Below are positions 1 through 64,000 of a stretch of 64,000 nucleotides of DNA, piece by piece. The DNA lies in assembly GCF_020215645.1 (NCBI RefSeq), contig NZ_CP084058.1:620001-684000 (forward strand). The letters run 5' to 3'. The stretch comes from Nonomuraea gerenzanensis (GTDB taxonomy: Bacteria > Actinomycetota > Actinomycetes > Streptosporangiales > Streptosporangiaceae). Positions within the stretch are counted from its first letter, which is position 1; each line of letters opens with the position of its first letter. Below the pieces are notes generated by a model that made no database searches, was not told where the DNA came from, and saw only the letters and a list, made by a program, of their open reading frames with translations. Both the position numbers and the translations under genes were made by a program.

Positions 1-164
1 AGCTGTCGGGCACCGCGGGCCTGGCCGGGCACCGGCGGCTGCGCAGGGACTTCGACGGGCCCGTGGTGTGCATCGCCACGTCCAGCGGGTTCAAGGACCT
101 GGGCGTGGGCGGCGAGCGCTACCCCGTGCTGGAGGACCCGACGCTGGAGGACCTCAGGCCCTGA
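1..164 (+). CDS. 3' end of a PLP-dependent threonine-synthase-like enzyme (partial)
   Basis: Only the last 53 codons are in the window; the reading frame is open from base 3 to the TGA at 162-164. The piece reads LSGTAGLAGHRRL, then VVCIATSSGFKDLG, and ends DPTLEDLRP. The ATSSGFKD stretch resembles the C-terminal part of threonine synthase and related fold-type II PLP enzymes, where substrate-binding residues lie near the end. The catalytic lysine and phosphate-binding loop would lie upstream, so the exact reaction cannot be named. The gene overlaps the convergent next gene by 11 bases. Family assignment is by resemblance of a short segment only. Confidence 0.45.
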   Translation, partial: LSGTAGLAGHRRLRRDFDGPVVCIATSSGFKDLGVGGERYPVLEDPTLEDLRP

Positions 165-777
165 GCCAGACGCGCAGCGGGCCGACCGTGGTGAAGCCGT
201 GCCGCAGCGCGGGCGCCGGGTCGCTCTCGTAGCCGACCAGGGGGCGGCCGGGGAACAGCTCGGCCGCCGTCGCCACGACACCGTCCCAGGCGCCGAAGAC
301 GTTCGACACGCCCACGGCCGGCCCGGACGCGGTCAGGACGGCGCCGGCGCTCAGGTCGGGGGCGTGCACGAGCCTCGCCTCGGCCAGGAGCGCCGGCCGG
401 AACAGGCCCCGCGTGCCGCACGCCCGCTCCCACGCGGCCAGGCCGGCCTCGTCCTGGACCACCTGCCACGAGGTGGCGCTCCTGGCGGGGGCGTCGCGGT
501 GGATCCACTGGGCCTCGAACAGCACCTCGAAGCCGGGCAGGTCGAGGGTGGCGAAGCTGTCCTTGACCGACGCGCCCGGTCCGGCGTCGATGTGCGGGAG
601 CAGGTCGGCCGCCGTCGCCTCGGGGGAGAGGGTGACGGCGTCCGGGTAGTACATGGGGGTCCTGGACGGGTTCGTCCAGGCCAGGGCCGTGAACGTGCCG
701 GGCAGGCCGTGGGCGCGGCACATCAGGTCGCACCAGCGCGCGTTGTCCAGCGCCGCCTCGGACTGCCAGTCGGTCAT
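154..777 (-). CDS. Hypothetical protein, possibly degenerate GNAT-fold
   Basis: This is a 207-residue soluble protein starting MTDWQSEAALDNARW, with no signal peptide or membrane segment. Its C-terminal part (LFPGRPLVGYESD, then GFTTVGPLRVWLR) resembles the last strand and helix of GNAT-like proteins, which often end with a comment on relative rank such as GF.TVGPLRVW. No clear acetyl-CoA pyrophosphate loop is visible, so it may be a non-catalytic relative. It follows hrpB on the same strand with a 4-base overlap (its ATG overlaps the hrpB stop), which suggests co-transcription. I recognise the gene type from actinomycete genomes but know no function. Confidence 0.6.
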   Translation of the reverse strand: MTDWQSEAALDNARWCDLMCRAHGLPGTFTALAWTNPSRTPMYYPDAVTLSPEATAADLLPHIDAGPGASVKDSFATLDLPGFEVLFEAQWIHRDAPARSATSWQVVQDEAGLAAWERACGTRGLFRPALLAEARLVHAPDLSAGAVLTASGPAVGVSNVFGAWDGVVATAAELFPGRPLVGYESDPAPALRHGFTTVGPLRVWLRA

Positions 778-3260
778 GGGGTGCTCCTGTTGGTGCGGCG
801 GGTGGGCCGGGCGGTGAGGGGGTCCTCCGGCCAGGGGTGCTTGGGGTAGCGGCCGCGCATCTCCGCGCGTACGTGGCGGTAGCCCTCGCGCCAGAACGAG
901 GCCAGGTCAGCGGTCACGGCCAGCGGGCGGCCCGCCGGGGAGAGCAGGTGCACCAGGACGGGGACGCCGGCGACGCGCGGGGTCTCCTGCCAGCCGAACA
1001 GCTCCTGGAGCTTGACCGCCAGCACGGGCTGGTCGCCCGAGTAGTCCAGGCGGACGTGGGAGCCGGTGGGCACCTCGATGCGCTCGGGGGCCACCGCGTC
1101 CAGGCGCTCGCTCCACGGGATCAGGCGTCTCAGCGCCGTGGCGACGTCGATGCGCTCCACGTCGGCGCGGCGGCGGGCCCTGCTCAGCTCGGGCTCCAGC
1201 CACTGGTCGGCGAGGGCGACGAGGTCGTCCATCGGGGGCCAGGGGGCGCCGATCGCGCGGTGGCAGAACGCCAGGCGGTCGCGCAGCTCCCTGGCATGCC
1301 TGGTCCAGGTGAGGAGGTCCTCGGTGCGCAGGCCGTGCAGGATGGCGGCGCGGACGTCTGCGTCCTTCAGCGGGGTGGCGGACAGCTCGATCGCGCCGAG
1401 GCGCTCGACGCGGCGGGCCGAGACGTCGCCGCGGCGTTCGCCCGGTGGGACGCGCCAGGTGATCTCGTCCTCCGTCGTGGTGCCTGTCGCCGCTCTGGCG
1501 GTGGCCTCGTCGATGACGACGGCCTGGCGGATGCGGGCCGAGGCGGAGCCGGTGGGGCGGTCGGCGGTCGCGATGGCCAGCCATGGCGCGGTCTGGAGTT
1601 TGGAGCCCTCCGGGAGCTGGGCCTGGGTGCCGGAGGCCATGAGGTAGCCGGCGCCGCGACGGCGCGCCACCCGTTCGGGGAACGCCAGCGCGACCGCCAT
1701 CCCGGCCAGCGCGTCACCGCTCAGCGCCGTCATGGGGGAGGTGCGGGCCTTCGTGGTGGGGCCGGCCTCCGCGGTGGCGTGGGCCTCCGCGGTGGGGTGG
1801 GCCTCCGCCGCGGTGCGGGCTGTTGTGGCGGTGCGGCGCAGGCGGGCGGCCTCCTGGCGCCAGCGGGCCGCGAAGCCGGTGCCGCCGCGCCGGGCCGTGC
1901 GCCAGACCTCCGCCAGGTCGTCGGAGGCGTCGCGGGGCAGCTGCTCCGACAGCAGGGCCACCACCTCGGCGGCCTCGGGGCCGAGGTCGAGCAGGGCTCT
2001 GGCCAGGCGCGGATGCACGCCGGCGAGTGCCATCCGCCGCCCGCGCTCCGTCACCCGCGCGCGCTCCGCCTCCGCAGCCGTGGTGAGGGCGCCGAGCGCT
2101 TGCAGGGTGCGCAGGGCGGCGGACAGCGCGGCGGGCGGTGGCGGGTCGAGCAGGGCCAGGCCGGAGGCGTCCGGCGCCCCCCAGCAGGCCGTCTGGAGCG
2201 CGAAGCCCGTCAGGTCGGCGAGCGCGATCTCCGGCCGCGCGTGGTCGGCCAGCCGGTCGTGCTCGGCGGCCGGCCAGCAGCGGTAGACCGTGCCGGGAGC
2301 CTCCCGGCCCGCGCGGCCGGCGCGCTGGGTGGCCGACGCCTTGGAGACGCGGACCGTGGTGAGCGAGCCCAGGCCCCGGGCGTGGTCCGTACGGGGCTCG
2401 CGGGCCAGCCCCGAGTCCACCACCACGCGCACGCCCGGCACGGTCAGGCTCGACTCGGCGACGGACGTGGCCAGCACCACCCGGCGGCCCTGCCCCGGGC
2501 TCAGCACGGCGTCCTGGACGTGAGCCGGCGCCTGCCCGTGGACCTGGAGGAGCTGCTCCGCCTCGCCCGCCAGCATCCCCGCCACCTTGGCGATCTCGCC
2601 CACGCCCGGCAGGAAGCAGAGCACGTCGCCCGCCCGCTCCGCCAGCGCCCGGCGCACGACCGCGGCCACGTGGGACAGCAGCGCGGGATCGACGCGCAGC
2701 CCGTGGGGCGGGACGACCGGGCGCGGCGGCGGGGCCCACACGGTCTCCACGGGGTGGGCGGCGCCGGTGGCGGCGACGATCGGGCCGCCGATCAGGTCGG
2801 CCCACGGCTGGGCGTCGGCGGTGGCGGAGGTGGCGAGCAGCCGCAGGTCGGGGCGGAGCGTGTCGCGGACGTCGAGGAGGAAAGCCAGCGCCGTGTCGGC
2901 GTCGAGGTGCCGCTCGTGGCACTCGTCGAGGACGACCGCGTCGACCCCGGTCAGCTCCTGGTCGCGCTGGAGGCGCTGGAGCAGCACGCCGGTGGTGACG
3001 ACCTCGACCATGGGGTTGGCGCCCACGTGGCGCTCGCCCCTGATCGTGTAGCTGACGCCCATGCGGCGGGCGGCGGCGCGTACGGCGAGCCTGCGCGGCT
3101 CGGCCACCACGACGCGCAGGCCCGCCTCGGCCAGGGCGAGGGGCACCACGGTGGTCTTGCCGGTGCCGGGCGGGGCGGTCAGGACCGCGCTGCCGTGCCG
3201 GTCGAGCACCGAGAGCAGCTCGGGCAGGACGTGCCGGATGGGCAGCACCATGTCAGGCAC
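774..3260 (-). CDS. hrpB: ATP-dependent helicase HrpB
   Basis: The 828-residue DEAH-type superfamily 2 helicase matches the usual HrpB length (about 810-840). Walker A is APPGTGKTT at residues 29-37 and the motif II box is DECHERH near residue 112. SATADA follows as motif III, and the QRAGRAGR motif VI closes the RecA-like domain 2. The C-terminal third carries the HrpB-specific region. HrpB is a widespread bacterial RNA/DNA helicase homologue whose physiological role is unclear. Between the helicase core and the HrpB C-terminal part (about residues 480-510) is a low-complexity linker built from an 18-base tandem repeat (AEAHPT/AEAHAT/AEAGPT). The start overlaps the stop of the upstream ArsR gene by 8 bases. 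Confidence 0.93.
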   Translation of the reverse strand: MPDMVLPIRHVLPELLSVLDRHGSAVLTAPPGTGKTTVVPLALAEAGLRVVVAEPRRLAVRAAARRMGVSYTIRGERHVGANPMVEVVTTGVLLQRLQRDQELTGVDAVVLDECHERHLDADTALAFLLDVRDTLRPDLRLLATSATADAQPWADLIGGPIVAATGAAHPVETVWAPPPRPVVPPHGLRVDPALLSHVAAVVRRALAERAGDVLCFLPGVGEIAKVAGMLAGEAEQLLQVHGQAPAHVQDAVLSPGQGRRVVLATSVAESSLTVPGVRVVVDSGLAREPRTDHARGLGSLTTVRVSKASATQRAGRAGREAPGTVYRCWPAAEHDRLADHARPEIALADLTGFALQTACWGAPDASGLALLDPPPPAALSAALRTLQALGALTTAAEAERARVTERGRRMALAGVHPRLARALLDLGPEAAEVVALLSEQLPRDASDDLAEVWRTARRGGTGFAARWRQEAARLRRTATTARTAAEAHPTAEAHATAEAGPTTKARTSPMTALSGDALAGMAVALAFPERVARRRGAGYLMASGTQAQLPEGSKLQTAPWLAIATADRPTGSASARIRQAVVIDEATARAATGTTTEDEITWRVPPGERRGDVSARRVERLGAIELSATPLKDADVRAAILHGLRTEDLLTWTRHARELRDRLAFCHRAIGAPWPPMDDLVALADQWLEPELSRARRRADVERIDVATALRRLIPWSERLDAVAPERIEVPTGSHVRLDYSGDQPVLAVKLQELFGWQETPRVAGVPVLVHLLSPAGRPLAVTADLASFWREGYRHVRAEMRGRYPKHPWPEDPLTARPTRRTNRSTP
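1765..1818. repeat. 18-bp tandem repeat, about 3 copies, inside hrpB
   Basis: A unit close to GCCTCCGCGGTGGCGTGG occurs three times head to tail at 1765-1782, 1783-1800 and 1801-1818, the last diverged. It is in frame and encodes repeated AEAHPT-like hexapeptides in a linker of HrpB. It is one of about ten short tandem repeat patches in this window. Confidence 0.85.
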
Positions 3261-3585
3261 GGGCTCCGGCGGGCAGGGGCAGCGCGGCGGTCAGCACCGC
3301 GTCGAGCAGGCCGGGGAAGCGGCGCTCCAGGTCGTCGCGGCGCAGGCTCATGTACTTCAGCCGGCCCTCCTGCTTGGTCAGCACCACGCCGGCCTCGCGC
3401 AGCGTGCGGTAGTGGTGCGAGGCGGTCGACTTGTGCACGCCGAGGTCGTCGCCCGCGACCGTGCACGTCATCTGCCCGGCCGCCGCGAGCCGGATCACGA
3501 TCTCAAGGCGTACGGGGTCGCTGAGGGCCCGCAGAACCTCCGTGAGCTGGATGTTCTCCGTGGACGGATGTGGCAGCAGGCGCAT
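3253..3585 (-). CDS. ArsR-family transcriptional regulator
   Basis: A 110-residue winged-helix protein. The N-terminal LTEVLRALSDPVRLEIVIRL is the classic ArsR helix 1-2 signature, followed by the recognition region DLGVHKSTASHHYRTLREAGVV and a wing (KQEGRLKYMSLRRDDL). The sequence does not show a CXC metal site, so it may respond to something other than arsenic-type metals. It is divergent from the MFS transporter at 3674 across an 88-base spacer with inverted repeats, the usual layout for a repressor controlling an efflux pump. It reads into hrpB with an 8-base overlap. Confidence 0.88.
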   Translation of the reverse strand: MRLLPHPSTENIQLTEVLRALSDPVRLEIVIRLAAAGQMTCTVAGDDLGVHKSTASHHYRTLREAGVVLTKQEGRLKYMSLRRDDLERRFPGLLDAVLTAALPLPAGARA

Positions 3586-3612
3586 GCTGAAACCCTACCT
3601 CCGTTTCATTGT

Positions 3613-3669
3613 TTGACAACAATCCAACTATAGGTCAGTTTGATGGGCGTCCAACTAAGTTGCTGGAGG
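3613..3669. promoter_or_regulatory. ArsR/MFS divergent control region
   Basis: The AT-richer spacer holds an 11-base inverted repeat CAACTAAGTTG (3652-3662), a looser ATTGT..ACAAT pair (3609-3624) overlapping a -35-like TTGACA (3613-3618), and the GGAGG ribosome binding site of the MFS gene at 3665-3669. These are plausible operator positions for the adjacent ArsR protein. Regulator binding is inferred from layout only. Confidence 0.45.
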
Positions 3670-3673
3670 CTCC

Positions 3674-4813
3674 ATGAGTTCGCGGCTCTACCCGATGGCC
3701 GCCGGGAATTTCGCGATCGGTACGGGCATGTTCGTGACCGCCGGGCTGCTGCCGCCCATCTCCGCGGACCTGGGGGTCTCCCGGTCCGCCGCGGGGCAGC
3801 TCATGACCGTGTTCGCGCTGGCCTACGCCGTCCTGTCGCCGCTGCTCGCCGCGCTGACGGCCCGGCTGTCGCGCAGGACGGTGCTGCTGGTGGCCATGGC
3901 GGTGTTCGTGGCGGGCAACACCTTGACCGCGCTGGCGCCCACGTACGCGCTGGTCATGCTGACCCGGGTGATCGCGGCGGCCGGAGCGGCCATGTTCACC
4001 CCCACCTCCTCGGCCGTGGCGAACGCGCTGACGGAGCCCGAGCGGCGCGGGCGCGCGCTGGCGCTGGTGATGGGCGGGCTGAGCGTGTCGTCGGCCATCG
4101 GGGTGCCGCTCGGCACCTGGCTGGGCGAGGCGGCCGGCTGGCGGGCCACGCTGTGGATGGTCGCCGGGCTCGGGCTGGTCGGGCTGGTGGGGGTCGCGGT
4201 GCTGGTGCCCGAGGTGCGGATCCCGGTGTCGGGGCGGTTGCGGGAGCGGTTCGAGCCGCTGGGGGACCGGAGGGTGCTGGCCGTGATGGTGACGCAGCTG
4301 CTGATGTTCGCGGCGGGCTTCACCGCCTACACCTACATCGGGTCGCTGTTCGACCTGCCGCTGCCCGCGTTGTTGTGGGCGTGGGGGCTGGGCGGCATCG
4401 TGGGCAACACGCTCGGCGGGCGGCTCACCGACGCCTACGGGCCGCGCCGGATGATCATCGGTGGGCTGGCCGCGTCCGTGGTGTTCCTGGCGCTGGCCCC
4501 CGTCGCGAATCTGGCCCTGCCCGTCGCGCTGGCCTGGGGCTTCCTGTGGGGCGCGACCGGGTGGCTGGTGGCGCCCGCCCAGCAGTTCAGGACCGTCACG
4601 GCGGTGCCGGGCAACGTGCCGATCGGGCTGGGGCTGCTGTCGTCCGCGCAGTACGTCGGGCTGTTCGTGGCGGGGGTGGCCGGTGGCGCGGCGCTCGACG
4701 CGTACGGGCGGACGGGGGTGGTCGTGGTGGCCACCGGGTTCGGGCTGGTGGCGCTGCTGTTCACGCTGGTGACGTACCGGGCGCGGCCCAAGGTGAGCGT
4801 GCCCGCTACCTAA
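3674..4813 (+). CDS. MFS transporter, DHA1/AraJ-type efflux permease
   Basis: A 379-residue integral membrane protein with about twelve hydrophobic segments. The loop after TM2 carries the MFS signature (LTARLSRRTVLL). The N-terminus (MAAGNFAIGTGMFVTAGLLPPISADLGVS) is typical of small DHA1 drug or sugar efflux permeases such as the Cmx/AraJ group. The GGAGG five bases before ATG supports this start. It is divergent from an ArsR regulator, which likely represses it. The substrate cannot be read from sequence. Confidence 0.88.
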   Translation: MSSRLYPMAAGNFAIGTGMFVTAGLLPPISADLGVSRSAAGQLMTVFALAYAVLSPLLAALTARLSRRTVLLVAMAVFVAGNTLTALAPTYALVMLTRVIAAAGAAMFTPTSSAVANALTEPERRGRALALVMGGLSVSSAIGVPLGTWLGEAAGWRATLWMVAGLGLVGLVGVAVLVPEVRIPVSGRLRERFEPLGDRRVLAVMVTQLLMFAAGFTAYTYIGSLFDLPLPALLWAWGLGGIVGNTLGGRLTDAYGPRRMIIGGLAASVVFLALAPVANLALPVALAWGFLWGATGWLVAPAQQFRTVTAVPGNVPIGLGLLSSAQYVGLFVAGVAGGAALDAYGRTGVVVVATGFGLVALLFTLVTYRARPKVSVPAT

Positions 4814-4846
4814 GTAGGGGCTCGGAACGCCCGGTTGTTCGCAAGA

Positions 4847-5281
4847 ATGTGGGATGTGTCTGACGAGCCCCGTGACGAGTCCCTGTCCGATGACGCGGAG
4901 CAGGCGCCCGTGCCGCCGGAGGGCGATCCGCGTGACGAGCCCGCGCCCTTCGAGGCCGTCGTCCTGCTGACGGTCGCCGCGGCGGTGGGCGTCATGGTGC
5001 TCGGCGCGCTGGCGCCCTCGGCGCTGAACCTGAAGTTCCTGCTGTTCGGGCCGATCGCGCTGGTGGTGTTCGAGATCGCCGTGCACGAGGTGTGGTGGAA
5101 GCGGTGGTGGGGGGCGATCCCCGGCGCGGTGCTGGGGCTCGCGGTGTACTTCGAGGGGCGGGCGGCGCTGGCCGATCTCATGGGGGATGGCTGGGCGCAT
5201 CCGGTCGCGTACGTCGCCGCCTGGGCGATCTTCGCGGTCGTCTTCGCGGTCGCCAGCCGCTACCCCCGCACTTTCGCTTAG
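4847..5281 (+). CDS. Small membrane protein of unknown function
   Basis: A 144-residue protein with an acidic, proline-rich cytoplasmic N-terminus (DEPRDESLSDDAEQAPVPPEG) followed by four hydrophobic segments (FEAVVLLTVAAAVGVMVLG, LLFGPIALVVFEIAVHEVWW, IPGAVLGLAVYF, AYVAAWAIFAVVFAVAS). A TTG start at 4835 would add four residues; neither start has a strong Shine-Dalgarno. It lies 33 bases after the MFS gene and could share its transcript. I do not recognise a family. Its last 4 bases overlap the remains of a PadR gene on the other strand. Confidence 0.7.
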   Translation: MWDVSDEPRDESLSDDAEQAPVPPEGDPRDEPAPFEAVVLLTVAAAVGVMVLGALAPSALNLKFLLFGPIALVVFEIAVHEVWWKRWWGAIPGAVLGLAVYFEGRAALADLMGDGWAHPVAYVAAWAIFAVVFAVASRYPRTFA

Positions 5282-5649
5282 GGGGTCAGCAGGCGGGCTA
5301 GGTCGTCCAGGAGCTTGGCGTCGGCGGCGAGGTGGGCCTGGGCGTTGGTGAAGAGCGCGTCGGCCAGCGGTGACAGGCCCGCCTTGGCCGTGCGGCCGGC
5401 GGCCAGGGCCACGCGCTGGGCCGCCACCTCGCGTAAGGCCACCGCGACCAGGGCGCCCGCCTCGCCCATGTCCAGCAGGACGTGCCGGCGCAGGGCCGGC
5501 GCGAAGTCGGAGCGGGTGGAGTGCGGCGGCGCGGCGAGTGCCTTGCGCAGCAGGTCACGCAGGGTGCGGCGGCCATCGGGGTGATGGCGTAGACCCCGGC
5601 GCAGGTCGCCGCCTCCTTGGGCACGACGTGCCGGGTCTCCGCCTCATAG
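5278..5649 (-). pseudogene. PadR-family regulator remnant, N-terminally deleted and frameshifted
   Basis: Read on the minus strand, one frame gives YEAETRHVV..KEAATCAGVYAITP. At about 5580 the reading must move by one base to continue as DGRRTLRDLLRKALAAPP, STRSDFAPALRRHVLLDMGE and onward to the stop at 5278. YAITPDGRR.L.DLLR followed by DF..AL is characteristic of the wing end and C-terminal helical domain of PadR regulators. The N-terminal winged helix is absent: upstream sequence is the control region of the membrane protein at 5713. One frameshift plus loss of the DNA-binding domain marks it as dead. Confidence 0.65.
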
Positions 5650-5712
5650 GGGACGGCCGGTCGGCCCGCAGGGGGACGACCCGCGGTGCACCGCCCGCCT
5701 ACGGTCGGCCGC

Positions 5713-6396
5713 ATGTTCAACGACCAGGTGAAGTTCCGCCGCGTCACGGCGGGCACGCTGCTCGTCGTGGCCCCCCTCCTCCAGGCCGTGGCCGTCGTCG
5801 TCGATCCCGGCACGTGGGGCGACGACCGGGAGGCCGTCAGCTTCGGCGACAACCCCGCGCTGGCGCAGACGCAGTCCGTGCTCTACCACTGGAGCTGGAT
5901 GCTGATGGCCGTGGCCGTCATCGGCCTGATGCATCTGACCAGGCACCGGGCCACGCGGCTCGGCCACGTGTCGGGCGTGCTGGCGGTGCTCGGCTACCTC
6001 CAGCTGTCCGGGCTGCTGCTGATCGACCCCGTCGAGTGGTATCTCGGGCAGCACAACACGCCTGAGGAGGCCCAGCGCATCCTCGACGAGATGATGAACC
6101 TGCCCGGCGTGACCTTCGGGTTCCAGCTGCCGTGGATGTTCTTCGGCTTCATCGGGCTGCCGCTGCTGACCGTGGCGGTGTGGCGGGCCGGGTTCGTGGG
6201 GTGGTGGGTGCCGCTGCTGGTGGCCGCCGGGTATCTGGGCGGGTTCCTGGTGCCGTACGGGCCGCTGACCGTGCCGTTCTGGACGGCGCCCGTCGTCGCC
6301 CTGGGCTGGACCGGGGTCCGGATCCTGCGCATGGGCGACGCGGCGTGGGCGGGCTACTACCAGGTCAGCCGATCGCCGGAATCCAGCCTACGGTGA
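5713..6396 (+). CDS. Polytopic membrane protein of unknown function
   Basis: A 227-residue protein, from ATG at 5713 (MFNDQVKFRRVTAG), with about six hydrophobic segments, including LLVVAPLLQAVAVVV, WSWMLMAVAVIGLMHL, VLAVLGYLQLSGLLLI, LPWMFFGFIGLPLLTVAVW and WVPLLVAAGYLGGFLVPYG. A further in-frame ATG lies at 5686, but the later start removes an arginine/proline leader lacking family character. The overall look matches DUF4386-like or unnamed actinobacterial membrane proteins. Its 3' end overlaps the convergent uppP by 32 bases. Confidence 0.72.
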   Translation: MFNDQVKFRRVTAGTLLVVAPLLQAVAVVVDPGTWGDDREAVSFGDNPALAQTQSVLYHWSWMLMAVAVIGLMHLTRHRATRLGHVSGVLAVLGYLQLSGLLLIDPVEWYLGQHNTPEEAQRILDEMMNLPGVTFGFQLPWMFFGFIGLPLLTVAVWRAGFVGWWVPLLVAAGYLGGFLVPYGPLTVPFWTAPVVALGWTGVRILRMGDAAWAGYYQVSRSPESSLR

Positions 6397-7195
6397 CCGC
6401 CAGGATGATGAAGAAGCCCAGGATGATCCGGTAGATCACGAAGGGCGTGAAGCGGTGGGTGCTGATGTAGCGCAGGAACCACGCCACCGCCGCGTACCCC
6501 ACGACGAACGACACGATCGTGGCCACGATCGTGGGCCCCCAGTCGGGCGTGTTCGCGCCGCCGATCTCGAACAGCTCCAGCAGGCCCGAGGCGAAGACGG
6601 CGGGCATGGCCAGCAGGAACGAGTACTTCGCCGCGTCCTCGCGCCGGTAGTCGAGCAGCAGGCCGGCCGTCGTCGTGCCGCCCGAGCGCGACACGCCCGG
6701 GATGAGGGCGAGGGCCTGGGCGAAGCCGTAGATGAGGGCGTGCGTGATGCTGAGGTGCTTCTCCAGCGTGAGCTTGTTGCGGGCGGTGCGGTCGGCGAAC
6801 CACAGGATGAGCGCGAAGACGATCAGCGTGGTGCCCACCAGGCGCAGGTCGCGGAAGACGGTCTCGATCTGGTCCTTCAGCACCAGCCCGAGCACGCCGA
6901 TGGGCAGGGTGCCGATGATGATGTACCAGCCCATGCGGGCCGCCCAGTGGCTGCGCAGCTCCCTGACGAACAGCGAACGCGTCCACGTCGAGATGATCTC
7001 CCACAGCTCCTTGCGGAAGTAGATCACCACGGCCAGCTCCGTGCCGATCTGGATGACCGCCGTGAACGCGGCCCCCGGGTCGCGCCAGCCGGCGAAGGCG
7101 GAGACCACCCGGATGTGGGCGCTGGAGGAGATCGGCAGGAACTCCGTGAGCCCTTGGACCAACCCCAAGATCACCGCTTCTAGCCAGCCGATCAC
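6365..7195 (-). CDS. uppP: Undecaprenyl-diphosphatase UppP/BacA
   Basis: A 276-residue integral membrane phosphatase that recycles undecaprenyl diphosphate to the monophosphate lipid carrier for cell wall synthesis. Both family signatures are intact: the first, GLVQGLTEFLPISSSAH (residues 11-27, with the E..P motif), and the second, ALIPGVSRSGGT in the middle of the protein. Length is normal for the family. Overproduction of this family is known to confer bacitracin tolerance. The gene stands alone, with the C45 remnant divergent upstream. Confidence 0.95.
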   Translation of the reverse strand: MIGWLEAVILGLVQGLTEFLPISSSAHIRVVSAFAGWRDPGAAFTAVIQIGTELAVVIYFRKELWEIISTWTRSLFVRELRSHWAARMGWYIIIGTLPIGVLGLVLKDQIETVFRDLRLVGTTLIVFALILWFADRTARNKLTLEKHLSITHALIYGFAQALALIPGVSRSGGTTTAGLLLDYRREDAAKYSFLLAMPAVFASGLLELFEIGGANTPDWGPTIVATIVSFVVGYAAVAWFLRYISTHRFTPFVIYRIILGFFIILAVTVGWIPAIG

Positions 7196-7403
7196 GACTA
7201 CACCTCTCGTGCACGCGGGAGTGACGAGGGTGAGGTTAGCGGAATCGAGGGCCGGGCAATCGCTCTGGTAAGGCGTTGACCTGATCGGCCGGCGGACGAT
7301 TCTCGCAGTTCACCGGAAATTCGCGCGTTGTTCGCCCCGAGCTGCTCGGTGGGGCTGTGTGTAGTTTGCTGGGGAGCGCTGCCGGCCGGTCCAAGGAGCA
7401 CCA

Positions 7404-7614
7404 TTGAGCCGCATGTCCCTGCCCCTCGTCGAGATCTCCGGCGCGCCGCGCGAGCGCGGGCGCCAGTACGGCGAGCAGGCGAGCGAGCGAGTCCGGCGCG
7501 CTCACCTACTACGCCGAAGCGTTCGGGCACTCCACCGGCCTGACGTGGAGCCAGGTCGTGCGGCGCGCGGCCCGCTGGGCCGGGCCGAGCAGGGCGTTCG
7601 CGCCCGGCGGTTAG
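7404..7614 (+). pseudogene. Truncated C45-family acyltransferase/peptidase remnant
   Basis: An AAGGAG site precedes TTG at 7404 (ATG alternative at 7413). The product begins MSLPLVEISGAPRERGRQYG, the conserved N-terminus of acyl-CoA:6-aminopenicillanate acyltransferase-like (C45) proteins. Near 7498 a one-base shift is needed to continue the family sequence (ALTYYAEAFGHSTGLTWSQ), which ends at TAG 7612-7614. A full protein is about 350 residues and has a nucleophilic cysteine further on, so only about the first fifth survives. The stop codon overlaps the stop of the convergent gene by a few bases, as if a deletion had joined the two. Confidence 0.7.
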
Positions 7615-8420
7615 CGCTTCCAGACGTGCGCGCTGGACCGGGCGAAGTCCGTGAAGTCGCGGGCCGGGCGGCCGAGCGCCGCGCGCACGCCGTCCGTCAC
7701 GCTCGCGTTGCGGCCGTCCAGGATGTCGGTGAACAGGTGCCCGAGGCCCTCGGCCGTCTCGCGGGGCACCCCGTGCGCCACGGCCGCGCCGACGTACTCC
7801 TCCGGCGTCACCCGGACGAACGTGATCGGCCTGCCGACGATCTCCGACAGCTCCTCCGCCACGTCCGCGAAGGTCAGCAGCCTCGGCCCCGTCAGCTCGT
7901 ACAGCCTGTTCGCGTGTCCCTCCTCGGTGAGCGCGGCCACGGCCACGTCCGCGATGTCCTCCACGTCCAGGAACGGCTCGGGCACGTCGGCGGCGGGCAG
8001 CGCGATCACGCCGTCGAGCACCGCGCCCTGAAGGAAGTCCTCGCTAAAGTTCTGCATGAACCAGCTGCAGCGCAGCACCGTCCACTGCGCGCCCGACTCC
8101 CGCACGACGCGCTCACTGGCCGCGGCCGCCGGCTCGCCCCTGCCGGACAGCAGGACCAGCTTGCGCACGCCGCTGCGCACGGCCAGCTCGGTGAACGCCT
8201 CGATGTCGTCGTGCGCGCCGGGGAAGGCCAGGTCGGGATAGTAGGACAGGTAGACGGCGGTGACGCCGTCGAGCGCGGCCTGCCAGGTGCCGCGGTCCTG
8301 CCAGTCGAAGGCCGGGCCGGCCGAGCGGGAGCCGATCCGTACAGGCAGGCCGAGCGAGGTGAGCCGGTCAGCGATGCGGCGGCCGGTCTTGCCGGTGCCG
8401 CCGAGTACCAAAATCATCAT
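7611..8420 (-). CDS. NmrA-like NAD(P)H-binding oxidoreductase
   Basis: A 269-residue atypical short-chain dehydrogenase. The dinucleotide-binding loop is LVLGGTGKTGRRIAD at residues 4-18, followed by an arginine-rich beta-2 end (VRIGSRS) that suggests NADP preference. There is no YxxxK catalytic pair of classical SDRs, as expected for NmrA/TMR-type proteins that often act as redox sensors or quinone/NAD(P)H-dependent reductases. It is divergent from the AraC regulator at 8496, a common pairing in which the regulator controls the reductase. Confidence 0.85.
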   Translation of the reverse strand: MMILVLGGTGKTGRRIADRLTSLGLPVRIGSRSAGPAFDWQDRGTWQAALDGVTAVYLSYYPDLAFPGAHDDIEAFTELAVRSGVRKLVLLSGRGEPAAAASERVVRESGAQWTVLRCSWFMQNFSEDFLQGAVLDGVIALPAADVPEPFLDVEDIADVAVAALTEEGHANRLYELTGPRLLTFADVAEELSEIVGRPITFVRVTPEEYVGAAVAHGVPRETAEGLGHLFTDILDGRNASVTDGVRAALGRPARDFTDFARSSAHVWKR

Positions 8421-8495
8421 GTATCCAGTAAGCCGCCATATCGATAAGACTCTCCATGGTTGAGAAGCGCGATCCCATATGCGATCGTCTAACCC

Positions 8496-9413
8496 ATGGA
8501 CCAGCTCGCGGCGCTACTCGACGGCCCGAGAGCCCGCGGCGCCTTCCTGCTCCGCTCGATCCTCGACCCGCCCTGGTCGCTGCGCATCCAGGACGAGGCG
8601 CCGCTGTCGGTGATCGCGCAGGTGCGGGGTGAGTCGTGGATCGTCTTCGACGGGGGTGAGCCCGTCCGCCTGGAGCCCGGGCAGGTGGCGATCGCGCGCG
8701 GGCCCGAGCCGTACGTCGTGGCCGACGACCCCGCCACCAGGCCGCAGGTCGTCATCCACCCGGGCCAGCACTGCACGACCCTCGACGGCGAGGTGCTCTA
8801 CGCCTCCCTCGACCTGGGCATCCGTACGTGGGGCAACAGCGCCGACGGCGACACCGTGCTGCTCACCGGCACCTACAACCTGGAGGGCGCGGTCAGCAGG
8901 CGGCTGCTCGAAGCGCTGCCCCAGCTCATCGTGGAGCCGGGCGGCCCGATCATCGGGCTGCTCGGCGCCGAGATCGTCAAGGACGAGCCGGGCCAGGAGG
9001 CGGTCCTCGACCGGCTGCTGGACCTGCTGCTCATCGCCGTCCTGCGGGCGCACTTCGCCGCGCACGACGCGCCCGGCTGGTACCGCGCGATGAGCGACCC
9101 CGTGGTGGGCAAGGCCATGCGCATGCTGCACAACAACCCGGCCCACCCCTGGACGGTCGCCACCCTGGCCGCCGAGGTGGGCGTCTCCCGGGCCGCGCTG
9201 GCCAGGCGCTTCACCGAGCTGGTCGGCGAGCCGCCGATGTCCTTCCTCACCGACTGGCGGCTGGCGCTGGCCGCCGACCTGCTGCGCGAGCCCGACGCCA
9301 CGATCGGCTCGGTGGCCAGGAAGGTCGGCTACGGCAGCCCGTTCGCACTCAGCGCGGCCTTCAAGCGGGTGCGCGGCATCAGCCCGCAGGAACACCGGGC
9401 GGCGGCTAAGTGA
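8496..9413 (+). CDS. AraC-family transcriptional regulator with cupin sensor domain
   Basis: A 305-residue protein. The N-terminal half is an AraC-binding cupin (cupin_6 type, SVIAQVRGESWIVFDGGE...LEPGQVAIARGPEPY). The C-terminal 100 residues form two helix-turn-helix motifs: TVATLAAEVGVSRAALARRF and TIGSVARKVGYGSPFALSAA, then FKRVRGISPQEHR, the AraC signature end. It is divergent from the NmrA-like gene and probably controls it, with the intergenic 8421-8495 the likely target. The stop overlaps the GTG start of the next gene (GTGA), so the HAD protein is translationally coupled. Confidence 0.9.
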   Translation: MDQLAALLDGPRARGAFLLRSILDPPWSLRIQDEAPLSVIAQVRGESWIVFDGGEPVRLEPGQVAIARGPEPYVVADDPATRPQVVIHPGQHCTTLDGEVLYASLDLGIRTWGNSADGDTVLLTGTYNLEGAVSRRLLEALPQLIVEPGGPIIGLLGAEIVKDEPGQEAVLDRLLDLLLIAVLRAHFAAHDAPGWYRAMSDPVVGKAMRMLHNNPAHPWTVATLAAEVGVSRAALARRFTELVGEPPMSFLTDWRLALAADLLREPDATIGSVARKVGYGSPFALSAAFKRVRGISPQEHRAAAK

Positions 9414-9925
9414 AACCCCTGCTCCTGATCGACGTGGACGGCGTGCTCAACCCGATGGGCCGGCCCGCGCCGGACTTCCGCCGCTACCGCTGCACCATCG
9501 GCACCGACGTCTACACCGTGCACCTCAACCCCCGCCACGGCCGCCGCCTGCTCGAACTGGCCCTGGCCACCGGCTCCGAGCTGGTCTGGGCCACCACCTG
9601 GGAGCACCACGCCAACGACTGGATCGCCCCCCGGATCGGCCTGCCGTCCCTGCCCGTCATCACCATGGGCGCCGCCTCGGCCGCGCCCGCGAGCGAGCAC
9701 GGGGAGATGTTCAAGACCCCGCACGTGGCGGCGTACGCGGGGCAGCGGCCGTTCGTCTGGTTCGACGACCAGGTGTGGGCGGAGGACGAGGAGTATCTCA
9801 GGGTGCATCAGGGTCTGGCCGATTTCCTGCTCATCCACGTGGACCCGCGACAGGGACTGACCAGCCGACATCTGGGCATGGCACATGAATGGCTGACCCT
9901 TACAGGGTTTTCTCAGGGTTCCTGA
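9410..9925 (+). CDS. HAD-superfamily hydrolase-like protein
   Basis: A 171-residue protein. The N-terminus LLLIDVDGVLNP is HAD motif I, with the nucleophile aspartate and the D+2 acid. ELVWATTWEHHAN supplies the motif II threonine, and PFVWFDDQVWAEDEEY resembles motif IV. The lack of a large cap suggests a small-cap (C0) phosphatase acting on macromolecules or small phosphoesters; the substrate is unknown. GTG start overlaps the AraC stop by four bases. The pair AraC-HAD is likely one transcript. Confidence 0.8.
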   Translation: MKPLLLIDVDGVLNPMGRPAPDFRRYRCTIGTDVYTVHLNPRHGRRLLELALATGSELVWATTWEHHANDWIAPRIGLPSLPVITMGAASAAPASEHGEMFKTPHVAAYAGQRPFVWFDDQVWAEDEEYLRVHQGLADFLLIHVDPRQGLTSRHLGMAHEWLTLTGFSQGS

Positions 9926-9990
9926 CGGGAGTCTTGCGGCCACGCTGTCCGTTTTCCAGATAGGTCGCGAAAACCACACGGAGGAACAGC

Positions 9991-10185
9991 ATGTACCGCT
10001 CTCGTGAGCACCGGATCATCGCAGGCGTCTGCGGCGGGCTCGCCGACAAGATGGGCCTGCCGCCCACCCTCGTACGGATCCTCTGGCTGCTGCTGTCGCT
10101 CATCCCCGGACCGCTCTGGGTCGTCTACGTCGTGATGTGGATCCTCGTCCCGGAAGCGCCGAAGGGTTACCGTACGGCCGCCTGA
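9991..10185 (+). CDS. PspC-domain small membrane protein
   Basis: A 64-residue protein consisting of a single PspC domain: MYRSREHRIIAGVCGGLAD at the N-terminus and one hydrophobic segment (LVRILWLLLSLIPGPLWVVYVVMWILVP). In other bacteria PspC domains take part in phage-shock or envelope-stress sensing; single-domain versions are common in actinomycetes. A GGAGG lies just ahead of ATG. It is followed by a strong hairpin at 10202, so it is probably monocistronic. Confidence 0.9.
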   Translation: MYRSREHRIIAGVCGGLADKMGLPPTLVRILWLLLSLIPGPLWVVYVVMWILVPEAPKGYRTAA

Positions 10186-10201
10186 CCTGAGGAGCTCGCC
10201 A

Positions 10202-10229
10202 AGGGGGCGCTGCCGCCTGGCAGCCCCCT
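10202..10229 (+). terminator. Stem-loop terminator after the pspC-like gene
   Basis: AGGGG and GCTGCC on the left pair with GGCAGC and CCCCT on the right around a GCCT loop, with a two-base bulge. There is no U-tract, which is normal for high-GC actinomycetes. Confidence 0.7.
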
Positions 10230-10285
10230 CGGGCCGGCGCATATTCGGTTGTGAGCCGTGAGCCGCCTCCCTGATGATGGCCGCC

Positions 10286-10867
10286 ATGACGACGACTCGA
10301 CGTGCGGACATGTTCACCGAGGACGGCCGGCCCTCCGACGACGACCCCCGCGAGCACGGCCCCCGGCTCGGCGACGAGCGCGGCACGCTGGCCGAATCCC
10401 TGCGCTGCCTGCGGCTCACGCTGGAGCTGAAGTGCGCGGGCCTGGACGCGGAGGCCATGGCCCGCCGGGCGGTGGAGCCGTCCACGATGTCGCTGCTGGG
10501 CCTGGTGCGGCACCTGGCCGAGGTGGAGCGGGCGACGTTCCGCAGGCTGATGGCGGGGCAGGACGTGCCCAAGCTGTACACCTCCGACACCGACCGTGAC
10601 GGTGACTTCGACGGTGCCGTCGCCGATCCCGAGGTGGTGGCGCAGGCGTGGCGGGCGTGGCGCGAGGAGGTGGAGTTCTCCACGCGATTCCTGGCCGAGG
10701 CGCCGAGCCTGGACATCACCGCCGACGACCCGCAGAACCTGCACGGCAGCGGCGGCGGCGCGATGTCGCTGCGCGAGGTGGTGATCGGCATGATCGAGGA
10801 GTACGCCCGCCACATGGGGCACGTGGACCTGCTGCGCGAGCGCATCGACGGGCGGATCGGCCAGTAG
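10286..10867 (+). CDS. DinB-superfamily (DUF664) protein
   Basis: A 193-residue four-helix-bundle protein (an in-frame ATG at 10274 would add four residues). STMSLLGLVRHLAEVERATF and MIEEYARHMGHVDLLRERIDG carry the histidines expected for the metal triad of DinB/DUF664 proteins, some of which are mycothiol- or bacillithiol-dependent transferases. The related Streptomyces mini-circle protein has the same architecture. No partner gene indicates the substrate. It ends 44 bases before lipB on the same strand. Confidence 0.8.
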   Translation: MTTTRRADMFTEDGRPSDDDPREHGPRLGDERGTLAESLRCLRLTLELKCAGLDAEAMARRAVEPSTMSLLGLVRHLAEVERATFRRLMAGQDVPKLYTSDTDRDGDFDGAVADPEVVAQAWRAWREEVEFSTRFLAEAPSLDITADDPQNLHGSGGGAMSLREVVIGMIEEYARHMGHVDLLRERIDGRIGQ

Positions 10868-10911
10868 GAGGCGGGTGCCGGGGAGGGCGGGCAGCGGCAT
10901 ATCCTCGAAGC

Positions 10912-11547
10912 ATGAGGGCAAGGCCGCTGACGCTCATCCAGGATGAGCTCGTCGAGTACGACCAGGCGATGGAGCGCATGACCGACCTCGTCGGGCAGCG
11001 CCAACGGGACGAGCGGCCGGACACGCTCTGGCTGCTGAGCCACCCGTCCGTCTACACCGTCGGGCGCCGCACCCCGCTCGACCACCTGCCCGACCCCACG
11101 CGCGGCATCCCGGTCGTCGAGACCGGCCGCGGCGGCCAGCTCACCTACCACGGTCCCGGGCAGCTCGTCGGTTACCTCGTCGTCAAGCTCGACGAGGGCG
11201 AGGGCATCGTCGACTACGTGCGCGAGGTCGAGCTGAGGCTGGTCGAGGCGCTGGGCAAGCTGGGGCTGGCGGCCGAGCGGCGGGACACGCCGCCGGGCTC
11301 GGAGCTGCTGACCGGGGTCTGGACGGTGGAGACCGGCCGCAAGATCATCTCCATCGGGATGCGGCAGAGCCGGGGCGTCACCAGTCACGGGTTCGCGCTC
11401 AACGTCGACGGTGACCTGACGCCGTGGAGCTGGGCCGTGGCCTGCGGGATGCCCGATGTGGACATGACCTCGGTCAAGCGTGAGCTGGGTGACACCGCGA
11501 TGGCCGACGTGCGCGCGGTCGTGGCGGAGGCGTTCGAAGCGTCCTGA
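10912..11547 (+). CDS. lipB: Octanoyltransferase LipB
   Basis: A 211-residue enzyme that moves octanoyl groups from acyl carrier protein to lipoyl-domain lysines. The family signature RGGQLTYHGPGQLVGYLVV is intact, followed by the lysine of GRKIISIGMRQSRGVTSHGFALNV and the catalytic cysteine in VACGMPDVDMTS. ATG at 10912 gives the standard length. lipA, its usual neighbour in actinomycetes, is not nearby, so this may be a second copy or a relocated one. Confidence 0.92.
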   Translation: MRARPLTLIQDELVEYDQAMERMTDLVGQRQRDERPDTLWLLSHPSVYTVGRRTPLDHLPDPTRGIPVVETGRGGQLTYHGPGQLVGYLVVKLDEGEGIVDYVREVELRLVEALGKLGLAAERRDTPPGSELLTGVWTVETGRKIISIGMRQSRGVTSHGFALNVDGDLTPWSWAVACGMPDVDMTSVKRELGDTAMADVRAVVAEAFEAS

Positions 11548-11669
11548 CCGGCGGAGGTCATCCTCGGGAGGAAATATTGTCATTCCTCCCCGTTCGTGTC
11601 TCTTGATAGGCGATGATCCAGTCTTGGTCGCACGCCCCGACGGGGGGATCGACTGAAGATTGGAGCACA

Positions 11670-13184
11670 GTGCGAAAGAGGTTCACCCTGCTCGCCGCCG
11701 CCTTAATGGCGATGGCGACACTGTCGTCCGTCGCGCCCGCGAACGCGGAGACGACCGAGGCCACGCGGACGATCACCTGGGCACCCTGCGAGGAGGAGCC
11801 GACCGCCGAGTGCGGCAAGCTGACCGTCCCGATCGACTGGTCCAAGCCTGACGGGCCGACCGTCGACATCGCCGTGGCCCGGCGCAAGGCCACCGACCCG
11901 GCCGCCCGCATCGGCTCGCTCGTGATCAACCCGGGCGGTCCCGGCGGCTCCGGCGTGGAGGCCGCGTACGGCGCCACCTGGTTCACCGACGAGCTGCAGA
12001 AGCGGTTCGACATCGTCGGCTTCGACCCCCGGGGCGTGGGGCGCAGCAACCCGGTGATCTGCTCGGCGTCGGTCTACAACCAGATGCCGCACACCGTCAT
12101 GAAGAGCCAGGCCGACTTCGACGCCTGGAACGCCTTCACCAAGAAGCTGCACGCCGACTGCCGCCAGCGCACCGGCCCGCTGTACGACCACGTCGACTCC
12201 AAGGACGTGGCCCGCGACCTGGACGCCCTGCGCGCCGCCCTGGGTGAGGAGAAGCTGACCTACTACGGCATCTCCTACGGCACGCTGATCGGCCAGATGT
12301 ACGCCGAGCTGTTCCCGGACCGCGTCCGGGCGCTCGGCCTCGACAGCAACATGGACCACAGCCTGGGCGTGGCGGGCTTCCTGTCCACCGAGGCGATCGC
12401 GGTCGAGGACGCCTTCGACCAGTTCGTCGGCTGGTGCGAGCAGGAGCCGAGCTGCGTGCTGCACGGCCAGGACGTCCGGGCGATCTGGAAGAGCCTGCTG
12501 GACAAGGCGCGCCGGGGCGAGCTCGTCTATCCGAGCACCGGCACCAAGATGACCGAGCTGCAGGTCATCTACAACGCCGCGCTGGGCAACGAGGGCCCCG
12601 ACTGGGTGACGCTGAGCCAGACGATCAACTGGCTGAACGGCGGCGCCGAGCCGGACTGGGTGCCTCCGCTGCCGGGGCGCGGGCCGGTCGAGGGTGACGT
12701 GGCGTACCTGCCGACCGCGATCCTCTGCCAGGACTACAACCTCAAGCTGCGCAACTACACCGAGTACGCCGCGCTGATGAAGGTGTCCGGCAAGCTGGCG
12801 CCGGACACGCGGTACCACCCGTACCCGACCGACGACCTGCCGATCTGCATGAACTACCCGACCACCAACCCGCCGCACGAGCTGAACTACACGGGCGACG
12901 CCCCGATCCTGCTCGGCAACTCGCTGCACGACCCGGCGACGCCGTGGATCTGGTCGGCCAACGCCGCCCGCCAGCTCGGCTCCAAGGCGGTGCTGCTCAC
13001 GTACGAGGGCTGGGGTCACCGCATCTACGGCAAGGACAAGTGCCAGACCGACATCTTCGACGAGTACCTGATCTCGCTGAAGGTGCCCGCGAACGGCACG
13101 CGCTGCGCCGTGGGCACGCCTGAGGAGACGTTCAAGCTCAGGAGCGCGAAGCCGGCCTGGCCGACGGACAAGCTCTCCTGGTAG
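11670..13184 (+). CDS. Secreted alpha/beta-hydrolase, tripeptidyl aminopeptidase-like (SlpD/SlpE type)
   Basis: GTG at 11670 with GGAG upstream gives a 504-residue preprotein. A signal peptide (KRFTLLAAALMAMATLSS...ANA) ends near residue 27. The mature part has the oxyanion motif VINPGGPGGSGVEAAYG, FDPRGVGRSNPV, the nucleophile elbow YYGISYGTLIG, and a C-terminal TAP-like domain with the acid (LHDPATPW) and histidine (EGWGHRIYG). This family cleaves N-terminal peptides from secreted proteins. A 57-base upstream extension to 11613 lacks a signal-like start. Confidence 0.9.
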   Translation: MRKRFTLLAAALMAMATLSSVAPANAETTEATRTITWAPCEEEPTAECGKLTVPIDWSKPDGPTVDIAVARRKATDPAARIGSLVINPGGPGGSGVEAAYGATWFTDELQKRFDIVGFDPRGVGRSNPVICSASVYNQMPHTVMKSQADFDAWNAFTKKLHADCRQRTGPLYDHVDSKDVARDLDALRAALGEEKLTYYGISYGTLIGQMYAELFPDRVRALGLDSNMDHSLGVAGFLSTEAIAVEDAFDQFVGWCEQEPSCVLHGQDVRAIWKSLLDKARRGELVYPSTGTKMTELQVIYNAALGNEGPDWVTLSQTINWLNGGAEPDWVPPLPGRGPVEGDVAYLPTAILCQDYNLKLRNYTEYAALMKVSGKLAPDTRYHPYPTDDLPICMNYPTTNPPHELNYTGDAPILLGNSLHDPATPWIWSANAARQLGSKAVLLTYEGWGHRIYGKDKCQTDIFDEYLISLKVPANGTRCAVGTPEETFKLRSAKPAWPTDKLSW

Positions 13185-13187
13185 GGC

Positions 13188-13218
13188 CGATGGGTACGGC
13201 GTGAGGCCGTACCCATCG
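13188..13218. terminator. Bidirectional stem-loop terminator
   Basis: A perfect 13-base inverted repeat (CGATGGGTACGGC and its complement) with a 5-base loop sits exactly between the convergent hydrolase and permease genes. Confidence 0.88.
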
Positions 13219-13224
13219 TGACGT

Positions 13225-14754
13225 TCACGCGGCAGGGACCTCGTCGATCGTGCGGCGGGGTCCCGTGAACCAGTGGCGGGCCGACAGGGCCCACCACAGC
13301 GCGATCCCGATCAGCACCACGCCGACGGCGATCGGCGCGTAGTTGACCGAGGTCCAGGTGAAGTCGGGGGTGCCCGGCACGCCGGCCGGCGAGAACGGCA
13401 TGATGAAGTAGATCGAGACGATCACGATCTCGACGCAGGCGATCCAGCACAGCGCCTTGTACTTCTTGCCCAGCGTCCACGGGCCGGTCTGGAAGGCGTC
13501 GCCCATCCGCAGCCGGAGCCAGATCGGGATGAGGAAGGCCAGGTAGAGCCCGATGACGGCGATGGAGACGACGGCGTAGAAGGCGACCGGCGTGGTCAGG
13601 CCGGGAGGGGCGTAGAGGGCGGGCAACGTGATCAGGGCGGCGGCGACGCAGCCCGCGATGATCGCGTTGACGGGGGTGCGGTTGCGGTCCACCTTCGACC
13701 ACAGGCGCCAGCCGGGCACGGCGCCGTCGCGCGAGAACGCGTACGTCATCCGGGACATCGAGGTCACGCAGCTCATCCCGCAGAAGAACTGGCCGATCGT
13801 GGAGATCGCGAAGATGGCCGTGGCGAGCGGGGACGACAGCGCGGTGTCGAAGATGGTGCCGACGAATCCGGCGTTCTTATTGATCTCGTCCACGTGGGTG
13901 GCGGCGAACAGGAACGACAGCAGCAGGATCCAGCCGCCGATGGCCGAGTAGAAGATCGACTGCCACAGGCCGCGGGCCGCGCTCCTGGCCGCGCCCTGGG
14001 TCTCCTCCGACACGTGCGCGCAGGCGTCGAAGCCGGTGATCGTGTACTGGGTGAGCAGGAAGCCGAGCGGCAGCACGTACAGCCAGAAGGGCAGTCCCTC
14101 CGAGCCGTCGCCGAAGCCCGAGTTGTTGTTGGTGCCGAAGAAGACGAACGAGGCCGACTGGTGGTTCTCCGGGGCGAAGATCAGGATGGCCACGATGATC
14201 GCGGCGCCGGCCACGTGCCACCAGACGCTCACGTTCTGCAGGAGCGAGATCAGCTTGTGGCTGTAGATGTTGATCAGCGCGTGCAGCGCGAGGATGATCA
14301 CGAAGAGGAGGAACGCCTGGGGCAGAGTGCCCTCCCAGGCGCCGCCGGTCAGGCGGTTCAGGGTGATGTTGAGGAAGGTCGCGCAGCCGTAGTCGACCGA
14401 CGCGGTGACGGCGACGAGGCCGATGAGGTTGAGCCAGCCGGTGAACCAGCCGTGGATCGGCTTGCCCAGCTTGGCGGCCCACCAGTAGATGCCGCCGGCC
14501 GTCGGGTACGCCGACACCAGCTCCGACATGCAGAAACCGATGATCAGGATGAACAGGGAGATCAGCGGCCAGCCCCAGGAGATGGCGATGGGGCCGCCGT
14601 TGTTCCATGCTTGTCCGAAAGTCGTGAAGCAGCCGGCGAGGATGGAGATGATCGAGAAGGAGATGGCGAAGTTCGAGAAGCCGCTCCAGGTGCGTGCCAG
14701 CTCCTGCTTGTAGCCGAGCTCGGCCAGTCGCCTGGAATCCTCTTCAGTGGTCAT
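13225..14754 (-). CDS. APC-family amino acid permease
   Basis: A 509-residue transporter with about twelve hydrophobic segments. The start MTTEEDSRRLAELGYKQEL, then TWSGFSNFAISFSIISILAG, matches the ACT/GABA-permease-like branch of the amino acid-polyamine-organocation family. ATG at 14754 is preceded by GGGAG on the minus strand; an upstream extension to 14826 is arginine-rich and unlikely. A palindromic operator-like site lies 36 bases upstream. Substrate is probably an amino acid or GABA, but sequence alone does not settle it. Confidence 0.9.
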   Translation of the reverse strand: MTTEEDSRRLAELGYKQELARTWSGFSNFAISFSIISILAGCFTTFGQAWNNGGPIAISWGWPLISLFILIIGFCMSELVSAYPTAGGIYWWAAKLGKPIHGWFTGWLNLIGLVAVTASVDYGCATFLNITLNRLTGGAWEGTLPQAFLLFVIILALHALINIYSHKLISLLQNVSVWWHVAGAAIIVAILIFAPENHQSASFVFFGTNNNSGFGDGSEGLPFWLYVLPLGFLLTQYTITGFDACAHVSEETQGAARSAARGLWQSIFYSAIGGWILLLSFLFAATHVDEINKNAGFVGTIFDTALSSPLATAIFAISTIGQFFCGMSCVTSMSRMTYAFSRDGAVPGWRLWSKVDRNRTPVNAIIAGCVAAALITLPALYAPPGLTTPVAFYAVVSIAVIGLYLAFLIPIWLRLRMGDAFQTGPWTLGKKYKALCWIACVEIVIVSIYFIMPFSPAGVPGTPDFTWTSVNYAPIAVGVVLIGIALWWALSARHWFTGPRRTIDEVPAA

Positions 14755-14790
14755 TGAGGTCTCCCTGGGGGGCGCGGAGGACGCTCCTTT

Positions 14791-14808
14791 TGGTCTACGT
14801 CTAGACCA
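14791..14808. promoter_or_regulatory. GntR-type palindromic operator upstream of the permease
   Basis: TGGTCTA and TAGACCA form a perfect 7-base inverted repeat with a 4-base spacer. GGTCTAGACC-like half-sites are typical of the HutC/DasR branch of GntR regulators, though classical DasR sites have no such spacer. The position fits control of the amino acid permease. No GntR gene is adjacent. Confidence 0.55.
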
Positions 14809-14904
14809 TTTCTTTCCAGGGGACAAGGCGTTACAGCGGGGTTTCGGTCTCGTCAGGTGAGGCGGTGGTCTCCTCGCCGGGCCGGGAGAAGACCACCGCG
14901 GGGC

Positions 14905-15441
14905 TCAGGCGAACGCCTCCGTGGCCGCCTGGCAGAACGCCTTGAGGTCGTCCGGCTTGCGGCTGGTGACCAGGGTGTTGGGTCCGCCGGTGCAGATCAT
15001 GACCTCCTTGTCGACCCACGTGGCCCCGGCGTTGCGCAGGTCGGTCTGCAGGCTGGGCCAGGACGTCAGGGTCCGGCCGCGCACGACGTCCGCCTCGATC
15101 AGGGTCCACGGCGCGTGGCAGATCGCGGCGACCGGTTTGCCCGCGTCGAAGAACGATCGCACGAACCGTACGGCCTCCGGCACCGTGCGCAGGAAGTCCG
15201 GGTTCGCGACGCCGCCCGGCAGCACGAGACCGTCGTAGGACGAGGCCTCTTCCACCGTTTCGTCCACGGCGAAGGTGTCCGCCTTGTCCAGGTGGTTGAA
15301 CCCCTGGATCTGGCCGGGAGAGGTCGAGACGAGCCGGGGCGTGCCGCCCGCCTGCTTGACCGCCTTCCACGGCTCCGTGAGCTCCACCTGCTCGACTCCC
15401 TCGGGGGCGACCAGGAAAGCGATGGTCTTGCCGTCCAGCAT
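14905..15441 (-). CDS. DJ-1/PfpI-family protein
   Basis: A 178-residue class I glutamine-amidotransferase-like protein. The nucleophile elbow is PVAAICHAPWTLIEA, with cysteine followed by histidine; an acidic residue in YDGLVLPGGVANPD and the end TSRKPDDLKAFC complete the PfpI pattern. Related proteins act as chaperones, glyoxalase III-type hydratases or deglycases. ATG at 15441 has AGGGAGG upstream and matches the family start (LDGKTIAFLVAPEGVEQ); an earlier ATG at 15465 adds eight residues. Confidence 0.9.
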   Translation of the reverse strand: MLDGKTIAFLVAPEGVEQVELTEPWKAVKQAGGTPRLVSTSPGQIQGFNHLDKADTFAVDETVEEASSYDGLVLPGGVANPDFLRTVPEAVRFVRSFFDAGKPVAAICHAPWTLIEADVVRGRTLTSWPSLQTDLRNAGATWVDKEVMICTGGPNTLVTSRKPDDLKAFCQAATEAFA

Positions 15442-15499
15442 GTGACTGCCCTCCCTTGTTTCCACCCCTCTTTCCGTGACCGGCGGATGTATGCGTCTT

Positions 15500-15516
15500 T
15501 ACCTCTAGGGGGTATA
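15500..15516. promoter_or_regulatory. CsoR-like copper operator upstream of copZ
   Basis: The sequence TACCTCTAGGGGGTATA is a near-palindrome resembling the G-tract operators bound by CsoR/RcnR-family copper repressors (TACCCC..GGGGTA). It lies 38 bases upstream of the copper chaperone start. No csoR or copA gene is visible in the window, so the regulator would act in trans. Confidence 0.6.
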
Positions 15517-15553
15517 TTGGGTGACACGAGAGCCGAGAGTGAGGAGTGTGACC

Positions 15554-15817
15554 ATGACTGTCGCGACGTACCAGGTGGACGGCATGACCTGCGGCCACTG
15601 CGTGAGCGCCGTGACCGAGGAGGTCGGCAAGGTGACCGGCGTGAGCGGGGTCGAGGTCGATCTGGCCAGCGGGGCGGTGACCGTGACCAGCGCGGCGCCG
15701 ATCGATGCCGCGCTGATCGGCGCCGCGGTGTCGGAGGCCGGTTACGAGCTGGGCGGCAAGGTCGACCTGCTGCCCCAGGCGGGCGGGTCGTGCTGCGGCT
15801 CCGGCGGCTGCCACTAG
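15554..15817 (+). CDS. copZ: Copper chaperone CopZ-like HMA protein with Cys-rich tail
   Basis: An 87-residue heavy-metal-associated domain with the metal site GMTCGHC at residues 12-18 and the ferredoxin-like fold pattern (VSAVTEEVGKVTGVSGVEVD). The tail GGSCCGSGGCH adds three more cysteines and a histidine, unusual for CopZ and possibly a second metal site. ATG at 15554 follows GAGGAG. It presumably hands copper to a P-type ATPase encoded elsewhere. Confidence 0.9.
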   Translation: MTVATYQVDGMTCGHCVSAVTEEVGKVTGVSGVEVDLASGAVTVTSAAPIDAALIGAAVSEAGYELGGKVDLLPQAGGSCCGSGGCH

Positions 15818-15990
15818 TTCACCAGCGCGGCGGCGGCCCGGCTGCGCTCGGCGGCCCGCTTGCGCTCGGCGTCGCGGCTGCGCTCGGCGTCGCGGCTGCC
15901 GAGGTGGACGGTGTGGCCGGCCTCGGCGGGCCGGCGGGCGGTCTCGAAGCCGAGGCCCTTGATCGCTCCGGTGGTCAGCGCCGTCGTCGT
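15814..15990 (-). pseudogene. Short-chain dehydrogenase N-terminal remnant
   Basis: Minus-strand reading gives ALTTGAIKGLGFETARRPAE, then AGHTVHLGSRDAERSR, an SDR Rossmann start (TGxxxGLGxE) with the NADP-type arginine after beta-2. It then runs into 18-base tandem repeats (RDAERS/RDAERK/RAAERS) and stops at a codon overlapping the copZ stop. About 58 codons remain of a usual 250, so no active site is present. The start is uncertain. Confidence 0.6.
15838..15899. repeat. 18-bp tandem repeat in the SDR remnant
   Basis: Units close to TGCGCTCGGCGTCGCGGC repeat about three and a half times, the first copy reading GGCCCGCT where later copies read GTCGCGGC. The repeat sits exactly at the truncation end of the SDR remnant, so expansion and decay may be linked. 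Confidence 0.75.
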
Positions 15991-16090
15991 GCTCCCCGGC
16001 GTGCGGCGCGGCTCCCCGAGCAGCCATCCGTCCGGTTTTCCTGGGACTGGCAGTGCCGGGAACGCGGCTGGGCACGCAGCCGATGATGGG

Positions 16091-16438
16091 CTAGCGCTGC
16101 CGGGTGCGCAGTCGATGGTGGACCAGCCAGCAGGCGGCGGCGCCCACGGCGTACCAGAGCAGGTCGGGCGGGTTGAACGTGCTGCCCAGCACCGGTCGCA
16201 GCAGCTCGGGGATCTCCCAGAGCTGGGCGAGCTCGATCGCCCAGCTCAGCCCGGCCGACACCGCCGCGGCCACCCAGGGCCGCACCCTGGGCAGGGCGAG
16301 CACGACGAGCGCGTAGATCAGTGCGGTGTAGAGGGCGTCACCGGCATACTTCGGCACAGGCCCGTCCCAGAGCGCGCGGACGCCGAGCCCGCACGCGACG
16401 ATCACCACGCAGGTTAGGGCGGTCAGCAGACGGGGCAC
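16091..16438 (-). CDS. DUF2809 membrane protein
   Basis: A 115-residue protein with four hydrophobic segments and the conserved features of DUF2809: GLGVRALW, a KYAGDALYTALIYALVVL segment, SWAIELAQLWEIPELLRP and FNPPDLLWYAVGA. The invariant acidic residues within and beside membrane segments suggest a transport or sensor role, but the family has no known function. It stands alone. Confidence 0.88.
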   Translation of the reverse strand: MPRLLTALTCVVIVACGLGVRALWDGPVPKYAGDALYTALIYALVVLALPRVRPWVAAAVSAGLSWAIELAQLWEIPELLRPVLGSTFNPPDLLWYAVGAAACWLVHHRLRTRQR

Positions 16439-16586
16439 CAGCTCAACGTAGTGCCACGTGCGCTGAAAATTTACACCGCCAAAGGAAACGAAGGTGAAAC
16501 AATTTTCCGCACCTCGTTGACATGCGGACTCCGTATGGTGTGCCTTTCTCTACACAGGAACCCCCCTGCCTGAAGGTGAGGCACTC

Positions 16587-18401
16587 ATGAGGAGATGGTT
16601 CGCACGCCTGGCCGCGCTGGGCGTCGCGCTATTAGTGGCCGGTACGGGCACCACGGCCGCCCTTGCCCAAGATCCGGCGGCGGGGAAGAAAGTCTTTCGC
16701 GTCGGCGCGACGCAGGCCATGGACTCGATGAACCCCTTCCTCGCGGTCCGCCTGGTCTCGACGTCGATCCACCGCTGGATGTACGGCTACCTGACGGTGC
16801 CCGACTCCAAGACGCTGCAGCCCAGCCCCGACCTGGCCGAGTCGTGGACCACGTCCGAGGACGGGCTCACGTGGACGTTCAAGATCCGCGCCGCCAAGTG
16901 GTCCGACGGGCAGCCCGTCACGGCCGAGGACGCGGCCTGGACGTTCAACAAGATGATGACCGACGAGGCCGCCAAGACCGCCAACGGCCCCGCGGTGGAG
17001 AACTTCGAGAGCGTCACCGCCAGTGGCCAGGACCTGACGATCAAGCTGAAGGCGCCGCAGGCGTCCATGCTGGAGAACCCGGTCCCGATCATGCCCAAGC
17101 ACGCTTGGGAGTCGGTCACCGACATGGCGAACTACGACGCCGAGAAGTACCCGACCGTCAGCAGCGGTCCGTACATCGCGGTCGAGCACAAGAAGGACCA
17201 GTACGTCAAGCTGCAGGCCAACCCCAACTACTGGCGGGGCAAGCCCAAGATCGACGAGCTGCAGGTCATCTTCTACGACAACCCGCAGGCCGCGATCGCC
17301 GGTCTGAAGAAGGGTGACATCGACCTGCTCGGCCGGATGACCCCGCAGGAGTTCGAGGCCATCCAGAACGACCCGAACATCGAGGCGTGGAACACCCAGG
17401 GCCGCCGCGCGGCGTACCTGCAGATCAACCACGGCGCCACCACCACCGACGACAAGGCTGTCGGCGACGGTCACCCCGCGCTGAAGGACCTCAAGGTGCG
17501 CCAGGCGCTGCACTACGCCATCGACAAGCAGAAGCTCGTCGACGAGGTCCAGAACGGCCTGGCCAAGCCCGCCGACGGCTCCATCGTGCCGCCGATGTAC
17601 AAGGACTTCTTCTGGGAGGCCACCGGCGAGGAGAAGGTCTCCTACGACCCCGCCAAGGCCAACCAGCTCCTCGACGAGGCCGGCTACAAGAAGGGCGCCG
17701 ACGGCGTCCGCACGATGCCCGACGGTGACCGCAAGCTGGAGTTCCGCTTCACGATCCACACGGAAACCCCGATCGAGGACAAGCTCGCCGAGTACCTGAC
17801 CGCCTTCTTCAAGGAGGTCGGCATCACGCTGACCACGGTGAAGCTGGAGTCCAGCAAGTTCACCGAGGAGACCGGCGTCACCGGCAACTTCGACATCGCG
17901 ATCAGCGGCTGGTCGGTCAACCCCGACCCGGAGGAGGTCATGGCCACCCACCTGTGCAGCCGCAGGCCGGCTCCGGGCGGCGAGGGTGGCGGCACCGAGT
18001 CGTTCTTCTGCGACGACACCTTCGAGAAGCTCTACCAGGACCAGCTCAAGGAGCTCGACCGCCCCAAGCGCATCGACCTGCTCAAGCAGATGCAGGAGCG
18101 GCTCTACACCCAGGCCCCGATCATCGCGATCTACTACACCAACGACCTGGAGGGCTACCGCAAGGACAAGGTCACCAGCATCACCCCCATCCCTGAGGAC
18201 AAGGGTCTGCTGTACGGCGGCAGCGGCTACTGGCCGTTCTACACCGTGGACGTCAAGGCCGCGGCGGCGGCGAGCGGCGGCACCGGCGGCGGCTCCAACA
18301 CCGGCCTCATCGCCGGCATCGTGGGCGCCGTGGTGGTCGTCGGAGCGGCGGCCTTCTTCCTGACCAGGCGGCGCAAGAGCACCGCAGACGAGCGCGAATG
18401 A
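16587..18401 (+). CDS. Oligopeptide-type ABC transporter substrate-binding protein with C-terminal membrane anchor
   Basis: A 604-residue SBP_bac_5 protein. A signal peptide (RRWFARLAALGVALLVAG...ALAQ) precedes FRVGATQAMDSMNPFLA, and the family core (LAESWTTSEDGLTWTFKIR, WSDGQPVTAEDAAWTF) is intact. It has no lipobox. Instead the C-terminus has a glycine-serine linker, a membrane helix (GLIAGIVGAVVVVGAAAFFL) and a basic end, TRRRKSTADERE, so the binding protein appears tethered from its C-terminus. First gene of a five-gene importer operon in which each stop overlaps the next start. A -35-like TTGACA lies at 16517-16522. Confidence 0.93.
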   Translation: MRRWFARLAALGVALLVAGTGTTAALAQDPAAGKKVFRVGATQAMDSMNPFLAVRLVSTSIHRWMYGYLTVPDSKTLQPSPDLAESWTTSEDGLTWTFKIRAAKWSDGQPVTAEDAAWTFNKMMTDEAAKTANGPAVENFESVTASGQDLTIKLKAPQASMLENPVPIMPKHAWESVTDMANYDAEKYPTVSSGPYIAVEHKKDQYVKLQANPNYWRGKPKIDELQVIFYDNPQAAIAGLKKGDIDLLGRMTPQEFEAIQNDPNIEAWNTQGRRAAYLQINHGATTTDDKAVGDGHPALKDLKVRQALHYAIDKQKLVDEVQNGLAKPADGSIVPPMYKDFFWEATGEEKVSYDPAKANQLLDEAGYKKGADGVRTMPDGDRKLEFRFTIHTETPIEDKLAEYLTAFFKEVGITLTTVKLESSKFTEETGVTGNFDIAISGWSVNPDPEEVMATHLCSRRPAPGGEGGGTESFFCDDTFEKLYQDQLKELDRPKRIDLLKQMQERLYTQAPIIAIYYTNDLEGYRKDKVTSITPIPEDKGLLYGGSGYWPFYTVDVKAAAAASGGTGGGSNTGLIAGIVGAVVVVGAAAFFLTRRRKSTADERE

Positions 18402-19453
18402 CGACACCGCTCGAAGCAGCAGAGCCCGCCGCCGTCCAGGCGGCGGGCCCTGGTGACGAACGTTCCGCCGGCCGGGGCACGCTGCGCTACGCGCTGTCCA
18501 AGGCCGGTGGGGCGCTGTTCAGCATCGCCATGGTGCTGGTCGGCACGTTCTTCGTGTTCCGGCTGCTGCCCGGCGACCCCGTGCGCAACCTGGCGCAGGG
18601 CCGCAACATGACCCCTGCCCAGCTCGACCTCGAACGCCGGCGGCTCGGCCTCGACAAGCCGCTGCTCGACCAGTTCATCGACTTCGTCGGCGACACGCTC
18701 AGGCTCGACCTAGGCACCTCCTACGAGTACAAGCGGCCCGTCCTCGACCTCATCGGCGAGCGGCTCGGCCCGACCCTGCTGCTCGCGGGCACCGGCCTGG
18801 TGATCGCGGTGAGCCTGGGCATCTGGCAGGGCACGCGGGCCGGCTGGCGGCACGGCACCAGGTTCGACCGCCTGTCCACGGGCGCGTCCCTGCTGCTGTG
18901 GTCGGTGCCGACGTTCTGGCTCGGGTTGTTGCTCATGATGGTGTTCGGCGTCGGCATCGGGCCGATCCCGGGCATCTTCCCGTTCCGGGGCATCGAGAGC
19001 GTGGACGCGCCCGACGGGTTCGCGTACGTGCTGGACGTGGCCTCGCACATGGTGCTGCCGTGCCTGACGCTGGTGGCCGTGGTCTACGCGCAGTACCTGC
19101 TCGTCATGCGCTCGTCGCTGATGGAGGAGGTCAGCCAGGACTACGTCACGGTCGCCCGCGCCAAGGGCCTGCGCGACGACGAGGTACGGCGCCGCCACGC
19201 GGTGCCCAACGCCCTGCTGCCCACGGTGACGCTGGTCTTCATGCGCGTCGGCTTCGTGGTCGGCGGCGCGGTCACCGTCGAGACGATCTACACCTGGCCC
19301 GGCCTCGGGCAGTTGTTCTATGAGGCGATCAGCGTGCCCGACTTCACGCTCATGCAGGGCACCTTCCTGCTGATCACGGTGGCCGTGATCGTCATGAACA
19401 CGCTGGCCGACGTGGTCTACCACCTACTCGACCCGAGGGTGAGGTCGGCGTGA
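18398..19453 (+). CDS. ABC transporter permease (DppB/OppB type)
   Basis: A 351-residue permease with about six membrane helices. The N-terminal region has the OppB signature (LFRLLPGDPVRNLAQGRNM-like segment then LDLERRRLGLDKPLLDQ). The C-terminal EAA loop that contacts the ATPase is YVTVARAKGLRDDEVRRRHA. The cytoplasmic N-terminus is longer than usual and alanine/proline-rich. Its ATG overlaps the stop of the binding-protein gene by four bases. Confidence 0.95.
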   Translation: MTTPLEAAEPAAVQAAGPGDERSAGRGTLRYALSKAGGALFSIAMVLVGTFFVFRLLPGDPVRNLAQGRNMTPAQLDLERRRLGLDKPLLDQFIDFVGDTLRLDLGTSYEYKRPVLDLIGERLGPTLLLAGTGLVIAVSLGIWQGTRAGWRHGTRFDRLSTGASLLLWSVPTFWLGLLLMMVFGVGIGPIPGIFPFRGIESVDAPDGFAYVLDVASHMVLPCLTLVAVVYAQYLLVMRSSLMEEVSQDYVTVARAKGLRDDEVRRRHAVPNALLPTVTLVFMRVGFVVGGAVTVETIYTWPGLGQLFYEAISVPDFTLMQGTFLLITVAVIVMNTLADVVYHLLDPRVRSA

Positions 19454-20331
19454 CCAGTGTCTCCACGGCCCGCAGGCGGCTCGCGCTGAGCCGGTTCTGG
19501 GCCGAGTTCCGCCAGCACCGCGGCGGCATGATCGGCCTGGTCGTGCTCGTCGCCGCGGTGCTGCTCGCGCTGGTGGCGCCGCTGTTCATCAGCGAGGAGG
19601 TGACCAGTGTCGTCAAGGGCGTCGGCGAGAAGTGGGCGGCGCCGAGCCTGAGCGAGCCGTTCGGCACCGACGAGTCCGGGCGCTCGATCCTGCTGATGGT
19701 CTGGTGGGGCTCGCGCACGTCGCTGCTCATCGGCTTCCTCGCGGCGCTGCTCAGCATCGTCATCGGCCTGGTCGTCGGCGTGGCCGCCGGGCACTTCCGC
19801 GGCTGGCTGGGCGCCGCGCTGATGCGGGTCACCGACTGGTTCCTGGTGCTGCCCTCGCTGGTCACGGCCCTGGTGCTGGCGGCGGTCCTGGGCGGGAGCA
19901 CGTTCACGATCATCATGGCCATCGGCATCACCACCTGGCCGTCCACCGCCCGCCTGATCAGGGCGCAGACGCTCGCCGTCGAGGCCAGGCCGTACATCGA
20001 GCGCTCCAAGGCGCTCGGCGCCGGGCACTGGCACATCACCACCCGGCACGTGCTGCCGAACGTGGCGCCGCTGCTGCTCGCCAGCACCACGCTGGAGGTC
20101 GCCAGCGCGATCGTCACCGAGTCCACGCTGGCCTTCCTCGGCGCCAGCTCCAACAAGACCTCGTGGGGCACCATGCTGCGCGCCTCCTACGACTTCGGCG
20201 CCGCCAACGAGGGCGCCTGGTGGTACATCCTCATCCCCGGCCTGGCCATCCTCGTCGTCGTGATGGCGTTCACCCTCGTCGGGCGGGCGCTGGAGGCCGT
20301 GCTCAACCCCCGGCTGAGGAGGGCCGCGTGA
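19450..20331 (+). CDS. ABC transporter permease (DppC/OppC type)
   Basis: A 293-residue permease with six predicted membrane helices. FGTDESGRSILLMVWWGSRTSL is the typical OppC entry motif, and the EAA loop reads YIERSKALGAGHWHITTRHVLPN. GTG start overlaps the upstream stop by four bases and its stop overlaps the next GTG, so all five genes are translationally coupled. Confidence 0.95.
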   Translation: MTSVSTARRRLALSRFWAEFRQHRGGMIGLVVLVAAVLLALVAPLFISEEVTSVVKGVGEKWAAPSLSEPFGTDESGRSILLMVWWGSRTSLLIGFLAALLSIVIGLVVGVAAGHFRGWLGAALMRVTDWFLVLPSLVTALVLAAVLGGSTFTIIMAIGITTWPSTARLIRAQTLAVEARPYIERSKALGAGHWHITTRHVLPNVAPLLLASTTLEVASAIVTESTLAFLGASSNKTSWGTMLRASYDFGAANEGAWWYILIPGLAILVVVMAFTLVGRALEAVLNPRLRRAA

Positions 20332-21434
20332 GTCTGCTCGAACTCGACGACGTGTCGGTGACCTACCGCATCGCCTCGGGCGAGGTGCCCGCCGTACGCG
20401 GGGTGTCGCTGAGCCTCGACTCCGGAGCGGCCCTCGGCGTCGCCGGCGAGTCCGGCTCCGGCAAGTCGACGCTGGCCATGGCGCTGCTCCGGCTCCTGCC
20501 CCGCGACGCGCACGTCACCGGCCGGATCCTGCTCGACGGCGACGACGTGCTGGCCATGAAGTGGGGCCGGCTGCGCGCCGTCCGCTGGGCCGAGGCGTCG
20601 ATGGTGTTCCAGGGCGCCCAGCACGGCCTCAACCCCGTGCGCCGGATCGGCGACCAGATCGCCGAGCCGCTGCTCGTGCACGACCTGGCCAAGCCCGATG
20701 CCGCCCGCAAGCGAGTGGCCGAGCTGCTCGAACAGGTCGGGCTGCCCGGCTGGCGGGCTCGTAGCTATCCGCACGAATTGTCCGGTGGGCAGCGGCAGCG
20801 GGTGATGATCGCGATGGCGCTGGCCTGCTCGCCCCGGCTGATCATCGCCGACGAGCCGACCACTGCGCTGGACGTGATGGTGCAGGCTCAGGTGCTGACC
20901 CTGATCAAGGAGCTGGTCGCCGAGCAGGGCATCTCGCTGATCATGATTTCGCACGATCTGTCCGTGCTGGCCGATGTGTGTGATCAGCTCGCGGTGATGT
21001 ACGCGGGGCGCGTGGTGGAGCATGGGCCGTCCGGTGAGGTGTTCCACGAGGCTCGGCATCCCTACAGCCGGGCGTTGGCCGCTGCGTTCCCGACCGTGGG
21101 GGATCCGGTCTCGCGGATGGCGCCCAAGGGGTTGGGGGGTGATCCGCCTGATCCCATGCAGTTGCCGGGAGGGTGTTCGTTCCATCCTCGTTGTCCGGTG
21201 GCGTTGGAGGAGTGCTCGACGGTGGATGTTGAGCTGTGGCCGGCGGGGGTGGGGCGGACGGCGGCCTGCGTGCACGTCAAGTCGAACGGGACCTTCGGCG
21301 CTGCTGGGACTGAGAGCGGCTCTGCAGGGGTTGAGAGCGGCGCTTCAGGGGTTGAGAGCGGCGCTTCGGGGGCTGGGATCGGCGCTTCAGGGGCTGAGAT
21401 CGGCTCTGCAGGGGCTGAGGAGGAGAGCGCGTGA
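20328..21434 (+). CDS. ABC transporter ATP-binding protein (DppD/OppD type)
   Basis: GTG at 20328, overlapping the previous stop (GTGA), gives 368 residues. Walker A is GESGSGKST, the signature is [15 protein letters not shown], Walker B is [12 protein letters not shown], and the H-loop is [12 protein letters not shown]. The oligopeptide-specific C-terminal domain has the cysteines of [15 protein letters not shown]. The last 45 residues are a tandem repeat (VESGASG-like heptapeptides) encoded by a 21-base minisatellite, absent from normal OppD. Confidence 0.95.
21290..21425. repeat. 21-bp tandem repeat at the 3' end of the OppD-like gene
   Basis: About six units close to GTTGAGAGCGGCGCTTCAGG plus one G repeat in frame, giving [35 protein letters not shown]. 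Units differ at several sites, so the array is not a recent assembly artefact. Confidence 0.85.
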
Positions 21435-22438
21435 CCGAGACGCAGACCACCGCCGAGGCGGTCACCACCACCCGGCCGGCCCTGCTGGAGGCCCGCGACC
21501 TGCACGTCGAGTTCTCCTCCCGGGGCCGCCGCGCCCGTGCCGTGGACGGCGTGAACCTGGCCGTCGGCGAGGGCGAGATCGTCGCCCTGGTCGGCGAGTC
21601 CGGCTGCGGCAAGACCACGCTCGCCCGCACCCTGCTCGGCCTCGAACGCCCCACCTCCGGCGAGGTCCGCTACGACGGCGACCCGCTGGGCTACACCTCC
21701 AAGGCGCTCAAGGCGTACCGCCGTCAGGTGCAGCTCGTCCTCCAGGACCCGACCGGCTCGCTCAACCCCAGGCACACCGTGTACGAGGCCGTCGCGGAAG
21801 GCCCGCGCATCCACGGCCTGCGGGACGAGCAGGACATCGTGGCCACCGCCCTGTCGCACGCGGGTCTGCGTCCGCCCGAGCGGTTCTTCCTGCGTTACCC
21901 GCACGAGCTGTCGGGTGGGCAGCGGCAGCGCGTGGTCATCGCCGGCGCCCTCGCGCTGAACCCGAAGGTGCTGATCGCCGACGAGCCGGTGGCCTCGCTG
22001 GACGCCTCCGTACGCGGCGAGATCCTGGCCCTGCTGCTGCGCCTGCGCGCCGAGCTGGGCCTGTCGGCGCTCGTCGTCACCCACGACCTGGGCCTGGCCT
22101 GGAACATCGCCGACCGGGTGGCCGTGATGTACCTGGGCAGGATCGTCGAGTCGGGGCCCGTGGAGCAGGTGCTGACGGCGCCGCGGCATCCGTACACGCA
22201 GGCTCTGATGTCCGTGCTCCCCGAGTCACCCGAACGGGTGGTCCTCACCGGCGAGCCGCCGGACCCGACCCGCATCCCGGGCGGCTGCCGTTTCCACGCC
22301 CGCTGCCAGGTCCTCGCCGCCGGCAAGGCCGCCGAGGCGGGGGTGGACGGGCGGTGCCGTACGGAGCTGCTGGACATCCTGCCTGCTACGGCCGAGGCGC
22401 AGGCGGCCTGCTACTACGCGGATGCGGTCGGCCAGTGA
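21431..22438 (+). CDS. ABC transporter ATP-binding protein (DppF/OppF type)
   Basis: A 335-residue ATPase and the last gene of the importer operon. Walker A GESGCGKTT, signature [15 protein letters not shown], Walker B LIADEPVASLD and H-loop VVTHDLGLAWNI are intact. The C-terminal oligopeptide domain has GGCRFHARCQVLAAG. It pairs with the OppD-like ATPase to form the heterodimeric motor. GTG start overlaps the previous stop by four bases. Confidence 0.95.
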   Translation: MTETQTTAEAVTTTRPALLEARDLHVEFSSRGRRARAVDGVNLAVGEGEIVALVGESGCGKTTLARTLLGLERPTSGEVRYDGDPLGYTSKALKAYRRQVQLVLQDPTGSLNPRHTVYEAVAEGPRIHGLRDEQDIVATALSHAGLRPPERFFLRYPHELSGGQRQRVVIAGALALNPKVLIADEPVASLDASVRGEILALLLRLRAELGLSALVVTHDLGLAWNIADRVAVMYLGRIVESGPVEQVLTAPRHPYTQALMSVLPESPERVVLTGEPPDPTRIPGGCRFHARCQVLAAGKAAEAGVDGRCRTELLDILPATAEAQAACYYADAVGQ

Positions 22439-22439
22439 T

Positions 22440-22740
22440 TCGGTGATCGGCGGCGGACGAACCCCTTCCGCCGCCGATCTGCGCCAGCTGTCGGGACCTC
22501 GGCCAGAAGCGCCACCACTGCCGTTCTCGGGCGCCAGCGGCCACCACCGCCCCTCCCTGGGAAGCAGTCACCACCGCCTGGCGCTGCGGAGTAGCCGCGA
22601 CCTCTCGGCCCTGGACGGGAGCGGTCACCACTGCCCATCCCTGGAGAGCGGTCACTCCAGGGAGCGGCCACTCCCGCTCAGCCCAGGGAGCGGCCACTCC
22701 CGCTCAGCCCAGGGAGCGGCCACTCCCACCGTGCACTGGG
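22440..22740. repeat. Repeat-rich spacer with three 26-bp units
   Basis: The 320-base gap between the importer operon and the convergent response regulator has no supported gene. Its right half has a 26-base unit (GGGAGCGGCCACTCCCGCTC then AGCCCA) three times from 22660 to about 22735, preceded by looser relatives (GAGCGGTCACCACTGCCC-like) back to about 22520. Each unit contains a small palindrome GGGAG..CTCCC, so the transcript could fold into stacked hairpins and end both converging transcripts. Confidence 0.75.
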
Positions 22741-22758
22741 CGGAAGCGGTCATCACCG

Positions 22759-23406
22759 TCAGCCGAGGTCGGCGTCGTGCACCAGGATGGCGGCCTGGAC
22801 CCGGTTGGCCAGGCCCAGCTTGGCCAGCACCCGGCTGACGTGCGCCTTCACCGTGGCCTCCGTCAGGCGTAGCTCGCGGCCGATCTCGGCGTTGGACAGC
22901 CCGCGAGCCAGCGCCCTGACCACATCCCCCTCCCGGCCGGTGAGCCCGTCCAACTGCCTCCGGGCGGCCTCGGCCCGCGACGGTGCGCGGTCGGCGTACC
23001 GCGCGATCACCCGCTTGGTGACGGACGGGGAGAGCATCGCCTGACCGTCGGCCACCGTCCGCACGGCAGCCGCCAGCTCCCTCGGCGGGGTGTCCTTGAG
23101 CAGAAACCCCACGGCCCCCAGCCGCAGCGCCTCGTGCACGTACTCGTCCACGTCGAACGTGGTCAGCATGACCAGCTTGGGCGCCCGCGGATCCCCGAGA
23201 ATGCGCGCGGCGGCACTCAGACCGTCCATCCCGGGCATCCGCACATCCATCAGCACCACTTCCGGCCGCAGCCGCCCCACGGCCGCGACCGCCTCGGCAC
23301 CGTCCCGCGCCTCACCGATCACCGAGATGTCGCCCGCCGCCTCCAGAATCATCCGCAGCCCGGACCGTACGAGCGCCTCGTCGTCCACCACGAGCACCCT
23401 GATCAC
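22759..23406 (-). CDS. LuxR/NarL-family response regulator
   Basis: A 215-residue regulator. The receiver domain has DDEALVRSGL (acidic pocket), the phosphoacceptor in PEVVLMDVRMPGMDG, and conserved Thr and Lys in MLTTFDVDEY and FLLKDTPPREL. The C-terminal LuxR HTH reads LTGREGDVVRALARGLSNAEI then GRELRLTEATVKAHVSRVL. It is downstream of, and partner to, the histidine kinase at 23633, separated by a 226-base repeat-filled gap where most such pairs nearly touch. Confidence 0.94.
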   Translation of the reverse strand: MIRVLVVDDEALVRSGLRMILEAAGDISVIGEARDGAEAVAAVGRLRPEVVLMDVRMPGMDGLSAAARILGDPRAPKLVMLTTFDVDEYVHEALRLGAVGFLLKDTPPRELAAAVRTVADGQAMLSPSVTKRVIARYADRAPSRAEAARRQLDGLTGREGDVVRALARGLSNAEIGRELRLTEATVKAHVSRVLAKLGLANRVQAAILVHDADLG

Positions 23407-23632
23407 GCGGAGACCTCGCCACCTGCGACGGCACCCGTGGAAGTGAGCGCGCTCATGCCGTGATCGCTCGCGTTGGCACTACTCGCGCGGGGCCCATCCC
23501 GCCGTGATCCCCTGTGGCAGTGCCACTCGCTCGACGACCGCCCCACGCCATGATCGCTTGCTGCGCTACTACCTGCACGGAGCCCGTCTCTGCCGCGATC
23601 ACCTGCGGTGGTGCCGCTCGCGTGAGGCTCGC
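23407..23632. repeat. Degenerate ~45-60 bp repeats between kinase and regulator genes
   Basis: The gap contains about four diverged units of the type GCCGTGATCNCNNGYGNTGG followed by a CACTACTCGC-like stretch and a GCCC segment. No ORF or promoter is convincing here. The array separates a kinase and its regulator that are normally adjacent. Confidence 0.6.
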
Positions 23633-25189
23633 TCATGCCGGGATCCTGGCGCTGACGAGGAAGCCGCCGCTCTCCTCGGCGGTGGTGCGCAGCGTGCCGC
23701 CCAGCAACTCCACGCGCTCCCGCAGGCCCACCAGCCCCCAGCCCGCGCCCGGCAACTCCTCGCGCGGCGCGTGCGGCGCCTGGTTACGCACCTCCACCTG
23801 CAGCTCCCCGTCCCCGAACCGCAACAGCACGTCGGTGCGCGCGTCGCCGGCGTGCTTGTGCACGTTGGTGAGCGCCTCCTGGATCACCCGGTACGCGGTC
23901 CGCTCCACCGTCTCCTCCACCGGCCGGGGCTCGCCCACGTCGTGCCGGGTCACCGCGATGCCGAGGGCGCGGGACTGGTCGAGCAGCCGGTCGAGGTCGC
24001 CGAGCGTCGGCTGCGGCCGGTAGTCGGCATCGAAGTCCGCAGGCCGGTGACCCGTGCCGAGCTCTCCGGGCCGGGGCCGGTAGCCCGCGCCGTGCTCTCC
24101 GGGCCGGTGGCCCGTGCCGAGATCTCCGGACCGGTAGCGCATGCTGAGGGTGCCGGGCCGGTGACCCGTTCGGAGGCCCTTCGATCGGTGTCCCGCTGGG
24201 CGGTCTCCAACTCCATGGTCCGTGCCGAGGACGCCTGGTCGGTGGTCCGCGTTGGCGTCGATGCGCTGGTGTCTCGCGTCGGGGTCGCCAGGCTGGCGGT
24301 CCGCGTCGGCGGCGGGTTGGTCGCTCGCGTCGAGGTCGAGGGTCAGGCGATCCGCGTCAGTGGCGTCGTGCCGGTGGCTCGCGTCAGGGGCGCCCGGCCG
24401 GCGGTCTGCATGGGCGGCGGCGGGCTGGTGGGGCGCGTCGGGGCCGAGGAGCCGGTGGTCGGTGTCAGGTGGCTCGGGGCGGGGGGCGCGTAGGACGCCG
24501 AGCACGTCGCGCAGGTTGGCCAGGGCTTCTCGGCCGATTCCGCCGATCATGGCGGCCGTCCTGGCCGTCTCCTCGTCGGACGTCCGCACCTCCAGCGCCC
24601 CCGCGTGCAGCACCATCAGCGAGACCCGGTGCGCCACGATGTCGTGCATCTCCCTGGCGATCCTGGCGCGCTCCTGCGCCCTGGCCTGCTCGGCCCGCAT
24701 GACCTGCTCGCGTTCGAGCCGCTGCGCGCGTTCCTTGGCGGCCTCCAGGACCTCGCTCCTGGCGCGCGTCCACAACCCCACGGCGAGAGGCAGGCCGATC
24801 ATGCCGAGTGCCATGAACAGCGCGTTGCCCAGGCTGGCGGTCAGCACCTCCTGCAGCCCGTCGCGCGCCTCGCCGACCAGCGCCGAGATGCCGCAGACGA
24901 CCAGGCAGGCGGCGAGGTAGGCGGCGATGCCACGGGTCCTGTCGAGCGTGCGGCCCGCGAAGTAGGAGGCGACCAGCAGCGGTGGCCACACCACCAGCCA
25001 GGCGTAGGTGACGGCGCCCACGGCGGCCAGCGGCAGCCAGGAGCGCTTGGCGTGCCAGGCGGCGGTGCCCGCTGCCACGGCGATCGCGATCTGCACGGCG
25101 AACGGGAGGCCTGACGGCACCCCCGCCTGACCGCTCATCACGAACAGGGACGCCGCGAAGACGCCCGCGCCGAGCAGGATGAACCGCAT
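23633..25189 (-). CDS. Sensor histidine kinase (HisKA_3 type) with a repetitive insert
   Basis: ATG at 25189 gives 518 residues. Four to five membrane helices are followed by a coiled region (AAKERAQRLEREQVMRAEQA) and the HisKA_3 box ARIAREMHDIVAHRVSLMV (phospho-His near residue 185). About residues 237-392 are a repeat-rich, hydrophilic segment (GTGHRPGEL, GAGYRPRPGELG, DADRQPGDPDARHQ). After this the normal family sequence resumes (PTLGDLDRLLDQSRALGIAV) with HATPase_c (VIQEALTNVHKHAG, GWGLVGLRERVELLGG). The insert is encoded by 24-30 base tandem repeats between dimerisation and ATPase domains. Partner of the downstream LuxR regulator. Confidence 0.9.
   Translation of the reverse strand: MRFILLGAGVFAASLFVMSGQAGVPSGLPFAVQIAIAVAAGTAAWHAKRSWLPLAAVGAVTYAWLVVWPPLLVASYFAGRTLDRTRGIAAYLAACLVVCGISALVGEARDGLQEVLTASLGNALFMALGMIGLPLAVGLWTRARSEVLEAAKERAQRLEREQVMRAEQARAQERARIAREMHDIVAHRVSLMVLHAGALEVRTSDEETARTAAMIGGIGREALANLRDVLGVLRAPRPEPPDTDHRLLGPDAPHQPAAAHADRRPGAPDASHRHDATDADRLTLDLDASDQPAADADRQPGDPDARHQRIDANADHRPGVLGTDHGVGDRPAGHRSKGLRTGHRPGTLSMRYRSGDLGTGHRPGEHGAGYRPRPGELGTGHRPADFDADYRPQPTLGDLDRLLDQSRALGIAVTRHDVGEPRPVEETVERTAYRVIQEALTNVHKHAGDARTDVLLRFGDGELQVEVRNQAPHAPREELPGAGWGLVGLRERVELLGGTLRTTAEESGGFLVSARIPA
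24020..24480. repeat. 24-30 bp in-frame tandem repeats within the histidine kinase gene
   Basis: At the left side 27-base units (CTCCGGGCCGGTGGCCCGTG-type) run four to five times. Further right are looser units around GTCNGCGTCGNNGNGCTGG. All indels appear to be multiples of three because the kinase frame is preserved across the whole block. Confidence 0.75.
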
Positions 25190-25299
25190 GGTCACAGCGT
25201 AGGGGGTGGGTGGGGAGGGGGTGTTACGACGAAAGTAGGGGGTGCTGGTCGACGATCGGTGAGGACGCTTCGGCCCGGCCTTGCGGCAGCGTGGTCGGC

Positions 25300-26457
25300 A
25301 TGCGAAGCACCGCTGCCGTGGCAGCCCTCTCATCGATCGTCCTCTGCGCCACCCCCGCCCACGCCCAAGCCGCCACCCCGGTTCAAGCGCAGGCTGCCGG
25401 TCCGGTTCATGCGCAGGCCGCCGCCCCAGCCCACGCTCAGACCGCCACCCAGGCCCAAGTGTCGGCCGGGCCTGCCCTGCCCGAGCCCACCGGGTCGAAG
25501 CCCATCGGCACGACGACCCTGCACCTCATCGACAAGAGCCGCCCCGACCCCTGGAACCCCGAGGCAGACCGGCGCGAGCTGCTGGTCTCACTCTGGTACC
25601 CGGCGAAGAAGGCCACCGGCGCGGCGACGGCACCGTACCTGACCGCGCAGGAGTCCGAGCTGGTGCTCAAGGGCCTGCCCGTCGCCCAGAAGGACGTTCT
25701 CACCAAGGTCAGGACACACGCCCGCCCGAAAGCCCCCGCAGCCGGAGGCAAGCGCCCCCTGGTCGTCATGTCGCCCGGCTTCAGCTTCCCCCGCGCCACC
25801 CTGACCTCGCTCGCCGAGGACTTCGCCAGCAGGGGCTACCTGGTAGCCGCCGTGGAGCACACGTACGAATCCGTAGCCACCACCTTCCCCGACGGCCGCA
25901 CCACCACCTGCCTGGCCTGCGTGGACGGCCAGGACCACGCGAAGGTCGCCGAGAGCCGGGCGCGGGACGTGCGGTTCGTGCTGGACGAGCTGACCAAGGG
26001 CGACTGGGGGCGCAGGATCGACCGGTCGCGGATCGCCATGGTGGGGCACTCGATCGGCGGTTACTCCGCCGCGCAGGCCATGCTCGCCGACGGGCGGATC
26101 AAGGCCGGGGTCAACCTGGACGGCACGTTCCGGGTGGAGAAGCCGCTCAAGCGGCCGTTCATGCTGATCGGGGCGCCGAAGTCACACGCTCCCGGCGGCA
26201 CCGACGAGTCGTGGAAGCAAGCGTGGCCGAACCTGGACGGCTGGAAGCGCTGGATCACGGTGAAGGGCACCGACCACTCGGCGTTCGTCGACTACGCCGT
26301 GCTCAGGCCGCAGCTGGGGCTGCCCGCGCAGGAGCTCGACGGCATGCGGGCACTGGAGATCACCCGCGCCCACCTGGCGGGCTTCCTCGACCGGCACCTG
26401 CTGGGCAAGCGCACTCCGGTCAAGGACTATCCGGAGGTCACCGTGCATAATCCTTGA
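25300..26457 (+). CDS. Secreted alpha/beta-hydrolase (PAF-acetylhydrolase/lipase-like)
   Basis: ATG at 25300 gives 385 residues. A signal peptide (RSTAAVAALSSIVLCATPAHA) is followed by four 8-residue repeats (AQAATPVQ, AQAAGPVH, AQAAAPAH, AQTATQAQ) from a 24-base tandem repeat. The catalytic domain then begins (LVSLWYPAKK) with a nucleophile elbow MVGHSIGGYSAAQ and a late histidine GTDHSAFVDY. PLVVMSPGFSFPRATLTSLAEDFASRG forms the oxyanion region. The 3' end overlaps the convergent monooxygenase by 20 bases. Confidence 0.88.
   Translation: MRSTAAVAALSSIVLCATPAHAQAATPVQAQAAGPVHAQAAAPAHAQTATQAQVSAGPALPEPTGSKPIGTTTLHLIDKSRPDPWNPEADRRELLVSLWYPAKKATGAATAPYLTAQESELVLKGLPVAQKDVLTKVRTHARPKAPAAGGKRPLVVMSPGFSFPRATLTSLAEDFASRGYLVAAVEHTYESVATTFPDGRTTTCLACVDGQDHAKVAESRARDVRFVLDELTKGDWGRRIDRSRIAMVGHSIGGYSAAQAMLADGRIKAGVNLDGTFRVEKPLKRPFMLIGAPKSHAPGGTDESWKQAWPNLDGWKRWITVKGTDHSAFVDYAVLRPQLGLPAQELDGMRALEITRAHLAGFLDRHLLGKRTPVKDYPEVTVHNP
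25369..25464. repeat. 24-bp tandem repeat, four units, in the secreted hydrolase gene
   Basis: Four consecutive 24-base units start with CAAGCCGCC, CAGGCTGCC, CAGGCCGCC and CAGACCGCC and encode octapeptides after the signal peptide. They form an alanine/glutamine spacer before the folded enzyme. Confidence 0.85.
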
Positions 26458-27613
26458 GCACGATGGCGTTGGCGGCGCGGAAGATGGGGCCGGTGATGCG
26501 CTCGATCATCCGGTTCCTGCCGGGCAGCCGGGGGAGCAGCCGCATCATCCTGAGCTGGAACCACAGGGCCGCCCGCGACCCGATGACCATGCCCTTGACG
26601 TTCGCGGGCCCCAGCGCCTGGTTGGCGGCCACGAAGGGGCGCAGCTCGCGCTCGTACCCCTCCGTCCCGCCGCCCGTGGCCAGCTCGCCCGCCAGCACGT
26701 ACGCCCCCACCAGCGCCAGGCTCGTGCCCTGCCCGGAGGCGGGGGAGGCGCAGTAGCCCGCGTCGCCGACCAGCACGACCCGTCCCTTCGACCAGCGGTC
26801 CAGGTGGATCTGGGCGACCGAGTCGAAGTAGAAGTCGTCGGCGTCGCGCACCGCCTCCAGCAGCGCGGGCACCTGCCAGCCGACCCCTCGCATGGCCTGC
26901 GCGAGCAGCTTCTTCTGCCGGGCGACGTCGCGGTGGTCGTAGCTGAGCGGCGGCGACGACCACATGAACAGGGCCTTGGCCCTGGTGTCCTGGCGGGTGC
27001 TGTAGACGTTCGCGGTCCTGCCGACGGCGGCGTGCACGGCCTCCTCGCGGTCGAGGCCGAGCGTGTTCGGCACGGTGCAGATGGAGATGTAGTGGCCGAG
27101 GTCGCGGGTGCAGGCCGGCTCCTCGCCGAAGGTGAGCCGCCGCACGTTGGAGTGGACGCCGTCGGCTCCGACGACGAGATCGAACGTGCGCGGCCGGGAG
27201 CGCTCGAACGTCACGGTGCCGTCCTCGGCGATGCCCGTGACCGAGTCGTCGAAGATGTACTCGACCTCGTCGCGGGTCAGGTCGTACAGCAGCTCGTTGA
27301 GGTCACCGCGCATGATCTCGGCGTCGTCACCCGTACGCCCGCCGAACAACTCGGCGTCCATGGTGGCCAGCGCACGGCCGGCGGCGTCGTAGTAGGTGGC
27401 CAGGCGCATGTCCGTGCCTCTGGCGCGGATCGCGTCCAGCAGCCCCATGCGCTCGACGACCTGCAGCGCCGCACCGCGCACGTCCACCTTGTAACCGCCC
27501 ATGCGGATGGCCGGAGCCCGCTCGACCACGGTCACGGTGTAGCCGTGCCGCCGCAGCCAGTACGCCGTCGCCGTGCCCGCGATGCTCGCGCCCGAAACGA
27601 GGATGTTCGTCAT
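26438..27613 (-). CDS. FAD-dependent monooxygenase (PHBH/TetX-like)
   Basis: A 391-residue group A flavoprotein hydroxylase. The FAD-binding Rossmann motif is ILVSGASIAGTATAYWLRRHG (residues 4-23 region), ending in the acidic ribose contact VVERAP. The central DG motif is LVVGADGVHSNVRRL and the GD motif is VVLVGDAGYCASPASGQGTS. The family hydroxylates aromatic substrates or inactivates antibiotics; the substrate here is unknown. It is divergent from the TetR gene at 27674, which likely represses it. Confidence 0.9.
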   Translation of the reverse strand: MTNILVSGASIAGTATAYWLRRHGYTVTVVERAPAIRMGGYKVDVRGAALQVVERMGLLDAIRARGTDMRLATYYDAAGRALATMDAELFGGRTGDDAEIMRGDLNELLYDLTRDEVEYIFDDSVTGIAEDGTVTFERSRPRTFDLVVGADGVHSNVRRLTFGEEPACTRDLGHYISICTVPNTLGLDREEAVHAAVGRTANVYSTRQDTRAKALFMWSSPPLSYDHRDVARQKKLLAQAMRGVGWQVPALLEAVRDADDFYFDSVAQIHLDRWSKGRVVLVGDAGYCASPASGQGTSLALVGAYVLAGELATGGGTEGYERELRPFVAANQALGPANVKGMVIGSRAALWFQLRMMRLLPRLPGRNRMIERITGPIFRAANAIVLKDYAR

Positions 27614-27620
27614 GAGCGAG

Positions 27621-27659
27621 ACAGTACAGACGTCTCAGACGCTTGTCTAGTACGACTGT
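27621..27659. promoter_or_regulatory. TetR-type operator region between monooxygenase and regulator
   Basis: The 60-base divergent spacer has an outer imperfect palindrome (ACAGTAC ... GTACGACTGT) enclosing AGACGTCT and AGACGCTTGTCT inverted repeats. This fits control of both genes by the TetR protein, inferred from position only. Confidence 0.5.
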
Positions 27660-27673
27660 GTTAGCCTCTGAGC

Positions 27674-28243
27674 ATGGGAAACAGGGAAGATCTGCTGGCC
27701 GGGGCGAAGCGGTGCCTGATCGAGAAGGGCTACTCGCGCACGACCGCCCGCGACATCGCGACAGCGTCCGGCGTGAGCCTGGCGGGCATCGGCTACCACT
27801 TCAGATCGAAGGAGGCGCTGATGAACGAGGCGCTGTTCGAGGTGATGAAGGAGTGGGGCGAGGAGCTGGCGGCGACCCTGGCGGCCGACGTGCGGCCGGA
27901 CGTCACGCCGCTGGAACGCTTCGAGGCGGCGTGGGACCGGGTGGTGGAGTCGTTCGAGCGGCTGCGGCCGTTGTGGGTGACGCAGTTCGAGCTGCTCGGG
28001 CAGGTCGATCATGCCGCGCCCGAGGTGCGGGAGCAGCTCGCGCGGGCCATCGGGGAGGCGCGGCTGGGGCTGGCCGAGTTGTTCGAGGGGGTCACGCTGG
28101 GCACCGATCCCGAGCGGGAGCGGCTCACGGGGACGCTTTACCAGGCCATGTTGACCGGGTTCCTGTCGCAGTGGCTGCTCGACCCGGACAGCGCGTTGTC
28201 GGGGCGTGAGGTGGTCGCCGCCCTGCGCATGATCGTGGACTGA
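27674..28243 (+). CDS. TetR-family transcriptional regulator
   Basis: A 189-residue protein. The N-terminal DNA-binding domain is LIEKGYSRTTARDIATASGV, then SLAGIGYHFRSKEALMNEAL, the canonical TetR helix-turn-helix. The C-terminal ligand domain (LFEGVTLGTDPERERLTGTL) resembles TetR_C members controlling flavin monooxygenases. It is divergent from the FAD monooxygenase. Confidence 0.92.
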   Translation: MGNREDLLAGAKRCLIEKGYSRTTARDIATASGVSLAGIGYHFRSKEALMNEALFEVMKEWGEELAATLAADVRPDVTPLERFEAAWDRVVESFERLRPLWVTQFELLGQVDHAAPEVREQLARAIGEARLGLAELFEGVTLGTDPERERLTGTLYQAMLTGFLSQWLLDPDSALSGREVVAALRMIVD

Positions 28244-28264
28244 CCGAGGGCGACGGGCCTACGG

Positions 28265-28445
28265 TGGTTGCTGCCCTGGTGGTGTGCTCGCCCGCAAGGT
28301 GACGTGACACGATGCCGGCCGAGGTGAAGGTGCGCGCTCGCGAAGTCGCAAGGCGCTGATCGAGGCGGAAGCGCGCGCTCGCACGATCACAAGTAGCACT
28401 GATCGCGGTGGGAAACGCGCGCTCGCGGCGTCAGAAGGCGCTGAT
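28265..28445. repeat. ~43-bp degenerate tandem repeat downstream of tetR
   Basis: Three to four units containing GCGCGCTCGCGAAGTCGCAA then GGCGCTGATCGAGGCGGAA repeat between the convergent genes. The final partial unit overlaps the last codons of the gene at 28431. No coding potential or terminator hairpin otherwise. Confidence 0.65.
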
Positions 28446-29069
28446 CGTCGCAGGGGCGCGCTCGGCCCTGCTCAGCGTACGGATGACCGCCGTCGGCCCA
28501 TGACGGTGCACGGCCAGCCGCGCCAGCAGCTCCACCACCGGATCGATCACCGAGGTCGGCAATTCGGGCGTCTTCACCCCCACGCTGGCCGCCAGGTCGT
28601 CGGAGTGCACGACCAGCTCCACGAGCCGGGTGAGCAGGAAGTCGTCCAGCCGCAGCGACCAGCCGGACCACGGCAGGAACACGACCCGGTCGGCCGGCTC
28701 GGTGGCCAGTGCCGCGCTCTGCATCTCGTACAGTGCCTGCGCCCGCTCGACGAGCACCGCGGGGCCGGCCGCCGCGGCCGCCTCGCCGCCGCGGCGGACG
28801 CTCAGGTTGCTCTCGTGGTCGAGGCCCGCCTGCACCCACGGCGAACGCGAGTAGTGCTCGATCAGCGTGACGGGCTCCCCGACCTGCCCGTTGGGCGCCA
28901 GCACGTCGCCGACCCGGACGAGCTGGTGGGCCAGGTGCCCGGCCAGCCCGGCGACGCTGAACTCCATCAGCGCGCTCGGCTTGTCCCACGACGCCGCCAC
29001 GGCCGGGTCGCGCAGGAGCGACACCGCCGACTCCGCGGCCACCAGATAGGACTGCCTGCTCTCCCCCAT
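28431..29069 (-). CDS. Maleylpyruvate isomerase N-terminal (DinB-like) domain protein
   Basis: A 212-residue helical protein. The N-terminus (SRQSYLVAAESAVSLLRDP) and FSVAGLAGHLAHQLVRVGDVL match the mycothiol-dependent maleylpyruvate isomerase N-terminal domain, with further metal ligands in LTRLVELVVHSDDLAAS. Proteins with this domain are metal-dependent thiol transferases or isomerases; the substrate is unknown. The 3' end lies inside a degenerate tandem repeat, so the last residues may be variable. Confidence 0.82.
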   Translation of the reverse strand: MGESRQSYLVAAESAVSLLRDPAVAASWDKPSALMEFSVAGLAGHLAHQLVRVGDVLAPNGQVGEPVTLIEHYSRSPWVQAGLDHESNLSVRRGGEAAAAAGPAVLVERAQALYEMQSAALATEPADRVVFLPWSGWSLRLDDFLLTRLVELVVHSDDLAASVGVKTPELPTSVIDPVVELLARLAVHRHGPTAVIRTLSRAERAPATISAF

Positions 29070-29170
29070 GTGCCGCCCTTCCCAGGATTCAGGTGGTGAT
29101 TAGCGCTAACACTACGCACGTAACAAACCACCGGCGCATCGCCGTTCTTCCTGGTGGGATGCGATTCATC

Positions 29171-29899
29171 TCAGGCGAGCGCCCGCCTGATCGCCGACCT
29201 GACGAACGCCCTGGCCAGCCGGCCCCGCCTGAACCGGCTCAGCACCGGCGCCGGCGTGCCGTAGCGGCGGGCGCGGATGTCGGCCACCACCACCTCCGGC
29301 GCCTCCAGCTCGGCCAGCACGTCCAGCGCCTCCAGCTTGCTGATCAGGCGTCCCTCCCGCAGCGTGACCGTGGCCCTGGCGACCGTCACCATGCCCAGGT
29401 CCACCCAGACGTCCTGCAGCCAGCGCCGCCGCCCCTGCGCCTTGACCAGCCAGTAGTCGCGCAGGTCCGTACGGACGAACCGGGTCAGCTCCTCGTCCGG
29501 CACCGGCGGCAGCAGGCCGGCGGGCGGCGGCCCGTGCAGGACCCTGGCCCCGGCGAGCAGCTCGCGCCGGGTGACCGCGCTGACGGGGCGCCGGAAGATC
29601 TGGCTGTGCGCCCACGTGATGTGCTCGGCGCCCAGGTCGTCCAGCTCCTGCCGGGACATGTAGGAGCAGTGCAACCGCTCCGCCAGCGGCAGCCGGAGCC
29701 TTCGGTGCACGGCCTTGATCCGTCGCCAGTCACCCATCGTGGCCGGCGAGTCGAGCACCGCGATCAGGTCGAGGTCGCTGCGTCCCTCCTGGTAGTCCCC
29801 TAACGCGAGCGAGCCGTGCGCCCAGAGCGCGACCAGGGGGACGGCGGGCTCGATGTTGTCGAGGAAATGCCTTAGCAGTCGTTCGGTGGCTGCGTGCAT
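29171..29899 (-). CDS. Nucleotidyltransferase-domain protein (aminoglycoside adenylyltransferase-like)
   Basis: ATG at 29899 (MHAATERLLRHFLDNIEPAV) gives 242 residues. The nucleotidyltransferase signature GSLALGDYQEGRSDLDLIAV supplies the GS and two metal-binding aspartates. The C-terminal helical region (LTRFVRTDLRDYWLVKAQGRRRW) resembles ANT(3'')/ANT(9)-type enzymes and their housekeeping relatives. Resistance is possible but not shown. A longer start at 29950 is less likely. Confidence 0.8.
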   Translation of the reverse strand: MHAATERLLRHFLDNIEPAVPLVALWAHGSLALGDYQEGRSDLDLIAVLDSPATMGDWRRIKAVHRRLRLPLAERLHCSYMSRQELDDLGAEHITWAHSQIFRRPVSAVTRRELLAGARVLHGPPPAGLLPPVPDEELTRFVRTDLRDYWLVKAQGRRRWLQDVWVDLGMVTVARATVTLREGRLISKLEALDVLAELEAPEVVVADIRARRYGTPAPVLSRFRRGRLARAFVRSAIRRALA

Positions 29900-29909
29900 G
29901 ATGGCAACT

Positions 29910-30005
29910 ATGATCGATTCGCGGCTGTCAGGAAAGGTCGCGCTGATCACAGACGCCCATCACGACATCGCTGCCGTGGGCGCCGCCGTGTCCCTGACTG
30001 GTGCA
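29910..30005 (+). pseudogene. SDR N-terminal remnant
   Basis: ATG at 29910 begins MIDSRLSGKVALITDAHHDI, then AAVGAAVSLTGA, matching SDR starts (SGKVALITGAHHGIG) with two glycines replaced by aspartate, which would destroy the cofactor loop. After about 32 codons the similarity ends. Divergent from the nucleotidyltransferase gene. Confidence 0.5.
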
Positions 30006-30077
30006 CAGCCGGCTCGGCGGCACCTTGACCCCCACCGAGCGCGACAGCTCCGGCCTCGCACCAGGGCGGGCAGGTCC

Positions 30078-31025
30078 TCAGGAGGTACTGAACAGGGCGC
30101 TCACCGACTCGCCGTAGTGGATCCGGCGCATGGCCTCGGCCAGGGCGGACGCGATCGACAGCACGGTGAGCTTGTCGCTGGGCTTGGGCGGCGGGACGGT
30201 GTTGGTGCAGACGATCTCCATGACCTCCGGCAGGGCGCTGAGGCGTTCGATGGCCCCGCCGGAGAACAGGCCGTGCGTGCACGCGACCCGTACGGACCGG
30301 ACGCCTTGCTCGCGCAGGCGGTCGAGCAGCTCGATGACCGTGCTGCCCTTGGCGATCTCGTCGTCCAGGATGATCACGTCCTTGCCGGCCACCTCGCCGA
30401 TCACGGAGCTGATCACGACGCGGTCGTCGCTGAAGCGCTGCTTGGCGCCCATCGCGACGCCGGTGCCGAGCAGGCGGGCGAAGTGCGCGGCCTCCTTGGC
30501 GTTGCCGAGGTCGGGGGAGACGACGACCGCGTTGGACAGGTCGTACTGGCGGAAGTACGCGGCCAGCTCGCGCAGCGCGTGCAGGTGGTCGACCGGGACG
30601 CTGAAGAAGCCGTGCACCTGCGGCGAGTGCAGCGTCATCGCCAGCACCCGGCTGGCGCCCGCGGCCACCAGCAGGTCGGCCACCAGCCGCGCGCCGATCG
30701 AGATGCGCGGAGCGTCCTTCTTGTCGCTTCTGGCGTAGGCGTAGTGAGGCATCACCACGGTCGTTCTGGCGGCGGAGGCGCCGCGGGCGGCGTCGAGCAT
30801 GAGCAGCAGCTCGACGAGGTGCTCCTGCACGGGGGGCACGAGCGGCTGGATGAGGAACACGTCGCGCTCGCGGCAGTTGGCCTGGAGCTGGACTTCGAGC
30901 ACGTCATTGGCGAAGCGGTTGAGCTGGACGGGATGCAGGGGGGTGCCCAGGTGGGCGCAGATCTCCTCGGCCAGGTCGGGGTGGGCGCTGCCGCTGAAAA
31001 CCGTGATGTCTCGCACGATTCCCAC
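30078..31025 (-). CDS. prs: Ribose-phosphate pyrophosphokinase
   Basis: GTG at 31025 gives 315 residues, the normal PRPP synthetase length. It makes 5-phosphoribosyl-1-pyrophosphate from ribose-5-phosphate and ATP. Signatures: FSGSAHPDLAEEICAHLG, VQLQANCRERDVFLIQPLV, VVMPHYAYARSDKKDAPRISI (flexible loop, divalent cation site) and the PRPP-binding VIILDDEIAKGSTV. The DDEIAKGST version with alanine instead of the usual Asp-Thr-Gly pattern and the divergent ends suggest a second, class-divergent Prs rather than the main one. Confidence 0.9.
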   Translation of the reverse strand: MGIVRDITVFSGSAHPDLAEEICAHLGTPLHPVQLNRFANDVLEVQLQANCRERDVFLIQPLVPPVQEHLVELLLMLDAARGASAARTTVVMPHYAYARSDKKDAPRISIGARLVADLLVAAGASRVLAMTLHSPQVHGFFSVPVDHLHALRELAAYFRQYDLSNAVVVSPDLGNAKEAAHFARLLGTGVAMGAKQRFSDDRVVISSVIGEVAGKDVIILDDEIAKGSTVIELLDRLREQGVRSVRVACTHGLFSGGAIERLSALPEVMEIVCTNTVPPPKPSDKLTVLSIASALAEAMRRIHYGESVSALFSTS

Positions 31026-31146
31026 ATGGTAGCCAGAGGTGCTGACGTTCCACGAGACCCGGTCCGGGGCCAGCGCGTCCTGCGGGTTCGAGACGACCGT
31101 CCCGGACGTCAGCGCGCCGCCACCACCACCTTCAGCAGCCACCCCC

Positions 31147-31785
31147 TCAGGCGACCAGCTCGGAGGTGAGCGCGTCGAGATCGGGCAGGACGCGCCAGGC
31201 CAGGCCGAGCGCGTCGGGCGCGGGCGGGTAGCGGGGGTGCGGCACGGCGATCACCCGCATCCCGGCCGCGTGCGCGGAGCGCAGCCCGTTGCTGGAGTCC
31301 TCGACCGCCACGCAGCCGCGCGGGTCCACCCCGATCCGCCGGGCCGCCTCCAGGTAGCCGTCCGGCGCCGGCTTGCCGCGCGGCACCTCCTCGGTGGAGA
31401 CGGTGGCCGCGAAGCACTCCGTCAGCCCGGCGGCGTCGAGCACCACGTCGATCAGCCGGCGCGGGGACGAGCTGGCCAGCCCCAGCGTGACCTGCCCCGA
31501 CAGCCGCCGCACCACCTCCACGGCCCCGGGCATCAACGGCACCCCGTCGCGGTAGCGGTCGGCCATCTGCTCGACGACCCCGGCCGCGATCTCGTCCGGC
31601 GGCAGCTCGACGCCCAGCTCGTGCAGGTACGCGGCCCACTCGCCGGTGCTCATGCCCATGAGCCTGGACTGCGTGTCCGGCTGCCAGGTGCCGCCGTGGC
31701 CCGCGACGAACGCCCGGCGTACCTCCTCCCAGACCGGCTCGCTGTCCACCAGCACCCCATCGAGGTCGAACACGCACGCTTCCAT
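31147..31785 (-). CDS. HAD-superfamily phosphatase (beta-phosphoglucomutase/phosphoglycolate-like)
   Basis: A 212-residue HAD with alpha-helical cap. Motif I is VFDLDGVLVDSEPVW; motif II serine is LGLASSSPRRLID; motif III lysine GKPAPDGYLEA; motif IV VAVEDSSNGLRSA. The cap and DSE residues match beta-phosphoglucomutase-like phosphatases. ATG at 31785. It follows prs by the strand but with a 121-base gap, so a shared operon is uncertain. Confidence 0.9.
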   Translation of the reverse strand: MEACVFDLDGVLVDSEPVWEEVRRAFVAGHGGTWQPDTQSRLMGMSTGEWAAYLHELGVELPPDEIAAGVVEQMADRYRDGVPLMPGAVEVVRRLSGQVTLGLASSSPRRLIDVVLDAAGLTECFAATVSTEEVPRGKPAPDGYLEAARRIGVDPRGCVAVEDSSNGLRSAHAAGMRVIAVPHPRYPPAPDALGLAWRVLPDLDALTSELVA

Positions 31786-31902
31786 GGCTCCCCCTGAGAC
31801 GATCAGCTCAGGACCAAGCCAACCACATCGACTTGTCGGAGATTCATCCTATTTAGGGCCTTTATTGAGCTATTTGCCCGGTAAGGGGGGCATGCGCTGA
31901 GC

Positions 31903-33702
31903 ATGGCAGACCTTCCCTTCCACGACAGGGCCGACTTCGAGGACGCGGATCGTGGTCTCATCGCGAAGCTCAGCCCAGCAGTGATCAAGACGGTCGACGG
32001 CAGGGTCGTGTGGGACAACGACTCCTACGACTTCCTCCTGGAGGACTGTCCCGACACCGCCCATCCCAGCCTCTGGAGGCAGAGCCAGCTCTGCGTCAGA
32101 CAAGGTCTGTATCAGGTGACGGACGGCATCTACCAGGTCAGGGGCCTGGATCTGTCGAACATGACGCTGGTGGAGGGCGAGCGCGGCGTCATCGTCATCG
32201 ACCCGCTCATCTCCACCGAGTGCGCCGCCGTCGCGCTCAGGCTGTACCGCGCCCACCGCGGCGACCGCCCCGTCACCGGCGTCGTCTACACCCACGCCCA
32301 CGCCGACCACTTCGGCGGCGTACGCGGCGTCACCGCCGGTGGGGTGCCGATCCTGGCCCCCTCCGGCTTCATGCGCCACGCCGTGGCTGAGAACTTCTAC
32401 GCCGGCCCCGCCATGAACCGCCGCGCCGTCTACATGTACGGCCGCTCCCTGCCCCGCTCACCGGCGGGCCAGATCGGCGCAGGGCTGGGCATGACCGCCT
32501 CGACGGGCACCATGTCGCTCATCCCGCCCACGGCCGAGATCGCCCGCACGGGCCAGCAGGAGACGATCGACGGCGTCACGATGATCTTCCAGCTCACCCC
32601 GGGCGCCGAGGCCCCCGCCGAGATGAACCTCCTCCTGCCCGCCCACCGCGCCCTCTGCCTGGCCGAGAACGCCACCCACAACCAGCACAACCTCCTGCCC
32701 CTGCGCGGCGCCGCCGTCCGCGACGTGCGTGCCTGGGCCAGGTACCTGACCGAGGCGATCGCCCTGTTCGCCGGGCGCGCCGACGTCGCCTTCGCCTCGC
32801 ACCACTGGCCCACCTGGGGCGCCGAGCGCGTGGAGCGCTTCCTGAGTCAGCAGCGCGACCTGTACGCCTACCTGCACGACCAGACCGTGCGCCTGCTCAA
32901 CAAGGGCCTGACGGCGGCCGAGATCGCCGAGGCCGTGCACCTGCCGCCCGAGCTGGAGCAGGCCTGGCACACGCACGGCTACTCCGGCTCCCTGGTCCAC
33001 AACGTCAAGGCGATCTACCAGCGCTACCTGGGGTGGTTCGACGGCAACCCGGCGCACCTGTGGGAGCACCCGCCGCGGGAGAGCGCGATCCGGTACGTCG
33101 AGTGCCTGGGCGGCGGGGCGGCGGTGGTCGCGTTCGCCAGACGCTACATCGACGAGAACGACCTGCGCTTCGCCGCGCAGCTGCTCAACCACGCCGTCTT
33201 CGCCGACGAGGGCAACAAGGCGGCCCGCGACCTGCTGGCCGAGGTCTACACCCGGCTCGGGCACGGCGCCGAGAACGCCACCTGGCGCAACTGCTACCTC
33301 ATGGGCGCGCTGGAGCTGGCCGACGGCATCGTGCCCGCCACCCTGGACACCGCCTCGCCCGACTTCTTCGCCGCCCTGACCGTGGAGCAGATCTTCGACT
33401 CGATCGCCATCCGCGTGGACGGCCCCCGGGCCTGGCACGAGCGGCTGTCCATCGACTGGCACCTGACGGACCTGGGGGAGCGGTACCGTACGACGCTGTC
33501 GAACGGCGCGTTCATCCAGCAGCCCGCGCCGCGCGACGGCGCGGCCGACCTGACGCTGCGGCTGACCAAGGCGCAGCTCGTCGGCCTGCTCACGGGCAAG
33601 GGGGTGGAGGGGGTGCGGCGCGAGGGGGACACGACGGTGCTGCAGCGGCTGGTGGCCGTGCTCGACCGGCCGGTGCCCGACTTCGCCATCGTGACCGCCT
33701 GA
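31903..33702 (+). CDS. Alkyl/aryl-sulfatase (SdsA1-type, metallo-beta-lactamase fold)
   Basis: A 599-residue class III alkylsulfatase. The metallo-beta-lactamase motif is VVYTHAHADHFGGVRGV near residue 130, with further ligands in LAENATHNQHNLLPL. A dimerisation domain follows (AGCGGAAVV-like helical region), and the end is an SCP2-like lipid-binding domain (LTLRLTKAQLVGLLTGKG). SdsA1 relatives hydrolyse alkyl sulfates such as SDS to the alcohol. There is no signal peptide, unlike Pseudomonas SdsA1, so it may act inside the cell. Confidence 0.93.
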   Translation: MADLPFHDRADFEDADRGLIAKLSPAVIKTVDGRVVWDNDSYDFLLEDCPDTAHPSLWRQSQLCVRQGLYQVTDGIYQVRGLDLSNMTLVEGERGVIVIDPLISTECAAVALRLYRAHRGDRPVTGVVYTHAHADHFGGVRGVTAGGVPILAPSGFMRHAVAENFYAGPAMNRRAVYMYGRSLPRSPAGQIGAGLGMTASTGTMSLIPPTAEIARTGQQETIDGVTMIFQLTPGAEAPAEMNLLLPAHRALCLAENATHNQHNLLPLRGAAVRDVRAWARYLTEAIALFAGRADVAFASHHWPTWGAERVERFLSQQRDLYAYLHDQTVRLLNKGLTAAEIAEAVHLPPELEQAWHTHGYSGSLVHNVKAIYQRYLGWFDGNPAHLWEHPPRESAIRYVECLGGGAAVVAFARRYIDENDLRFAAQLLNHAVFADEGNKAARDLLAEVYTRLGHGAENATWRNCYLMGALELADGIVPATLDTASPDFFAALTVEQIFDSIAIRVDGPRAWHERLSIDWHLTDLGERYRTTLSNGAFIQQPAPRDGAADLTLRLTKAQLVGLLTGKGVEGVRREGDTTVLQRLVAVLDRPVPDFAIVTA

Positions 33703-33762
33703 CCCGCCGTCCCGCCCGCCCGGCCCCGTCCTGCCTGTCACTCCAGGCCCGGCACCGGTGCG

Positions 33763-34233
33763 TCACTCGCGGTCGGCCTCGGCGCGCAGCGCCTTGCAGG
33801 CGAGCGCGAGCAGCGTCACCACGACCGCCGCGACACCGGGCCCGACCAGCAACGGCGTGGTCAGCTCACCCGCGTGCCAGGCCGCCGCCACGATCGCCGC
33901 CGACGTCAGCACCGCCACCCCGAACATCGCCCCCCACAAGGGCAACACGCTCAGGTACGCGTACAACAGCGGAAAGGCCACCCACACGAACGCCGGCGCC
34001 GCCACGGCCAGCACCACCCACCCGCCGGTCACCAGCCCCAGCCACACCGGTGCCACGACGGCCCTGCCCTGGACGGCGGGGCCCACGGCGTACAGCAGCC
34101 CGAGCAGCACACCCCCCACCGCCACCCCGGCACGGTCCTCGCGCAGCATCCCGACCACGGCGATCGCCAGCAGCCCGCAGGCCGTGACATGCACCGCCCA
34201 TCCCAGCATCCGCAACGGTACGTCAGTCATCAA
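33763..34233 (-). CDS. Membrane protein resembling a histidine-kinase sensor domain only
   Basis: A 156-residue protein of five hydrophobic segments (VTACGLLAIAVVGMLR, VGGVLLGLLYAVGPAV, LVTGGWVVLAVAAPAFVWVAF, AVLTSAAIVAAAWHAG, VAAVVVTLLALACKALRAEADRE). The topology and the basic end LACKALRAEADRE look like the membrane half of actinobacterial NarX-like kinases, where a HisKA_3 domain would follow, but the frame stops here. It may be a stand-alone membrane protein or a truncated kinase. Its start overlaps the NCS1 stop by four bases, so the two are one transcript. Confidence 0.65.
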   Translation of the reverse strand: MMTDVPLRMLGWAVHVTACGLLAIAVVGMLREDRAGVAVGGVLLGLLYAVGPAVQGRAVVAPVWLGLVTGGWVVLAVAAPAFVWVAFPLLYAYLSVLPLWGAMFGVAVLTSAAIVAAAWHAGELTTPLLVGPGVAAVVVTLLALACKALRAEADRE

Positions 34234-35684
34234 TCACTAAGCGTAACTGCACGGCGAGGCCGCACCACAGCGGTGATCACGAAGTACAGCGATCCCGCCA
34301 GCACGAGCGCGATCACCACCCCGATGTTCGCCGTCCCGAACGTGCCGGTCCGCAGCTCGTCGCTCATCAGGAACCCGACGACCCTGGCGATGTTCGGATC
34401 CGCCGAGGTGATCAGCCCCAGCCCCGCGATCGACGCCACGACCAGCGACACCAGGCCCTGCCAGTTCAGCGCGGGCGCGCCCGCCCGCAGCAGCCGCTCG
34501 TCGTAGGCCCGCCCGCCGGCCCGGAATCGCCACATGTCCACCAGGAAGATCGCGACCCAGGCAGCCATCACCACCCCGACGATCGCCAGGAACGCCTGGA
34601 ACGTGGCCAGGAAGCTGGTGGAGACGAACAGCAGGTAGTAACCGCCGAGCACCATGAGCAGCCCGTCGATCAGCACCGCGTAGTGCCGCCTGACGGGCAC
34701 GCCGAGCGCCAGCATCGACAGCCCGGACGAGTAGATGTCCATGATCGCGCCCGCCAGGAAGCCGCCGACGGCGGTCAGCAGGTACGGCACCAGGAACCAG
34801 GTCGGCAACGCCCCCGCCAGCGCCGCCACCGGATTGGCCCCCGCCGCCTCGGCCAGCGTGGGATCGCCCCCCACCAGCAGCACCCCGAACACGAGCAGCA
34901 CCAACGGCGGCAGCGCGCCCCCGAGCGTCGTCCACAGGGCCACCGAGCGCCCCGGGGAGCCGGCCGGCAGGTAGCGGGAGTAGTCGGCGCCGCAGTTGAC
35001 CCAGCCCAGGCCCAGCAGCGTCATGGCGAAGATGATCCCGCCCGCCCAGCCGCCGGCTCCCGACGTGGTCTCCAGCGCGCCGATGCCGAGCCTGGGGACC
35101 ATGAGGACCAGGTAGACGACGGTCAGCACGATGAACGCGTACGTCAGGTAGCGCTGCACCACCATGATCATCGCGTGGCCGTACACGCCGACCGCGATCA
35201 CCACCACCGCCGCGACGGCGAAGCAGATCGCCGTGGCGGTCGTGGGCGGCACGCCGGGCTCCAGGGCCGCCGTCTCCTGGAGCCCCGGCCCGAGCCGTTT
35301 GATGATCTCCGCGCCGCTCTGCGCCGCGAGCGTGACGAGCACGATCTCCCAGCCGACATTCGAGACGTACGAGAACAGGGTGGGCAGCTTGTTGCCGTGG
35401 AAGCCGAACGGCGCCCGGCCCAGCGTCATCGTCGGCACCCCCGACCTGGTGCCGCCGACGGCGACCAGGCCGACCAGCAGGAACGACAGCGCGTACCCGA
35501 TCGCCCCGGCCACGATCGCCGGCACCACGCCCAGGCCCAGGCCGACGACGTACACGCCGAACGCCACCCCGAACAGCGACAGGTTCGAGCCCGCCCAGGG
35601 CCAGAACAGGTCTCTCGGCCTGCCGTGCCGCTCCCCTTCCGGTACCGCGTTGATCCCGTTCTGCTCGACCGTCATCGTGCCCAT
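34230..35684 (-). CDS. NCS1-family nucleobase:cation symporter
   Basis: A 484-residue, twelve-helix permease. The start region RPRDLFWPWAGSNLSLFGVAFG and GRAPFGFHGNKLPTLFSYVSNVGWE are characteristic of the cytosine/purine permease branch (CodB/Fcy). ATG at 35675 is an alternative start; neither has a good ribosome binding site. Substrate is likely a purine, cytosine or allantoin-like base. Followed by the small membrane protein at 33763 with a 4-base overlap. Confidence 0.9.
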   Translation of the reverse strand: MGTMTVEQNGINAVPEGERHGRPRDLFWPWAGSNLSLFGVAFGVYVVGLGLGVVPAIVAGAIGYALSFLLVGLVAVGGTRSGVPTMTLGRAPFGFHGNKLPTLFSYVSNVGWEIVLVTLAAQSGAEIIKRLGPGLQETAALEPGVPPTTATAICFAVAAVVVIAVGVYGHAMIMVVQRYLTYAFIVLTVVYLVLMVPRLGIGALETTSGAGGWAGGIIFAMTLLGLGWVNCGADYSRYLPAGSPGRSVALWTTLGGALPPLVLLVFGVLLVGGDPTLAEAAGANPVAALAGALPTWFLVPYLLTAVGGFLAGAIMDIYSSGLSMLALGVPVRRHYAVLIDGLLMVLGGYYLLFVSTSFLATFQAFLAIVGVVMAAWVAIFLVDMWRFRAGGRAYDERLLRAGAPALNWQGLVSLVVASIAGLGLITSADPNIARVVGFLMSDELRTGTFGTANIGVVIALVLAGSLYFVITAVVRPRRAVTLSD

Positions 35685-35782
35685 GAGCGGACGTTACCCA
35701 TCCTTGGCGAAGAAGCGCACCTTTCTCCGGCAGCGGGCAAAGAAACGGCTGATGAGCGATATCTCCGGGTCACCGGGGAAAC

Positions 35783-37204
35783 ATGTGCGGGGTGATGAAG
35801 GAGGAGGAATCCGGCACCGACCCGCGACGGCGTGCGCTCGTCGTGTGCCTGATCTCCGCCTTCATGACCGGGCTCGACGTGAGCATCGTCAACGTCGCGC
35901 TGCCCTCCATCCGCGACGGGCTCCATGCCAGCGACGACGGCCTGCAGTGGACGCTGTCCGGCTACGCCCTCACCTTCGGCCTGCTCCTGGTCCCCGCCGG
36001 CCGGCTGGGCGACGCCAGGAGCCGCAGGACGATCTTCCTGTGGGCCGTGGTCCTGTTCACGCTCTCCAGCGCGTTCTGCGGCTTCGCCTGGAACATGAAC
36101 GTGCTGATCGCCGCCCGCCTCGTGCAGGGCATGGCCGCCGGGATGCTCAACCCGCAGGTGTCGGGGCTGATCCAGCAGATGTTCCACGGGTACGAGCGGG
36201 GCCGCGCCTTCGGCGCGCTCGGCGCCACCATCGGCGTCTCCACGGCGGCCGGGCCCCTGATCGGCGGGGCGCTGGTGACCGTGTTCGGGGCCGACCACGG
36301 CTGGCGGTGGGTGTTCCTGGTGAACCTGCCGATCGGGCTGGTGCTGCTGCCCCTGGCCTACCGGCTGCTGCCGCGCCCGCAACTCGTGCACACGCGGCCG
36401 GAGAGCATGGACCTGGTGGGGGTGCTGCTGCTCGGGGTGGGTGTGGCGGGGCTGCTGCTGCCCTTCATCCAGCGGCACCAGTGGGAGGGGGCGGGCAAGT
36501 GGCTGCTCGTGCCGGGGGCGGTGGTGGTGCTGGCCGGGTTCGTGACGTGGGAGCGGTTCTACCGGCGTGAGCCGCTGGTGAACCTGGAGCTGTTCCGCAA
36601 GCGGTCGTACAGCCTGGGGTCGGTCATCGCGTTGTTCTACTTCGCCGGGTTCACCGGCATCTTCTTCATCTTCACGCTGTACCTGCAGAGCGGCCACGGC
36701 TACAGCGCGCTGCTGGCCGGGCTGGCGATCACGCCGTTCGCGCTCGGCTCCGCCTCGGCCGCCATGCTCGGCGGGCACCTCGTGTCGCGCATGGGGCGGC
36801 GGCTGGTCGCCATCGGGCTGACCATGGTGATCGTCGGGCTGCTCGCCACCATGGGCGCCACCGCGCTCGTGCCCGGCGCGGGGGTGGGGCTGGCGACCGC
36901 GTTGCCGCTGCTGGTCGCGGGCATGGGCAGTGGCCTGGTCATCTCGCCCAACCAGGCCATCACGCTGTCGGAGGTGCCGCCGTCGGAGGGTGGGAGCGCC
37001 GCCGGGGTGCTGCAGACGGGGCAGCGCCTCGGGTCGGCCATCGGCATCGCGGCGGCCGGGACGACGTTCTTCGGGTCGCTGGGCGAGGGCTGGGCGACGG
37101 CCTTCCGGCACGGGCTGGTCGTGGTGCTGTCGTCGGTCTGCATCGCCCTGGCGGCGGCCCTGTACGACCTCATCCGCAGCCGCCACGACCGCCCGCCGTC
37201 CTGA
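35783..37204 (+). CDS. MFS transporter, DHA2 (14-TM) drug-efflux type
   Basis: A 473-residue protein with about 14 hydrophobic segments. FMTGLDVSIVNVALPSIRDGL is the DHA2 motif D1, GRLGDARSRRTIFLW motif A and GAALGP-like sequences (TIGVSTAAGPLIGGALV) motif C of antiporters. ATG at 35795 is an alternative start. It is divergent from the NCS1 permease. The C-terminus ends in sequence that is repeated downstream as a tandem array. Confidence 0.9.
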   Translation: MCGVMKEEESGTDPRRRALVVCLISAFMTGLDVSIVNVALPSIRDGLHASDDGLQWTLSGYALTFGLLLVPAGRLGDARSRRTIFLWAVVLFTLSSAFCGFAWNMNVLIAARLVQGMAAGMLNPQVSGLIQQMFHGYERGRAFGALGATIGVSTAAGPLIGGALVTVFGADHGWRWVFLVNLPIGLVLLPLAYRLLPRPQLVHTRPESMDLVGVLLLGVGVAGLLLPFIQRHQWEGAGKWLLVPGAVVVLAGFVTWERFYRREPLVNLELFRKRSYSLGSVIALFYFAGFTGIFFIFTLYLQSGHGYSALLAGLAITPFALGSASAAMLGGHLVSRMGRRLVAIGLTMVIVGLLATMGATALVPGAGVGLATALPLLVAGMGSGLVISPNQAITLSEVPPSEGGSAAGVLQTGQRLGSAIGIAAAGTTFFGSLGEGWATAFRHGLVVVLSSVCIALAAALYDLIRSRHDRPPS

Positions 37205-37290
37205 GCCGCCACGACCGCCCGCTGTCATGAGGCGCCCGCCGTCATGAGGCGCGCGCCGTCCTGAGCCGCCCGCCGTCATGGACCGCCCGC
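37186..37290. repeat. ~25-bp degenerate tandem repeat at the end of the DHA2 gene
   Basis: The last codons (RHDRPPS then TGA) and the following 85 bases repeat GACCGCCCGCCGTCCTGA or GCCCGCCGTCATGAGG units about five times. The stop codon itself is part of the unit. No gene in the spacer. Confidence 0.7.
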
Positions 37291-37296
37291 GCCGTA

Positions 37297-38280
37297 TCAA
37301 GACCCCAGAATCCGCGCCTCCAGCTCCGGATCGAGGCCCTTGAGCGGCCGATCCGCCCGTTGCGGCGCCTTCCCGCCGAGGCCGCGCAGCCAGGCCCAGG
37401 TGTCGGCCACCGTCTCCAGCACCGGCCGCAACCGCAGCCCCTGCGCCACCGCCTTGCCGACGTCACCGCCGTGCATGAAGTCGTAGTCGCTGCCCACCAG
37501 CCAGAACGGCAGCCCCACCCACGGCTGCACCCCGGCCGCCAGCAACCGCTCGCCCTCGATCCAGCGCAGCTCGGCATCGGAGCCGGTCACCTTCACGCAG
37601 GCCTCCAGCACGTCCCGCATCGTCGTCGAGCCCAGCGGGGACACCAGGTTGAACGCCCCGCCGACACCCCGCTCCGCCGCCTCCAGGCACCACACCGCCA
37701 GGTCGCGGGCGTCGATGTACTGGATGCCGCGATCCGCCGGCGCGGGCGCCACCACGGGCCCGCCACGGGCGATCCTGGTCAGCCACCACGGCAGCCGCCC
37801 GACGTTCTCGTGCGGCCCGATGATCAGCCCCGCCCTGGCCAGCAGCGCCCGGTCGCCGAACGCGGCCACGGCTCCCAACTCGCCGCCCGCCTTGTTGCGC
37901 GCGTAGTCGGCCTCGCCGTCGCCGGCCGAGGCCGCCACCACGGGCGCGCTCTCGTCGGCGCCGAACGGCACCGGCTCGGCGTAGACGGACCTGCTGGAGA
38001 CGTAGACGTAGGAACCGGCCCGGCCGGCCAGCAGCGTGGCGGTGTCCCTCACGGCCGAGGGCGCCCACGACCACGTGTCCACCACGACGTCCCACTCGCC
38101 GCCGCGCTCCAGCGCCGCCAGCCCGCCGGGCGCCGTGCGGTCACCCTGTAACACCGTCACCCCGGCGGGCGGCTCCTGCCTGCCCCGGTTGAACGTCGTC
38201 ACCTCCCACCCCAGCGCCAGCGCCTCCTCGACGAACACCCGGCCCACGAACCCCGTGCCACCCAGCACCAGAACCCTCAT
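37297..38280 (-). CDS. NAD-dependent epimerase/dehydratase-like protein
   Basis: ATG at 38280 gives 327 residues. The extended SDR loop is MRVLVLGGTGFVGRVFVEEAL, followed by TTFNRGR and VVVDTWSW. The active site region is SSRSVYAEPVPFG...DYARNKAGGE, where YxxxK appears as YARNK. Overall it resembles actinobacterial reductases of the CSP41/epimerase group, substrate unknown. A nine-codon longer start (38307) is possible. Confidence 0.85.
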   Translation of the reverse strand: MRVLVLGGTGFVGRVFVEEALALGWEVTTFNRGRQEPPAGVTVLQGDRTAPGGLAALERGGEWDVVVDTWSWAPSAVRDTATLLAGRAGSYVYVSSRSVYAEPVPFGADESAPVVAASAGDGEADYARNKAGGELGAVAAFGDRALLARAGLIIGPHENVGRLPWWLTRIARGGPVVAPAPADRGIQYIDARDLAVWCLEAAERGVGGAFNLVSPLGSTTMRDVLEACVKVTGSDAELRWIEGERLLAAGVQPWVGLPFWLVGSDYDFMHGGDVGKAVAQGLRLRPVLETVADTWAWLRGLGGKAPQRADRPLKGLDPELEARILGS

Positions 38281-38442
38281 GGCACCCCACCCTGCCCGCC
38301 GCACCACCCGGCCGGAAGGCGTGCACGCCGTCAGCGGAATCGCCTGGAGCGAAACAAGTACGGAGAGTATCCGTCGGTCATGTTGCGCGCGTCAGGGGCG
38401 GGTAAATGTCACAGACAGTGAGGACAGGAAGGCGGGACGGGA

Positions 38443-39879
38443 TTGACACGACGGCTCCATCCGGGCTCGGCCGCAGCGCTCCCGCCGCGCTCGATCGGCG
38501 GGTTCCTGCCGCGCTCGATCGGAGCGCTCCTGCCGCGTTCGATCCGGGCGCGGATGACCACGGCGGCGACGCTGGTGGCGGCGGCGGTCTTCCTCGGCGC
38601 GTCGGCCCTCACGCTGGCCACCGTGCCGGAGAACCTGCACGGTGCCGTGCATACCAGGGTGGAGCTGGCCATCCGGCGGGTCGCCAGCGACGCGCGTACC
38701 GGAACCCTGCCGGCGGAGCTGCGCACGCCGGCGCGCGTCCAGCTCCTGCGCGCGCTGTCGCAGACCGGCGAGGTGCTCGCGAGCAGCACGGCCTTCCCCC
38801 AGGACGCCCGGGTCGACGCGTTCAGACCGAAGAGGCCGGAGTCCGTCGAGACCACCGAGCTGGACCTGGCCCGTCACCCGGAGGAGCCCAGGAGCCGCCA
38901 CCTGCTCATGGCCATCACCGTGCGCTCGCCGCGGGGCCCCGTCACCGTGCAGGCCGCCTCCTCGCTCGCCGACGTGGACAGGGCGCTGATGTGGATCCAC
39001 CTGATGGTGTTCGTCGGCACGCCGCTCATCCTGGTCATCGTCGCCGTCCTCACCTGGGCCGCGGTCAGCTTCGCGCTGCGGCCCGTCGGGCGCGTGCGCG
39101 CCGAGCTGGCCGAGATCACCGGCCAGGACCTCAGCCGGCGCGTCTCCGTACCGCCCACGGGGGACGAGATCGCCGACCTGGCCGACACCACCAACCACAC
39201 GCTCGACCGCCTGGAACGCTCGGCCGAGACCCAGCGCCGCTTCGTCGCCGACGCCTCGCACGAGCTGCGCAGCCCCATCTCGGCCCTGCGCGCCCAGCTG
39301 GAGGTGGCCAACGACTACCCCGACGAGACCGACTGGCCGGCCACGGGCGCGCGGGCGCTGGCCGCCGCCGACCGGCTGACCGGGATCATCGACGAGCTGC
39401 TGATGCTGGCCAAGCTCGACGCGGGCGCGGTCACGCAGCGCCGCGTGGTGGACCTGTGCCGGGTGGCCGAGGAGCAGATCAGCCGCCGCGCGGGCGGCCG
39501 GGTGCCGATCCACCTGCACGCCTGCGCGTCGGCGCCGGTGTTCGGCTCGCCCGTCCAGCTCGACCGCCTGCTGACGAACCTGCTCGACAACGCCGCGCGC
39601 CACGCCGCGTCCAGGATCGACGTCGGGGTGACGGTACGGGGGGACAGCGTGGTCGTGACGGTCACCGACGACGGCGACGGGATCGCGCCGGAGGACAGGG
39701 AACGGGTCTTCGAGCGGTTCACCAGGCTGGAGAGCGCCAGGGCCAAGGACAAGGGCGGCAGCGGCCTCGGGCTGCCCCTGTCGCGGGAGATCGCCACGGC
39801 GCACGGCGGCAGCCTCATGGTCGCCGACCACGGGCCGGGTGCCCGGTTCGTCGCCGTCCTTCCGCTGCACCGCGGCTGA
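38443..39879 (+). CDS. Sensor histidine kinase (HisKA/HAMP type), no adjacent regulator
   Basis: TTG at 38443 gives 478 residues. An N-terminal triplicated motif (PRSIGGF/PRSIGAL/PRSIRAR) precedes TM1 (AATLVAAAVFLGASALTL). A periplasmic domain, TM2, HAMP (LRPVGRVRAELAEI), HisKA (FVADASHELRSPISALRAQL) and HATPase_c (LLTNLLDNAARHA, DDGDGIAPEDRERVFERF, SGLGLPLSREI) follow. The usual OmpR-type regulator gene upstream is missing: the 162 bases between it and the epimerase contain nothing like one. The motif comes from a 24-base repeat. Confidence 0.9.
   Translation: MTRRLHPGSAAALPPRSIGGFLPRSIGALLPRSIRARMTTAATLVAAAVFLGASALTLATVPENLHGAVHTRVELAIRRVASDARTGTLPAELRTPARVQLLRALSQTGEVLASSTAFPQDARVDAFRPKRPESVETTELDLARHPEEPRSRHLLMAITVRSPRGPVTVQAASSLADVDRALMWIHLMVFVGTPLILVIVAVLTWAAVSFALRPVGRVRAELAEITGQDLSRRVSVPPTGDEIADLADTTNHTLDRLERSAETQRRFVADASHELRSPISALRAQLEVANDYPDETDWPATGARALAAADRLTGIIDELLMLAKLDAGAVTQRRVVDLCRVAEEQISRRAGGRVPIHLHACASAPVFGSPVQLDRLLTNLLDNAARHAASRIDVGVTVRGDSVVVTVTDDGDGIAPEDRERVFERFTRLESARAKDKGGSGLGLPLSREIATAHGGSLMVADHGPGARFVAVLPLHRG
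38484..38555. repeat. 24-bp repeat, three units, at the start of the histidine kinase gene
   Basis: Three copies of CCGCGCTCGATCGGCGGGTT plus CCTG-like ends encode PRSIGGFL, PRSIGALL and PRSIRARM. Only the last copy fits the normal juxtamembrane sequence of related kinases (LPRSIRAR), so the first two look like expansions. Confidence 0.8.
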
Positions 39880-39901
39880 GCAGCGGCCTAGACTCGGCGG
39901 C

Positions 39902-40207
39902 ATGCACCTGCGCGAGCTCTCCGAGGAGATCGAGTCCATCTCACGGCGGTACGCCGATCACCTCGGCATCGAGCGCGACGACACCTGGTTCCTGCTCAAG
40001 CTGCAGGAGGAGGTCGGCGAGCTGACGCAGGCGTTCCTCATGCTCACCGGCAGGGCCAGGACGAAAGGGCGCACCGGCGCGCAGCTCGACGCCGACTTCC
40101 GGGCGGAGCTGGCCGACGTGATCTGCCACGTGCTGCTCATGGCCCGCCATCACGGGGTGGACCTGGAGACGGAGATCGCGCGCAAGTGGCTGCGCTGGGA
40201 GCGTTAG
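39902..40207 (+). CDS. MazG-like nucleotide pyrophosphohydrolase
   Basis: A 101-residue all-alpha NTP-PPase. The metal-binding EExxE is LQEEVGELTQAFLML, and the second acidic motif is FRAELADVICHVLLMARHHGVDLE. Single-domain MazG-like proteins remove pyrophosphate from non-canonical nucleotides. It follows the kinase by 22 bases and ends at a strong terminator. Confidence 0.88.
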   Translation: MHLRELSEEIESISRRYADHLGIERDDTWFLLKLQEEVGELTQAFLMLTGRARTKGRTGAQLDADFRAELADVICHVLLMARHHGVDLETEIARKWLRWER

Positions 40208-40211
40208 GCAC

Positions 40212-40237
40212 GGCCCCCGCCGCGGCGGGCGGGGGCC
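40212..40237. terminator. Bidirectional stem-loop terminator
   Basis: GGCCCCCGCC and GGCGGGGGCC form a perfect 10-base stem with a 6-base loop between convergent genes. Confidence 0.85.
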
Positions 40238-40253
40238 TGCGCTCGTCAGCGGG

Positions 40254-42059
40254 TCACTTGATGAAGGTGATCCGGTCGGCGGGAGAGGGGCTGATGGGCG
40301 AGTGGGCGCCCAGGTAGGCCGTGAACGTGTCCAGGTCGATCGGGCCGCTCCACGTGTCGCTGCTCTGCGTGAACACCGAGAAGCCGTCGCCGCCGCCCAT
40401 GAGGAAGTTGTTCGCAGCGATCTTGATGGACTGGGTGTCCGTGACCGGCGTCCCGTTCAGCTTGATGTCGGACACGCGCGAGCCCACCGGCTTGGTCGTG
40501 TCGAAGGTGTAGGTGAGCGAGGACGACACCTGCAGGATGCGGTGCGAGATGGCGCCCGTGGTGGGGTTGGGCGTCCAGACCTGCTGCTCCAGCAGGGCCT
40601 TGAGCTGCGCCCCCGTGTACGTCCTGACCTGCACGATGTTGCTGAACGGCTGGACCTCGAACGCCTCGCCGTAGGTGACGACGCCGTCGCCCTCCGAGCC
40701 CTTCTGCGCGTACGTCAGCGACGTCCTGATGCCGCCGGGGTTCATCAGCGCGATCTCGGCACCGCCCGCCTTGGCGGCTTCGAGCTGGGAGTCGGCGATG
40801 AGGTCGCCGAGCGCCGTCTCCGGCTTCGTGGTCGCGGCAGAGCTGTTGTTGACCACGTTGGAGATGTCAGCTGTGATCGTGCCGAGCTTGCGGTCGGCGA
40901 CTTCGGCGCTGCGCGCCTTCCACGCCTGGACCTGCTGCTCGACCTGCTGGTCAGGCGTGACCGTCCGCGTGACGACCTTGTTGTCGGCCTGCACCGACGA
41001 CCGGATCACGTCCTTGGTGCGCTTGTCGATCTGCAGGTCGATCTGGGTGAGCACCCGCCCGAAGGAGGACCCCTGCGTGTAGTAGCGGTCCTGGCCCGCC
41101 GGGTCGGCGGTCTTGCAGATGTAGGCCTGGTGCGAGTGGCCGCTGATGACCAGGTCGATCTGCGGGCTCAGCTCCCTGGCGATGCGCGAGCCGGCGTTCG
41201 CGGTGTTCACCGAGCAGGCGTCCGGGCTCTGGTTCGGCGTGATCGAGTCGCCCTCGTGCACCAGCACGACCTGCGCCTTGACCCCCTTGCGCGCCAGATG
41301 GGCCGAGGCCCTGTTCGCCGCGGCGACCTCCTCGGTGAACTGCAGGCCCTTGATGCCCTCGGCGGTGACGATGGTCGGCGTCGTCGCCGTGACCAGGCCG
41401 ATGAAGCCCACCTTCACGCCGTTGATCGTCTTGACGTAGTAGGGCGGCAGCGCGTACTGGTCCGTGCCTTCCTTCAGCACGTTGGCGGCGAGGAAGTCGA
41501 AGTCGGTGCCCTTCCACTCACCCGCGGGCGAGCAGCCGTCCACGGGGTGACAGCCGCCGTTCATGAGGCGCCGCAGCTCGGTGTAACCCTCGTCGAACTC
41601 GTGGTTGCCCGCGGACGTGGTGTCCAGCCCGAGCGAGCCGAGCACCTCCAGCGTGGGCTCGTCGTGGTAGGCGGCGGAGATCAGCGGGGAGGCGCCGATC
41701 AGGTCGCCGGCTGCCAACAGCAGCGTGTTCCTGTTCTGCGCCTGCTTGATGTGCGTCGCCAGGTACGAGACGCCGCCGGCGATCGAGTACTTGCCGCCGG
41801 CGATGCCGGTCAGGGTGCCGTCCGTGTCGACCAGGGGCCCGTCGGGGTCGAGGATGCGGCTGGAGGAGCCGGACGGGGGCTCCAGGTTGCCGTGCAGGTC
41901 GTTGATGCTGAGCAGGCGGACCGGGACGGTCTGCCTGCCGTGCTCGCCGCGGTCGCCGTGGCTGCCGCTGGAGGCGACGGCGGGTGCCACGGCCAGGGCG
42001 ATCCCGGCCGCGGCCGCGGCTCCGGCCGAGAGCAGCCGGAGGAGGGTGCGTGACGTCAT
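40254..42059 (-). CDS. Secreted 5'-nucleotidase/UDP-sugar hydrolase family protein
   Basis: A 601-residue protein with a signal peptide (LLRLLSAGAAAAAGIALAVAPAVA). The metallophosphatase domain has LLSINDLHGNLEPP, the residues AAGDLIGASPL and GNHEFDEG, VLVHEGDSI and SGHSHQAYIC. The C-terminal 5_nucleotid_C domain begins near ALGDLIADSQLEAA and includes NPGGIRTSL and the substrate-stacking FSVF region. It would release nucleosides and phosphate outside the cell, sensible near a phosphate transporter. Confidence 0.93.
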   Translation of the reverse strand: MTSRTLLRLLSAGAAAAAGIALAVAPAVASSGSHGDRGEHGRQTVPVRLLSINDLHGNLEPPSGSSSRILDPDGPLVDTDGTLTGIAGGKYSIAGGVSYLATHIKQAQNRNTLLLAAGDLIGASPLISAAYHDEPTLEVLGSLGLDTTSAGNHEFDEGYTELRRLMNGGCHPVDGCSPAGEWKGTDFDFLAANVLKEGTDQYALPPYYVKTINGVKVGFIGLVTATTPTIVTAEGIKGLQFTEEVAAANRASAHLARKGVKAQVVLVHEGDSITPNQSPDACSVNTANAGSRIARELSPQIDLVISGHSHQAYICKTADPAGQDRYYTQGSSFGRVLTQIDLQIDKRTKDVIRSSVQADNKVVTRTVTPDQQVEQQVQAWKARSAEVADRKLGTITADISNVVNNSSAATTKPETALGDLIADSQLEAAKAGGAEIALMNPGGIRTSLTYAQKGSEGDGVVTYGEAFEVQPFSNIVQVRTYTGAQLKALLEQQVWTPNPTTGAISHRILQVSSSLTYTFDTTKPVGSRVSDIKLNGTPVTDTQSIKIAANNFLMGGGDGFSVFTQSSDTWSGPIDLDTFTAYLGAHSPISPSPADRITFIK

Positions 42060-42166
42060 GACAGGAACGTTACGGCGTGACGCTATGCAACAAATGTCTC
42101 AAAGGTAACGATTGACGGGAGTACCTGATGGCACTGTTCGCCATTGGTACGCCTAGAGTTCGACCT

Positions 42167-43075
42167 GTGGGTGCGCACGTGAAGATCAGGGAACGGCTGG
42201 GCGACCGTGACGTCGCCGAGGTGCTGGACGTCGTCGAGAAGGCCACCGAGGCGGACGGCGTCCGCCCGCTCAACGAGCACGTGATGCTCCATCTCCGCTA
42301 CGGCGGTGATCCGCACGCCAGGTCGTTGCTGTTGTCGACCGACGACGGCACGCTGGCGGGCTACGCGCACGTGGACCCGACCGACGAGGTCGAGGGCCCG
42401 AGCGTGGAGCTGGTCATCCACCCCGCCCACCGCAGGCAGGGCCATGGCGCGCGGCTGCTGCGTGCCGTGCTGGAGCTGACGGGAGGCACCGTGCGGCTGT
42501 GGGCGCACGGCGACCACGCCGGAGCGGGCGCGCTGGCCGCGTCCTTCGGCTTCGAGCGGGTCCGCTCCCTGTGGCAGATGCGCCGCTCCCTGTTCGCCCC
42601 GCTGGCGTCCTACACGCTCCCGGACGGGGTGACGCTGCGCGCGTTCGTGCCCGGGCGCGACGAGGAGGCCTGGCTCAAGGTGAACGCCGCCGCCTTCGCC
42701 CACCACCCCGAGCAGGGCGCGTGGACGATGGACGACCTGCTGCTGCGCGAGCAGGAGCCCTGGTTCGACCCCGAGGGCTTCATCCTGGCCTTCCGCGGCG
42801 ACCGGCTGGCCGGCTTCCACTGGACGAAGATCCACGGCTCCTCCGACCACGGCCACGAGCCGCTGGGCGAGGTCTACGTGGTCGGCGTGGACCCCTCCCA
42901 GCAGGGCACCGGCCTGGGCCGCTCGCTGACGCTGGCGGGCCTGAACCACCTGCGCTCGCGTGGTCTCGCCCAGGCGATGCTGTACGTGGACGAGACCAAC
43001 ACGGCGGCGATCAGGCTGTACGAGTCCCTCGGGTTCAACCGGTGGGACGTGGACGTGATGTACGCTCCCGCGTGA
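42167..43075 (+). CDS. mshD: Mycothiol synthase MshD
   Basis: GTG at 42167 (302 residues) fits the family better than ATG 42128. Two GNAT domains: the first (ELVIHPAHRRQGHGARLLRAV) is degenerate as usual, the second is catalytic (VYVVGVDPSQQGTGLGRSLT, then LYVDETNTAAIRLYESLGF). It acetylates Cys-GlcN-Ins in the last step of mycothiol synthesis, an actinobacterial thiol, and so supports the taxonomic call. Ends next to, and convergent with, the PiT gene. Confidence 0.95.
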   Translation: MGAHVKIRERLGDRDVAEVLDVVEKATEADGVRPLNEHVMLHLRYGGDPHARSLLLSTDDGTLAGYAHVDPTDEVEGPSVELVIHPAHRRQGHGARLLRAVLELTGGTVRLWAHGDHAGAGALAASFGFERVRSLWQMRRSLFAPLASYTLPDGVTLRAFVPGRDEEAWLKVNAAAFAHHPEQGAWTMDDLLLREQEPWFDPEGFILAFRGDRLAGFHWTKIHGSSDHGHEPLGEVYVVGVDPSQQGTGLGRSLTLAGLNHLRSRGLAQAMLYVDETNTAAIRLYESLGFNRWDVDVMYAPA

Positions 43076-44080
43076 TCACTCGACGATGGCGTGCAGGATG
43101 AAGTAGGAGACGGCCGCCACGATCGCGGCGGCGGGGATGGTCAGGATCCAGGCGGTCACGATGTTGCCCGCCACGCCCCACCGCACGGCGCTGAGCCGCT
43201 TGGTGGCGCCCACACCCATGATCGCCGAGGTGATCGTGTGCGTGGTAGAGATGGGCGCCCCGAACCCGATGGCGGCCCCGTACAGGACGGTCGCCGCCGC
43301 CGACTCCGCGGCGAACCCCTGCGGCGGGTCCAGCGCGATGATCCGCCGCCCCAGCGTGCGCATGATGCGCCAGCCGCCCGCGTACGTCCCGAGCGAGATC
43401 GCCCCGGCCGCGGCCAGGATCACCCACTGCGGGATCGGGTCCGTGGGCTGGGCGAACCCGCCGACGACGAGCGCCAGGAAGATGACACCCATCGTCTTCT
43501 GCGCGTCCTGCAGGCCGTGCCCGAGCGCCATGGCGGCGGCCGAGACGGTCTGCGCGTAGCGGAAGCCGCGGTTGGTCCGGCCCGGCTGGCTGTTGCGGAA
43601 GATCCAATATATTGCGATCATGATCAACGCGGCCAGGGAGAACCCGACCAGCGGTGACAGGATCATCGGGATGACCACCTTCTCCAGGACGCCGTCCCAG
43701 TGCACCACGCTGGCCGAGGCCAGCGCGGAGCCCACCAGGCCGCCGATGAGCGCGTGACTGGAGGAGGAGGGCAGGCCGAAGTACCAGGTGATCAGGTTCC
43801 AGGTGATCGCCCCGATCAGTCCCGCGGCCACGATGACCAGGCCGTGGGAGCCGTCCGGAGCGTCGATGATGCCCTTGCCCACCGTCTGGGCGACCTGGGT
43901 GCCCAGGTGGGCGCCGATGAAGTTCATGGCGGCGGCCATGAACAACGCGGCCCTGGGGGTCAGGGCCCGGGTCGAGACGGAGGTGGCGATCGCGTTCGCC
44001 GCGTCGTGGAACCCGTTGGTGTAGTCGAAGACCAGGGCGATGACGACTACACCGATGACGAGGCCGAGCGTGAGGTCCAC
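43076..44080 (-). CDS. pit: Inorganic phosphate transporter, PiT family
   Basis: A 334-residue transporter with about ten membrane helices. The duplicated PiT signatures are present: DYTNGFHDAANAIATSVSTRAL in the first half and GFGAPISTTHTITSAIMGVG in the second. It couples phosphate uptake to protons or metal ions. The DUF47 protein lies nine bases upstream on the same strand, the conserved partner in actinomycetes. Confidence 0.95.
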   Translation of the reverse strand: MDLTLGLVIGVVVIALVFDYTNGFHDAANAIATSVSTRALTPRAALFMAAAMNFIGAHLGTQVAQTVGKGIIDAPDGSHGLVIVAAGLIGAITWNLITWYFGLPSSSSHALIGGLVGSALASASVVHWDGVLEKVVIPMILSPLVGFSLAALIMIAIYWIFRNSQPGRTNRGFRYAQTVSAAAMALGHGLQDAQKTMGVIFLALVVGGFAQPTDPIPQWVILAAAGAISLGTYAGGWRIMRTLGRRIIALDPPQGFAAESAAATVLYGAAIGFGAPISTTHTITSAIMGVGATKRLSAVRWGVAGNIVTAWILTIPAAAIVAAVSYFILHAIVE

Positions 44081-44088
44081 TGTCGGGC

Positions 44089-44706
44089 CTAGCTTTCCTT
44101 GACCGCGATCGACTCGACGGTGTTGGCCACGTGCTCGAAGGCGTCGGCCGCCTCTTCGAGGGCGTCGACGACCTCCTTCATCTTCATGACGGTGAGAGCG
44201 TCGTACTCACCGCTGAACAGCTTGGCCAGCAGCCTCCGATAGACCTGGTCGCCCTGGTTCTCCAGGCGGTTGACCTCGATCCAGTACTCGTTGAGGTTCT
44301 TCATCGACCGCAGGCGCGGCATCGCCTCGGCGGTCAGCTCGGCCGCCCGCTCCAGCACCTCCACCTGGCGCACGACGTCCTTGGGGAGGTGGTCGAGCTG
44401 GTAGAGGACGATGAGGTCGGAGGCGGCCTCCATGGCGTCCATCACGTCGTCGAGGTTGGAGGCCAGCCGGTAGATGTCCTCGCGGTCGAACGGAGTGATG
44501 AAGCTCTCATTGAGCCGGTTCATGATCGCATGGGTGCGTTCGTCGCCGGCGTGCTCGCAGGCGCGCATCTTCTCGGCCAGGGCCTCCCTGTCCGAGCCGT
44601 CACTGATGATCTCCACCAGCAGACGGGATGCCGTGACCAGGTTGTTCGCCGAGTCGGCGAACAGGTCGTAGTAGCTGTCCTCACGTGGCGTGAGACGCAG
44701 ACGCAC
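44089..44706 (-). CDS. DUF47 (PhoU-like) protein, PiT partner
   Basis: A 205-residue all-helical protein (MRLRLTPREDSYYDLFADSA, then acidic helices NRLNESFITPFDREDIYRLAS). DUF47 proteins resemble PhoU and are found next to pit genes, where they are thought to modulate transport. The gap of 8 bases to pit shows one operon. A PHO-box-like site is about 230 bases upstream. Confidence 0.92.
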   Translation of the reverse strand: MRLRLTPREDSYYDLFADSANNLVTASRLLVEIISDGSDREALAEKMRACEHAGDERTHAIMNRLNESFITPFDREDIYRLASNLDDVMDAMEAASDLIVLYQLDHLPKDVVRQVEVLERAAELTAEAMPRLRSMKNLNEYWIEVNRLENQGDQVYRRLLAKLFSGEYDALTVMKMKEVVDALEEAADAFEHVANTVESIAVKES

Positions 44707-44825
44707 GTCGTTCTCCAGATGTGCGGGGATGGTCCGTGGAAGAGGGTATGGCTAACCAGGCGAAATGCGAACTTCATGTCCCCTTCGCCTACTGGCTACC
44801 CGACGTATGTTGTACGACACCGCTG

Positions 44826-44852
44826 AACCGCGTAGTTTTAGGCGGTTTTTTG
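44826..44852 (+). terminator. U-tailed hairpin upstream of the DUF47-pit operon
   Basis: AACCGC and GCGGTT form a 6-base stem around GTAGTTTTAG, followed by TTTTTT on the plus strand: a textbook intrinsic terminator, rare in such DNA. No plus-strand gene precedes it, so it may end a small RNA or antisense transcript starting near the DUF47 5' end. Confidence 0.6.
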
Positions 44853-44935
44853 CTGCTAGCGCCTACTTTGGAGCCGCCCGTAACCCCTCACCCGGGCATG
44901 AAGAGGCGGGTGAAGACACCCGGGAGTCCCCGAGT

Positions 44936-44962
44936 GTTCATCTACTGTTCATCTTTGTTCAG
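44936..44962. promoter_or_regulatory. PHO-box-like direct repeats
   Basis: GTTCAT at 44936, GTTCAT at 44947 and GTTCAG at 44957 repeat with 11- and 10-base periodicity, the spacing of Streptomyces PhoP boxes (GTTCACC units). The site is between dcd and the DUF47-pit operon, touching the dcd stop codon. Binding by PhoP is inferred from motif and neighbouring phosphate genes. Confidence 0.55.
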
Positions 44963-45534
44963 ATCGTCGTCCGGTGGAAGTTCCGGAACGACCGGGACGG
45001 CGTGGGGCCCCGCTGCCCCTGGTAACGCGAGCCGTACTTGCTGGACCCGTACGGGTGCTCGGCGGGAGAGCTGAGCCGGAACACGCACAACTGCCCGATC
45101 TTCATCCCGGGCCACAACTTGATCGGCAACGTCGCCACGTTCGACAGCTCCAGCGTCACGTGCCCGGTGAACCCCGGATCGATGAACCCGGCCGTCGAAT
45201 GCGTCAGCAACCCCAGCCGCCCCAGCGAGCTCTTCCCCTCCAGCCGCGACGCCAGATCGTCGGGCAGACTGACGACCTCGTAGGTGGAGGCCAGCACGAA
45301 CTCACCCGGATGCAGGATGAACGGCTCGTCCCCCTGCGGCTCCACCATCCGCGTGAGATCCGGCTGCTCGACGGACGGGTCGATGTGCGGGTACCGGTGG
45401 TTCTCGAACACCCGGAAGAAGCGGTCGAGCCGTACGTCGATGCTGGACGGCTGGATCATCTCCGGGTCGAACGGGTCGATGCCCAGGCGGCCGGCTTCGA
45501 TCGCAGCGAGGATGTCACGGTCAGATAGCAACAC
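44959..45534 (-). CDS. dcd: dCTP deaminase
   Basis: GTG at 45534 ([20 protein letters not shown]) gives 191 residues, the normal actinobacterial length; ATG at 45543 adds three. Signatures include [59 protein letters not shown] and [14 protein letters not shown] with the catalytic glutamate. Some actinobacterial enzymes of this type are bifunctional, yielding dUMP directly. The tRNA-Gly/dcd neighbourhood is conserved in actinomycetes. Confidence 0.95.
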
Positions 45535-45634
45535 GGTGAGCAACTTACCGGTCTGGTCCGAAGAGTGTGGGGCTGGGATTGCTGTTGTGGGGCAAGTTTC
45601 CGCTACAGTGGGGGGCGCAGCCTTCGTGGTTCGC

Positions 45635-45708
45635 GCGGGTGTAGTTCAATGGCAGAACATCAGCTTCCCAAGCTGACAGCGCGGGTTCGATTCCCGTCAC
45701 CCGCTCCA
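45635..45708 (+). tRNA. tRNA-Gly (anticodon CCC)
   Basis: A full cloverleaf: acceptor GCGGGTG pairs with CACCCGC, the D-loop contains AGTTCAATGGCAGA, the anticodon stem TCAGC/GCTGA encloses TTCCCAA (anticodon CCC), and the T-arm has GCGGGTTCGATTCCCGT. Discriminator T is followed by encoded CCA. A -10-like TACAGT is at 45604-45609. The 3' half is the attachment site of the integrated elements and is kept intact, so the gene should still function. Confidence 0.95.
45665..45706. repeat. att direct repeat 1 (attL, inside tRNA-Gly)
   Basis: A 42-base block from the anticodon loop to the acceptor end is repeated exactly at 56374 and 57972. It defines the left boundary of the integrated element. 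Confidence 0.93.
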
Positions 45709-45715
45709 ACTGGTG

Positions 45716-45752
45716 AGGCCCAGGTAGGGACATGAATCCCGACCCGGGCCTT
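45716..45752. terminator. Stem-loop terminator between tRNA-Gly and int
   Basis: GGCCCAGGTAGGGA pairs with TCCCGACCCGGGCC apart from two mismatches, loop CATGAA. It separates the tRNA from the convergent integrase gene. Related hairpins follow the other two att copies. Confidence 0.85.
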
Positions 45753-45781
45753 GATTGTTTCCGGACTTGTTCGATCTTCGC

Positions 45782-45801
45782 GGGCCATTAACGGGCCATT
45801 A
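45782..45801. promoter_or_regulatory. Candidate arm-type integrase sites, left end
   Basis: GGGCCATTA occurs twice with an 11-base period (45782 and 45793) just downstream of the int stop. The same pair occurs next to att copies 2 and 3. One helical turn spacing and location beside att suggest integrase or excisionase arm sites. Confidence 0.55.
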
Positions 45802-45809
45802 GCTCTTGA

Positions 45810-47138
45810 TCACCCTGCTGGGACCAGCGCGCCCGCCGTGCCCTCGTCGTCGTCATCGTCCCGTGCTTCGAGTTGCCGATCGATGGCGTTAGTGATCGCC
45901 TCGTCGGCTCCTCTGACCGCGTGCTGGTAAATCATGGCCGCCCGTACGTTGTCGTGCCCCATGCGAGCCATGAGGTCCTTGAGGCCCGCGCCGGACTCGG
46001 CGGCCAGCATGTTGCCCGTGTGCCGCAGATCGTGGAAGTGGAGTCCCGGCAGGCCCATCTCCGAGACGACGTCCACCCATTGTGTGCGGGTGTTGAAGCC
46101 GCTGCGGCGTATCGGGCCGCCCTTGGCCGCTGGGAACATGAGGGCGCCCGGCTCGTCCTGGACGTAGGTGTTCATGTGCTCTTGCAGGACGGGGACGATG
46201 CTCTGTGGGATGCCGACCGTCCGGCGTCCGGCCTTGGACTTGGGAGGTCCCAGCACCAGCCCGCTTGCGGAGCGCTCGACGAAGGCGACCCGGACGCGGA
46301 CCGTACGTGCCTTGAGATCGACGTCCATCCGGCGTAGTGCGCTGACCTCACCCCAACGCAGGCTCGCGAAGGTGGCCAGCAGCACCATCGCACGGAACCT
46401 CCGGTCCTGGGTGGAGTCGGCCTTTCCATCCATGGCCATCTTCCACAGTGCACGCTCAGCCGCCGCACGCGCGTGGAAGATCTCCGGATGGGTACGCATC
46501 GCGCCGTGCCGTTGGAAGCGCAGCCGGTATGCCCCGTCCTTGATCTTGCGGACATTGCCGATCGGACGTAGCCCGACCCGGTCGGCCAGTTCGAACACCT
46601 GGGAGACAGTGAGCACGGGACGCTCTTGTGCGTGCTCGTCGCCTGCTCCGCGGATCCGGCACGGATTCTGTGGGATGACGCGGTCGTCGGCGGCGGTCAT
46701 CAGTACGGCTCGCAGCAGCCGGTACGCCTTGGCCGCCATGCTCACCGATACTCCGTTGTCGAGCAGGTCAGCCCGCCACTGCCGAACGGCCGAAGTGCTG
46801 ATCTTGGCTATCGGGACGCTGCCGAGATGTGGCGTGATGTGCTTCTTGAGCAGCCAGCGATAGAGATCGACGGTCCGGGGACGCAGGCCGGGGCGTTGGG
46901 CGATCCAAGTTTCGGCGTAGTCGCGCAGCTTGACCTTGCCGCGTTCTGGATCGTTCCATTCGCCCTTGATGATCTGTGCCTCGATGAGTGACAGCGCCCG
47001 TTCCGCGTCGGACTTGCGTTCGTAGGTGTCGGTGCCCGTACGCATCCGGCCGTCCGGTGCGGGATAGCGGATCTGGTACCGCCCGGACTCCCGCTTGCGG
47101 ATGTTGCCGAAACGGCGGTGGTTCTCCTTGTTGGCCAT
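45810..47138 (-). CDS. int: Tyrosine site-specific recombinase (integrase) with a second arm-type domain
   Basis: ATG at 47138, after GGGAGGG, gives 442 residues. Residues 8-56 are an AP2-like arm-binding domain (FGNIRKRESGRYQIRYPAPD). Residues 62-160 are the core-binding domain (LRDYAETWIAQRPG...). Residues 191-243 repeat the arm-domain pattern (IGNVRKIKDGAYRLRFQRHG, then AERALWKM). The catalytic domain has Arg261 (SLRWGE), HDLRHTGN (His369, Arg372), GHDN (His395) and the nucleophile Tyr404 (MIYQHAV). It integrates the element in tRNA-Gly. The start overlaps the xis stop by one base, so both are co-translated. The acidic tail is DDDDDEG. Confidence 0.95.
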   Translation of the reverse strand: MANKENHRRFGNIRKRESGRYQIRYPAPDGRMRTGTDTYERKSDAERALSLIEAQIIKGEWNDPERGKVKLRDYAETWIAQRPGLRPRTVDLYRWLLKKHITPHLGSVPIAKISTSAVRQWRADLLDNGVSVSMAAKAYRLLRAVLMTAADDRVIPQNPCRIRGAGDEHAQERPVLTVSQVFELADRVGLRPIGNVRKIKDGAYRLRFQRHGAMRTHPEIFHARAAAERALWKMAMDGKADSTQDRRFRAMVLLATFASLRWGEVSALRRMDVDLKARTVRVRVAFVERSASGLVLGPPKSKAGRRTVGIPQSIVPVLQEHMNTYVQDEPGALMFPAAKGGPIRRSGFNTRTQWVDVVSEMGLPGLHFHDLRHTGNMLAAESGAGLKDLMARMGHDNVRAAMIYQHAVRGADEAITNAIDRQLEARDDDDDEGTAGALVPAG

Positions 47139-47344
47139 CAGGCGGCCCTCCCGGTTGCGTCGAAGGTCGTCATGGGCGCGACGGTCCCAGCGACGACGAA
47201 GGCGATCAGTGCGGACTCTCGGATGCGGACGTGCCGCCCGACCTTGACGAACTCGATCCGGCGTTCGGCGATCAGTCGGCGGACGAAGCGAACCGAGGTG
47301 CTGAGCAGTTCGGCCGCTTCCGGGACGGTGAACAGTTGGTCCAA
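47138..47344 (-). CDS. xis: Excisionase (Xis) / HTH_17-type DNA-binding protein
   Basis: A 68-residue winged-helix MerR-like protein: FTVPEAAELLSTSVRFVRRL, then IAERRIEFVKVGRHVRIRES. This is the usual excisionase of actinomycete elements, bending DNA beside att to drive excision. Its TGA overlaps the int ATG. It lies 12 bases after rep on the same strand. Confidence 0.88.
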   Translation of the reverse strand: MDQLFTVPEAAELLSTSVRFVRRLIAERRIEFVKVGRHVRIRESALIAFVVAGTVAPMTTFDATGRAA

Positions 47345-47356
47345 GATCTCCTCCTC

Positions 47357-48919
47357 TCAGGCTGCCTGCGGAGTTGCCGAAAGTTCTTCGAGCCGCCTCA
47401 GGTGAGCGCGCCATCGCTGCCGTTCGGCGATGGACCTGAGGAGCCGGACGCCGATCGGAGCGACCTCGGGATCGCCCGGCCTGACCGGTTGCCAGACGTA
47501 GCGGTGTGGGTCGGTGGGTTCGTCGGCCTGGCCGAGCGCTTCCAGAACCCAGGTGCGGCGGTCTTGCTTGTGTTCGGCGAGCGTCTTGTTGCTCCACTTC
47601 CGGGAGACGAGGACCCGGCGACCGGCGTAGCCGAGGTGTTCGGGCTTGTGAGCCTTGGACCGGCAGCGGCCGGGAACCATCCCCGGCTTGGCGTTCTTGG
47701 GCTGAACGCCGTACCGGAGCCAGTTCGGGCAGGTCGGTGAGCACGGCTCGTAGCGAAGGGCATCGACGAAGCGGGCCGCGTGCTCCCGCTGAGCCTGACC
47801 GTCCAGGGTCTCGCCGAGGCTCTTCGTCAGGTACTTGGACAGGTACCGGATGCACTGATCGGCGTCCGGCGACCCGGCGAGCACGCCCTTGACGTCCACC
47901 TGATCGCCGAAGCGGATCACGTGCATGGGCTCGTCGCCGAGCTGGTCGAGAGCTTCGTCCCAGGTGGGCAGGACCTCGCCCGTGTCGGGGTCCACGTAGC
48001 CGTCGTTCCAGATGGGCAGGTGGTCACCCTCGAAACGGGCTTCATCGGCCTGAGGCCACCAGACCTGGTGATAGGTCGCCGCCGCGATCTGCTTCATCTC
48101 GGCGCGCGGCAGAGTGCCCCGGACGGCCATGTGCAGGTGCGGGGCGAGTCGCTTCTGAGGCTCCACCGTGGCGAAGTACTGCACGTCGTAGCCAGCGACC
48201 CGGCGAAGGTTCTGCACGAACCGGTCCACGAGCTTGGAGAAGTGCAGCGCGTCACGAGCCGCCCGAACGTAGTCGTACGTGTCCGGATCGACGGGAGCGC
48301 CATTCATGATCTTGCCGTAGCTCGGCAGGGTGAGCGTGACGAACAGAGAAGGCCGGTAGGTCTTGCCGTCCGCCCCTTCAAAGGTCCGGCCCAGGGTCGT
48401 GCTGGCCATCTTCCGCTTGGGCAGGTCAGGTGCGTCCTGGCGGCGCTTGGTCGAGCGGACCCGCTTGGAGCCCGTGCGGCCCAGCACGTTCCCGCGCATC
48501 CCGGCCTCGTTGATCTCGACGTCGAGCCCGGTGAGCACAGCGTCCAAGTCGGAGGTGTCGCCGCCGGCCTTTTCCTCCTCGTCGCGCTTGGCCTGCATGT
48601 CGGCCCGGAACTCGACGAGCCAGCGCTGCCCATCGGTCGCCTTGTCGGGCGTGATGATCGGCTCCTCATCGAGGTGCCATCCCTCCCGGCACTGCGCCAT
48701 CCGAAGCTGCCGGTTGCGCTTGGCGCACGGAGGACACTTGCTATCCAGCGGCGAGCCGCACGGGACATCGACGATCTCTGACTTGCCGGTCGTCATGTCG
48801 AGCCGCTTGAGCGCCACGGGACGGATGCAGACGCCGTGAAGCTTGGCGATCTCCTCGGCCACGTCGCGGGCGAGCGGTTGAGCCATGCGGATGGCTCGCG
48901 GAGTCTTGCGGTCGATCAA
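47357..48919 (-). CDS. Replication initiator, RepSA family
   Basis: A TTG start at 48919, with GGAGG four bases ahead and overlapping the upstream stop (TTGA), gives 520 residues; ATG at 48886 is an alternative. Residues 54-65 (CGSPLDSKCPPC) form a zinc-like motif. The rolling-circle HUH motif is RLAPHLHMAVRG (His261, His263), and the nucleophile candidates lie in YLSKYLTKS (359-367). RepSA of pSAM2 is the reference for this family. It would nick a double-strand origin after excision of the element. Confidence 0.9.
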   Translation of the reverse strand: MIDRKTPRAIRMAQPLARDVAEEIAKLHGVCIRPVALKRLDMTTGKSEIVDVPCGSPLDSKCPPCAKRNRQLRMAQCREGWHLDEEPIITPDKATDGQRWLVEFRADMQAKRDEEEKAGGDTSDLDAVLTGLDVEINEAGMRGNVLGRTGSKRVRSTKRRQDAPDLPKRKMASTTLGRTFEGADGKTYRPSLFVTLTLPSYGKIMNGAPVDPDTYDYVRAARDALHFSKLVDRFVQNLRRVAGYDVQYFATVEPQKRLAPHLHMAVRGTLPRAEMKQIAAATYHQVWWPQADEARFEGDHLPIWNDGYVDPDTGEVLPTWDEALDQLGDEPMHVIRFGDQVDVKGVLAGSPDADQCIRYLSKYLTKSLGETLDGQAQREHAARFVDALRYEPCSPTCPNWLRYGVQPKNAKPGMVPGRCRSKAHKPEHLGYAGRRVLVSRKWSNKTLAEHKQDRRTWVLEALGQADEPTDPHRYVWQPVRPGDPEVAPIGVRLLRSIAERQRWRAHLRRLEELSATPQAA

Positions 48920-49068
48920 CGAACCTCCTCTCCAACCTCGGGGAACGTGAGCGCGATCTGTCCGCACTCGGAGCACTCGACCAGGCCGCGCATCGCGTCG
49001 AGCCAGAGGACATTCAGCACGCCGCAGGAGGCGCAGCGGAGGCCGTCGAGAAAGTGAGCCAGTGTCAT
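48916..49068 (-). CDS. 50-residue zinc-ribbon protein
   Basis: ATG at 49068 overlaps the stop of the transfer ATPase (ATGA) and the TGA at 48918-48916 overlaps the rep TTG start. The product starts MTLAHFLDGLRCASCG and has a second pair in VECSECGQIALTF, giving CxxC-N18-CxxC, a compact zinc ribbon. The double coupling shows it is a translated gene between traB and rep. It may be a small DNA-binding or regulatory subunit; function unknown. Confidence 0.82.
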   Translation of the reverse strand: MTLAHFLDGLRCASCGVLNVLWLDAMRGLVECSECGQIALTFPEVGEEVR

Positions 49069-50474
49069 CGGACCTCACCGACCATCGCGCGGATGTCATC
49101 GTCGGAGACGTACGCGGCCCGGACGCGAATCGGATCAGGACTGGTCTCCAGCCGCACGTACCCGACGCCCGCTCCCCGCTCTGGACGAGGAGAGATGCGA
49201 TCGGCCAGCGCACCGCGATCTCTAGCCCCGTCACCGAGCACCATGTCCACCTGCTCCGATTCGTCGAGCCGTAGAGCGATCTTGTCCGGGAAGAGGTTGC
49301 GAATGTTCATGACCTCCTTGCGAGGGTCCTGGAGAGCCGCCAGGACGCCAACGCCGACCGCGCGTCCCTGAGTGGTCAGCGTGGCCAGAGCAGCCGAGAT
49401 GCGCTGCCTGAGCTGCCTGTCGGACTGGTAGGCGGTCAGGAAGGCCACCTCATCGACCACGACCAGAACGAACGGGTCGTCGAGAGTGGGTGTGTGTGAT
49501 CGCTGAATCCCGGCGAAGCGAGCGGCACGCTTCTGCATGACACTCACGGCCTCGTCGAGCAGGTCAGCGCAGTCAGCGGGATCAGCCGCGTACCGGCCGC
49601 CGAAGAGAGCCCTGCCGTACGACAGCTCCATCAGCTTCGGATCGAGCGCCCAGATCTCGACCAGGCCCGCATGCATGGCAGGCATGAGGCCACGAATCGC
49701 TGACCAGATGATCGAGCCCTTGCCCGCCCCCGTGGCCCCGGCGACGAGGACATGAGTCCCGTGCAGCCGGAGGAGCCACGGCGAGCCGTCCTCTTGCCTG
49801 CCGATCTCGACCGCCCCGACAGTCGGGGTATCCGGGATCGGTAGCGCTGCAATCGGCGTGGCCAGCGGATCGTGACGTGGGAAGGTCAGCACGAGCTGAC
49901 CGGCCCTGGCCACCGCGACCCGACAACTTTCCGACCCGAAGCCGTGGGACAGGTTCTCGATCCTGTCGGACCAGTCCTTGACCGCTTGGCCGTCGAGCAT
50001 GCGGACGGTGAGCCGATCGGCCCAGGAGTCGGAGGTGACCTTGACCAGCCGCGGAACGTACTCTCGTCCGCGTATGTGCCGAGCCAGCCCGGCGACGGTC
50101 ATGACCGGTTGCCAGTGCCGCCGATAGATCCAGAACCAGCGTGCGAAGGCGACCAGCCGCCAGCCGATGCACCGCGCGAACGTCGGCCTGTCGAGGATCG
50201 CCCAGGCGCCCATGGCCACGAGAGCGGGAACGACGAGCAGCAGCGCGACGCGCCAGCCGTACACGAGGCAGAGCCCAGTAGGAACGGCGATCGCCGCCAG
50301 CGCGACGGGATGCCGCCAGACCAGACGGAAGAGGCCGGCTACGAACCGGGCGATGAAGATGACCAGAGTGATGATGGCCGGGGTCTGCACCACGGCCGGT
50401 TTGAAGACCACCGCCGTGTCAGGGGTGGTCGAGACGATGCGGTGCGGCTCGTCGCCGGGCATTCTCTTGAACAT
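49065..50474 (-). CDS. FtsK/SpoIIIE-like DNA translocase (conjugative transfer protein TraB/TraSA type)
   Basis: ATG at 50474 gives 469 residues. Two to three membrane segments lie in residues 30-95 (VVQTPAIITLVIFIARFVAG, VALLLVVPALVAMGAWAIL). The ATPase core has Walker A GATGAGKGS (246-254) and Walker B FVLVVVDEVAFL (335-346), then LTTQGRAVGVGVLAALQDP. In pSAM2-like elements one such protein suffices to move double-stranded DNA between mycelia. Upstream extension to 50663 is out of character with the family. Confidence 0.92.
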   Translation of the reverse strand: MFKRMPGDEPHRIVSTTPDTAVVFKPAVVQTPAIITLVIFIARFVAGLFRLVWRHPVALAAIAVPTGLCLVYGWRVALLLVVPALVAMGAWAILDRPTFARCIGWRLVAFARWFWIYRRHWQPVMTVAGLARHIRGREYVPRLVKVTSDSWADRLTVRMLDGQAVKDWSDRIENLSHGFGSESCRVAVARAGQLVLTFPRHDPLATPIAALPIPDTPTVGAVEIGRQEDGSPWLLRLHGTHVLVAGATGAGKGSIIWSAIRGLMPAMHAGLVEIWALDPKLMELSYGRALFGGRYAADPADCADLLDEAVSVMQKRAARFAGIQRSHTPTLDDPFVLVVVDEVAFLTAYQSDRQLRQRISAALATLTTQGRAVGVGVLAALQDPRKEVMNIRNLFPDKIALRLDESEQVDMVLGDGARDRGALADRISPRPERGAGVGYVRLETSPDPIRVRAAYVSDDDIRAMVGEVR

Positions 50475-50562
50475 TAGGGTGAAGTCCTTCCATGCATGTC
50501 GCGTGTGTGCGGAAGACCGAGGGGCCGCCGGAAGTTGCCGCTTCCTGCGGCCCCGCTGAGCA

Positions 50563-50865
50563 TCAGGCCGCCTCGCCGTCGGTGGCCTTGCCTGACTCGC
50601 CGGAGTGCAGCCGCTCGCAGTCAGCCAGATAGCGAGCGGCGGCGTTGAAGATCTCGCGAGCAACGGTCAGGTCGTCGTCGGTCACCGGTCCCGAGGTCGA
50701 GACGGTCACCGAGGCGGCCGAGGTGTCGAGGTCGAAGCAGGGCCTGCCGCTCTCTCCGAGCCAGGCGCGCGCCCGCAGTTCCACCGAGCAGAAGGCGATA
50801 CTGAACCGTGAAGGCTGATCGGGACGTAGGGAGACGGTGACGTAGATGTACGGGCTGAGCGTCAT
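50563..50865 (-). CDS. Small element protein, paralogue of the next gene
   Basis: A 100-residue soluble protein: LSPYIYVTVSLRPDQPSRFS, then SVTVSTSGPVTDDDLTVARE and FNAAARYLADCERL. Its second half aligns by eye with the protein at 50862 (VTTSANDHVTLDDVEFARTL, EAAMFAGAVERM), suggesting tandem duplication. Function unknown. Upstream gene overlaps by four bases; 88 bases separate it from traB. Confidence 0.75.
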   Translation of the reverse strand: MTLSPYIYVTVSLRPDQPSRFSIAFCSVELRARAWLGESGRPCFDLDTSAASVTVSTSGPVTDDDLTVAREIFNAAARYLADCERLHSGESGKATDGEAA

Positions 50866-51140
50866 CGACCTGCCACCCCCAGCCCGTTCGGCAGGCCGTG
50901 GAACATGCGCTCCACCGCTCCGGCGAACATGGCGGCCTCTCGCGCCAGAGTCCGAGCAAACTCGACGTCGTCGAGGGTGACGTGATCGTTGGCCGACGTG
51001 GTGACGAGCACCTGCGTACCGCCGAAGATGAGCCCCAGGACCGGCGACCGCTGCGGGTACGGATGGTTCCGTGCGTCAGCGCCCTGACCGACCTTGAGCG
51101 CGATCGTGCTGACCGGACGGGCCTTCCGCCGCCCCATCAC
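50862..51140 (-). CDS. Small element protein of unknown function
   Basis: A 92-residue soluble protein: RRKARPVSTIALKVGQGADA, then VLVTTSANDHVTLDDVEFAR and MFAGAVERMFHGLPNGL. It shares a strand-helix pattern with the adjacent 100-residue protein. Overlaps both neighbours by four bases. Proteins of this size are usual between the promoter and traB in AICEs but have no named function. Confidence 0.75.
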   Translation of the reverse strand: MMGRRKARPVSTIALKVGQGADARNHPYPQRSPVLGLIFGGTQVLVTTSANDHVTLDDVEFARTLAREAAMFAGAVERMFHGLPNGLGVAGR

Positions 51141-51550
51141 GCCGCGTCCTTGGCAGCGGTCGTCGCCCTACCGGCCGGACGAGGAGCGCGCATCTCGCGC
51201 ACCTTGATCGAGTACGCCAGCCTTCCGGCCTGGTTGACGTACGGCGTTGCGGTCATGTGGTCGAACTCGACCGGCGTGAACGGCAGTCCGGCCATCGGGG
51301 CCGGGGGAACCGGCTGCACCGGGCTGAGAATCTTGACGGAGACGGTCTTCTGAGCCGCCTTGAGTGTCGGGTCGGCGTCCATGACGCTGACCTGCCAGAC
51401 GAGCTCTCCGCTCTGCTTGTCGCGGGTCTGGACGAAGCGCCCGTTGATCGAGGCGTCGAAGTCCTTGACGGGCTCGACGTCCCCCACGATGTAGCAGCCG
51501 TGCGGGAAGACCATGTCGAACGTGACGGGGATGGGACCTTGCAGTGCCAT
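51137..51550 (-). CDS. Conserved AICE protein of unknown function
   Basis: A 137-residue soluble protein: VTFDMVFPHGCYIVGDVEPV, then KDFDASINGRFVQTRDKQSG, LVWQVSVMDADPTLKAAQK. Comparable proteins (FPHGCY.VG.VEPV.DFD) accompany rep/tra genes in many actinomycete elements. It is the first gene of the minus-strand operon, directly downstream of the candidate promoter at 51607-51635. The strand-rich core could be an OB-like fold (my guess). Confidence 0.8.
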   Translation of the reverse strand: MALQGPIPVTFDMVFPHGCYIVGDVEPVKDFDASINGRFVQTRDKQSGELVWQVSVMDADPTLKAAQKTVSVKILSPVQPVPPAPMAGLPFTPVEFDHMTATPYVNQAGRLAYSIKVREMRAPRPAGRATTAAKDAA

Positions 51551-51579
51551 GAGGCTTACTCCTAGCTAGTCGTCTTGTC

Positions 51580-51646
51580 GCTAACTCGTCTTGTCGAGTT
51601 GTCATGAAGGTACCCGCAGGTCAGGGACTTGACAACACGAGTTAGC
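51580..51646 (-). promoter_or_regulatory. Transfer-operon promoter with GntR operator repeats
   Basis: On the minus strand, -35 TTGTCA (51635-51630) and -10 TACCTT (51612-51607) are 17 bases apart. A 16-base sequence GCTAACTCGTCTTGTC (51580-51595) recurs inverted at 51631-51646 with one mismatch, so one operator half covers the -35 and the other lies downstream. Similar AACTCGACTTGTCG sequence sits by the GntR start (52812-52826). Confidence 0.75.
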
Positions 51647-51759
51647 GGGATTTCTTCAAGATCTTTTATGAGGCCATGACAAATCCATCCATAAGCCATT
51701 GCGGCATAGCGGATGGATCGGTTTAAATGACGATCAACTCCACGTGATCTCCAAAGCTC

Positions 51760-52065
51760 GTGCGGGGACCATGTGGCAGTCGCGCCGATATGGGACCGTG
51801 CAAGGAGTACGAGATCTCGAAATTACGGTACGACCTCAACCACGCTCGCGACATGTCGATCAGGAGCGAGCCCGACGACGAGCCCATGGGGCTACCACCA
51901 GGCGTGCGGGGGACGCGGTGGATCGAAGTCGCCAAGAGCAAAGCACGCAATCGGCAGCTAGCCAGACACAAGCTGACCGAGAAGGAAGAGAAAGCCCTCA
52001 TGCGGAGAATCGCGCGAAGCCGGGCCTGGAAAGAGGAACAAGAACGCCGCAGAAACGGACTATGA
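51760..52065 (+). CDS. Small basic protein of unknown function
   Basis: A 101-residue frame; an ATG at 51790 (MGPCKEYEISKLRYDLNHAR) is an alternative start. The end is highly basic (KALMRRIARSRAWKEEQERR), suggesting nucleic acid binding. It faces away from the transfer operon and toward the GntR gene, ending one base before the GntR stop. Coding status is plausible, not certain. Confidence 0.5.
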   Translation: MRGPCGSRADMGPCKEYEISKLRYDLNHARDMSIRSEPDDEPMGLPPGVRGTRWIEVAKSKARNRQLARHKLTEKEEKALMRRIARSRAWKEEQERRRNGL

Positions 52066-52066
52066 G

Positions 52067-52798
52067 TTAGAGGGAGTAGGAGTCCTCTAGCTCATGGAGG
52101 TCGCCGGGTAGAACGAGGTCCACGACAAGCACGGGCCGTCCTCCTCCGTTGAAGACACTGGCCAGCACCCCGAGAACGGGCGCGTTCTTGCGGACCTCCA
52201 TGAGCTTGGCTTCGTCTGACGAAGGGTGTCGAGCGCTCAGCCGCTCGACGACGTGCTGAAGCTTGACACCCTTGCTCGCCCGAAGGTGCTCTCTGATGCC
52301 AACGGTGAGTGGCTGGGCTTCACCGAGCTGTGTCTCTTCGGCCTGATGCGCCGGGCACCACACGGTGAACAGGTCAGTCGGCCGCTCATCGTCGCGAAAG
52401 AGAACCCGACGCCGCACCACCGCGGATCCCTCCGGCACGTCCAGAAGCTTCGCGACCGCAGCGCTGGCTGCGAGCGATCCAGCCTCGATGACAGTGCAGT
52501 TCTCGTCCACCTCCACGCGGTCGAGGACGGCCCTGCCCGGACGGGGAGTCTGGTGAGCGGCGCCTGGTGGGGCGGCCTTCACGAAGGACCCCTTGCCGTG
52601 CTCCCGTTCGATGACTCCACGGAGCTGGAGAACTTGGAGGGCGCGAACGACGGTCGGCCGGCTCACCCTGAACTCGCGGACGAGTTGCGTCTCGGAGGGC
52701 AGCAGAGAGCCGGGCGGATAGGTCCCGTCCGCGATCTTCTGCCTGATCGTCTGCACGATCTGGGCGTACTTCGGGGGCGCGAACTCTTCGGACGACAT
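52067..52798 (-). CDS. GntR-family regulator (KorSA-like)
   Basis: A 243-residue HutC-type regulator. The DNA-binding domain is PPKYAQIVQTIRQKIADGTY, then LLPSETQLVREFRVSRPTVVRALQVL. The effector domain (UTRA) follows from about residue 90 (TVIEAGSLAASAAVAKLL...). In pSAM2 a GntR protein (KorSA) represses transfer and replication genes; its site here would be the AACTCGTCTTGTC repeats. ATG at 52798. Confidence 0.88.
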   Translation of the reverse strand: MSSEEFAPPKYAQIVQTIRQKIADGTYPPGSLLPSETQLVREFRVSRPTVVRALQVLQLRGVIEREHGKGSFVKAAPPGAAHQTPRPGRAVLDRVEVDENCTVIEAGSLAASAAVAKLLDVPEGSAVVRRRVLFRDDERPTDLFTVWCPAHQAEETQLGEAQPLTVGIREHLRASKGVKLQHVVERLSARHPSSDEAKLMEVRKNAPVLGVLASVFNGGGRPVLVVDLVLPGDLHELEDSYSL

Positions 52799-52811
52799 GA
52801 CGACCACCCAA

Positions 52812-52848
52812 CAACTCGACTTGTCGTAAAGCCTAGTTCGAGTTGGAC
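52812..52848. promoter_or_regulatory. Second copy of the GntR operator motif
   Basis: AACTCGACTTGTCG just upstream of the GntR start is followed by TTCGAGTTGGACAG, a near-inverted partner. The motif shares AACTCG.CTTGTC with the transfer promoter operator, consistent with autoregulation. Confidence 0.6.
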
Positions 52849-52983
52849 AGCCTGTCTTCCCCTCGGCTACAGGAAGCGTACGAGCTGGTGGAGGAACCAT
52901 CTGACTGCGCCACAGACAGCCCCTCCACCAGCACCAAGACGCGACGCAATGGCACCCCTGAACTCGCCATCCGCCGCGCCCGC

Positions 52984-53307
52984 CTATCGAGCCTCACCAT
53001 TGAGGAGAGCAATCCAGACGTCTTGCGCCTCCTTGGACCGCCAGCGATACGTCTCGTGAATCTGCTGCACCACTCCATCGAGACGCGTAGTCCGACGGAT
53101 GTAGACAAGGCCACCCTCACGACACCGTTCGTAGATGACGTCCTCGCACTCGCAGGTGAACTCGATCACGCGCGGCGGACCCTGCTCGCGTACCACCTCC
53201 CGCCAGACCAGGCGCATGCAGTTTGGCCGAGGCGGACCCACGTGAGGCGCAGAGCAGCCGACGTAGACGTTCACAGCAGCGCACCCGCCCGTCCGGTCCC
53301 GCTGCAC
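52984..53307 (-). CDS. Hypothetical protein
   Basis: A 107-residue protein. The core (MRLVWREVVREQGPPRVIEF then TCECEDVIYERCREGGLVYI, RRTTRLDGVVQQIHETYRW) has four cysteines, two as CEC, and ends AQDVWIALLNGEAR. Similar proteins occur in actinomycete accessory DNA, function unknown. The proper start may be the ATG at 53307 or an internal one. It is divergent from the HTH gene at 53566. Confidence 0.6.
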   Translation of the reverse strand: MQRDRTGGCAAVNVYVGCSAPHVGPPRPNCMRLVWREVVREQGPPRVIEFTCECEDVIYERCREGGLVYIRRTTRLDGVVQQIHETYRWRSKEAQDVWIALLNGEAR

Positions 53308-53565
53308 CGCCAGCAGTCATCGCGGTGTCGGTCATCAGGAGCGGTATCGCCTGAGTTGTTCTCGGCCACCACCACGGCCCGGCGGAGGCTGATGTACTTC
53401 CAGCCTCGCCCTGAGCAGGAGTTACACGGCGCAGTCATGCAACGAGGATTGCCCGAGGACTTGTCACGTCTCGATCGCTCGCGAGTACCGTCTGTAATCG
53501 CCTCGTCTCTTTTCGTCTCCTCTTGGTCTCGTCCGAGCCCGTCTCTGTCGCTAACCTGGGCCTAT

Positions 53566-54465
53566 ATGGCACCCCAGCCCGAGGCGCGGATCATGACTGA
53601 CCAGCCGATCCTGTTGAAGACTCTCCTGACGCAACGCCATTGGCAGACCTACAGCACATTCTGTAAGGAGTACGACAAGGCGGCCAAGAAGGTGGACCCG
53701 TCGTTGCAGGGCGGTTGGCCGAGCCGGGCACAGCTCCACCGATGGCTGAACGGGGAGCTCAAGGGCTTGCCGTACTCAGGCCACTGCCGCGTCTTGGAAG
53801 CGATGTTCCCGGGCAGGTCGGTACATGAGCTGTTCACCACGAACGCCCTCGAGATCCCCGCACAGAGAACAGATCCGGAGCCAGCCAGAAGCGCCGGCCC
53901 CGATACCGCCGCCTGCGCCATGCCGCAGATGGCCGATGTAACCGCGGTCTTCAGTAGCCGCTCGGCCTTCTCCTCCGCATACCCGGCATCATCGATGTTC
54001 GACGACGCGAAGGAGATCAACGCAGCAGGCCTGTCGCTCAACATCCTCTGCCAGAGCTATCCCGATCATCAGCTCAAGCGTCTGCTCGACTCAGGCACGC
54101 GCATCCGCTGCCTCTTCCTCGACCCGAAGGGCCAGTCGATCCGCGCCCGCGAAGCAGAAGAGGGCTACACCGACAGCACCCTGACGACCCTAACGGCGCT
54201 CAACATCAGCATGCTGACCAGGCTGCGCGATCGGCTCGACACCACGTCGGCCCAACGCCTTGAACTCCACGTCTACGACGAGACGATCCGATTCAACCTG
54301 ATCATCGTGGACCGAGGGTTGTGCGTGGTGCAGCCGTATCTTCCACAGGCGCGCGGAGTCGATTCACCTACCTTTGTGATCAAAGACAACACCGCCGCAG
54401 AGGGGCTGTTCCCCATCTTCGACCAGGTGTTCAGAGATATGTGGGAGCGGAGCAAACCCGTATGA
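53566..54465 (+). CDS. Helix-turn-helix protein with DUF5919-like C-terminal domain
   Basis: ATG at 53566 gives 299 residues (53593 possible). The N-terminus (LLKTLLTQRHWQTYSTFCKE, QLHRWLNGELKGLPYSGHCR) is an XRE-like DNA-binding region. The C-terminus (FDDAKEINAAGLSLNILCQS, LKRLLDSGTRIRCLFLDPKG, LHVYDETIRFNLIIVDRGLC) matches DUF5919, a phospholipase D-like fold lacking a visible HKD motif. Its stop overlaps the start of the inositol-monophosphatase by four bases, so the two act together. Likely a sensor-regulator on this cargo. Confidence 0.78.
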   Translation: MAPQPEARIMTDQPILLKTLLTQRHWQTYSTFCKEYDKAAKKVDPSLQGGWPSRAQLHRWLNGELKGLPYSGHCRVLEAMFPGRSVHELFTTNALEIPAQRTDPEPARSAGPDTAACAMPQMADVTAVFSSRSAFSSAYPASSMFDDAKEINAAGLSLNILCQSYPDHQLKRLLDSGTRIRCLFLDPKGQSIRAREAEEGYTDSTLTTLTALNISMLTRLRDRLDTTSAQRLELHVYDETIRFNLIIVDRGLCVVQPYLPQARGVDSPTFVIKDNTAAEGLFPIFDQVFRDMWERSKPV

Positions 54466-55286
54466 CCATCGACGCCAGGACTGTTCTCCCCATCGCTGAA
54501 CGTGCCGTGTCGATCGCCAGCCAGATCATCCGCACCAAGGCTCCCGGCGTCATCACGGCCAAGGGCGACCGGGACATGGCGACAGAGGTGGACTACGCCG
54601 TAGAAGATGCAGTAAGGGAATTCCTGTCTCGCGAGACGCCCGAAATCGGATTCCTGGGCGAGGAGGAAGGCGTCAGTCGCCTGGGCGACGGCCTGATGTG
54701 GGCGCTGGACCCGGTAGACGGAACGGCCAATTTTCTACACGGCATCCCGCTCTGCGGTGCCTCCCTGGGGCTGATCGACAAGGACACGCCCACACTCGGT
54801 GTGATCGACCTGCCGTTCCTCAACCTCCGCTACTCGGCGGCTGAAGAGTCCGGCGCTGTCGCCAACGGATCCGCGATTCAGGTGAGCGATGCCCGCGAGT
54901 TGCAGAGTGCGATCGTGGCGATCGGCGACTACGCCGTGGGGGAGAACGCTGACGAGCGCAACCGGCCGCGGCTTGCCCTGACCCAAGAACTCGCCGCTCG
55001 TGTCCAGCGCATCCGGATGTTCGGCTCAGCCGCGATCGATCTCGCGTGGGTGGCGCACGGCAGGATCGACGCCACCATCATGCTCAGTAACAACCCGTGG
55101 GACACCGCAGCAGGCGTCATCATTGCCCGAGAAGCGGGAGCAACGGTGATCGATCTCGACGGCAGTCCGCACAGCATGACCGCCCAAGCGACCATCGCCG
55201 CAAGCCCCAAGCTTGTAGCCGACCTCGTGGAACTCATCGCCGAGACCCGCAAGGCAGTGGTGCTCGACCGGAACATTGCCGAATAG
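54462..55286 (+). CDS. Inositol-monophosphatase family protein
   Basis: A 274-residue metal-dependent phosphatase of the IMPase/CysQ superfamily. Metal and catalytic motifs: FLGEEEG (GEE), WALDPVDGTANFLHGIPLCG, and the end NPWDTAAGVIIAREAGATVI. Substrate could be inositol phosphate, PAP or a sugar phosphate. ATG overlaps the upstream stop (ATGA). A diverged 78-base piece of the same gene reappears at 57712, beside the next att site. Confidence 0.92.
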   Translation: MTIDARTVLPIAERAVSIASQIIRTKAPGVITAKGDRDMATEVDYAVEDAVREFLSRETPEIGFLGEEEGVSRLGDGLMWALDPVDGTANFLHGIPLCGASLGLIDKDTPTLGVIDLPFLNLRYSAAEESGAVANGSAIQVSDARELQSAIVAIGDYAVGENADERNRPRLALTQELAARVQRIRMFGSAAIDLAWVAHGRIDATIMLSNNPWDTAAGVIIAREAGATVIDLDGSPHSMTAQATIAASPKLVADLVELIAETRKAVVLDRNIAE

Positions 55287-55323
55287 CTCTTGTAGGTATC
55301 AAGAGCGGCGCTCCGCGCCGCCG

Positions 55324-55398
55324 CGTGGCCCGGGCGCGGCCACACGCTGCGCGTGCGGCCTGGGGGCCGTTCTCGCGCGCGCCCGCGCCCGGGCCACG
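55324..55398. repeat. Large perfect inverted repeat (16-bp arms) after the IMPase gene
   Basis: Arms CGTGGCCCGGGCGCGG (55324-55339) and its exact complement (55383-55398) enclose 43 bases that hold a smaller hairpin (CACGC/GCGTG). It may terminate the cargo operon, or be a replication or transfer signal of the element. Confidence 0.8.
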
Positions 55399-55413
55399 CA
55401 GATGGAGATTCCG

Positions 55414-55953
55414 CTAGTCCGGTGCCTCACAGATCAGGGGATGTTCTTCAGACCCGGCGCTGAATGCCCAGCTACCGAACCGAGCCCCGGAGGCCCAGCC
55501 CACCAGCCACTCTGTCATGGTCTCCTGGACAGGCGAATCCTCATCGTGATGTCGAGCGACGATCATAATCGGCCACTCCTCAGGCTTACCCACCGTCATC
55601 CAGCCCATGACGTCGCCGTCGATGGTGCAACCCCACTCAAAGAAACCACCTGGCTCCGGCCACATAGCGAGCCGAAAATCTTCAGGCGAGTCCTCCCGGA
55701 GATCTCGGTAGTCGTCCATCCACTCCGGGACATGAGCGAACTGCTCATCAGTGAGTGTCCGAAAGTCGAAAACGCGAAGCCATCGGGCGAACTCGCAGTC
55801 TCCGTATCGCTCGACGAAGGCGATGTAGTCGGGCGGAAGACGGAGATCGAGAGCCCGGAAGACCTCATCCCAGCTACGGGTGCCATAAATTGGTGATGCG
55901 GGCGGGGGAACGAGGGAACTGAGGCGATTGAGCGCTGCAGGGTCGTAATCCAC
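55414..55953 (-). CDS. SUKH (SMI1/KNR4)-like protein
   Basis: GTG at 55953 (VDYDPAALNRLSSLVPPPA) gives 179 residues. SWDEVFRALDLRLPPDYIAF, then VERYGDCEFARWLRVFDFRT is the SUKH signature. SUKH proteins often serve as immunity proteins to polymorphic toxins; no toxin gene is adjacent. Longer starts at 55989 and 56097 are possible but lack family character. It is convergent with the IMPase gene. Confidence 0.8.
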   Translation of the reverse strand: MDYDPAALNRLSSLVPPPASPIYGTRSWDEVFRALDLRLPPDYIAFVERYGDCEFARWLRVFDFRTLTDEQFAHVPEWMDDYRDLREDSPEDFRLAMWPEPGGFFEWGCTIDGDVMGWMTVGKPEEWPIMIVARHHDEDSPVQETMTEWLVGWASGARFGSWAFSAGSEEHPLICEAPD

Positions 55954-56107
55954 GGCACCGACTGTAACCACGTGCACTGTCAAAACCATGCCTCCGGCGG
56001 GGCGCTCCAGCTCCGGGATGATCGCCGTGCTGGGATCGAAACCGTAGGCGGCTGAGGTGGAAGCCTGATCATCCCGCCCGCCATCGACCCGGGGCAAGCC
56101 GAGCAGA

Positions 56108-56171
56108 CCAGGGCCACGGGTACCAGATCGTTCGTCCGGTGGGGCGCTCCATCTGGTACCCGTGGCCCTGG
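56108..56171. repeat. Perfect 21-bp inverted repeat with 22-base loop
   Basis: CCAGGGCCACGGGTACCAGA plus T (56108-56128) is exactly complementary to 56151-56171. It lies in the non-coding right end of the element, upstream of the SUKH-like gene. Origin unknown: a terminator, a MITE or a replication structure are all possible. Confidence 0.85.
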
Positions 56172-56189
56172 CCCGCTTCCCCTTCGGGC

Positions 56190-56420
56190 GGGCCGACAGC
56201 AGACGGGATGATCAGCCGGGCGAGGCGTGCGCGTTGCGCCATAAATGCCAGGTCACGGGCTGATCGCCAGGCCATTAGCGGGCCATTAGGAGAGGTGAAG
56301 AGGGGTCAACCACGGTCACTCAGGACCGGCTTCCCGCCCAGCTCAGCGCCCCAGTGGGCTGTGATCGATGCAGTTCCCAAGCTGACAGCGCGGGTTCGAT
56401 TCCCGTCACCCGCTCTCATT
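56190..56420. repeat. Right-end module, copy 1
   Basis: This non-coding block starts with GACGGGATGATCA, passes paired GGCCATTA motifs (56270 and 56281) and GGGGTCAACCACGGTCACTC, and ends in att copy 2. It is closely repeated at 57797-58017. The common block is probably the right attachment arm of this element family. Confidence 0.8.
56374..56415. repeat. att direct repeat 2
   Basis: Exact 42-base copy of the tRNA-Gly 3' half (TTCCCAAGCTGACAGCGCGG...). The bases just left (CAG) differ from the tRNA (AGC). It is the right boundary of the first element. Confidence 0.93.
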
Positions 56421-56423
56421 GTG

Positions 56424-56462
56424 AAAGCCCAGGTGGACCGATGGATTCGATGTCTGGGCTTT
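56424..56462. terminator. Stem-loop after att 2
   Basis: AAAGCCCAG pairs with CTGGGCTTT around a 21-base loop, resembling the hairpins after att 1 and att 3. It marks the left-end type sequence of a second element that has lost its integrase. Confidence 0.7.
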
Positions 56463-56610
56463 GATCTTGTCGGGGCTTGGTTTCGCTGTCGTGCCAGAGT
56501 CGTCCGAGACAGTTGATCTTGCCGTGATCGCCCGACTGGTTCGAGTGCTCGGCCGTCGTCGTCAGTCCCTGCGTCGTCGCCGGGCTTGAGCCCTTGCTTG
56601 ACGAGTTCGC

Positions 56611-57161
56611 TCAGCTGCGCAGGGCCGCAACCGCTTCGACGAGGCCGGCGCGCTCCAGAGCGTCGAGAACGTCATAGATAGTCTGTGGCGGCTGAGTGCG
56701 TGAGTCCGCGATCTGTTGCACGCAAGCCCAGACGACGCGGTCATCGAAGTCAATCTGATCAAGGACGAAGTCGTCCGGGCTTTTGGCTTCTACGCCCCAT
56801 GTGGCCAGCGTTTCGACTGGGAAGTCCCGCAGGTTCGACGTCACGATCACCTGGGCGTGCGCCTTGATGGCCGCAGCCAGCACGTGCCTGTCGTCAGGGT
56901 CTGGCAGCTTAAGACCCTCGATGATCGGTTCGTACCCTTCGACAATGCAGTCGGGGACGGCGTCAATCACCAGTTCGCGCAGCCGCTCCAGCTTGGCTGG
57001 AGCGATATCTGGCAGCTTCGCGGCGAGGTTCGCTGTACCTCATCCAGGATCGCGTGCGTCCACTTGGCCTGAACCAGGCCAGATTGCGCTAGCCGGATCA
57101 GCAGGTCCCTTTGCGTGTTGCCGAATAGGGCGTTGGCATCGTAGATCACGACAAAAGGCAT
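56611..57161 (-). pseudogene. PIN-domain toxin (VapC-like), frameshifted
   Basis: ATG at 57161 starts PFVVIYDANALFGNTQRDLL, a PIN domain with its first aspartate. At about 57040 one base appears missing; the continuing frame gives AAKLPDIAPAKLERLRELVI then LKLPDPDDRHVLAAAIKAHA and VIVTSNLRDFP, carrying the later PIN acids (PDDRHVL). Intact, it would be about 180 residues and cleave RNA. The frameshift should abolish the toxin unless sequencing error or recoding rescues it. Confidence 0.75.
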
Positions 57162-57163
57162 GA

Positions 57164-57622
57164 CTACAGCCCCAGCTCCTGGCCTAGTTCGCTCAGCTCG
57201 TCGGCCGCCCCTCTGCGCTTAACGGAGTCCTGACGCTTGTACTCCATGAGGTCGTCATGCCGGATGCGTCGATGTCTGCCGACCAGCCGGTACGGGATGG
57301 CGCCGGCCTCCAATAGGCCGATGAGATACGGACGCGAGACATTTAGCATGGCCGCTGCTTGCTGTGTCGTCAGCTCCGCGTGCGACGGCATCACCTGCAC
57401 GCCTCGCCCCTCGGCGACCTGAGCAAGGATGAAAGCCAGCATCGACACGGCTTCGCGCGGGAGGACCAAGGCGTCGTCGCCAACCACCTCTGCCGCAACC
57501 TCGATGGTCTTTTCCTCCGGATGTCGCATCAGGTACTCCTTGATGCGACGTAGGGCTCGCTCTGACTGCTCCTGGTCAAGGCTGCCAGGTTTGATCGAGC
57601 TTGCGAGTTGCGTTCCTGTCAT
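57164..57622 (-). CDS. HTH antitoxin (excisionase-type DNA-binding domain)
   Basis: A 152-residue protein. The C-terminal HTH_17 domain is LTTQQAAAMLNVSRPYLIGL, then LEAGAIPYRLVGRHRRIRHD. The N-terminal helix-rich part (ALRRIKEYLMRHPEEKTIEV) likely binds the toxin. Two bases separate its stop from the PIN start. Such HTH-PIN pairs form toxin-antitoxin systems in actinomycetes. Start supported by GGAAGGA and the promoter at 57650. Confidence 0.85.
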   Translation of the reverse strand: MTGTQLASSIKPGSLDQEQSERALRRIKEYLMRHPEEKTIEVAAEVVGDDALVLPREAVSMLAFILAQVAEGRGVQVMPSHAELTTQQAAAMLNVSRPYLIGLLEAGAIPYRLVGRHRRIRHDDLMEYKRQDSVKRRGAADELSELGQELGL

Positions 57623-57649
57623 GTGTCTATCCTTCCCCGCTGTAAGCGA

Positions 57650-57678
57650 AGTATCCGCAACAAGCGCAGCAAACGCAA
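57650..57678 (-). promoter_or_regulatory. Promoter of the antitoxin-toxin operon
   Basis: Minus-strand -35 TTGCGT (57678-57673) and -10 GATACT (57655-57650) are 17 bases apart, 28 bases ahead of ATG. The region has TTGCG direct repeats that could bind the antitoxin. Confidence 0.6.
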
Positions 57679-57711
57679 GCGGCTGGCTGCCGATCTCGGC
57701 CTACCTGAGCT

Positions 57712-57789
57712 GGCGCTGTCGCCAACGGATCTGACATCCGGGTGGGCGATGCCCGTGAGCTGCAGACCGCAATCGTGGCCATTGGCGAC
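57712..57789 (+). pseudogene. Fragment of a second inositol-monophosphatase gene
   Basis: 26 codons read GAVANGSDIRVGDARELQTA, then IVAIGD. They match residues of the intact IMPase at 54860-54940 (GAVANGSAIQVSDARELQSA) with few changes. A stop follows at once. It shows that the second element once carried the same cargo. Confidence 0.85.
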
Positions 57790-57796
57790 CCATAGT

Positions 57797-58017
57797 GGGG
57801 ACGGGATGATCAAGCGGACAGGGTGCGGGCGTCGCGCAAGAGATCCTGGATCGCGGGCTGATCGCCCGGCCATTAGCGGGCTATTAAGAGGGGTGACGAG
57901 GGGTCAACCACGGTCACTCAGGACCGGTCTCCCGCCCAGCTCAGCACCTCAGTGGGCTGTGATCGATGCAGTTCCCAAGCTGACAGCGCGGGTTCGATTC
58001 CCGTCACCCGCTCTCAG
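57797..58017. repeat. Right-end module, copy 2
   Basis: Parallels 56190-56420: GACGGGATGATCA, CGGGCTGATCGCC, GGCCATTA (57868) with GGGCTATTA 10 bases on, GGGGTCAACCACGGTCACTC, and GTGGGCTGTGATCGATGCAG, then att 3. Confidence 0.8.
57972..58013. repeat. att direct repeat 3
   Basis: Exact 42-base copy of the tRNA-Gly 3' half; right boundary of the second element remnant and left boundary of the third. Confidence 0.93.
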
Positions 58018-58022
58018 CCAGA

Positions 58023-58059
58023 AAGCCCAGGTAGACCGATGGACTCGGTACCTGGGCTT
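58023..58059. terminator. Stem-loop after att 3
   Basis: AAGCCCAGGTA and TACCTGGGCTT form a perfect 11-base stem downstream of the convergent integrase pseudogene. Confidence 0.85.
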
Positions 58060-58106
58060 CGTTGTTTCTAAGGCCGTTGATCTCCGCGTGCCATTAGGGC
58101 TCGTGG

Positions 58107-58984
58107 TCATCCGGCGGGGACCAGCAGGCCGGGCGGGTCGTCGTCGTTCTTGTCGCGTGCCCGTTCGCGCCCGATCAGGTGCTTGTCGATGGCTTCGGTG
58201 ATCAGCTTGTCGGCTCCCCGGACGGCGTGCTGATAGATCATCGCGGCGCGGACGTTGTCGTGTCCCATGCGTGCCATGAGGTGCTTGAGGCCCGCGCCCG
58301 AGTCCGCTGCGATCATGTTTCCCGTGTGACGGAGATCATGGAAGTGCAGCCCCGGAACACCGATCGCTTTCACCGCCTCGACCCATCCCGAGAGCTTGTT
58401 GAATCCGCTCCGCGCATTGGACCGCCCTTGACCCCGGTGAAGATCAGCGCTCCCGCGTCAGGCTTCACGTAGAGCCGCAGGTGTTCTTTCAGGGCCGGGA
58501 TGATGGCCTGCGGAATGCCGACGATGCGCTTGCCCGCCTTGGACTTGGGCGGACCAAGGACCAACTCGCCAGTGGAGCGTTCCACATAAGCCAGGCGAAC
58601 GCGGACCGTACCCGCGTCGAGGTCGAGGTCCGCTCGGGTCAGCGGGGTGATCTCGCCCCAACGCAGGCTCGCGAAGGTGGTCAGGAGCACGAAGGCCCTG
58701 TATCGCCGATCGTGCGTGCTGTCGGCCTGCCCGGTGTCGATCATCCGCCACAGCGCCCGCTCGGCTTCTGCTCGCGTCGGGAAGACCTCCGGGTAAGTCC
58801 GCATCTCACCGTGCCGCTGGAAGCGGATGCGGTGTCCTTCGCCTCTCTTGAGTGCCCGGATGCTGCCCACTGGGCGACGCCCCATCTTGTCCGCCGGCTC
58901 GAAGACCTGCCCTACGGAGAGGACCGGTCGTTCCTCCGCGTGCTCGTCGCCGGCCCCGCGGATTCGGCACGGGTTGCGGAAGAT
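58107..58984 (-). pseudogene. Integrase remnant of a third element, truncated and frameshifted
   Basis: The sequence begins with FRNPCRIRGAGDEHAEERPV, equivalent to residue 157 onward of the intact integrase; the arm and core-binding domains upstream are replaced by unrelated sequence. It retains the inserted arm-like domain (VGSIRALKRGEGHRIRFQRH), Arg (SLRWGE), then near 58405 shifts frame into SGWVEAVKAIGVPGLHFHDL, then RHTGNM and MIYQHAV. Two lesions make it inactive. Highly similar to int at 45810. Confidence 0.9.
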
Positions 58985-59135
58985 GATCCCAGGACGCGGA
59001 ACACACCGAAGCTCCCGGTCGGCGATCTGCTGCCTGGCAGGCCGTCGGCTGGGAGCTTCGCTGTGGTCTTTTACCGGGCTGGGCTGGCGTTCTCCGCCAG
59101 AACCCGGTGAGGAGCTGAATGCCCTACGGGTCACC

Positions 59136-59474
59136 TCAGCAGCTGTACCACCCGGCGTAGGCGTCCCATTTGCCGTTCTTGGTGAATTCTGCGCTCTTGC
59201 CCTTGTTGATTGTGGTGCACTTCGAGTCGGGCATAAAGGCCCCCCTCCAGTCCACCTTGAGCTTCTTCTTGCTGGCGCAGTTGTTCGTGATCTTCACCCA
59301 GTGGTGATAGTACTTTCCGAAGGCGGTCTCCTCGTAGAAGGTCCTCCCATGCTGGACATTGACGCAGGAGGGCGCGGCGTTGGCCGCCGGAGCGGCGGCG
59401 GCCGGTGTGGCGACAGTCATGGTGAGCACAGCTGCCGCCACAGCTGCGGCTCGGATGAAGGCACGGGAATCCAT
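59136..59474 (-). CDS. Small secreted cysteine-containing protein
   Basis: ATG at 59474, after AAGGAG, gives 112 residues. The signal peptide (RAFIRAAAVAAAVLTMTVAT then PAAAAPAANA) is clear. The mature part of about 79 residues (APSCVNVQHGRTFYEETAFG...) has four cysteines for two disulfides, and aromatic-rich strands (KYYHHWVKITNNC, WDAYAGWYSC). The start APSC and compact size recall secreted actinomycete inhibitors such as tendamistat, but spacing differs, so this is only a hint. Confidence 0.75.
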   Translation of the reverse strand: MDSRAFIRAAAVAAAVLTMTVATPAAAAPAANAAPSCVNVQHGRTFYEETAFGKYYHHWVKITNNCASKKKLKVDWRGAFMPDSKCTTINKGKSAEFTKNGKWDAYAGWYSC

Positions 59475-59592
59475 CGTTCTCCTTAGGGATATCGCGGCGA
59501 TTTTGGATGCTGCCGGTTGGGCAGCAAGAAACGCCCGCCACATGCGGGTTGTTGGCACGGCCAACGCTAGCGAGGGGCGGTATATCGCGGGT

Positions 59593-59688
59593 ATGGCAGT
59601 GATTCGGGCAAGGCCAGGCCGGATACCCGCTTCGTCGACCTCGACCACGCTCAACCGCTACACGCACGCGTCGCCCGAGGGTCTGTAG
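59593..59688 (+). pseudogene. C-terminal stub of another tyrosine recombinase
   Basis: The plus-strand end STSTTLNRYTHASPEGL then stop matches the conserved terminal motif around the catalytic tyrosine of phage-type integrases (SISTTL.RY.H). Nothing upstream supports the rest of the enzyme. It points to an older, unrelated integration event. Confidence 0.5.
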
Positions 59689-60164
59689 TGCCGAGTCAAC
59701 AATCGCCTCTGGAGTGGATCTCCAGCTCAGGGAGGCGGAAGTGCTCAAGATCGGCGGGTCCTAATGGGGCCGAGGCGGGCGGGGTACGCGCAGTGCGTTT
59801 CAATCCCAGGTCGGAGAGCTGATACTCGTGCCAGATGCGTGCCAGAACGAACGGCAGGTCAAGGCCATTCAGGGTAGAGCGCTGGGCTTGCGTAGCGGCT
59901 GCACGTTGCCCCACGAATCCTTGGTTGCCGACATGCCCTCATCCGGGGCTGGACCGGGCGAGCCGATGATGACGTGCTGCCAAACAGCGAACCGCTCATC
60001 GGGCGATGGTGGCTCGTGCACGTCTCAAGGGCGGCCCAATCCGAGCGGAGAATCATCGTACTTCCCCGCTTGAGCTTCGAGGCTGCGGCCAACAATTGAC
60101 GGGAGATCGCCTCAGGCCGAATAACCCGTGGCCCATATCCGCAAGCAGGTGCAGACTGTGCCGC
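59689..60164. other. 476-base stretch without a supported gene
   Basis: No frame has family character or a good start here. A 15-base string TGCCAGATGCGTGCC at 59829 recurs at 63298, the only notable feature. It lies between the recombinase stub and the disrupted gene at 60165. Confidence 0.6.
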
Positions 60165-60390
60165 ATGCCGCCAGCCGACCTCAGCGAGACGGAGTACCTG
60201 CGTCACATCGAACTGCTCGCCCGCGATGTCATAGACGCCGCACACGAAGAAGGATGGCTGACCTACGACCGCGACGCGACACCCGCCACCTCCCTCCACC
60301 GGGCCGTGAACGAGTTGGCACGTCAGATCCGCCACTACCACTTCAGCGGAGACGGCTGCCTGGAAGACGATCCCCCGCCCATGCGGCTAG

Positions 60391-62113
60391 CCCCGTTTTC
60401 CGCACGTGGAGGTATGTGAAGATCGCCGGGTTGCTGTGGTGATCGTTGTCGCGGTATGACCTGGCTGGTGAGACAGCGTGCGCAGTGGGGCCAGGCCAGT
60501 GTCGAGAAGATGCTCGGGGCATTACCGGTGGTGGCCGGTTTCTGCTCGCGGTTGCGGGTCCGGGAGCTGGTGGATGCGGCCTGCCCGGTGCGCGATATCG
60601 CGGAGCTGACTCACGGGCAGGTGATCGAGGTGCTGGTGGCCAACCGGCTGACCTCGCCCGCCCCGCTGGTGCACGTGCAGGACTGGGCGCGCGCCTGGGC
60701 GGTGGGTGAGACGTTCGGGACCGATCCCGAACTGCTCAACGATGACCGGATCGGCCGCGCGCTGGATGCCATCGCCCCGCATCTGGACCAGCTGACCGGG
60801 TCGGTCGGGCTGGCCGCGATCGAGGCGTTCGGCCTGGACGTGGCCCGCCTGCACTGGGACATGACCTCGATCTCGCTGCACGGCGACTACGAGCAGGCCG
60901 AGCCCGGCTTCGCGACACCGCGTTTTGGTCACCCCAAGGACCGGCGGCCGGACCTGAAGCAGATCCAGGCCGGGATCGCGGTCAGCGCCGATGGCGCGAT
61001 CCCGGTCTTGCACCGCGCCTACGACGGCGCGGCCGGTGAGGTGGGGCAGGTCATCGGCGCCATGCAGGGCCTGCAGAAGCTGGCCGGCCCGCAACGCATG
61101 CTCATGATCGGCGATTCCAAGCTGATCTCGTATGCCAATCTGGCGGCGATGACCGCCGCTGGGGTCGCCTTCATCGCGCCGGCCTCCAAGCAGTACGTCG
61201 GCGTCGCGGCCCTGGCCGGTCAGAAGATCGACGACGCGGCCCGGGTGGACTACGTCGCCGCCCGGGACGAGCACAAGAGCGCCGACCGGCGCGGCCTCTG
61301 GCACGTGCGCGAGGACGACACCATGACACTGGCCGGGCCGCGCAAGAAGGACCCGATCCTGACCCTGCGGCGCATCTTCGTGCACTCCTCCGCCCGCGCC
61401 CAGGCCGCCGCCACCGCCCGGGCCAAGAAACTCGAGCGGGCCCGCGACGATCTGGCCCGGCTGGAACGCGGCCTGGGCAGCCGCCACTACCCCACCGAGC
61501 AGGCCGTCGCCGACCGCCTCGCCGCGATCGGCCGCGACCGCCGGGTCAGCACCTACCTGACCGCGCGGACCGGCACCGATCCCACCACCGGCAAACCCAC
61601 CCTGGCCTGGCACTTCGACCAGAACGCGATCGACGCCGAAGCCGCCACCGACGGCTGGTACGCCCTGCTCACCAACCTGCCCGCCGAGGCCGCCGACGCC
61701 GGACAGGTGCTACGCCATTACAAAGGCCAGGAAGCCGTCGAACGCCGCTACCAGGCCTTCAAGGGGCCGCTGGCCGTCACCAGCCTGTATTTGAAGAACA
61801 ACCGCCGCATCCACGCCCTGATCACCGTCATCTGCCTGGCCCTGCTCATCTTCTGCCTGATCGAGCGCCAGGCCCGCCAAGCCCTCGCCGACCGCGGCGA
61901 AACCAAGGTCAACGGCCTGTACGCCGGACGGCCCGCCGTCCCCACCGGCAAGCTCATCCTCGACGCCCTGGCCGGCATCCGGCTCATCCCGGGCACCGGC
62001 CAGTCACCCCCGACCATCCCGCAACCCACCACCCTCCAACTCGATCTCCTGGACCTTCTCGACATCGATCCACGAGACCTCCGCTGAAGATCACTCACCT
62101 GCGGAAAACGGGG
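60391..62113. mobile_element. IS element, 1,723 bp, IS1634-like
   Basis: Terminal inverted repeats CCCCGTTTTCCGCA (60391-60404) and complement (62100-62113) match over 14 bases and 17 of 18. Target duplication is CTAG (60387-60390 and 62114-62117). One transposase gene fills it. Perfect ends and an intact gene suggest it can still move. Confidence 0.93.
60456..62087 (+). CDS. Transposase, IS1634 family (IS4-like DDE)
   Basis: A 543-residue DDE transposase. The N-terminal part (LRVRELVDAACPVRDIAELT, HGQVIEVLVANRL) is the DUF4277-like DNA-binding domain. LDVARLHWDMTSISLHGDYE supplies the first Asp, RMLMIGDSKLISYANLAAM the second and YKGQEAVERRYQAFKGPLAV the Glu of the Y(2)R(3)E(6)K-type motif. 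Intact, hence probably functional. Confidence 0.93.
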   Translation: MTWLVRQRAQWGQASVEKMLGALPVVAGFCSRLRVRELVDAACPVRDIAELTHGQVIEVLVANRLTSPAPLVHVQDWARAWAVGETFGTDPELLNDDRIGRALDAIAPHLDQLTGSVGLAAIEAFGLDVARLHWDMTSISLHGDYEQAEPGFATPRFGHPKDRRPDLKQIQAGIAVSADGAIPVLHRAYDGAAGEVGQVIGAMQGLQKLAGPQRMLMIGDSKLISYANLAAMTAAGVAFIAPASKQYVGVAALAGQKIDDAARVDYVAARDEHKSADRRGLWHVREDDTMTLAGPRKKDPILTLRRIFVHSSARAQAAATARAKKLERARDDLARLERGLGSRHYPTEQAVADRLAAIGRDRRVSTYLTARTGTDPTTGKPTLAWHFDQNAIDAEAATDGWYALLTNLPAEAADAGQVLRHYKGQEAVERRYQAFKGPLAVTSLYLKNNRRIHALITVICLALLIFCLIERQARQALADRGETKVNGLYAGRPAVPTGKLILDALAGIRLIPGTGQSPPTIPQPTTLQLDLLDLLDIDPRDLR

Positions 62114-62488
62114 CTAGCCGGGATCGTCCTCCTCCACCCGAAGGCGATCCCTTCGGACATGGAGCTGACCTACGAAGAAATCTGCACCCGACTGGGGATA
62201 CCTCCGGCCGTGGACGGCTGGGCTGTCTGGAACACCTGGGCCAATAACCAGCAACCCATCTCCATTGTCCTGGCAGACACCGATGCAACCGAAGGCATAC
62301 TCGTCAACTGGGCTCGTGGTATCGAGGTTCACCCATCCGCACCACTGCCAGCCCAAGTCGTCATGGTTCGGCAAGGATGGCTCACCCCTATGACGCTCTC
62401 TCCCTTCAGCATCCGAAAGCTCGGCATCACACGGCCTCCCTATTGGACGCCCAGTGCCTCAGGCGGGGACACTCCAGATCCGGGATGA

Positions 62489-62640
62489 TCGCCGCTTGGC
62501 GGAAGCGGCACATGAGTGGCTGAGGCAGCTGACGTGTAGGCGGCGCGCGATACCCCAGGTCGCGGGCAGTAGCAGCGAGCGGTCAATGACGGTCACTCAT
62601 GACCGCTCTCAGCCGGAGATCAACGCTCCCTACGAGCCAG
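62489..62640. other. Degraded right-end-like DNA, no gene
   Basis: Contains CGGGATGATCGCC (62482), CCAGGTCGCGGGC, and GGTCAATGACGGTCACTCAT then GACCGCTCTC, all in the same order as the right-end modules at 56190 and 57797, but much diverged. No coding potential seen. Confidence 0.5.
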
Positions 62641-62683
62641 AATCCGAAGCTGATAATGCAGGTTGCCTATTTCACGCCACCTT
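62641..62683. repeat. Decayed att-like site
   Basis: AATCCGAAGCTGATAATGCA then GGTTGCCTATTTCACGCCAC aligns with the 42-base att repeat (TTCCCAAGCTGACAGCGCGG...) at roughly 60 percent, in the right position after decayed right-end module sequence. It may be the eroded right boundary of the third element. Confidence 0.45.
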
Positions 62684-63203
62684 GCCTGGATCGTTCAGCA
62701 TTCAGCCAGTATTGAAAGGATGAGCTCGTTGACTTGACCACAGTGGGGTCATGCGGGGGCTCGGGCCAGATCTGCAAGAAGTAGTGATCACCTATTTCGA
62801 CTGCGACTTCTTCATCCATGCCTCTGATGTGATATCGCAAACGATACGTTCCGGGACCGGCGGGCAGCGGAGGAAGACGGTGCGTCCTCCCTCCTCCCCA
62901 CTCCTGCAGCGAAAGCTGACCGGATGGGGACTCGTAGCTGATCTCGACGATGTCTTCGTATCCGTCGAGGTCGGCCCCCGGATCCCGATCGGCGACAGCC
63001 ACCGTGAACTCCACCGGCCCCCACTGAGGGCCCACGATCAGGAGGGCACTGCCTTTCTCCACTCGGATGACCCCCACAGGTGGACTCGGCACGTCCTCGA
63101 ATCCGCCCGCGTCGCATCCCTCATCCACGAGATAGGTCTGGCTGTAATCCACCTCCACAGCCAATTGCTTTACATGGACGACAGGAGTTTCGTCTGTGAT
63201 CAT
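62667..63203 (-). CDS. Hypothetical protein
   Basis: A 178-residue soluble protein: VVHVKQLAVEVDYSQTYLVD, then GSALLIVGPQWGPVEFTVAV, GPGTYRLRYHIRGMDEEVAV and HYFLQIWPEPPHDPTVVKST. The strand-rich pattern is common in unnamed actinobacterial proteins sometimes found near toxin-immunity loci. Its 3' end overlaps the decayed att site. Function unknown. Confidence 0.7.
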   Translation of the reverse strand: MITDETPVVHVKQLAVEVDYSQTYLVDEGCDAGGFEDVPSPPVGVIRVEKGSALLIVGPQWGPVEFTVAVADRDPGADLDGYEDIVEISYESPSGQLSLQEWGGGRTHRLPPLPAGPGTYRLRYHIRGMDEEVAVEIGDHYFLQIWPEPPHDPTVVKSTSSSFQYWLNAERSRQGGVK

Positions 63204-63422
63204 GGGTGTGCAGCATAGGCTACGCCCCTGACAAGATCACCTGTCATAGGCGGCGTAACCGGGTGCGGTCGAGGAGGGGTGGCAAGCGAGTTTCCATGCC
63301 AGATGCGTGCCGGCGCAAGCGGGACCGCGGGCACTTGCCAGGACAACTGCGACGGCTGACCCGGCGCTGAAGGGAAGCCGGCCCCGTGTTCCGGCTCTCC
63401 GAGCTGCCCTTGAGGTGGTGTG

Positions 63423-63617
63423 ATGACTCACCCCCTGGCTGCGGCAGTGCGGCTGACCTGGCGATCCGGGCGCGGGCTCGCCGCCGCGATGGTCACGCTG
63501 ACCCTGCTGACGGTGGCGGGGCACCAGGCCGTGCACCGCACTGACCGAACGCGTCGGCCGGAATGGCCGCGCCACAGCATCAGGCTTCTGACTCTGCTGA
63601 CCATGCAGTCCAGATAG
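63423..63617 (+). pseudogene. Possible ABC-exporter N-terminal fragment
   Basis: TTGAGGTGGTG precedes ATG 63423: MTHPLAAAVRLTWRSGRGLA, then AAMVTLTLLTVAGHQAVHR. The start resembles the first membrane helix of ABC exporters (LRLLWRAGRGL...LTLL), then similarity stops after about 40 codons. It may be a stub or chance frame. Confidence 0.3.
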
Positions 63618-63639
63618 GGGTTTCTGTGTGGAATCCGGC

Positions 63640-64000
63640 TCAGACCTTGATGGCGGTGACGCGTACACCGCAGAGAGCAGCCAGATCGTCGGGATCGGAG
63701 GTGAGAACTGTGACGGGGCCTGGGGCGGCGAGGGCCGTGGCGCCGAGCATGGCATCGATGGCGTACTTGTGCCCATGCAGGCCGGCCCCGGACAAGAGTG
63801 TGGCGGCGTGGCGGGCGATTGCTTCGGTGACCGGCTCGACGACGAGGCGGGACAACGTCCACTCCAGAGCCGGCCGGTTGACGCGGGGGTGGACCACTTC
63901 GACGAGCGTGGCGGCAGAGGTGATGACACGGAGGTCGTCGGCACGGGCGAGAGCGAGCCACGCGGTTACCGTACGGTCACGCAGAACAGCCTTGGCCAGT
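63640..64000 (-). CDS. PIN-domain toxin (VapC-like), 5' end outside the window
   Basis: The frame is open to the window edge: LAKAVLRDRTVTAWLALARA, DDLRVITSAATLVEVVHPRV, HGHKYAIDAMLGATALAAPG, VTVLTSDPDDLAALCGVRVT. The acidic residues E (LVEV), D (AIDAML) and D (TSDPDDL) are those of the PIN RNase site. The first Asp is probably just beyond base 64000, with an antitoxin gene upstream. About 120 residues visible. Confidence 0.85.
   Translation of the reverse strand, partial: LAKAVLRDRTVTAWLALARADDLRVITSAATLVEVVHPRVNRPALEWTLSRLVVEPVTEAIARHAATLLSGAGLHGHKYAIDAMLGATALAAPGPVTVLTSDPDDLAALCGVRVTAIKV

Follow-up and report, generated by a model that had tools for sequence, protein, structure and literature searches.

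Based on the comparison of arrays from 54 Nonomuraea genomes, we show that short integrase-free cassettes, as traced by their sequences, have spread between species at one tRNA-Gly(CCC) site, that conserved arms and cores are common to the units at this site, that the left-arm class tracks the integrase clade, and that the cores decay outward. We suggest a model, which we consider moderately probable, in which these arrays work in an integron-like manner, with AICE integrases moving integrase-free cassettes via arms that carry a class code; in many cases, cassette and AICE would travel as a composite.

Results

An array of units behind a tRNA-Gly(CCC) gene

The window, i.e. the whole stretch of 64,000 nucleotides analysed here (Nonomuraea gerenzanensis, contig NZ_CP084058.1, positions 620,001 to 684,000), contains a single tRNA gene according to ARAGORN. 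A 42-base sequence forming the 3' part of this gene starts at 45665, which is base 1 of the anticodon loop, and recurs exactly at 56374 and 57972. An earlier note on this DNA had claimed these three copies together with a decayed one near 62641, and all four were located, the last by a right-arm profile match (E 1e-6) behind which part of the core is readable.

45635..45708, + strand, tRNA-Gly(CCC) gene, holding att1 (ARAGORN)
56374..56415, + strand, att2, exact core repeat (sequence repeat)
57972..58013, + strand, att3, exact core repeat (sequence repeat)
62571..62664, + strand, att4, decayed right arm and core (right-arm profile)

In the 12.07-Mb genome to which the window belongs, the first 40 bases of the 42-mer occur, at up to three mismatches, only as the three window copies. 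All repeats lie on one 12.01-Mb contig and are also present in NZ_LT559118.1, with 29,149 common bases identical; this record may be the same assembly and, therefore, provides no independent check. Across the 54 arrays, the 40-base core has 196 matches on the tRNA strand at up to 11 mismatches, while the reversed pattern and the opposite strand gave none at the same threshold. Thus, the core repeats are not due to chance.

Unit 1 is an ordinary AICE

Unit 1 is an ordinary pSAM2-type AICE.

45665..56373, unit 1, pSAM2-type AICE, 10,709 bp core to core (repeats, gene content)
45783..45802, + strand, class A left-arm paired repeat, GGCCATTAACGGGCCATTAG (repeat search, arm profile)
45810..47138, - strand, int, tyrosine recombinase, full-length open frame (ORF, domain match)
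47138..47344, - strand, xis-like helix-turn-helix excisionase (TIGR01764)
47357..48919, - strand, RepSA-type replication initiator (PF20199, E 1e-106)
49065..50474, - strand, tra, FtsK/SpoIIIE-type transfer protein (PF01580)
52067..52798, - strand, GntR/UTRA regulator (domain match)
53566..54465, + strand, DUF5919 protein (domain match)
54462..55286, + strand, inositol monophosphatase family protein (domain match)
55414..55977, - strand, SUKH-family protein, cargo (domain match)
56259..56373, + strand, unit 1 right arm, class A (right-arm profile)

The tyrosine integrase and excisionase genes were recognised by domain and NCBIfam profiles. The initiator matches PF20199 with an E value of 1e-106 but falls below the NCBIfam RepSA equivalog cut-off, and the transfer protein matches PF01580 but falls below the TraB equivalog cut-off. 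The integrase is not an IntI, scoring 20.7 bits against the NCBIfam integron integrase, for which the cut-off is 265. The earlier description of this interval as a complete AICE holds in that int, xis, rep and tra are all intact, while the repeat-to-repeat length is 10,709 bp rather than 10.75 kb. Unit 1 resembles pSAM2-type AICEs in int, xis, RepSA, FtsK-type tra, the GntR regulator and integration at a tRNA 3' end, of which its att repeats are copies. It differs from those elements in being followed by a row of units that lack an integrase.

A small cassette recurs in other species

56416..57971, unit 2, cassette with toxin-antitoxin genes and no integrase, 1598 bp core to core (counterparts in G017, G029 and G035)
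56491..56512, + strand, left-arm repeat of unit 2, worn, taken as class E (profile 1-112, E 6e-17; class judged by eye)
56611..57161, - strand, PIN-domain gene, in two frames in this copy (ORFs)
57164..57622, - strand, helix-turn-helix protein, likely antitoxin (domain match)
57712..57789, + strand, AICE gene fragment (83% identity to 54852-54929, inositol monophosphatase gene)
57857..57971, + strand, unit 2 right arm, class A (right-arm profile)

Unit 2 keeps a worn AICE left end as well as the AICE gene fragment; because the fragment is 83% identical to the inositol monophosphatase gene of the AICE, unit 2 is taken to be partly AICE-derived. The PIN gene is broken in the window and has an open frame in G029 and G035. 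Counterparts of unit 2 are present in three further Nonomuraea species with 93.5-98.5% identity. The versions of the unit in G017 and G035 are 99.0% alike, while the nearby chromosome is 88.5% alike; the adjoining units are unrelated, and the 800 bp flanking the unit on each side give no match save for the tRNA end itself. Between G000 and these two genomes the unit is 93.5-93.7% alike, only slightly above a nearby conserved 1.6-kb gene stretch (91-92%). The gene pair also occurs in 20 kb of A. phusangensis and in stretches of Nocardia, in both cases without these cores. The description of this interval as a 1.6-kb remnant is not supported: it forms a discrete integrase-free unit that recurs in other species and, because it is found nearly unchanged at the same spot there, its sequence makes it look like a mobile cassette rather than a dead remnant.

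The outer region is decayed and seems to continue

58107..59134, - strand, broken integrase, pieces in two frames, at the start of unit 3 (ORFs)
59132..59874, stretch matching the right end of G020_1, a unit of another genome, at 98.4% (pairwise identity)
59818..59875, + strand, class-E right-arm remnant (right-arm profile, E 0.003)
60384..62120, + strand, IS1634-family element with 25-bp inverted repeats (repeats, family profile)
63639..64000, - strand, portion of a further PIN cassette, running past the window end (89.5-90.0% identity to units G004_1 and G037_2)

The third interval had been read as one remnant with a dead integrase and an IS. The integrase is indeed broken, but the class-E arm at 59818-59875, behind which no core is legible, and the match of 59132-59874 to a right end indicate more than one unit; the IS1634-family element lies in the unit after that of the broken integrase. 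The claimed decay of outlying units is supported. Judging from the PIN-unit match at 63639-64000, the array seems to extend beyond 62690, where the interval of the earlier note ends.

Arrays are widespread in Nonomuraea

We delimited 142 intervals (units) in 54 Nonomuraea genomes, taken from collections with a single genome for each species. At least two core copies are present in 47 of these genomes, and in 45 of the 54 fetched stretches a second core (up to 11 mismatches) stands behind the tRNA. The idea that a single tRNA-Gly(CCC) site has captured elements repeatedly is supported. The comparison of this site across genomes, which the earlier note had proposed, thus found multiple occupancy, whereas an empty site was demonstrated in none of the 54 genomes. 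Among the nine stretches in which no second core was found at this threshold, G011, G033, G038 and G040 have arm matches further out, G052 and G042 have weak arm matches only, and those of G018, G019 and G022 come from the short ends of contigs; additional cores are present on other contigs of G018 and G042.

Small units below 2.6 kb that lack int, xis, rep and tra matches account for 68/142 units and fall into 40 types, at least 13 of which carry toxin-antitoxin-like genes. Of the 17 units in which both rep and tra are intact, 15 occupy the first position behind the tRNA, and the proportion of exact cores falls with rank from 53/53 to 1/10 at the sixth; both observations speak for entry beside the tRNA. 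In 28 of 45 cases, the first unit lacks an intact Int and, therefore, a helper would have left or acted from elsewhere.

Ectopic cores were observed near other tRNA genes in G010, G039 and G032. In G010, the Gly core is flanked by tRNA-Val on one side and by a copy of the tRNA-Val 3' end (4/40 mismatches) on the other; in the tRNA-Leu cases, a 22-base match with three mismatches was all that was seen. Among the 10 of 48 plasmid records listed, the sole match over more than 80% of the query was the N. gerenzanensis chromosome, which is entered there as a plasmid, and the best other had 49% coverage and 67.6% identity; phage records gave one match with 5% coverage.

Cassettes are mostly more alike than their surroundings

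Thirteen families of small integrase-free units are present in at least two genomes. Among the 62 within-family pairs, which are not independent of each other, likeness is higher in the unit than in the dcd flank in 47, with a difference of at least seven points in 21; in the other 15, the unit does not exceed the flank. G007, G020, G046 and G053 have in common an 895-bp unit and, beyond the core, the preceding 800 bp (98.9-99.4% alike throughout), which speaks for composite travel. In G005 and G047, the neighbours of this unit are unrelated.

These observations could also reflect ordinary accretion and decay, the view of the earlier note, in which AICEs integrate, lose genes and persist as inherited or passively carried remnants, and no specific process keeps cassettes in place. 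The AICE gene fragment inside unit 2, the AICE left end that is kept at least in part by 17/40 small types (none was shown in 23/40) and the outward decay of the cores are all in agreement with this explanation, and accretion is documented in Streptomyces in the part of PMC9513070 cited here. However, units of 855-1547 bp are 98-100% alike between species, while their flanks are 84-91% alike and the likeness ends at the cores, and a conserved right arm of ~115 bp is retained in 137/142 units. Ordinary accretion and decay is, in our opinion, an improbable account of the arrays.

Left-arm classes follow integrase clades

The right-arm profile gave two marginal opposite-strand matches. In the 21 units with an intact integrase, the class of the left-arm repeat tracks the integrase clade: on the tree of these integrases, it requires four changes, which is the minimum possible (shuffled mean 12.1; 0/200 as low). 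Left and right arm are of the same class in 18/21 of these units. The paired repeats, which are in direct orientation, resemble arm sites.

The co-variation of left-arm classes with Int clades also bears on whether homologous recombination between 40-bp cores and ~115-bp arms, and not an integrase, shuffles units between arrays. Arms and cores are of sufficient length and likeness for such exchange, and arm classes differ within 2 of the 13 families, but the class is constant in the other 11 among members with a class call, and the repeat begins at the anticodon loop in 54/54 arrays, a weak argument because this start follows from the construction of the search. Taken together, we regard homologous recombination as a very unlikely explanation.

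Left-arm matches are absent in 23/40 small types and partial in eight. A lambda-like integrase is expected to need the left arm for single excision. For the window, we predict that att1-att2 and att1-att3 would be pairs usable by the intact class-A integrase, while att2-att3 would be a poor pair because only a worn repeat of another class follows att2.

Integrase class matches the class of the next unit in 4/13 pairs (p = 0.43), i.e. at chance level, the pairs being those successors of the 21 intact-Int units that have a class call and lack an intact Int of their own. Used as a test of composite travel, class matching was thus negative. The same result, together with the unrelated neighbours of two units (the 895-bp unit in G005 and G047; the 1.6-kb unit in G017 and G035) and the 17 small units without an intact Int that stand first behind the tRNA, would fit a mobilisation in trans, in which lone cassettes excise and integrate as free circles in the manner of integron cassettes, with right arm plus core as the sole substrate of an AICE Int. 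Because the match is at chance, the present neighbours would not be the carriers. Nevertheless, the loss of an AICE after composite transfer gives an identical picture, no left-arm match was found in 23 of the 40 small types, and the junction of the 895-bp unit with the preceding unit is common to four genomes. We, therefore, consider mobilisation of lone cassettes unlikely.

Discussion

We favor the integron-like model, in which all units of an array have a common core for recombination; it starts at the anticodon loop of tRNA-Gly(CCC) and comprises the 3' part of the gene. One kind of unit is a pSAM2-type AICE supplying Int, Xis, RepSA and the FtsK-type transfer protein, and the other an integrase-free cassette of ~0.7-2.6 kb with right arm and core retained. 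Strand exchange by Int would presumably occur in the 7-base anticodon loop at the start of the repeat, while Int would bind to the paired arm repeats of the class that tracks its clade. New units would enter beside the tRNA and displace older ones outward, where their cores decay. Cassettes would be mobilised by the AICE Int and Xis, mainly in a composite circle with the AICE (here att1 and att3); this circle would transfer and integrate in a new host, from which the AICE may later depart alone. The exchange point, arm binding, excision and composite route are the steps that we infer. The broken toxin gene of unit 2 in the window counts against the model, as do the occurrence of its gene pair without these cores outside Nonomuraea, the chance-level class match, the 15 pairs in which the unit does not exceed its flank, the small difference between unit and gene stretch for G000, the 23 small types with no left-arm match, the 28 first units with no intact Int and the two families that change arm class.

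Several known systems share parts of this design. Int and Xis of pSAM2 excise attL-attR segments in trans according to the cited part of PMC9033027; those cassettes, however, are man-made and have both arms. The Streptomyces tRNA-Arg accretion and the Frankia tandem AICEs likewise have multiple elements bounded by directly repeated copies of one tRNA end, and in Frankia AICEs were demonstrated to excise singly and jointly (PMC3218068); however, the parts of PMC9513070 and PMC3218068 cited here concern one to three elements or a conserved remnant and describe no cross-species integrase-free units of ~1 kb. Similarly to unit 2, CIMEs (cis-mobilisable elements) lack integration and transfer genes, are flanked by att cores and adjoin an AICE. 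By the definition in the cited section of PMC5704250, they retain attL and attR, while here most small types show no left-arm match and the units are short and recurrent; the 895-bp unit is the only one with a pattern of co-transfer, in four genomes. The ssrA islands of Dehalococcoides (PMC3146451, in part) are also in tandem behind one RNA gene, 15 of them without an integration module, but involve a serine recombinase and rdhA cargo, and their cis-mobilisability was suggested, not shown. Finally, integron and CALIN arrays (PMC11389934, in part) have ~1-kb cassettes with one site each and may outlive their integrase. They differ in that the arrays described here have a tRNA-end core, paired-repeat arms and a conjugative helper, integron features being taken from general background. 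A search mostly among journals open without subscription found no literature on such arrays in Nonomuraea or Streptosporangiaceae.

Accretion at tRNA genes is already known, while the spread of integrase-free neighbours is largely conjecture in the literature found. Here, the same small units are traceable across many species, and the classes of their sites match those of the integrases; the question of their spread is, therefore, directly testable in non-pathogenic laboratory actinomycetes. The finding suggests a route by which AICEs acquire cargo and indicates where to look for toxin-antitoxin and defence genes that integrase-keyed element finders would miss. More tentatively, we speculate that this tRNA gene could serve the Streptosporangiaceae as an integron-like gene-capture platform, in which integrase-free ~1-kb cassettes with one class-coded site, many of them toxin-antitoxin or defence-like, would be moved by any AICE integrase that reads the code, and in which the pool of cassettes may be family-wide while the helpers come and go.

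Organization of the tRNA-Gly(CCC) locus

The window covers positions 620001-684000 of a 12.01-Mb contig and has 29,149 bases identical to NZ_LT559118.1 (Nonomuraea gerenzanensis). That record, the 11.85-Mb N. gerenzanensis chromosome, is listed as "plasmid I" in a plasmid collection and could lead surveys of plasmids astray. The array behind the tRNA gene reads as follows.

45635-45708, tRNA-Gly(CCC)
45665 (att1) to 56374 (att2), unit 1, pSAM2-type AICE
56374 (att2) to 57972 (att3), unit 2, 1598 bp, a split PIN gene plus an HTH gene
Beyond att3, in order: integrase pieces fused to a class-E right-arm segment, an IS1634-family stretch, a decayed core (near 62641) and a partial PIN cassette

The earlier note's exact repeats of the tRNA 3' part (the core), running from the anticodon loop onward, were recovered at 56374 and 57972, and unit 1 is, as claimed, a complete AICE with int, xis, repSA and tra all open. 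The decayed core was likewise supported, as the end of the stretch containing the IS1634-family element. By contrast, the third interval, described as one remnant with a dead integrase and an IS, does contain integrase pieces and an IS1634-family element, but the pieces are fused to a separate class-E right-arm segment; no core is legible behind this arm beyond att3. The IS1634-family element seemingly interrupts a cargo stretch (60128-60400 and 62121-62488). By eye, the sequence before it resembles that behind a decayed core in G004 (G-numbers denote the genomes compared, the window's being G000, and suffixes their numbered units).

Core repeats in the genus and beyond

Across any contig of 54 Nonomuraea genomes, including the window's own, the 40-base core (up to 3 mismatches) is present in every genome, with at least two copies in 47, at least four in 24 and a maximum of eight, while the reversed pattern gave 0 matches in the same 54 genomes. 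The proposed survey of empty, single and multiple occupancy is thereby answered in part, as multiple cores. The stretch behind the tRNA was taken from the 53 other genomes (~2 to 70 kb each), and cutting all 54 arrays wherever a core had no more than 11 mismatches gave 142 intervals, 658 to 30,505 bp long, from 45 genomes, some of the intervals composite as very decayed cores are missed, and with some arrays shortened by draft contigs. In the family outside the genus, the core (up to 2 mismatches) occurs in 120 of 189 sampled genomes, with at least two copies in 82, at least four in 42 and a maximum of 13; five of these arrays (G253, G215, G189, G067, G061) have these arms too, with numerous short spacings. 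Among 394 genomes sampled class-wide, those from other families carry between 0 and 4 copies (up to 3 mismatches).

In G010, G050 and G026 (near 24339, 12203 and 4996 of their arrays), only the core's first 20 bases come behind a good right arm, and unrelated DNA comes next. Elsewhere, a right arm with an exact Gly core lies behind tRNA-Val(TAC) in G010 (locus L136, near 3877) and behind tRNA-Leu(GAG) in G039 (L137, near 3924), and one with a Gly core with 3 mismatches behind tRNA-Leu(GAG) in G032 (L140, near 4611, minus strand), these cores being 0.6-1.5 kb from the other tRNA gene. The ectopic core of G010 is within an interval from tRNA-Val to a copy of its 3' end (4 mismatches in 40).

Arms and their classes

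An approximately 115-bp right arm precedes the distal core in 137 of the 142 units (the exceptions being G001_3, G008_4, G020_3, G032_4 and G051_3), 72 of these units having built the profile and matching by construction; the opposite strand gave 2 marginal matches. The arm starts with a paired repeat that defines five classes, the call being ambiguous at 4 mismatches for 30 of the 142.

Class A, GGCCATTA
Class B, GTGCCATTA
Class C, GTGCAATTA
Class D, GTGCCCGTT
Class E, GTGCCAGAT

All 21 units whose Int is intact (a single frame, >380 aligned residues) have a left arm with such a paired repeat. On the Int tree, in which class C is weakly supported and class E is a single member, left-arm class changes 4 times, the minimum possible (shuffles average 12.1; 0 of 200 as low). 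Left and right classes agree in 18 of these 21 units; the mixed AICEs G020_1, G053_1 and G050_2 suggest fusions with a neighbouring cassette. Among 40 small types, a left-arm match is lacking in 23, covers the terminator part only in 8 and reaches the repeat region in 9. By eye, ~10-bp spaced TCAACCACGG/TCACTCACGG repeats lie between paired repeat and core of the right arms (e.g. window 56300-56340) and are perhaps Xis sites.

Recurrence and cargo of the small units

Our comparisons indicate that small units spread between species. Clustering gave 13 families, each in at least 2 genomes, among them an 895-bp DUF433/DUF5615 family of 8 members. Unit 2 is present in G029 (N. fuscirosea), G035 (N. 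cypriaca) and G017 (N. turkmeniaca). It is 98.5% identical between the window and G029 and 99.0% between G017 and G035, versus 90.9% and 86.4% for the dcd flank and 85.0% and 88.5% for ~3-4 kb of chromosome that span the tRNA and the region upstream, these loci taking in about 0.5 kb of the array. In a conserved 1.6-kb gene stretch, G000 is 93% identical to G029, 92% to G035 and 91% to G017, so the unit 2 identities of G000 to G035 (93.5%) and G017 (93.7%) carry little weight by themselves. In the 800 bp on each side of unit 2, G017 and G035 have nothing in common except the tRNA end; in G000 and G029, the preceding unit shares 371 bp at 85.7%. The HTH gene recurs in N. longispora (95%), two Acrocarpospora species (91%) and two Nocardia genomes (68-70%). 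In A. pleiomorpha, the gene pair belongs to a 1678-bp unit in a further array of this kind, homology stopping before the arm; no core is near the pair in the A. phusangensis or Nocardia stretches.

The 895-bp unit is 98.7% identical between G005 and G007 (flanks 84.5%) and just 78.8% between G017 and G020, despite flanks at 94.4%. In G007, G020, G046 and G053, this unit and the preceding 800 bp are conserved at 98.9-99.4% while the following units differ; in G005 and G047, it stands between unrelated neighbours. Over the 13 families, the unit exceeds the flank in 47 of 62 non-independent pairs, by at least 7 points in 21, and does not in 15.

Length and third-position GC picked 72 reading frames in the 40 small types (43 minus, 29 plus strand), with none obtained for G027_1, and the Pfam scan took in 43 of them from 31 types. 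Toxin-antitoxin-like genes occur in 13 types (DUF433/DUF5615 in 1, PIN in 5, counting G037_2, whose frame is outside the scan but similar to G004_1, Gp49 with or without HTH in 5, PemK in 2); we claim no enrichment. Other types encode Uma2, SUKH, Imm21, Shedu, GNAT, DUF6188, DUF5655, DUF418, NmrA-like or mycothiol transferase domains, or gave no match.

Possible mobilization, and unit order

Tyrosine integrases often exchange strands at the anticodon loop. The core repeat and the 7-base loop begin with the same base, so the sequence points to an exchange within that loop. Class A is shared in the window by Int, its left arm and the arms at both att2 and att3. The predicted circles are att1-att2 (10.7 kb) and att1-att3 (12.3 kb), with att2-att3 predicted to excise poorly. 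For pSAM2, Int and Xis acting in trans excise segments that lie between attL and attR (PMC9033027), and in Frankia tandem AICEs are excised both singly and together (PMC3218068).

An Int relative (E 1e-40) is present in 39 of 54 genomes; in G034 (one contig, two small units), the sole match at this threshold is a fragment (residues 310-442, 62%). The unit following an intact-Int unit matches that Int's class in just 4 of 13 cases, which argues against a simple train of matched units.

The 17 units that carry intact rep and tra sit directly behind the tRNA in 15 cases and in second place in 2; the 45 first units comprise these 15 AICEs, 2 with Int only and 28 without an intact Int. Exact cores number 53/53, 33/45, 25/34 and 12/25 at ranks 1-4 and 8/18, 1/10, 1/7 and 1/3 at ranks 5-8, with G018 excluded because its tRNA differs. 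Unit order and outward core decay fit entry at the tRNA.

Accretion, CIMEs and tandem AICEs are already known; the literature searched described no large set of ~1-kb integrase-free cross-species units whose arm classes follow integrase clades. We regard the array as a form of accretion that functions like an integron, yet is not one. Fusion of an AICE with a cassette, as the mixed classes suggest, may be a way for AICEs to acquire cargo.
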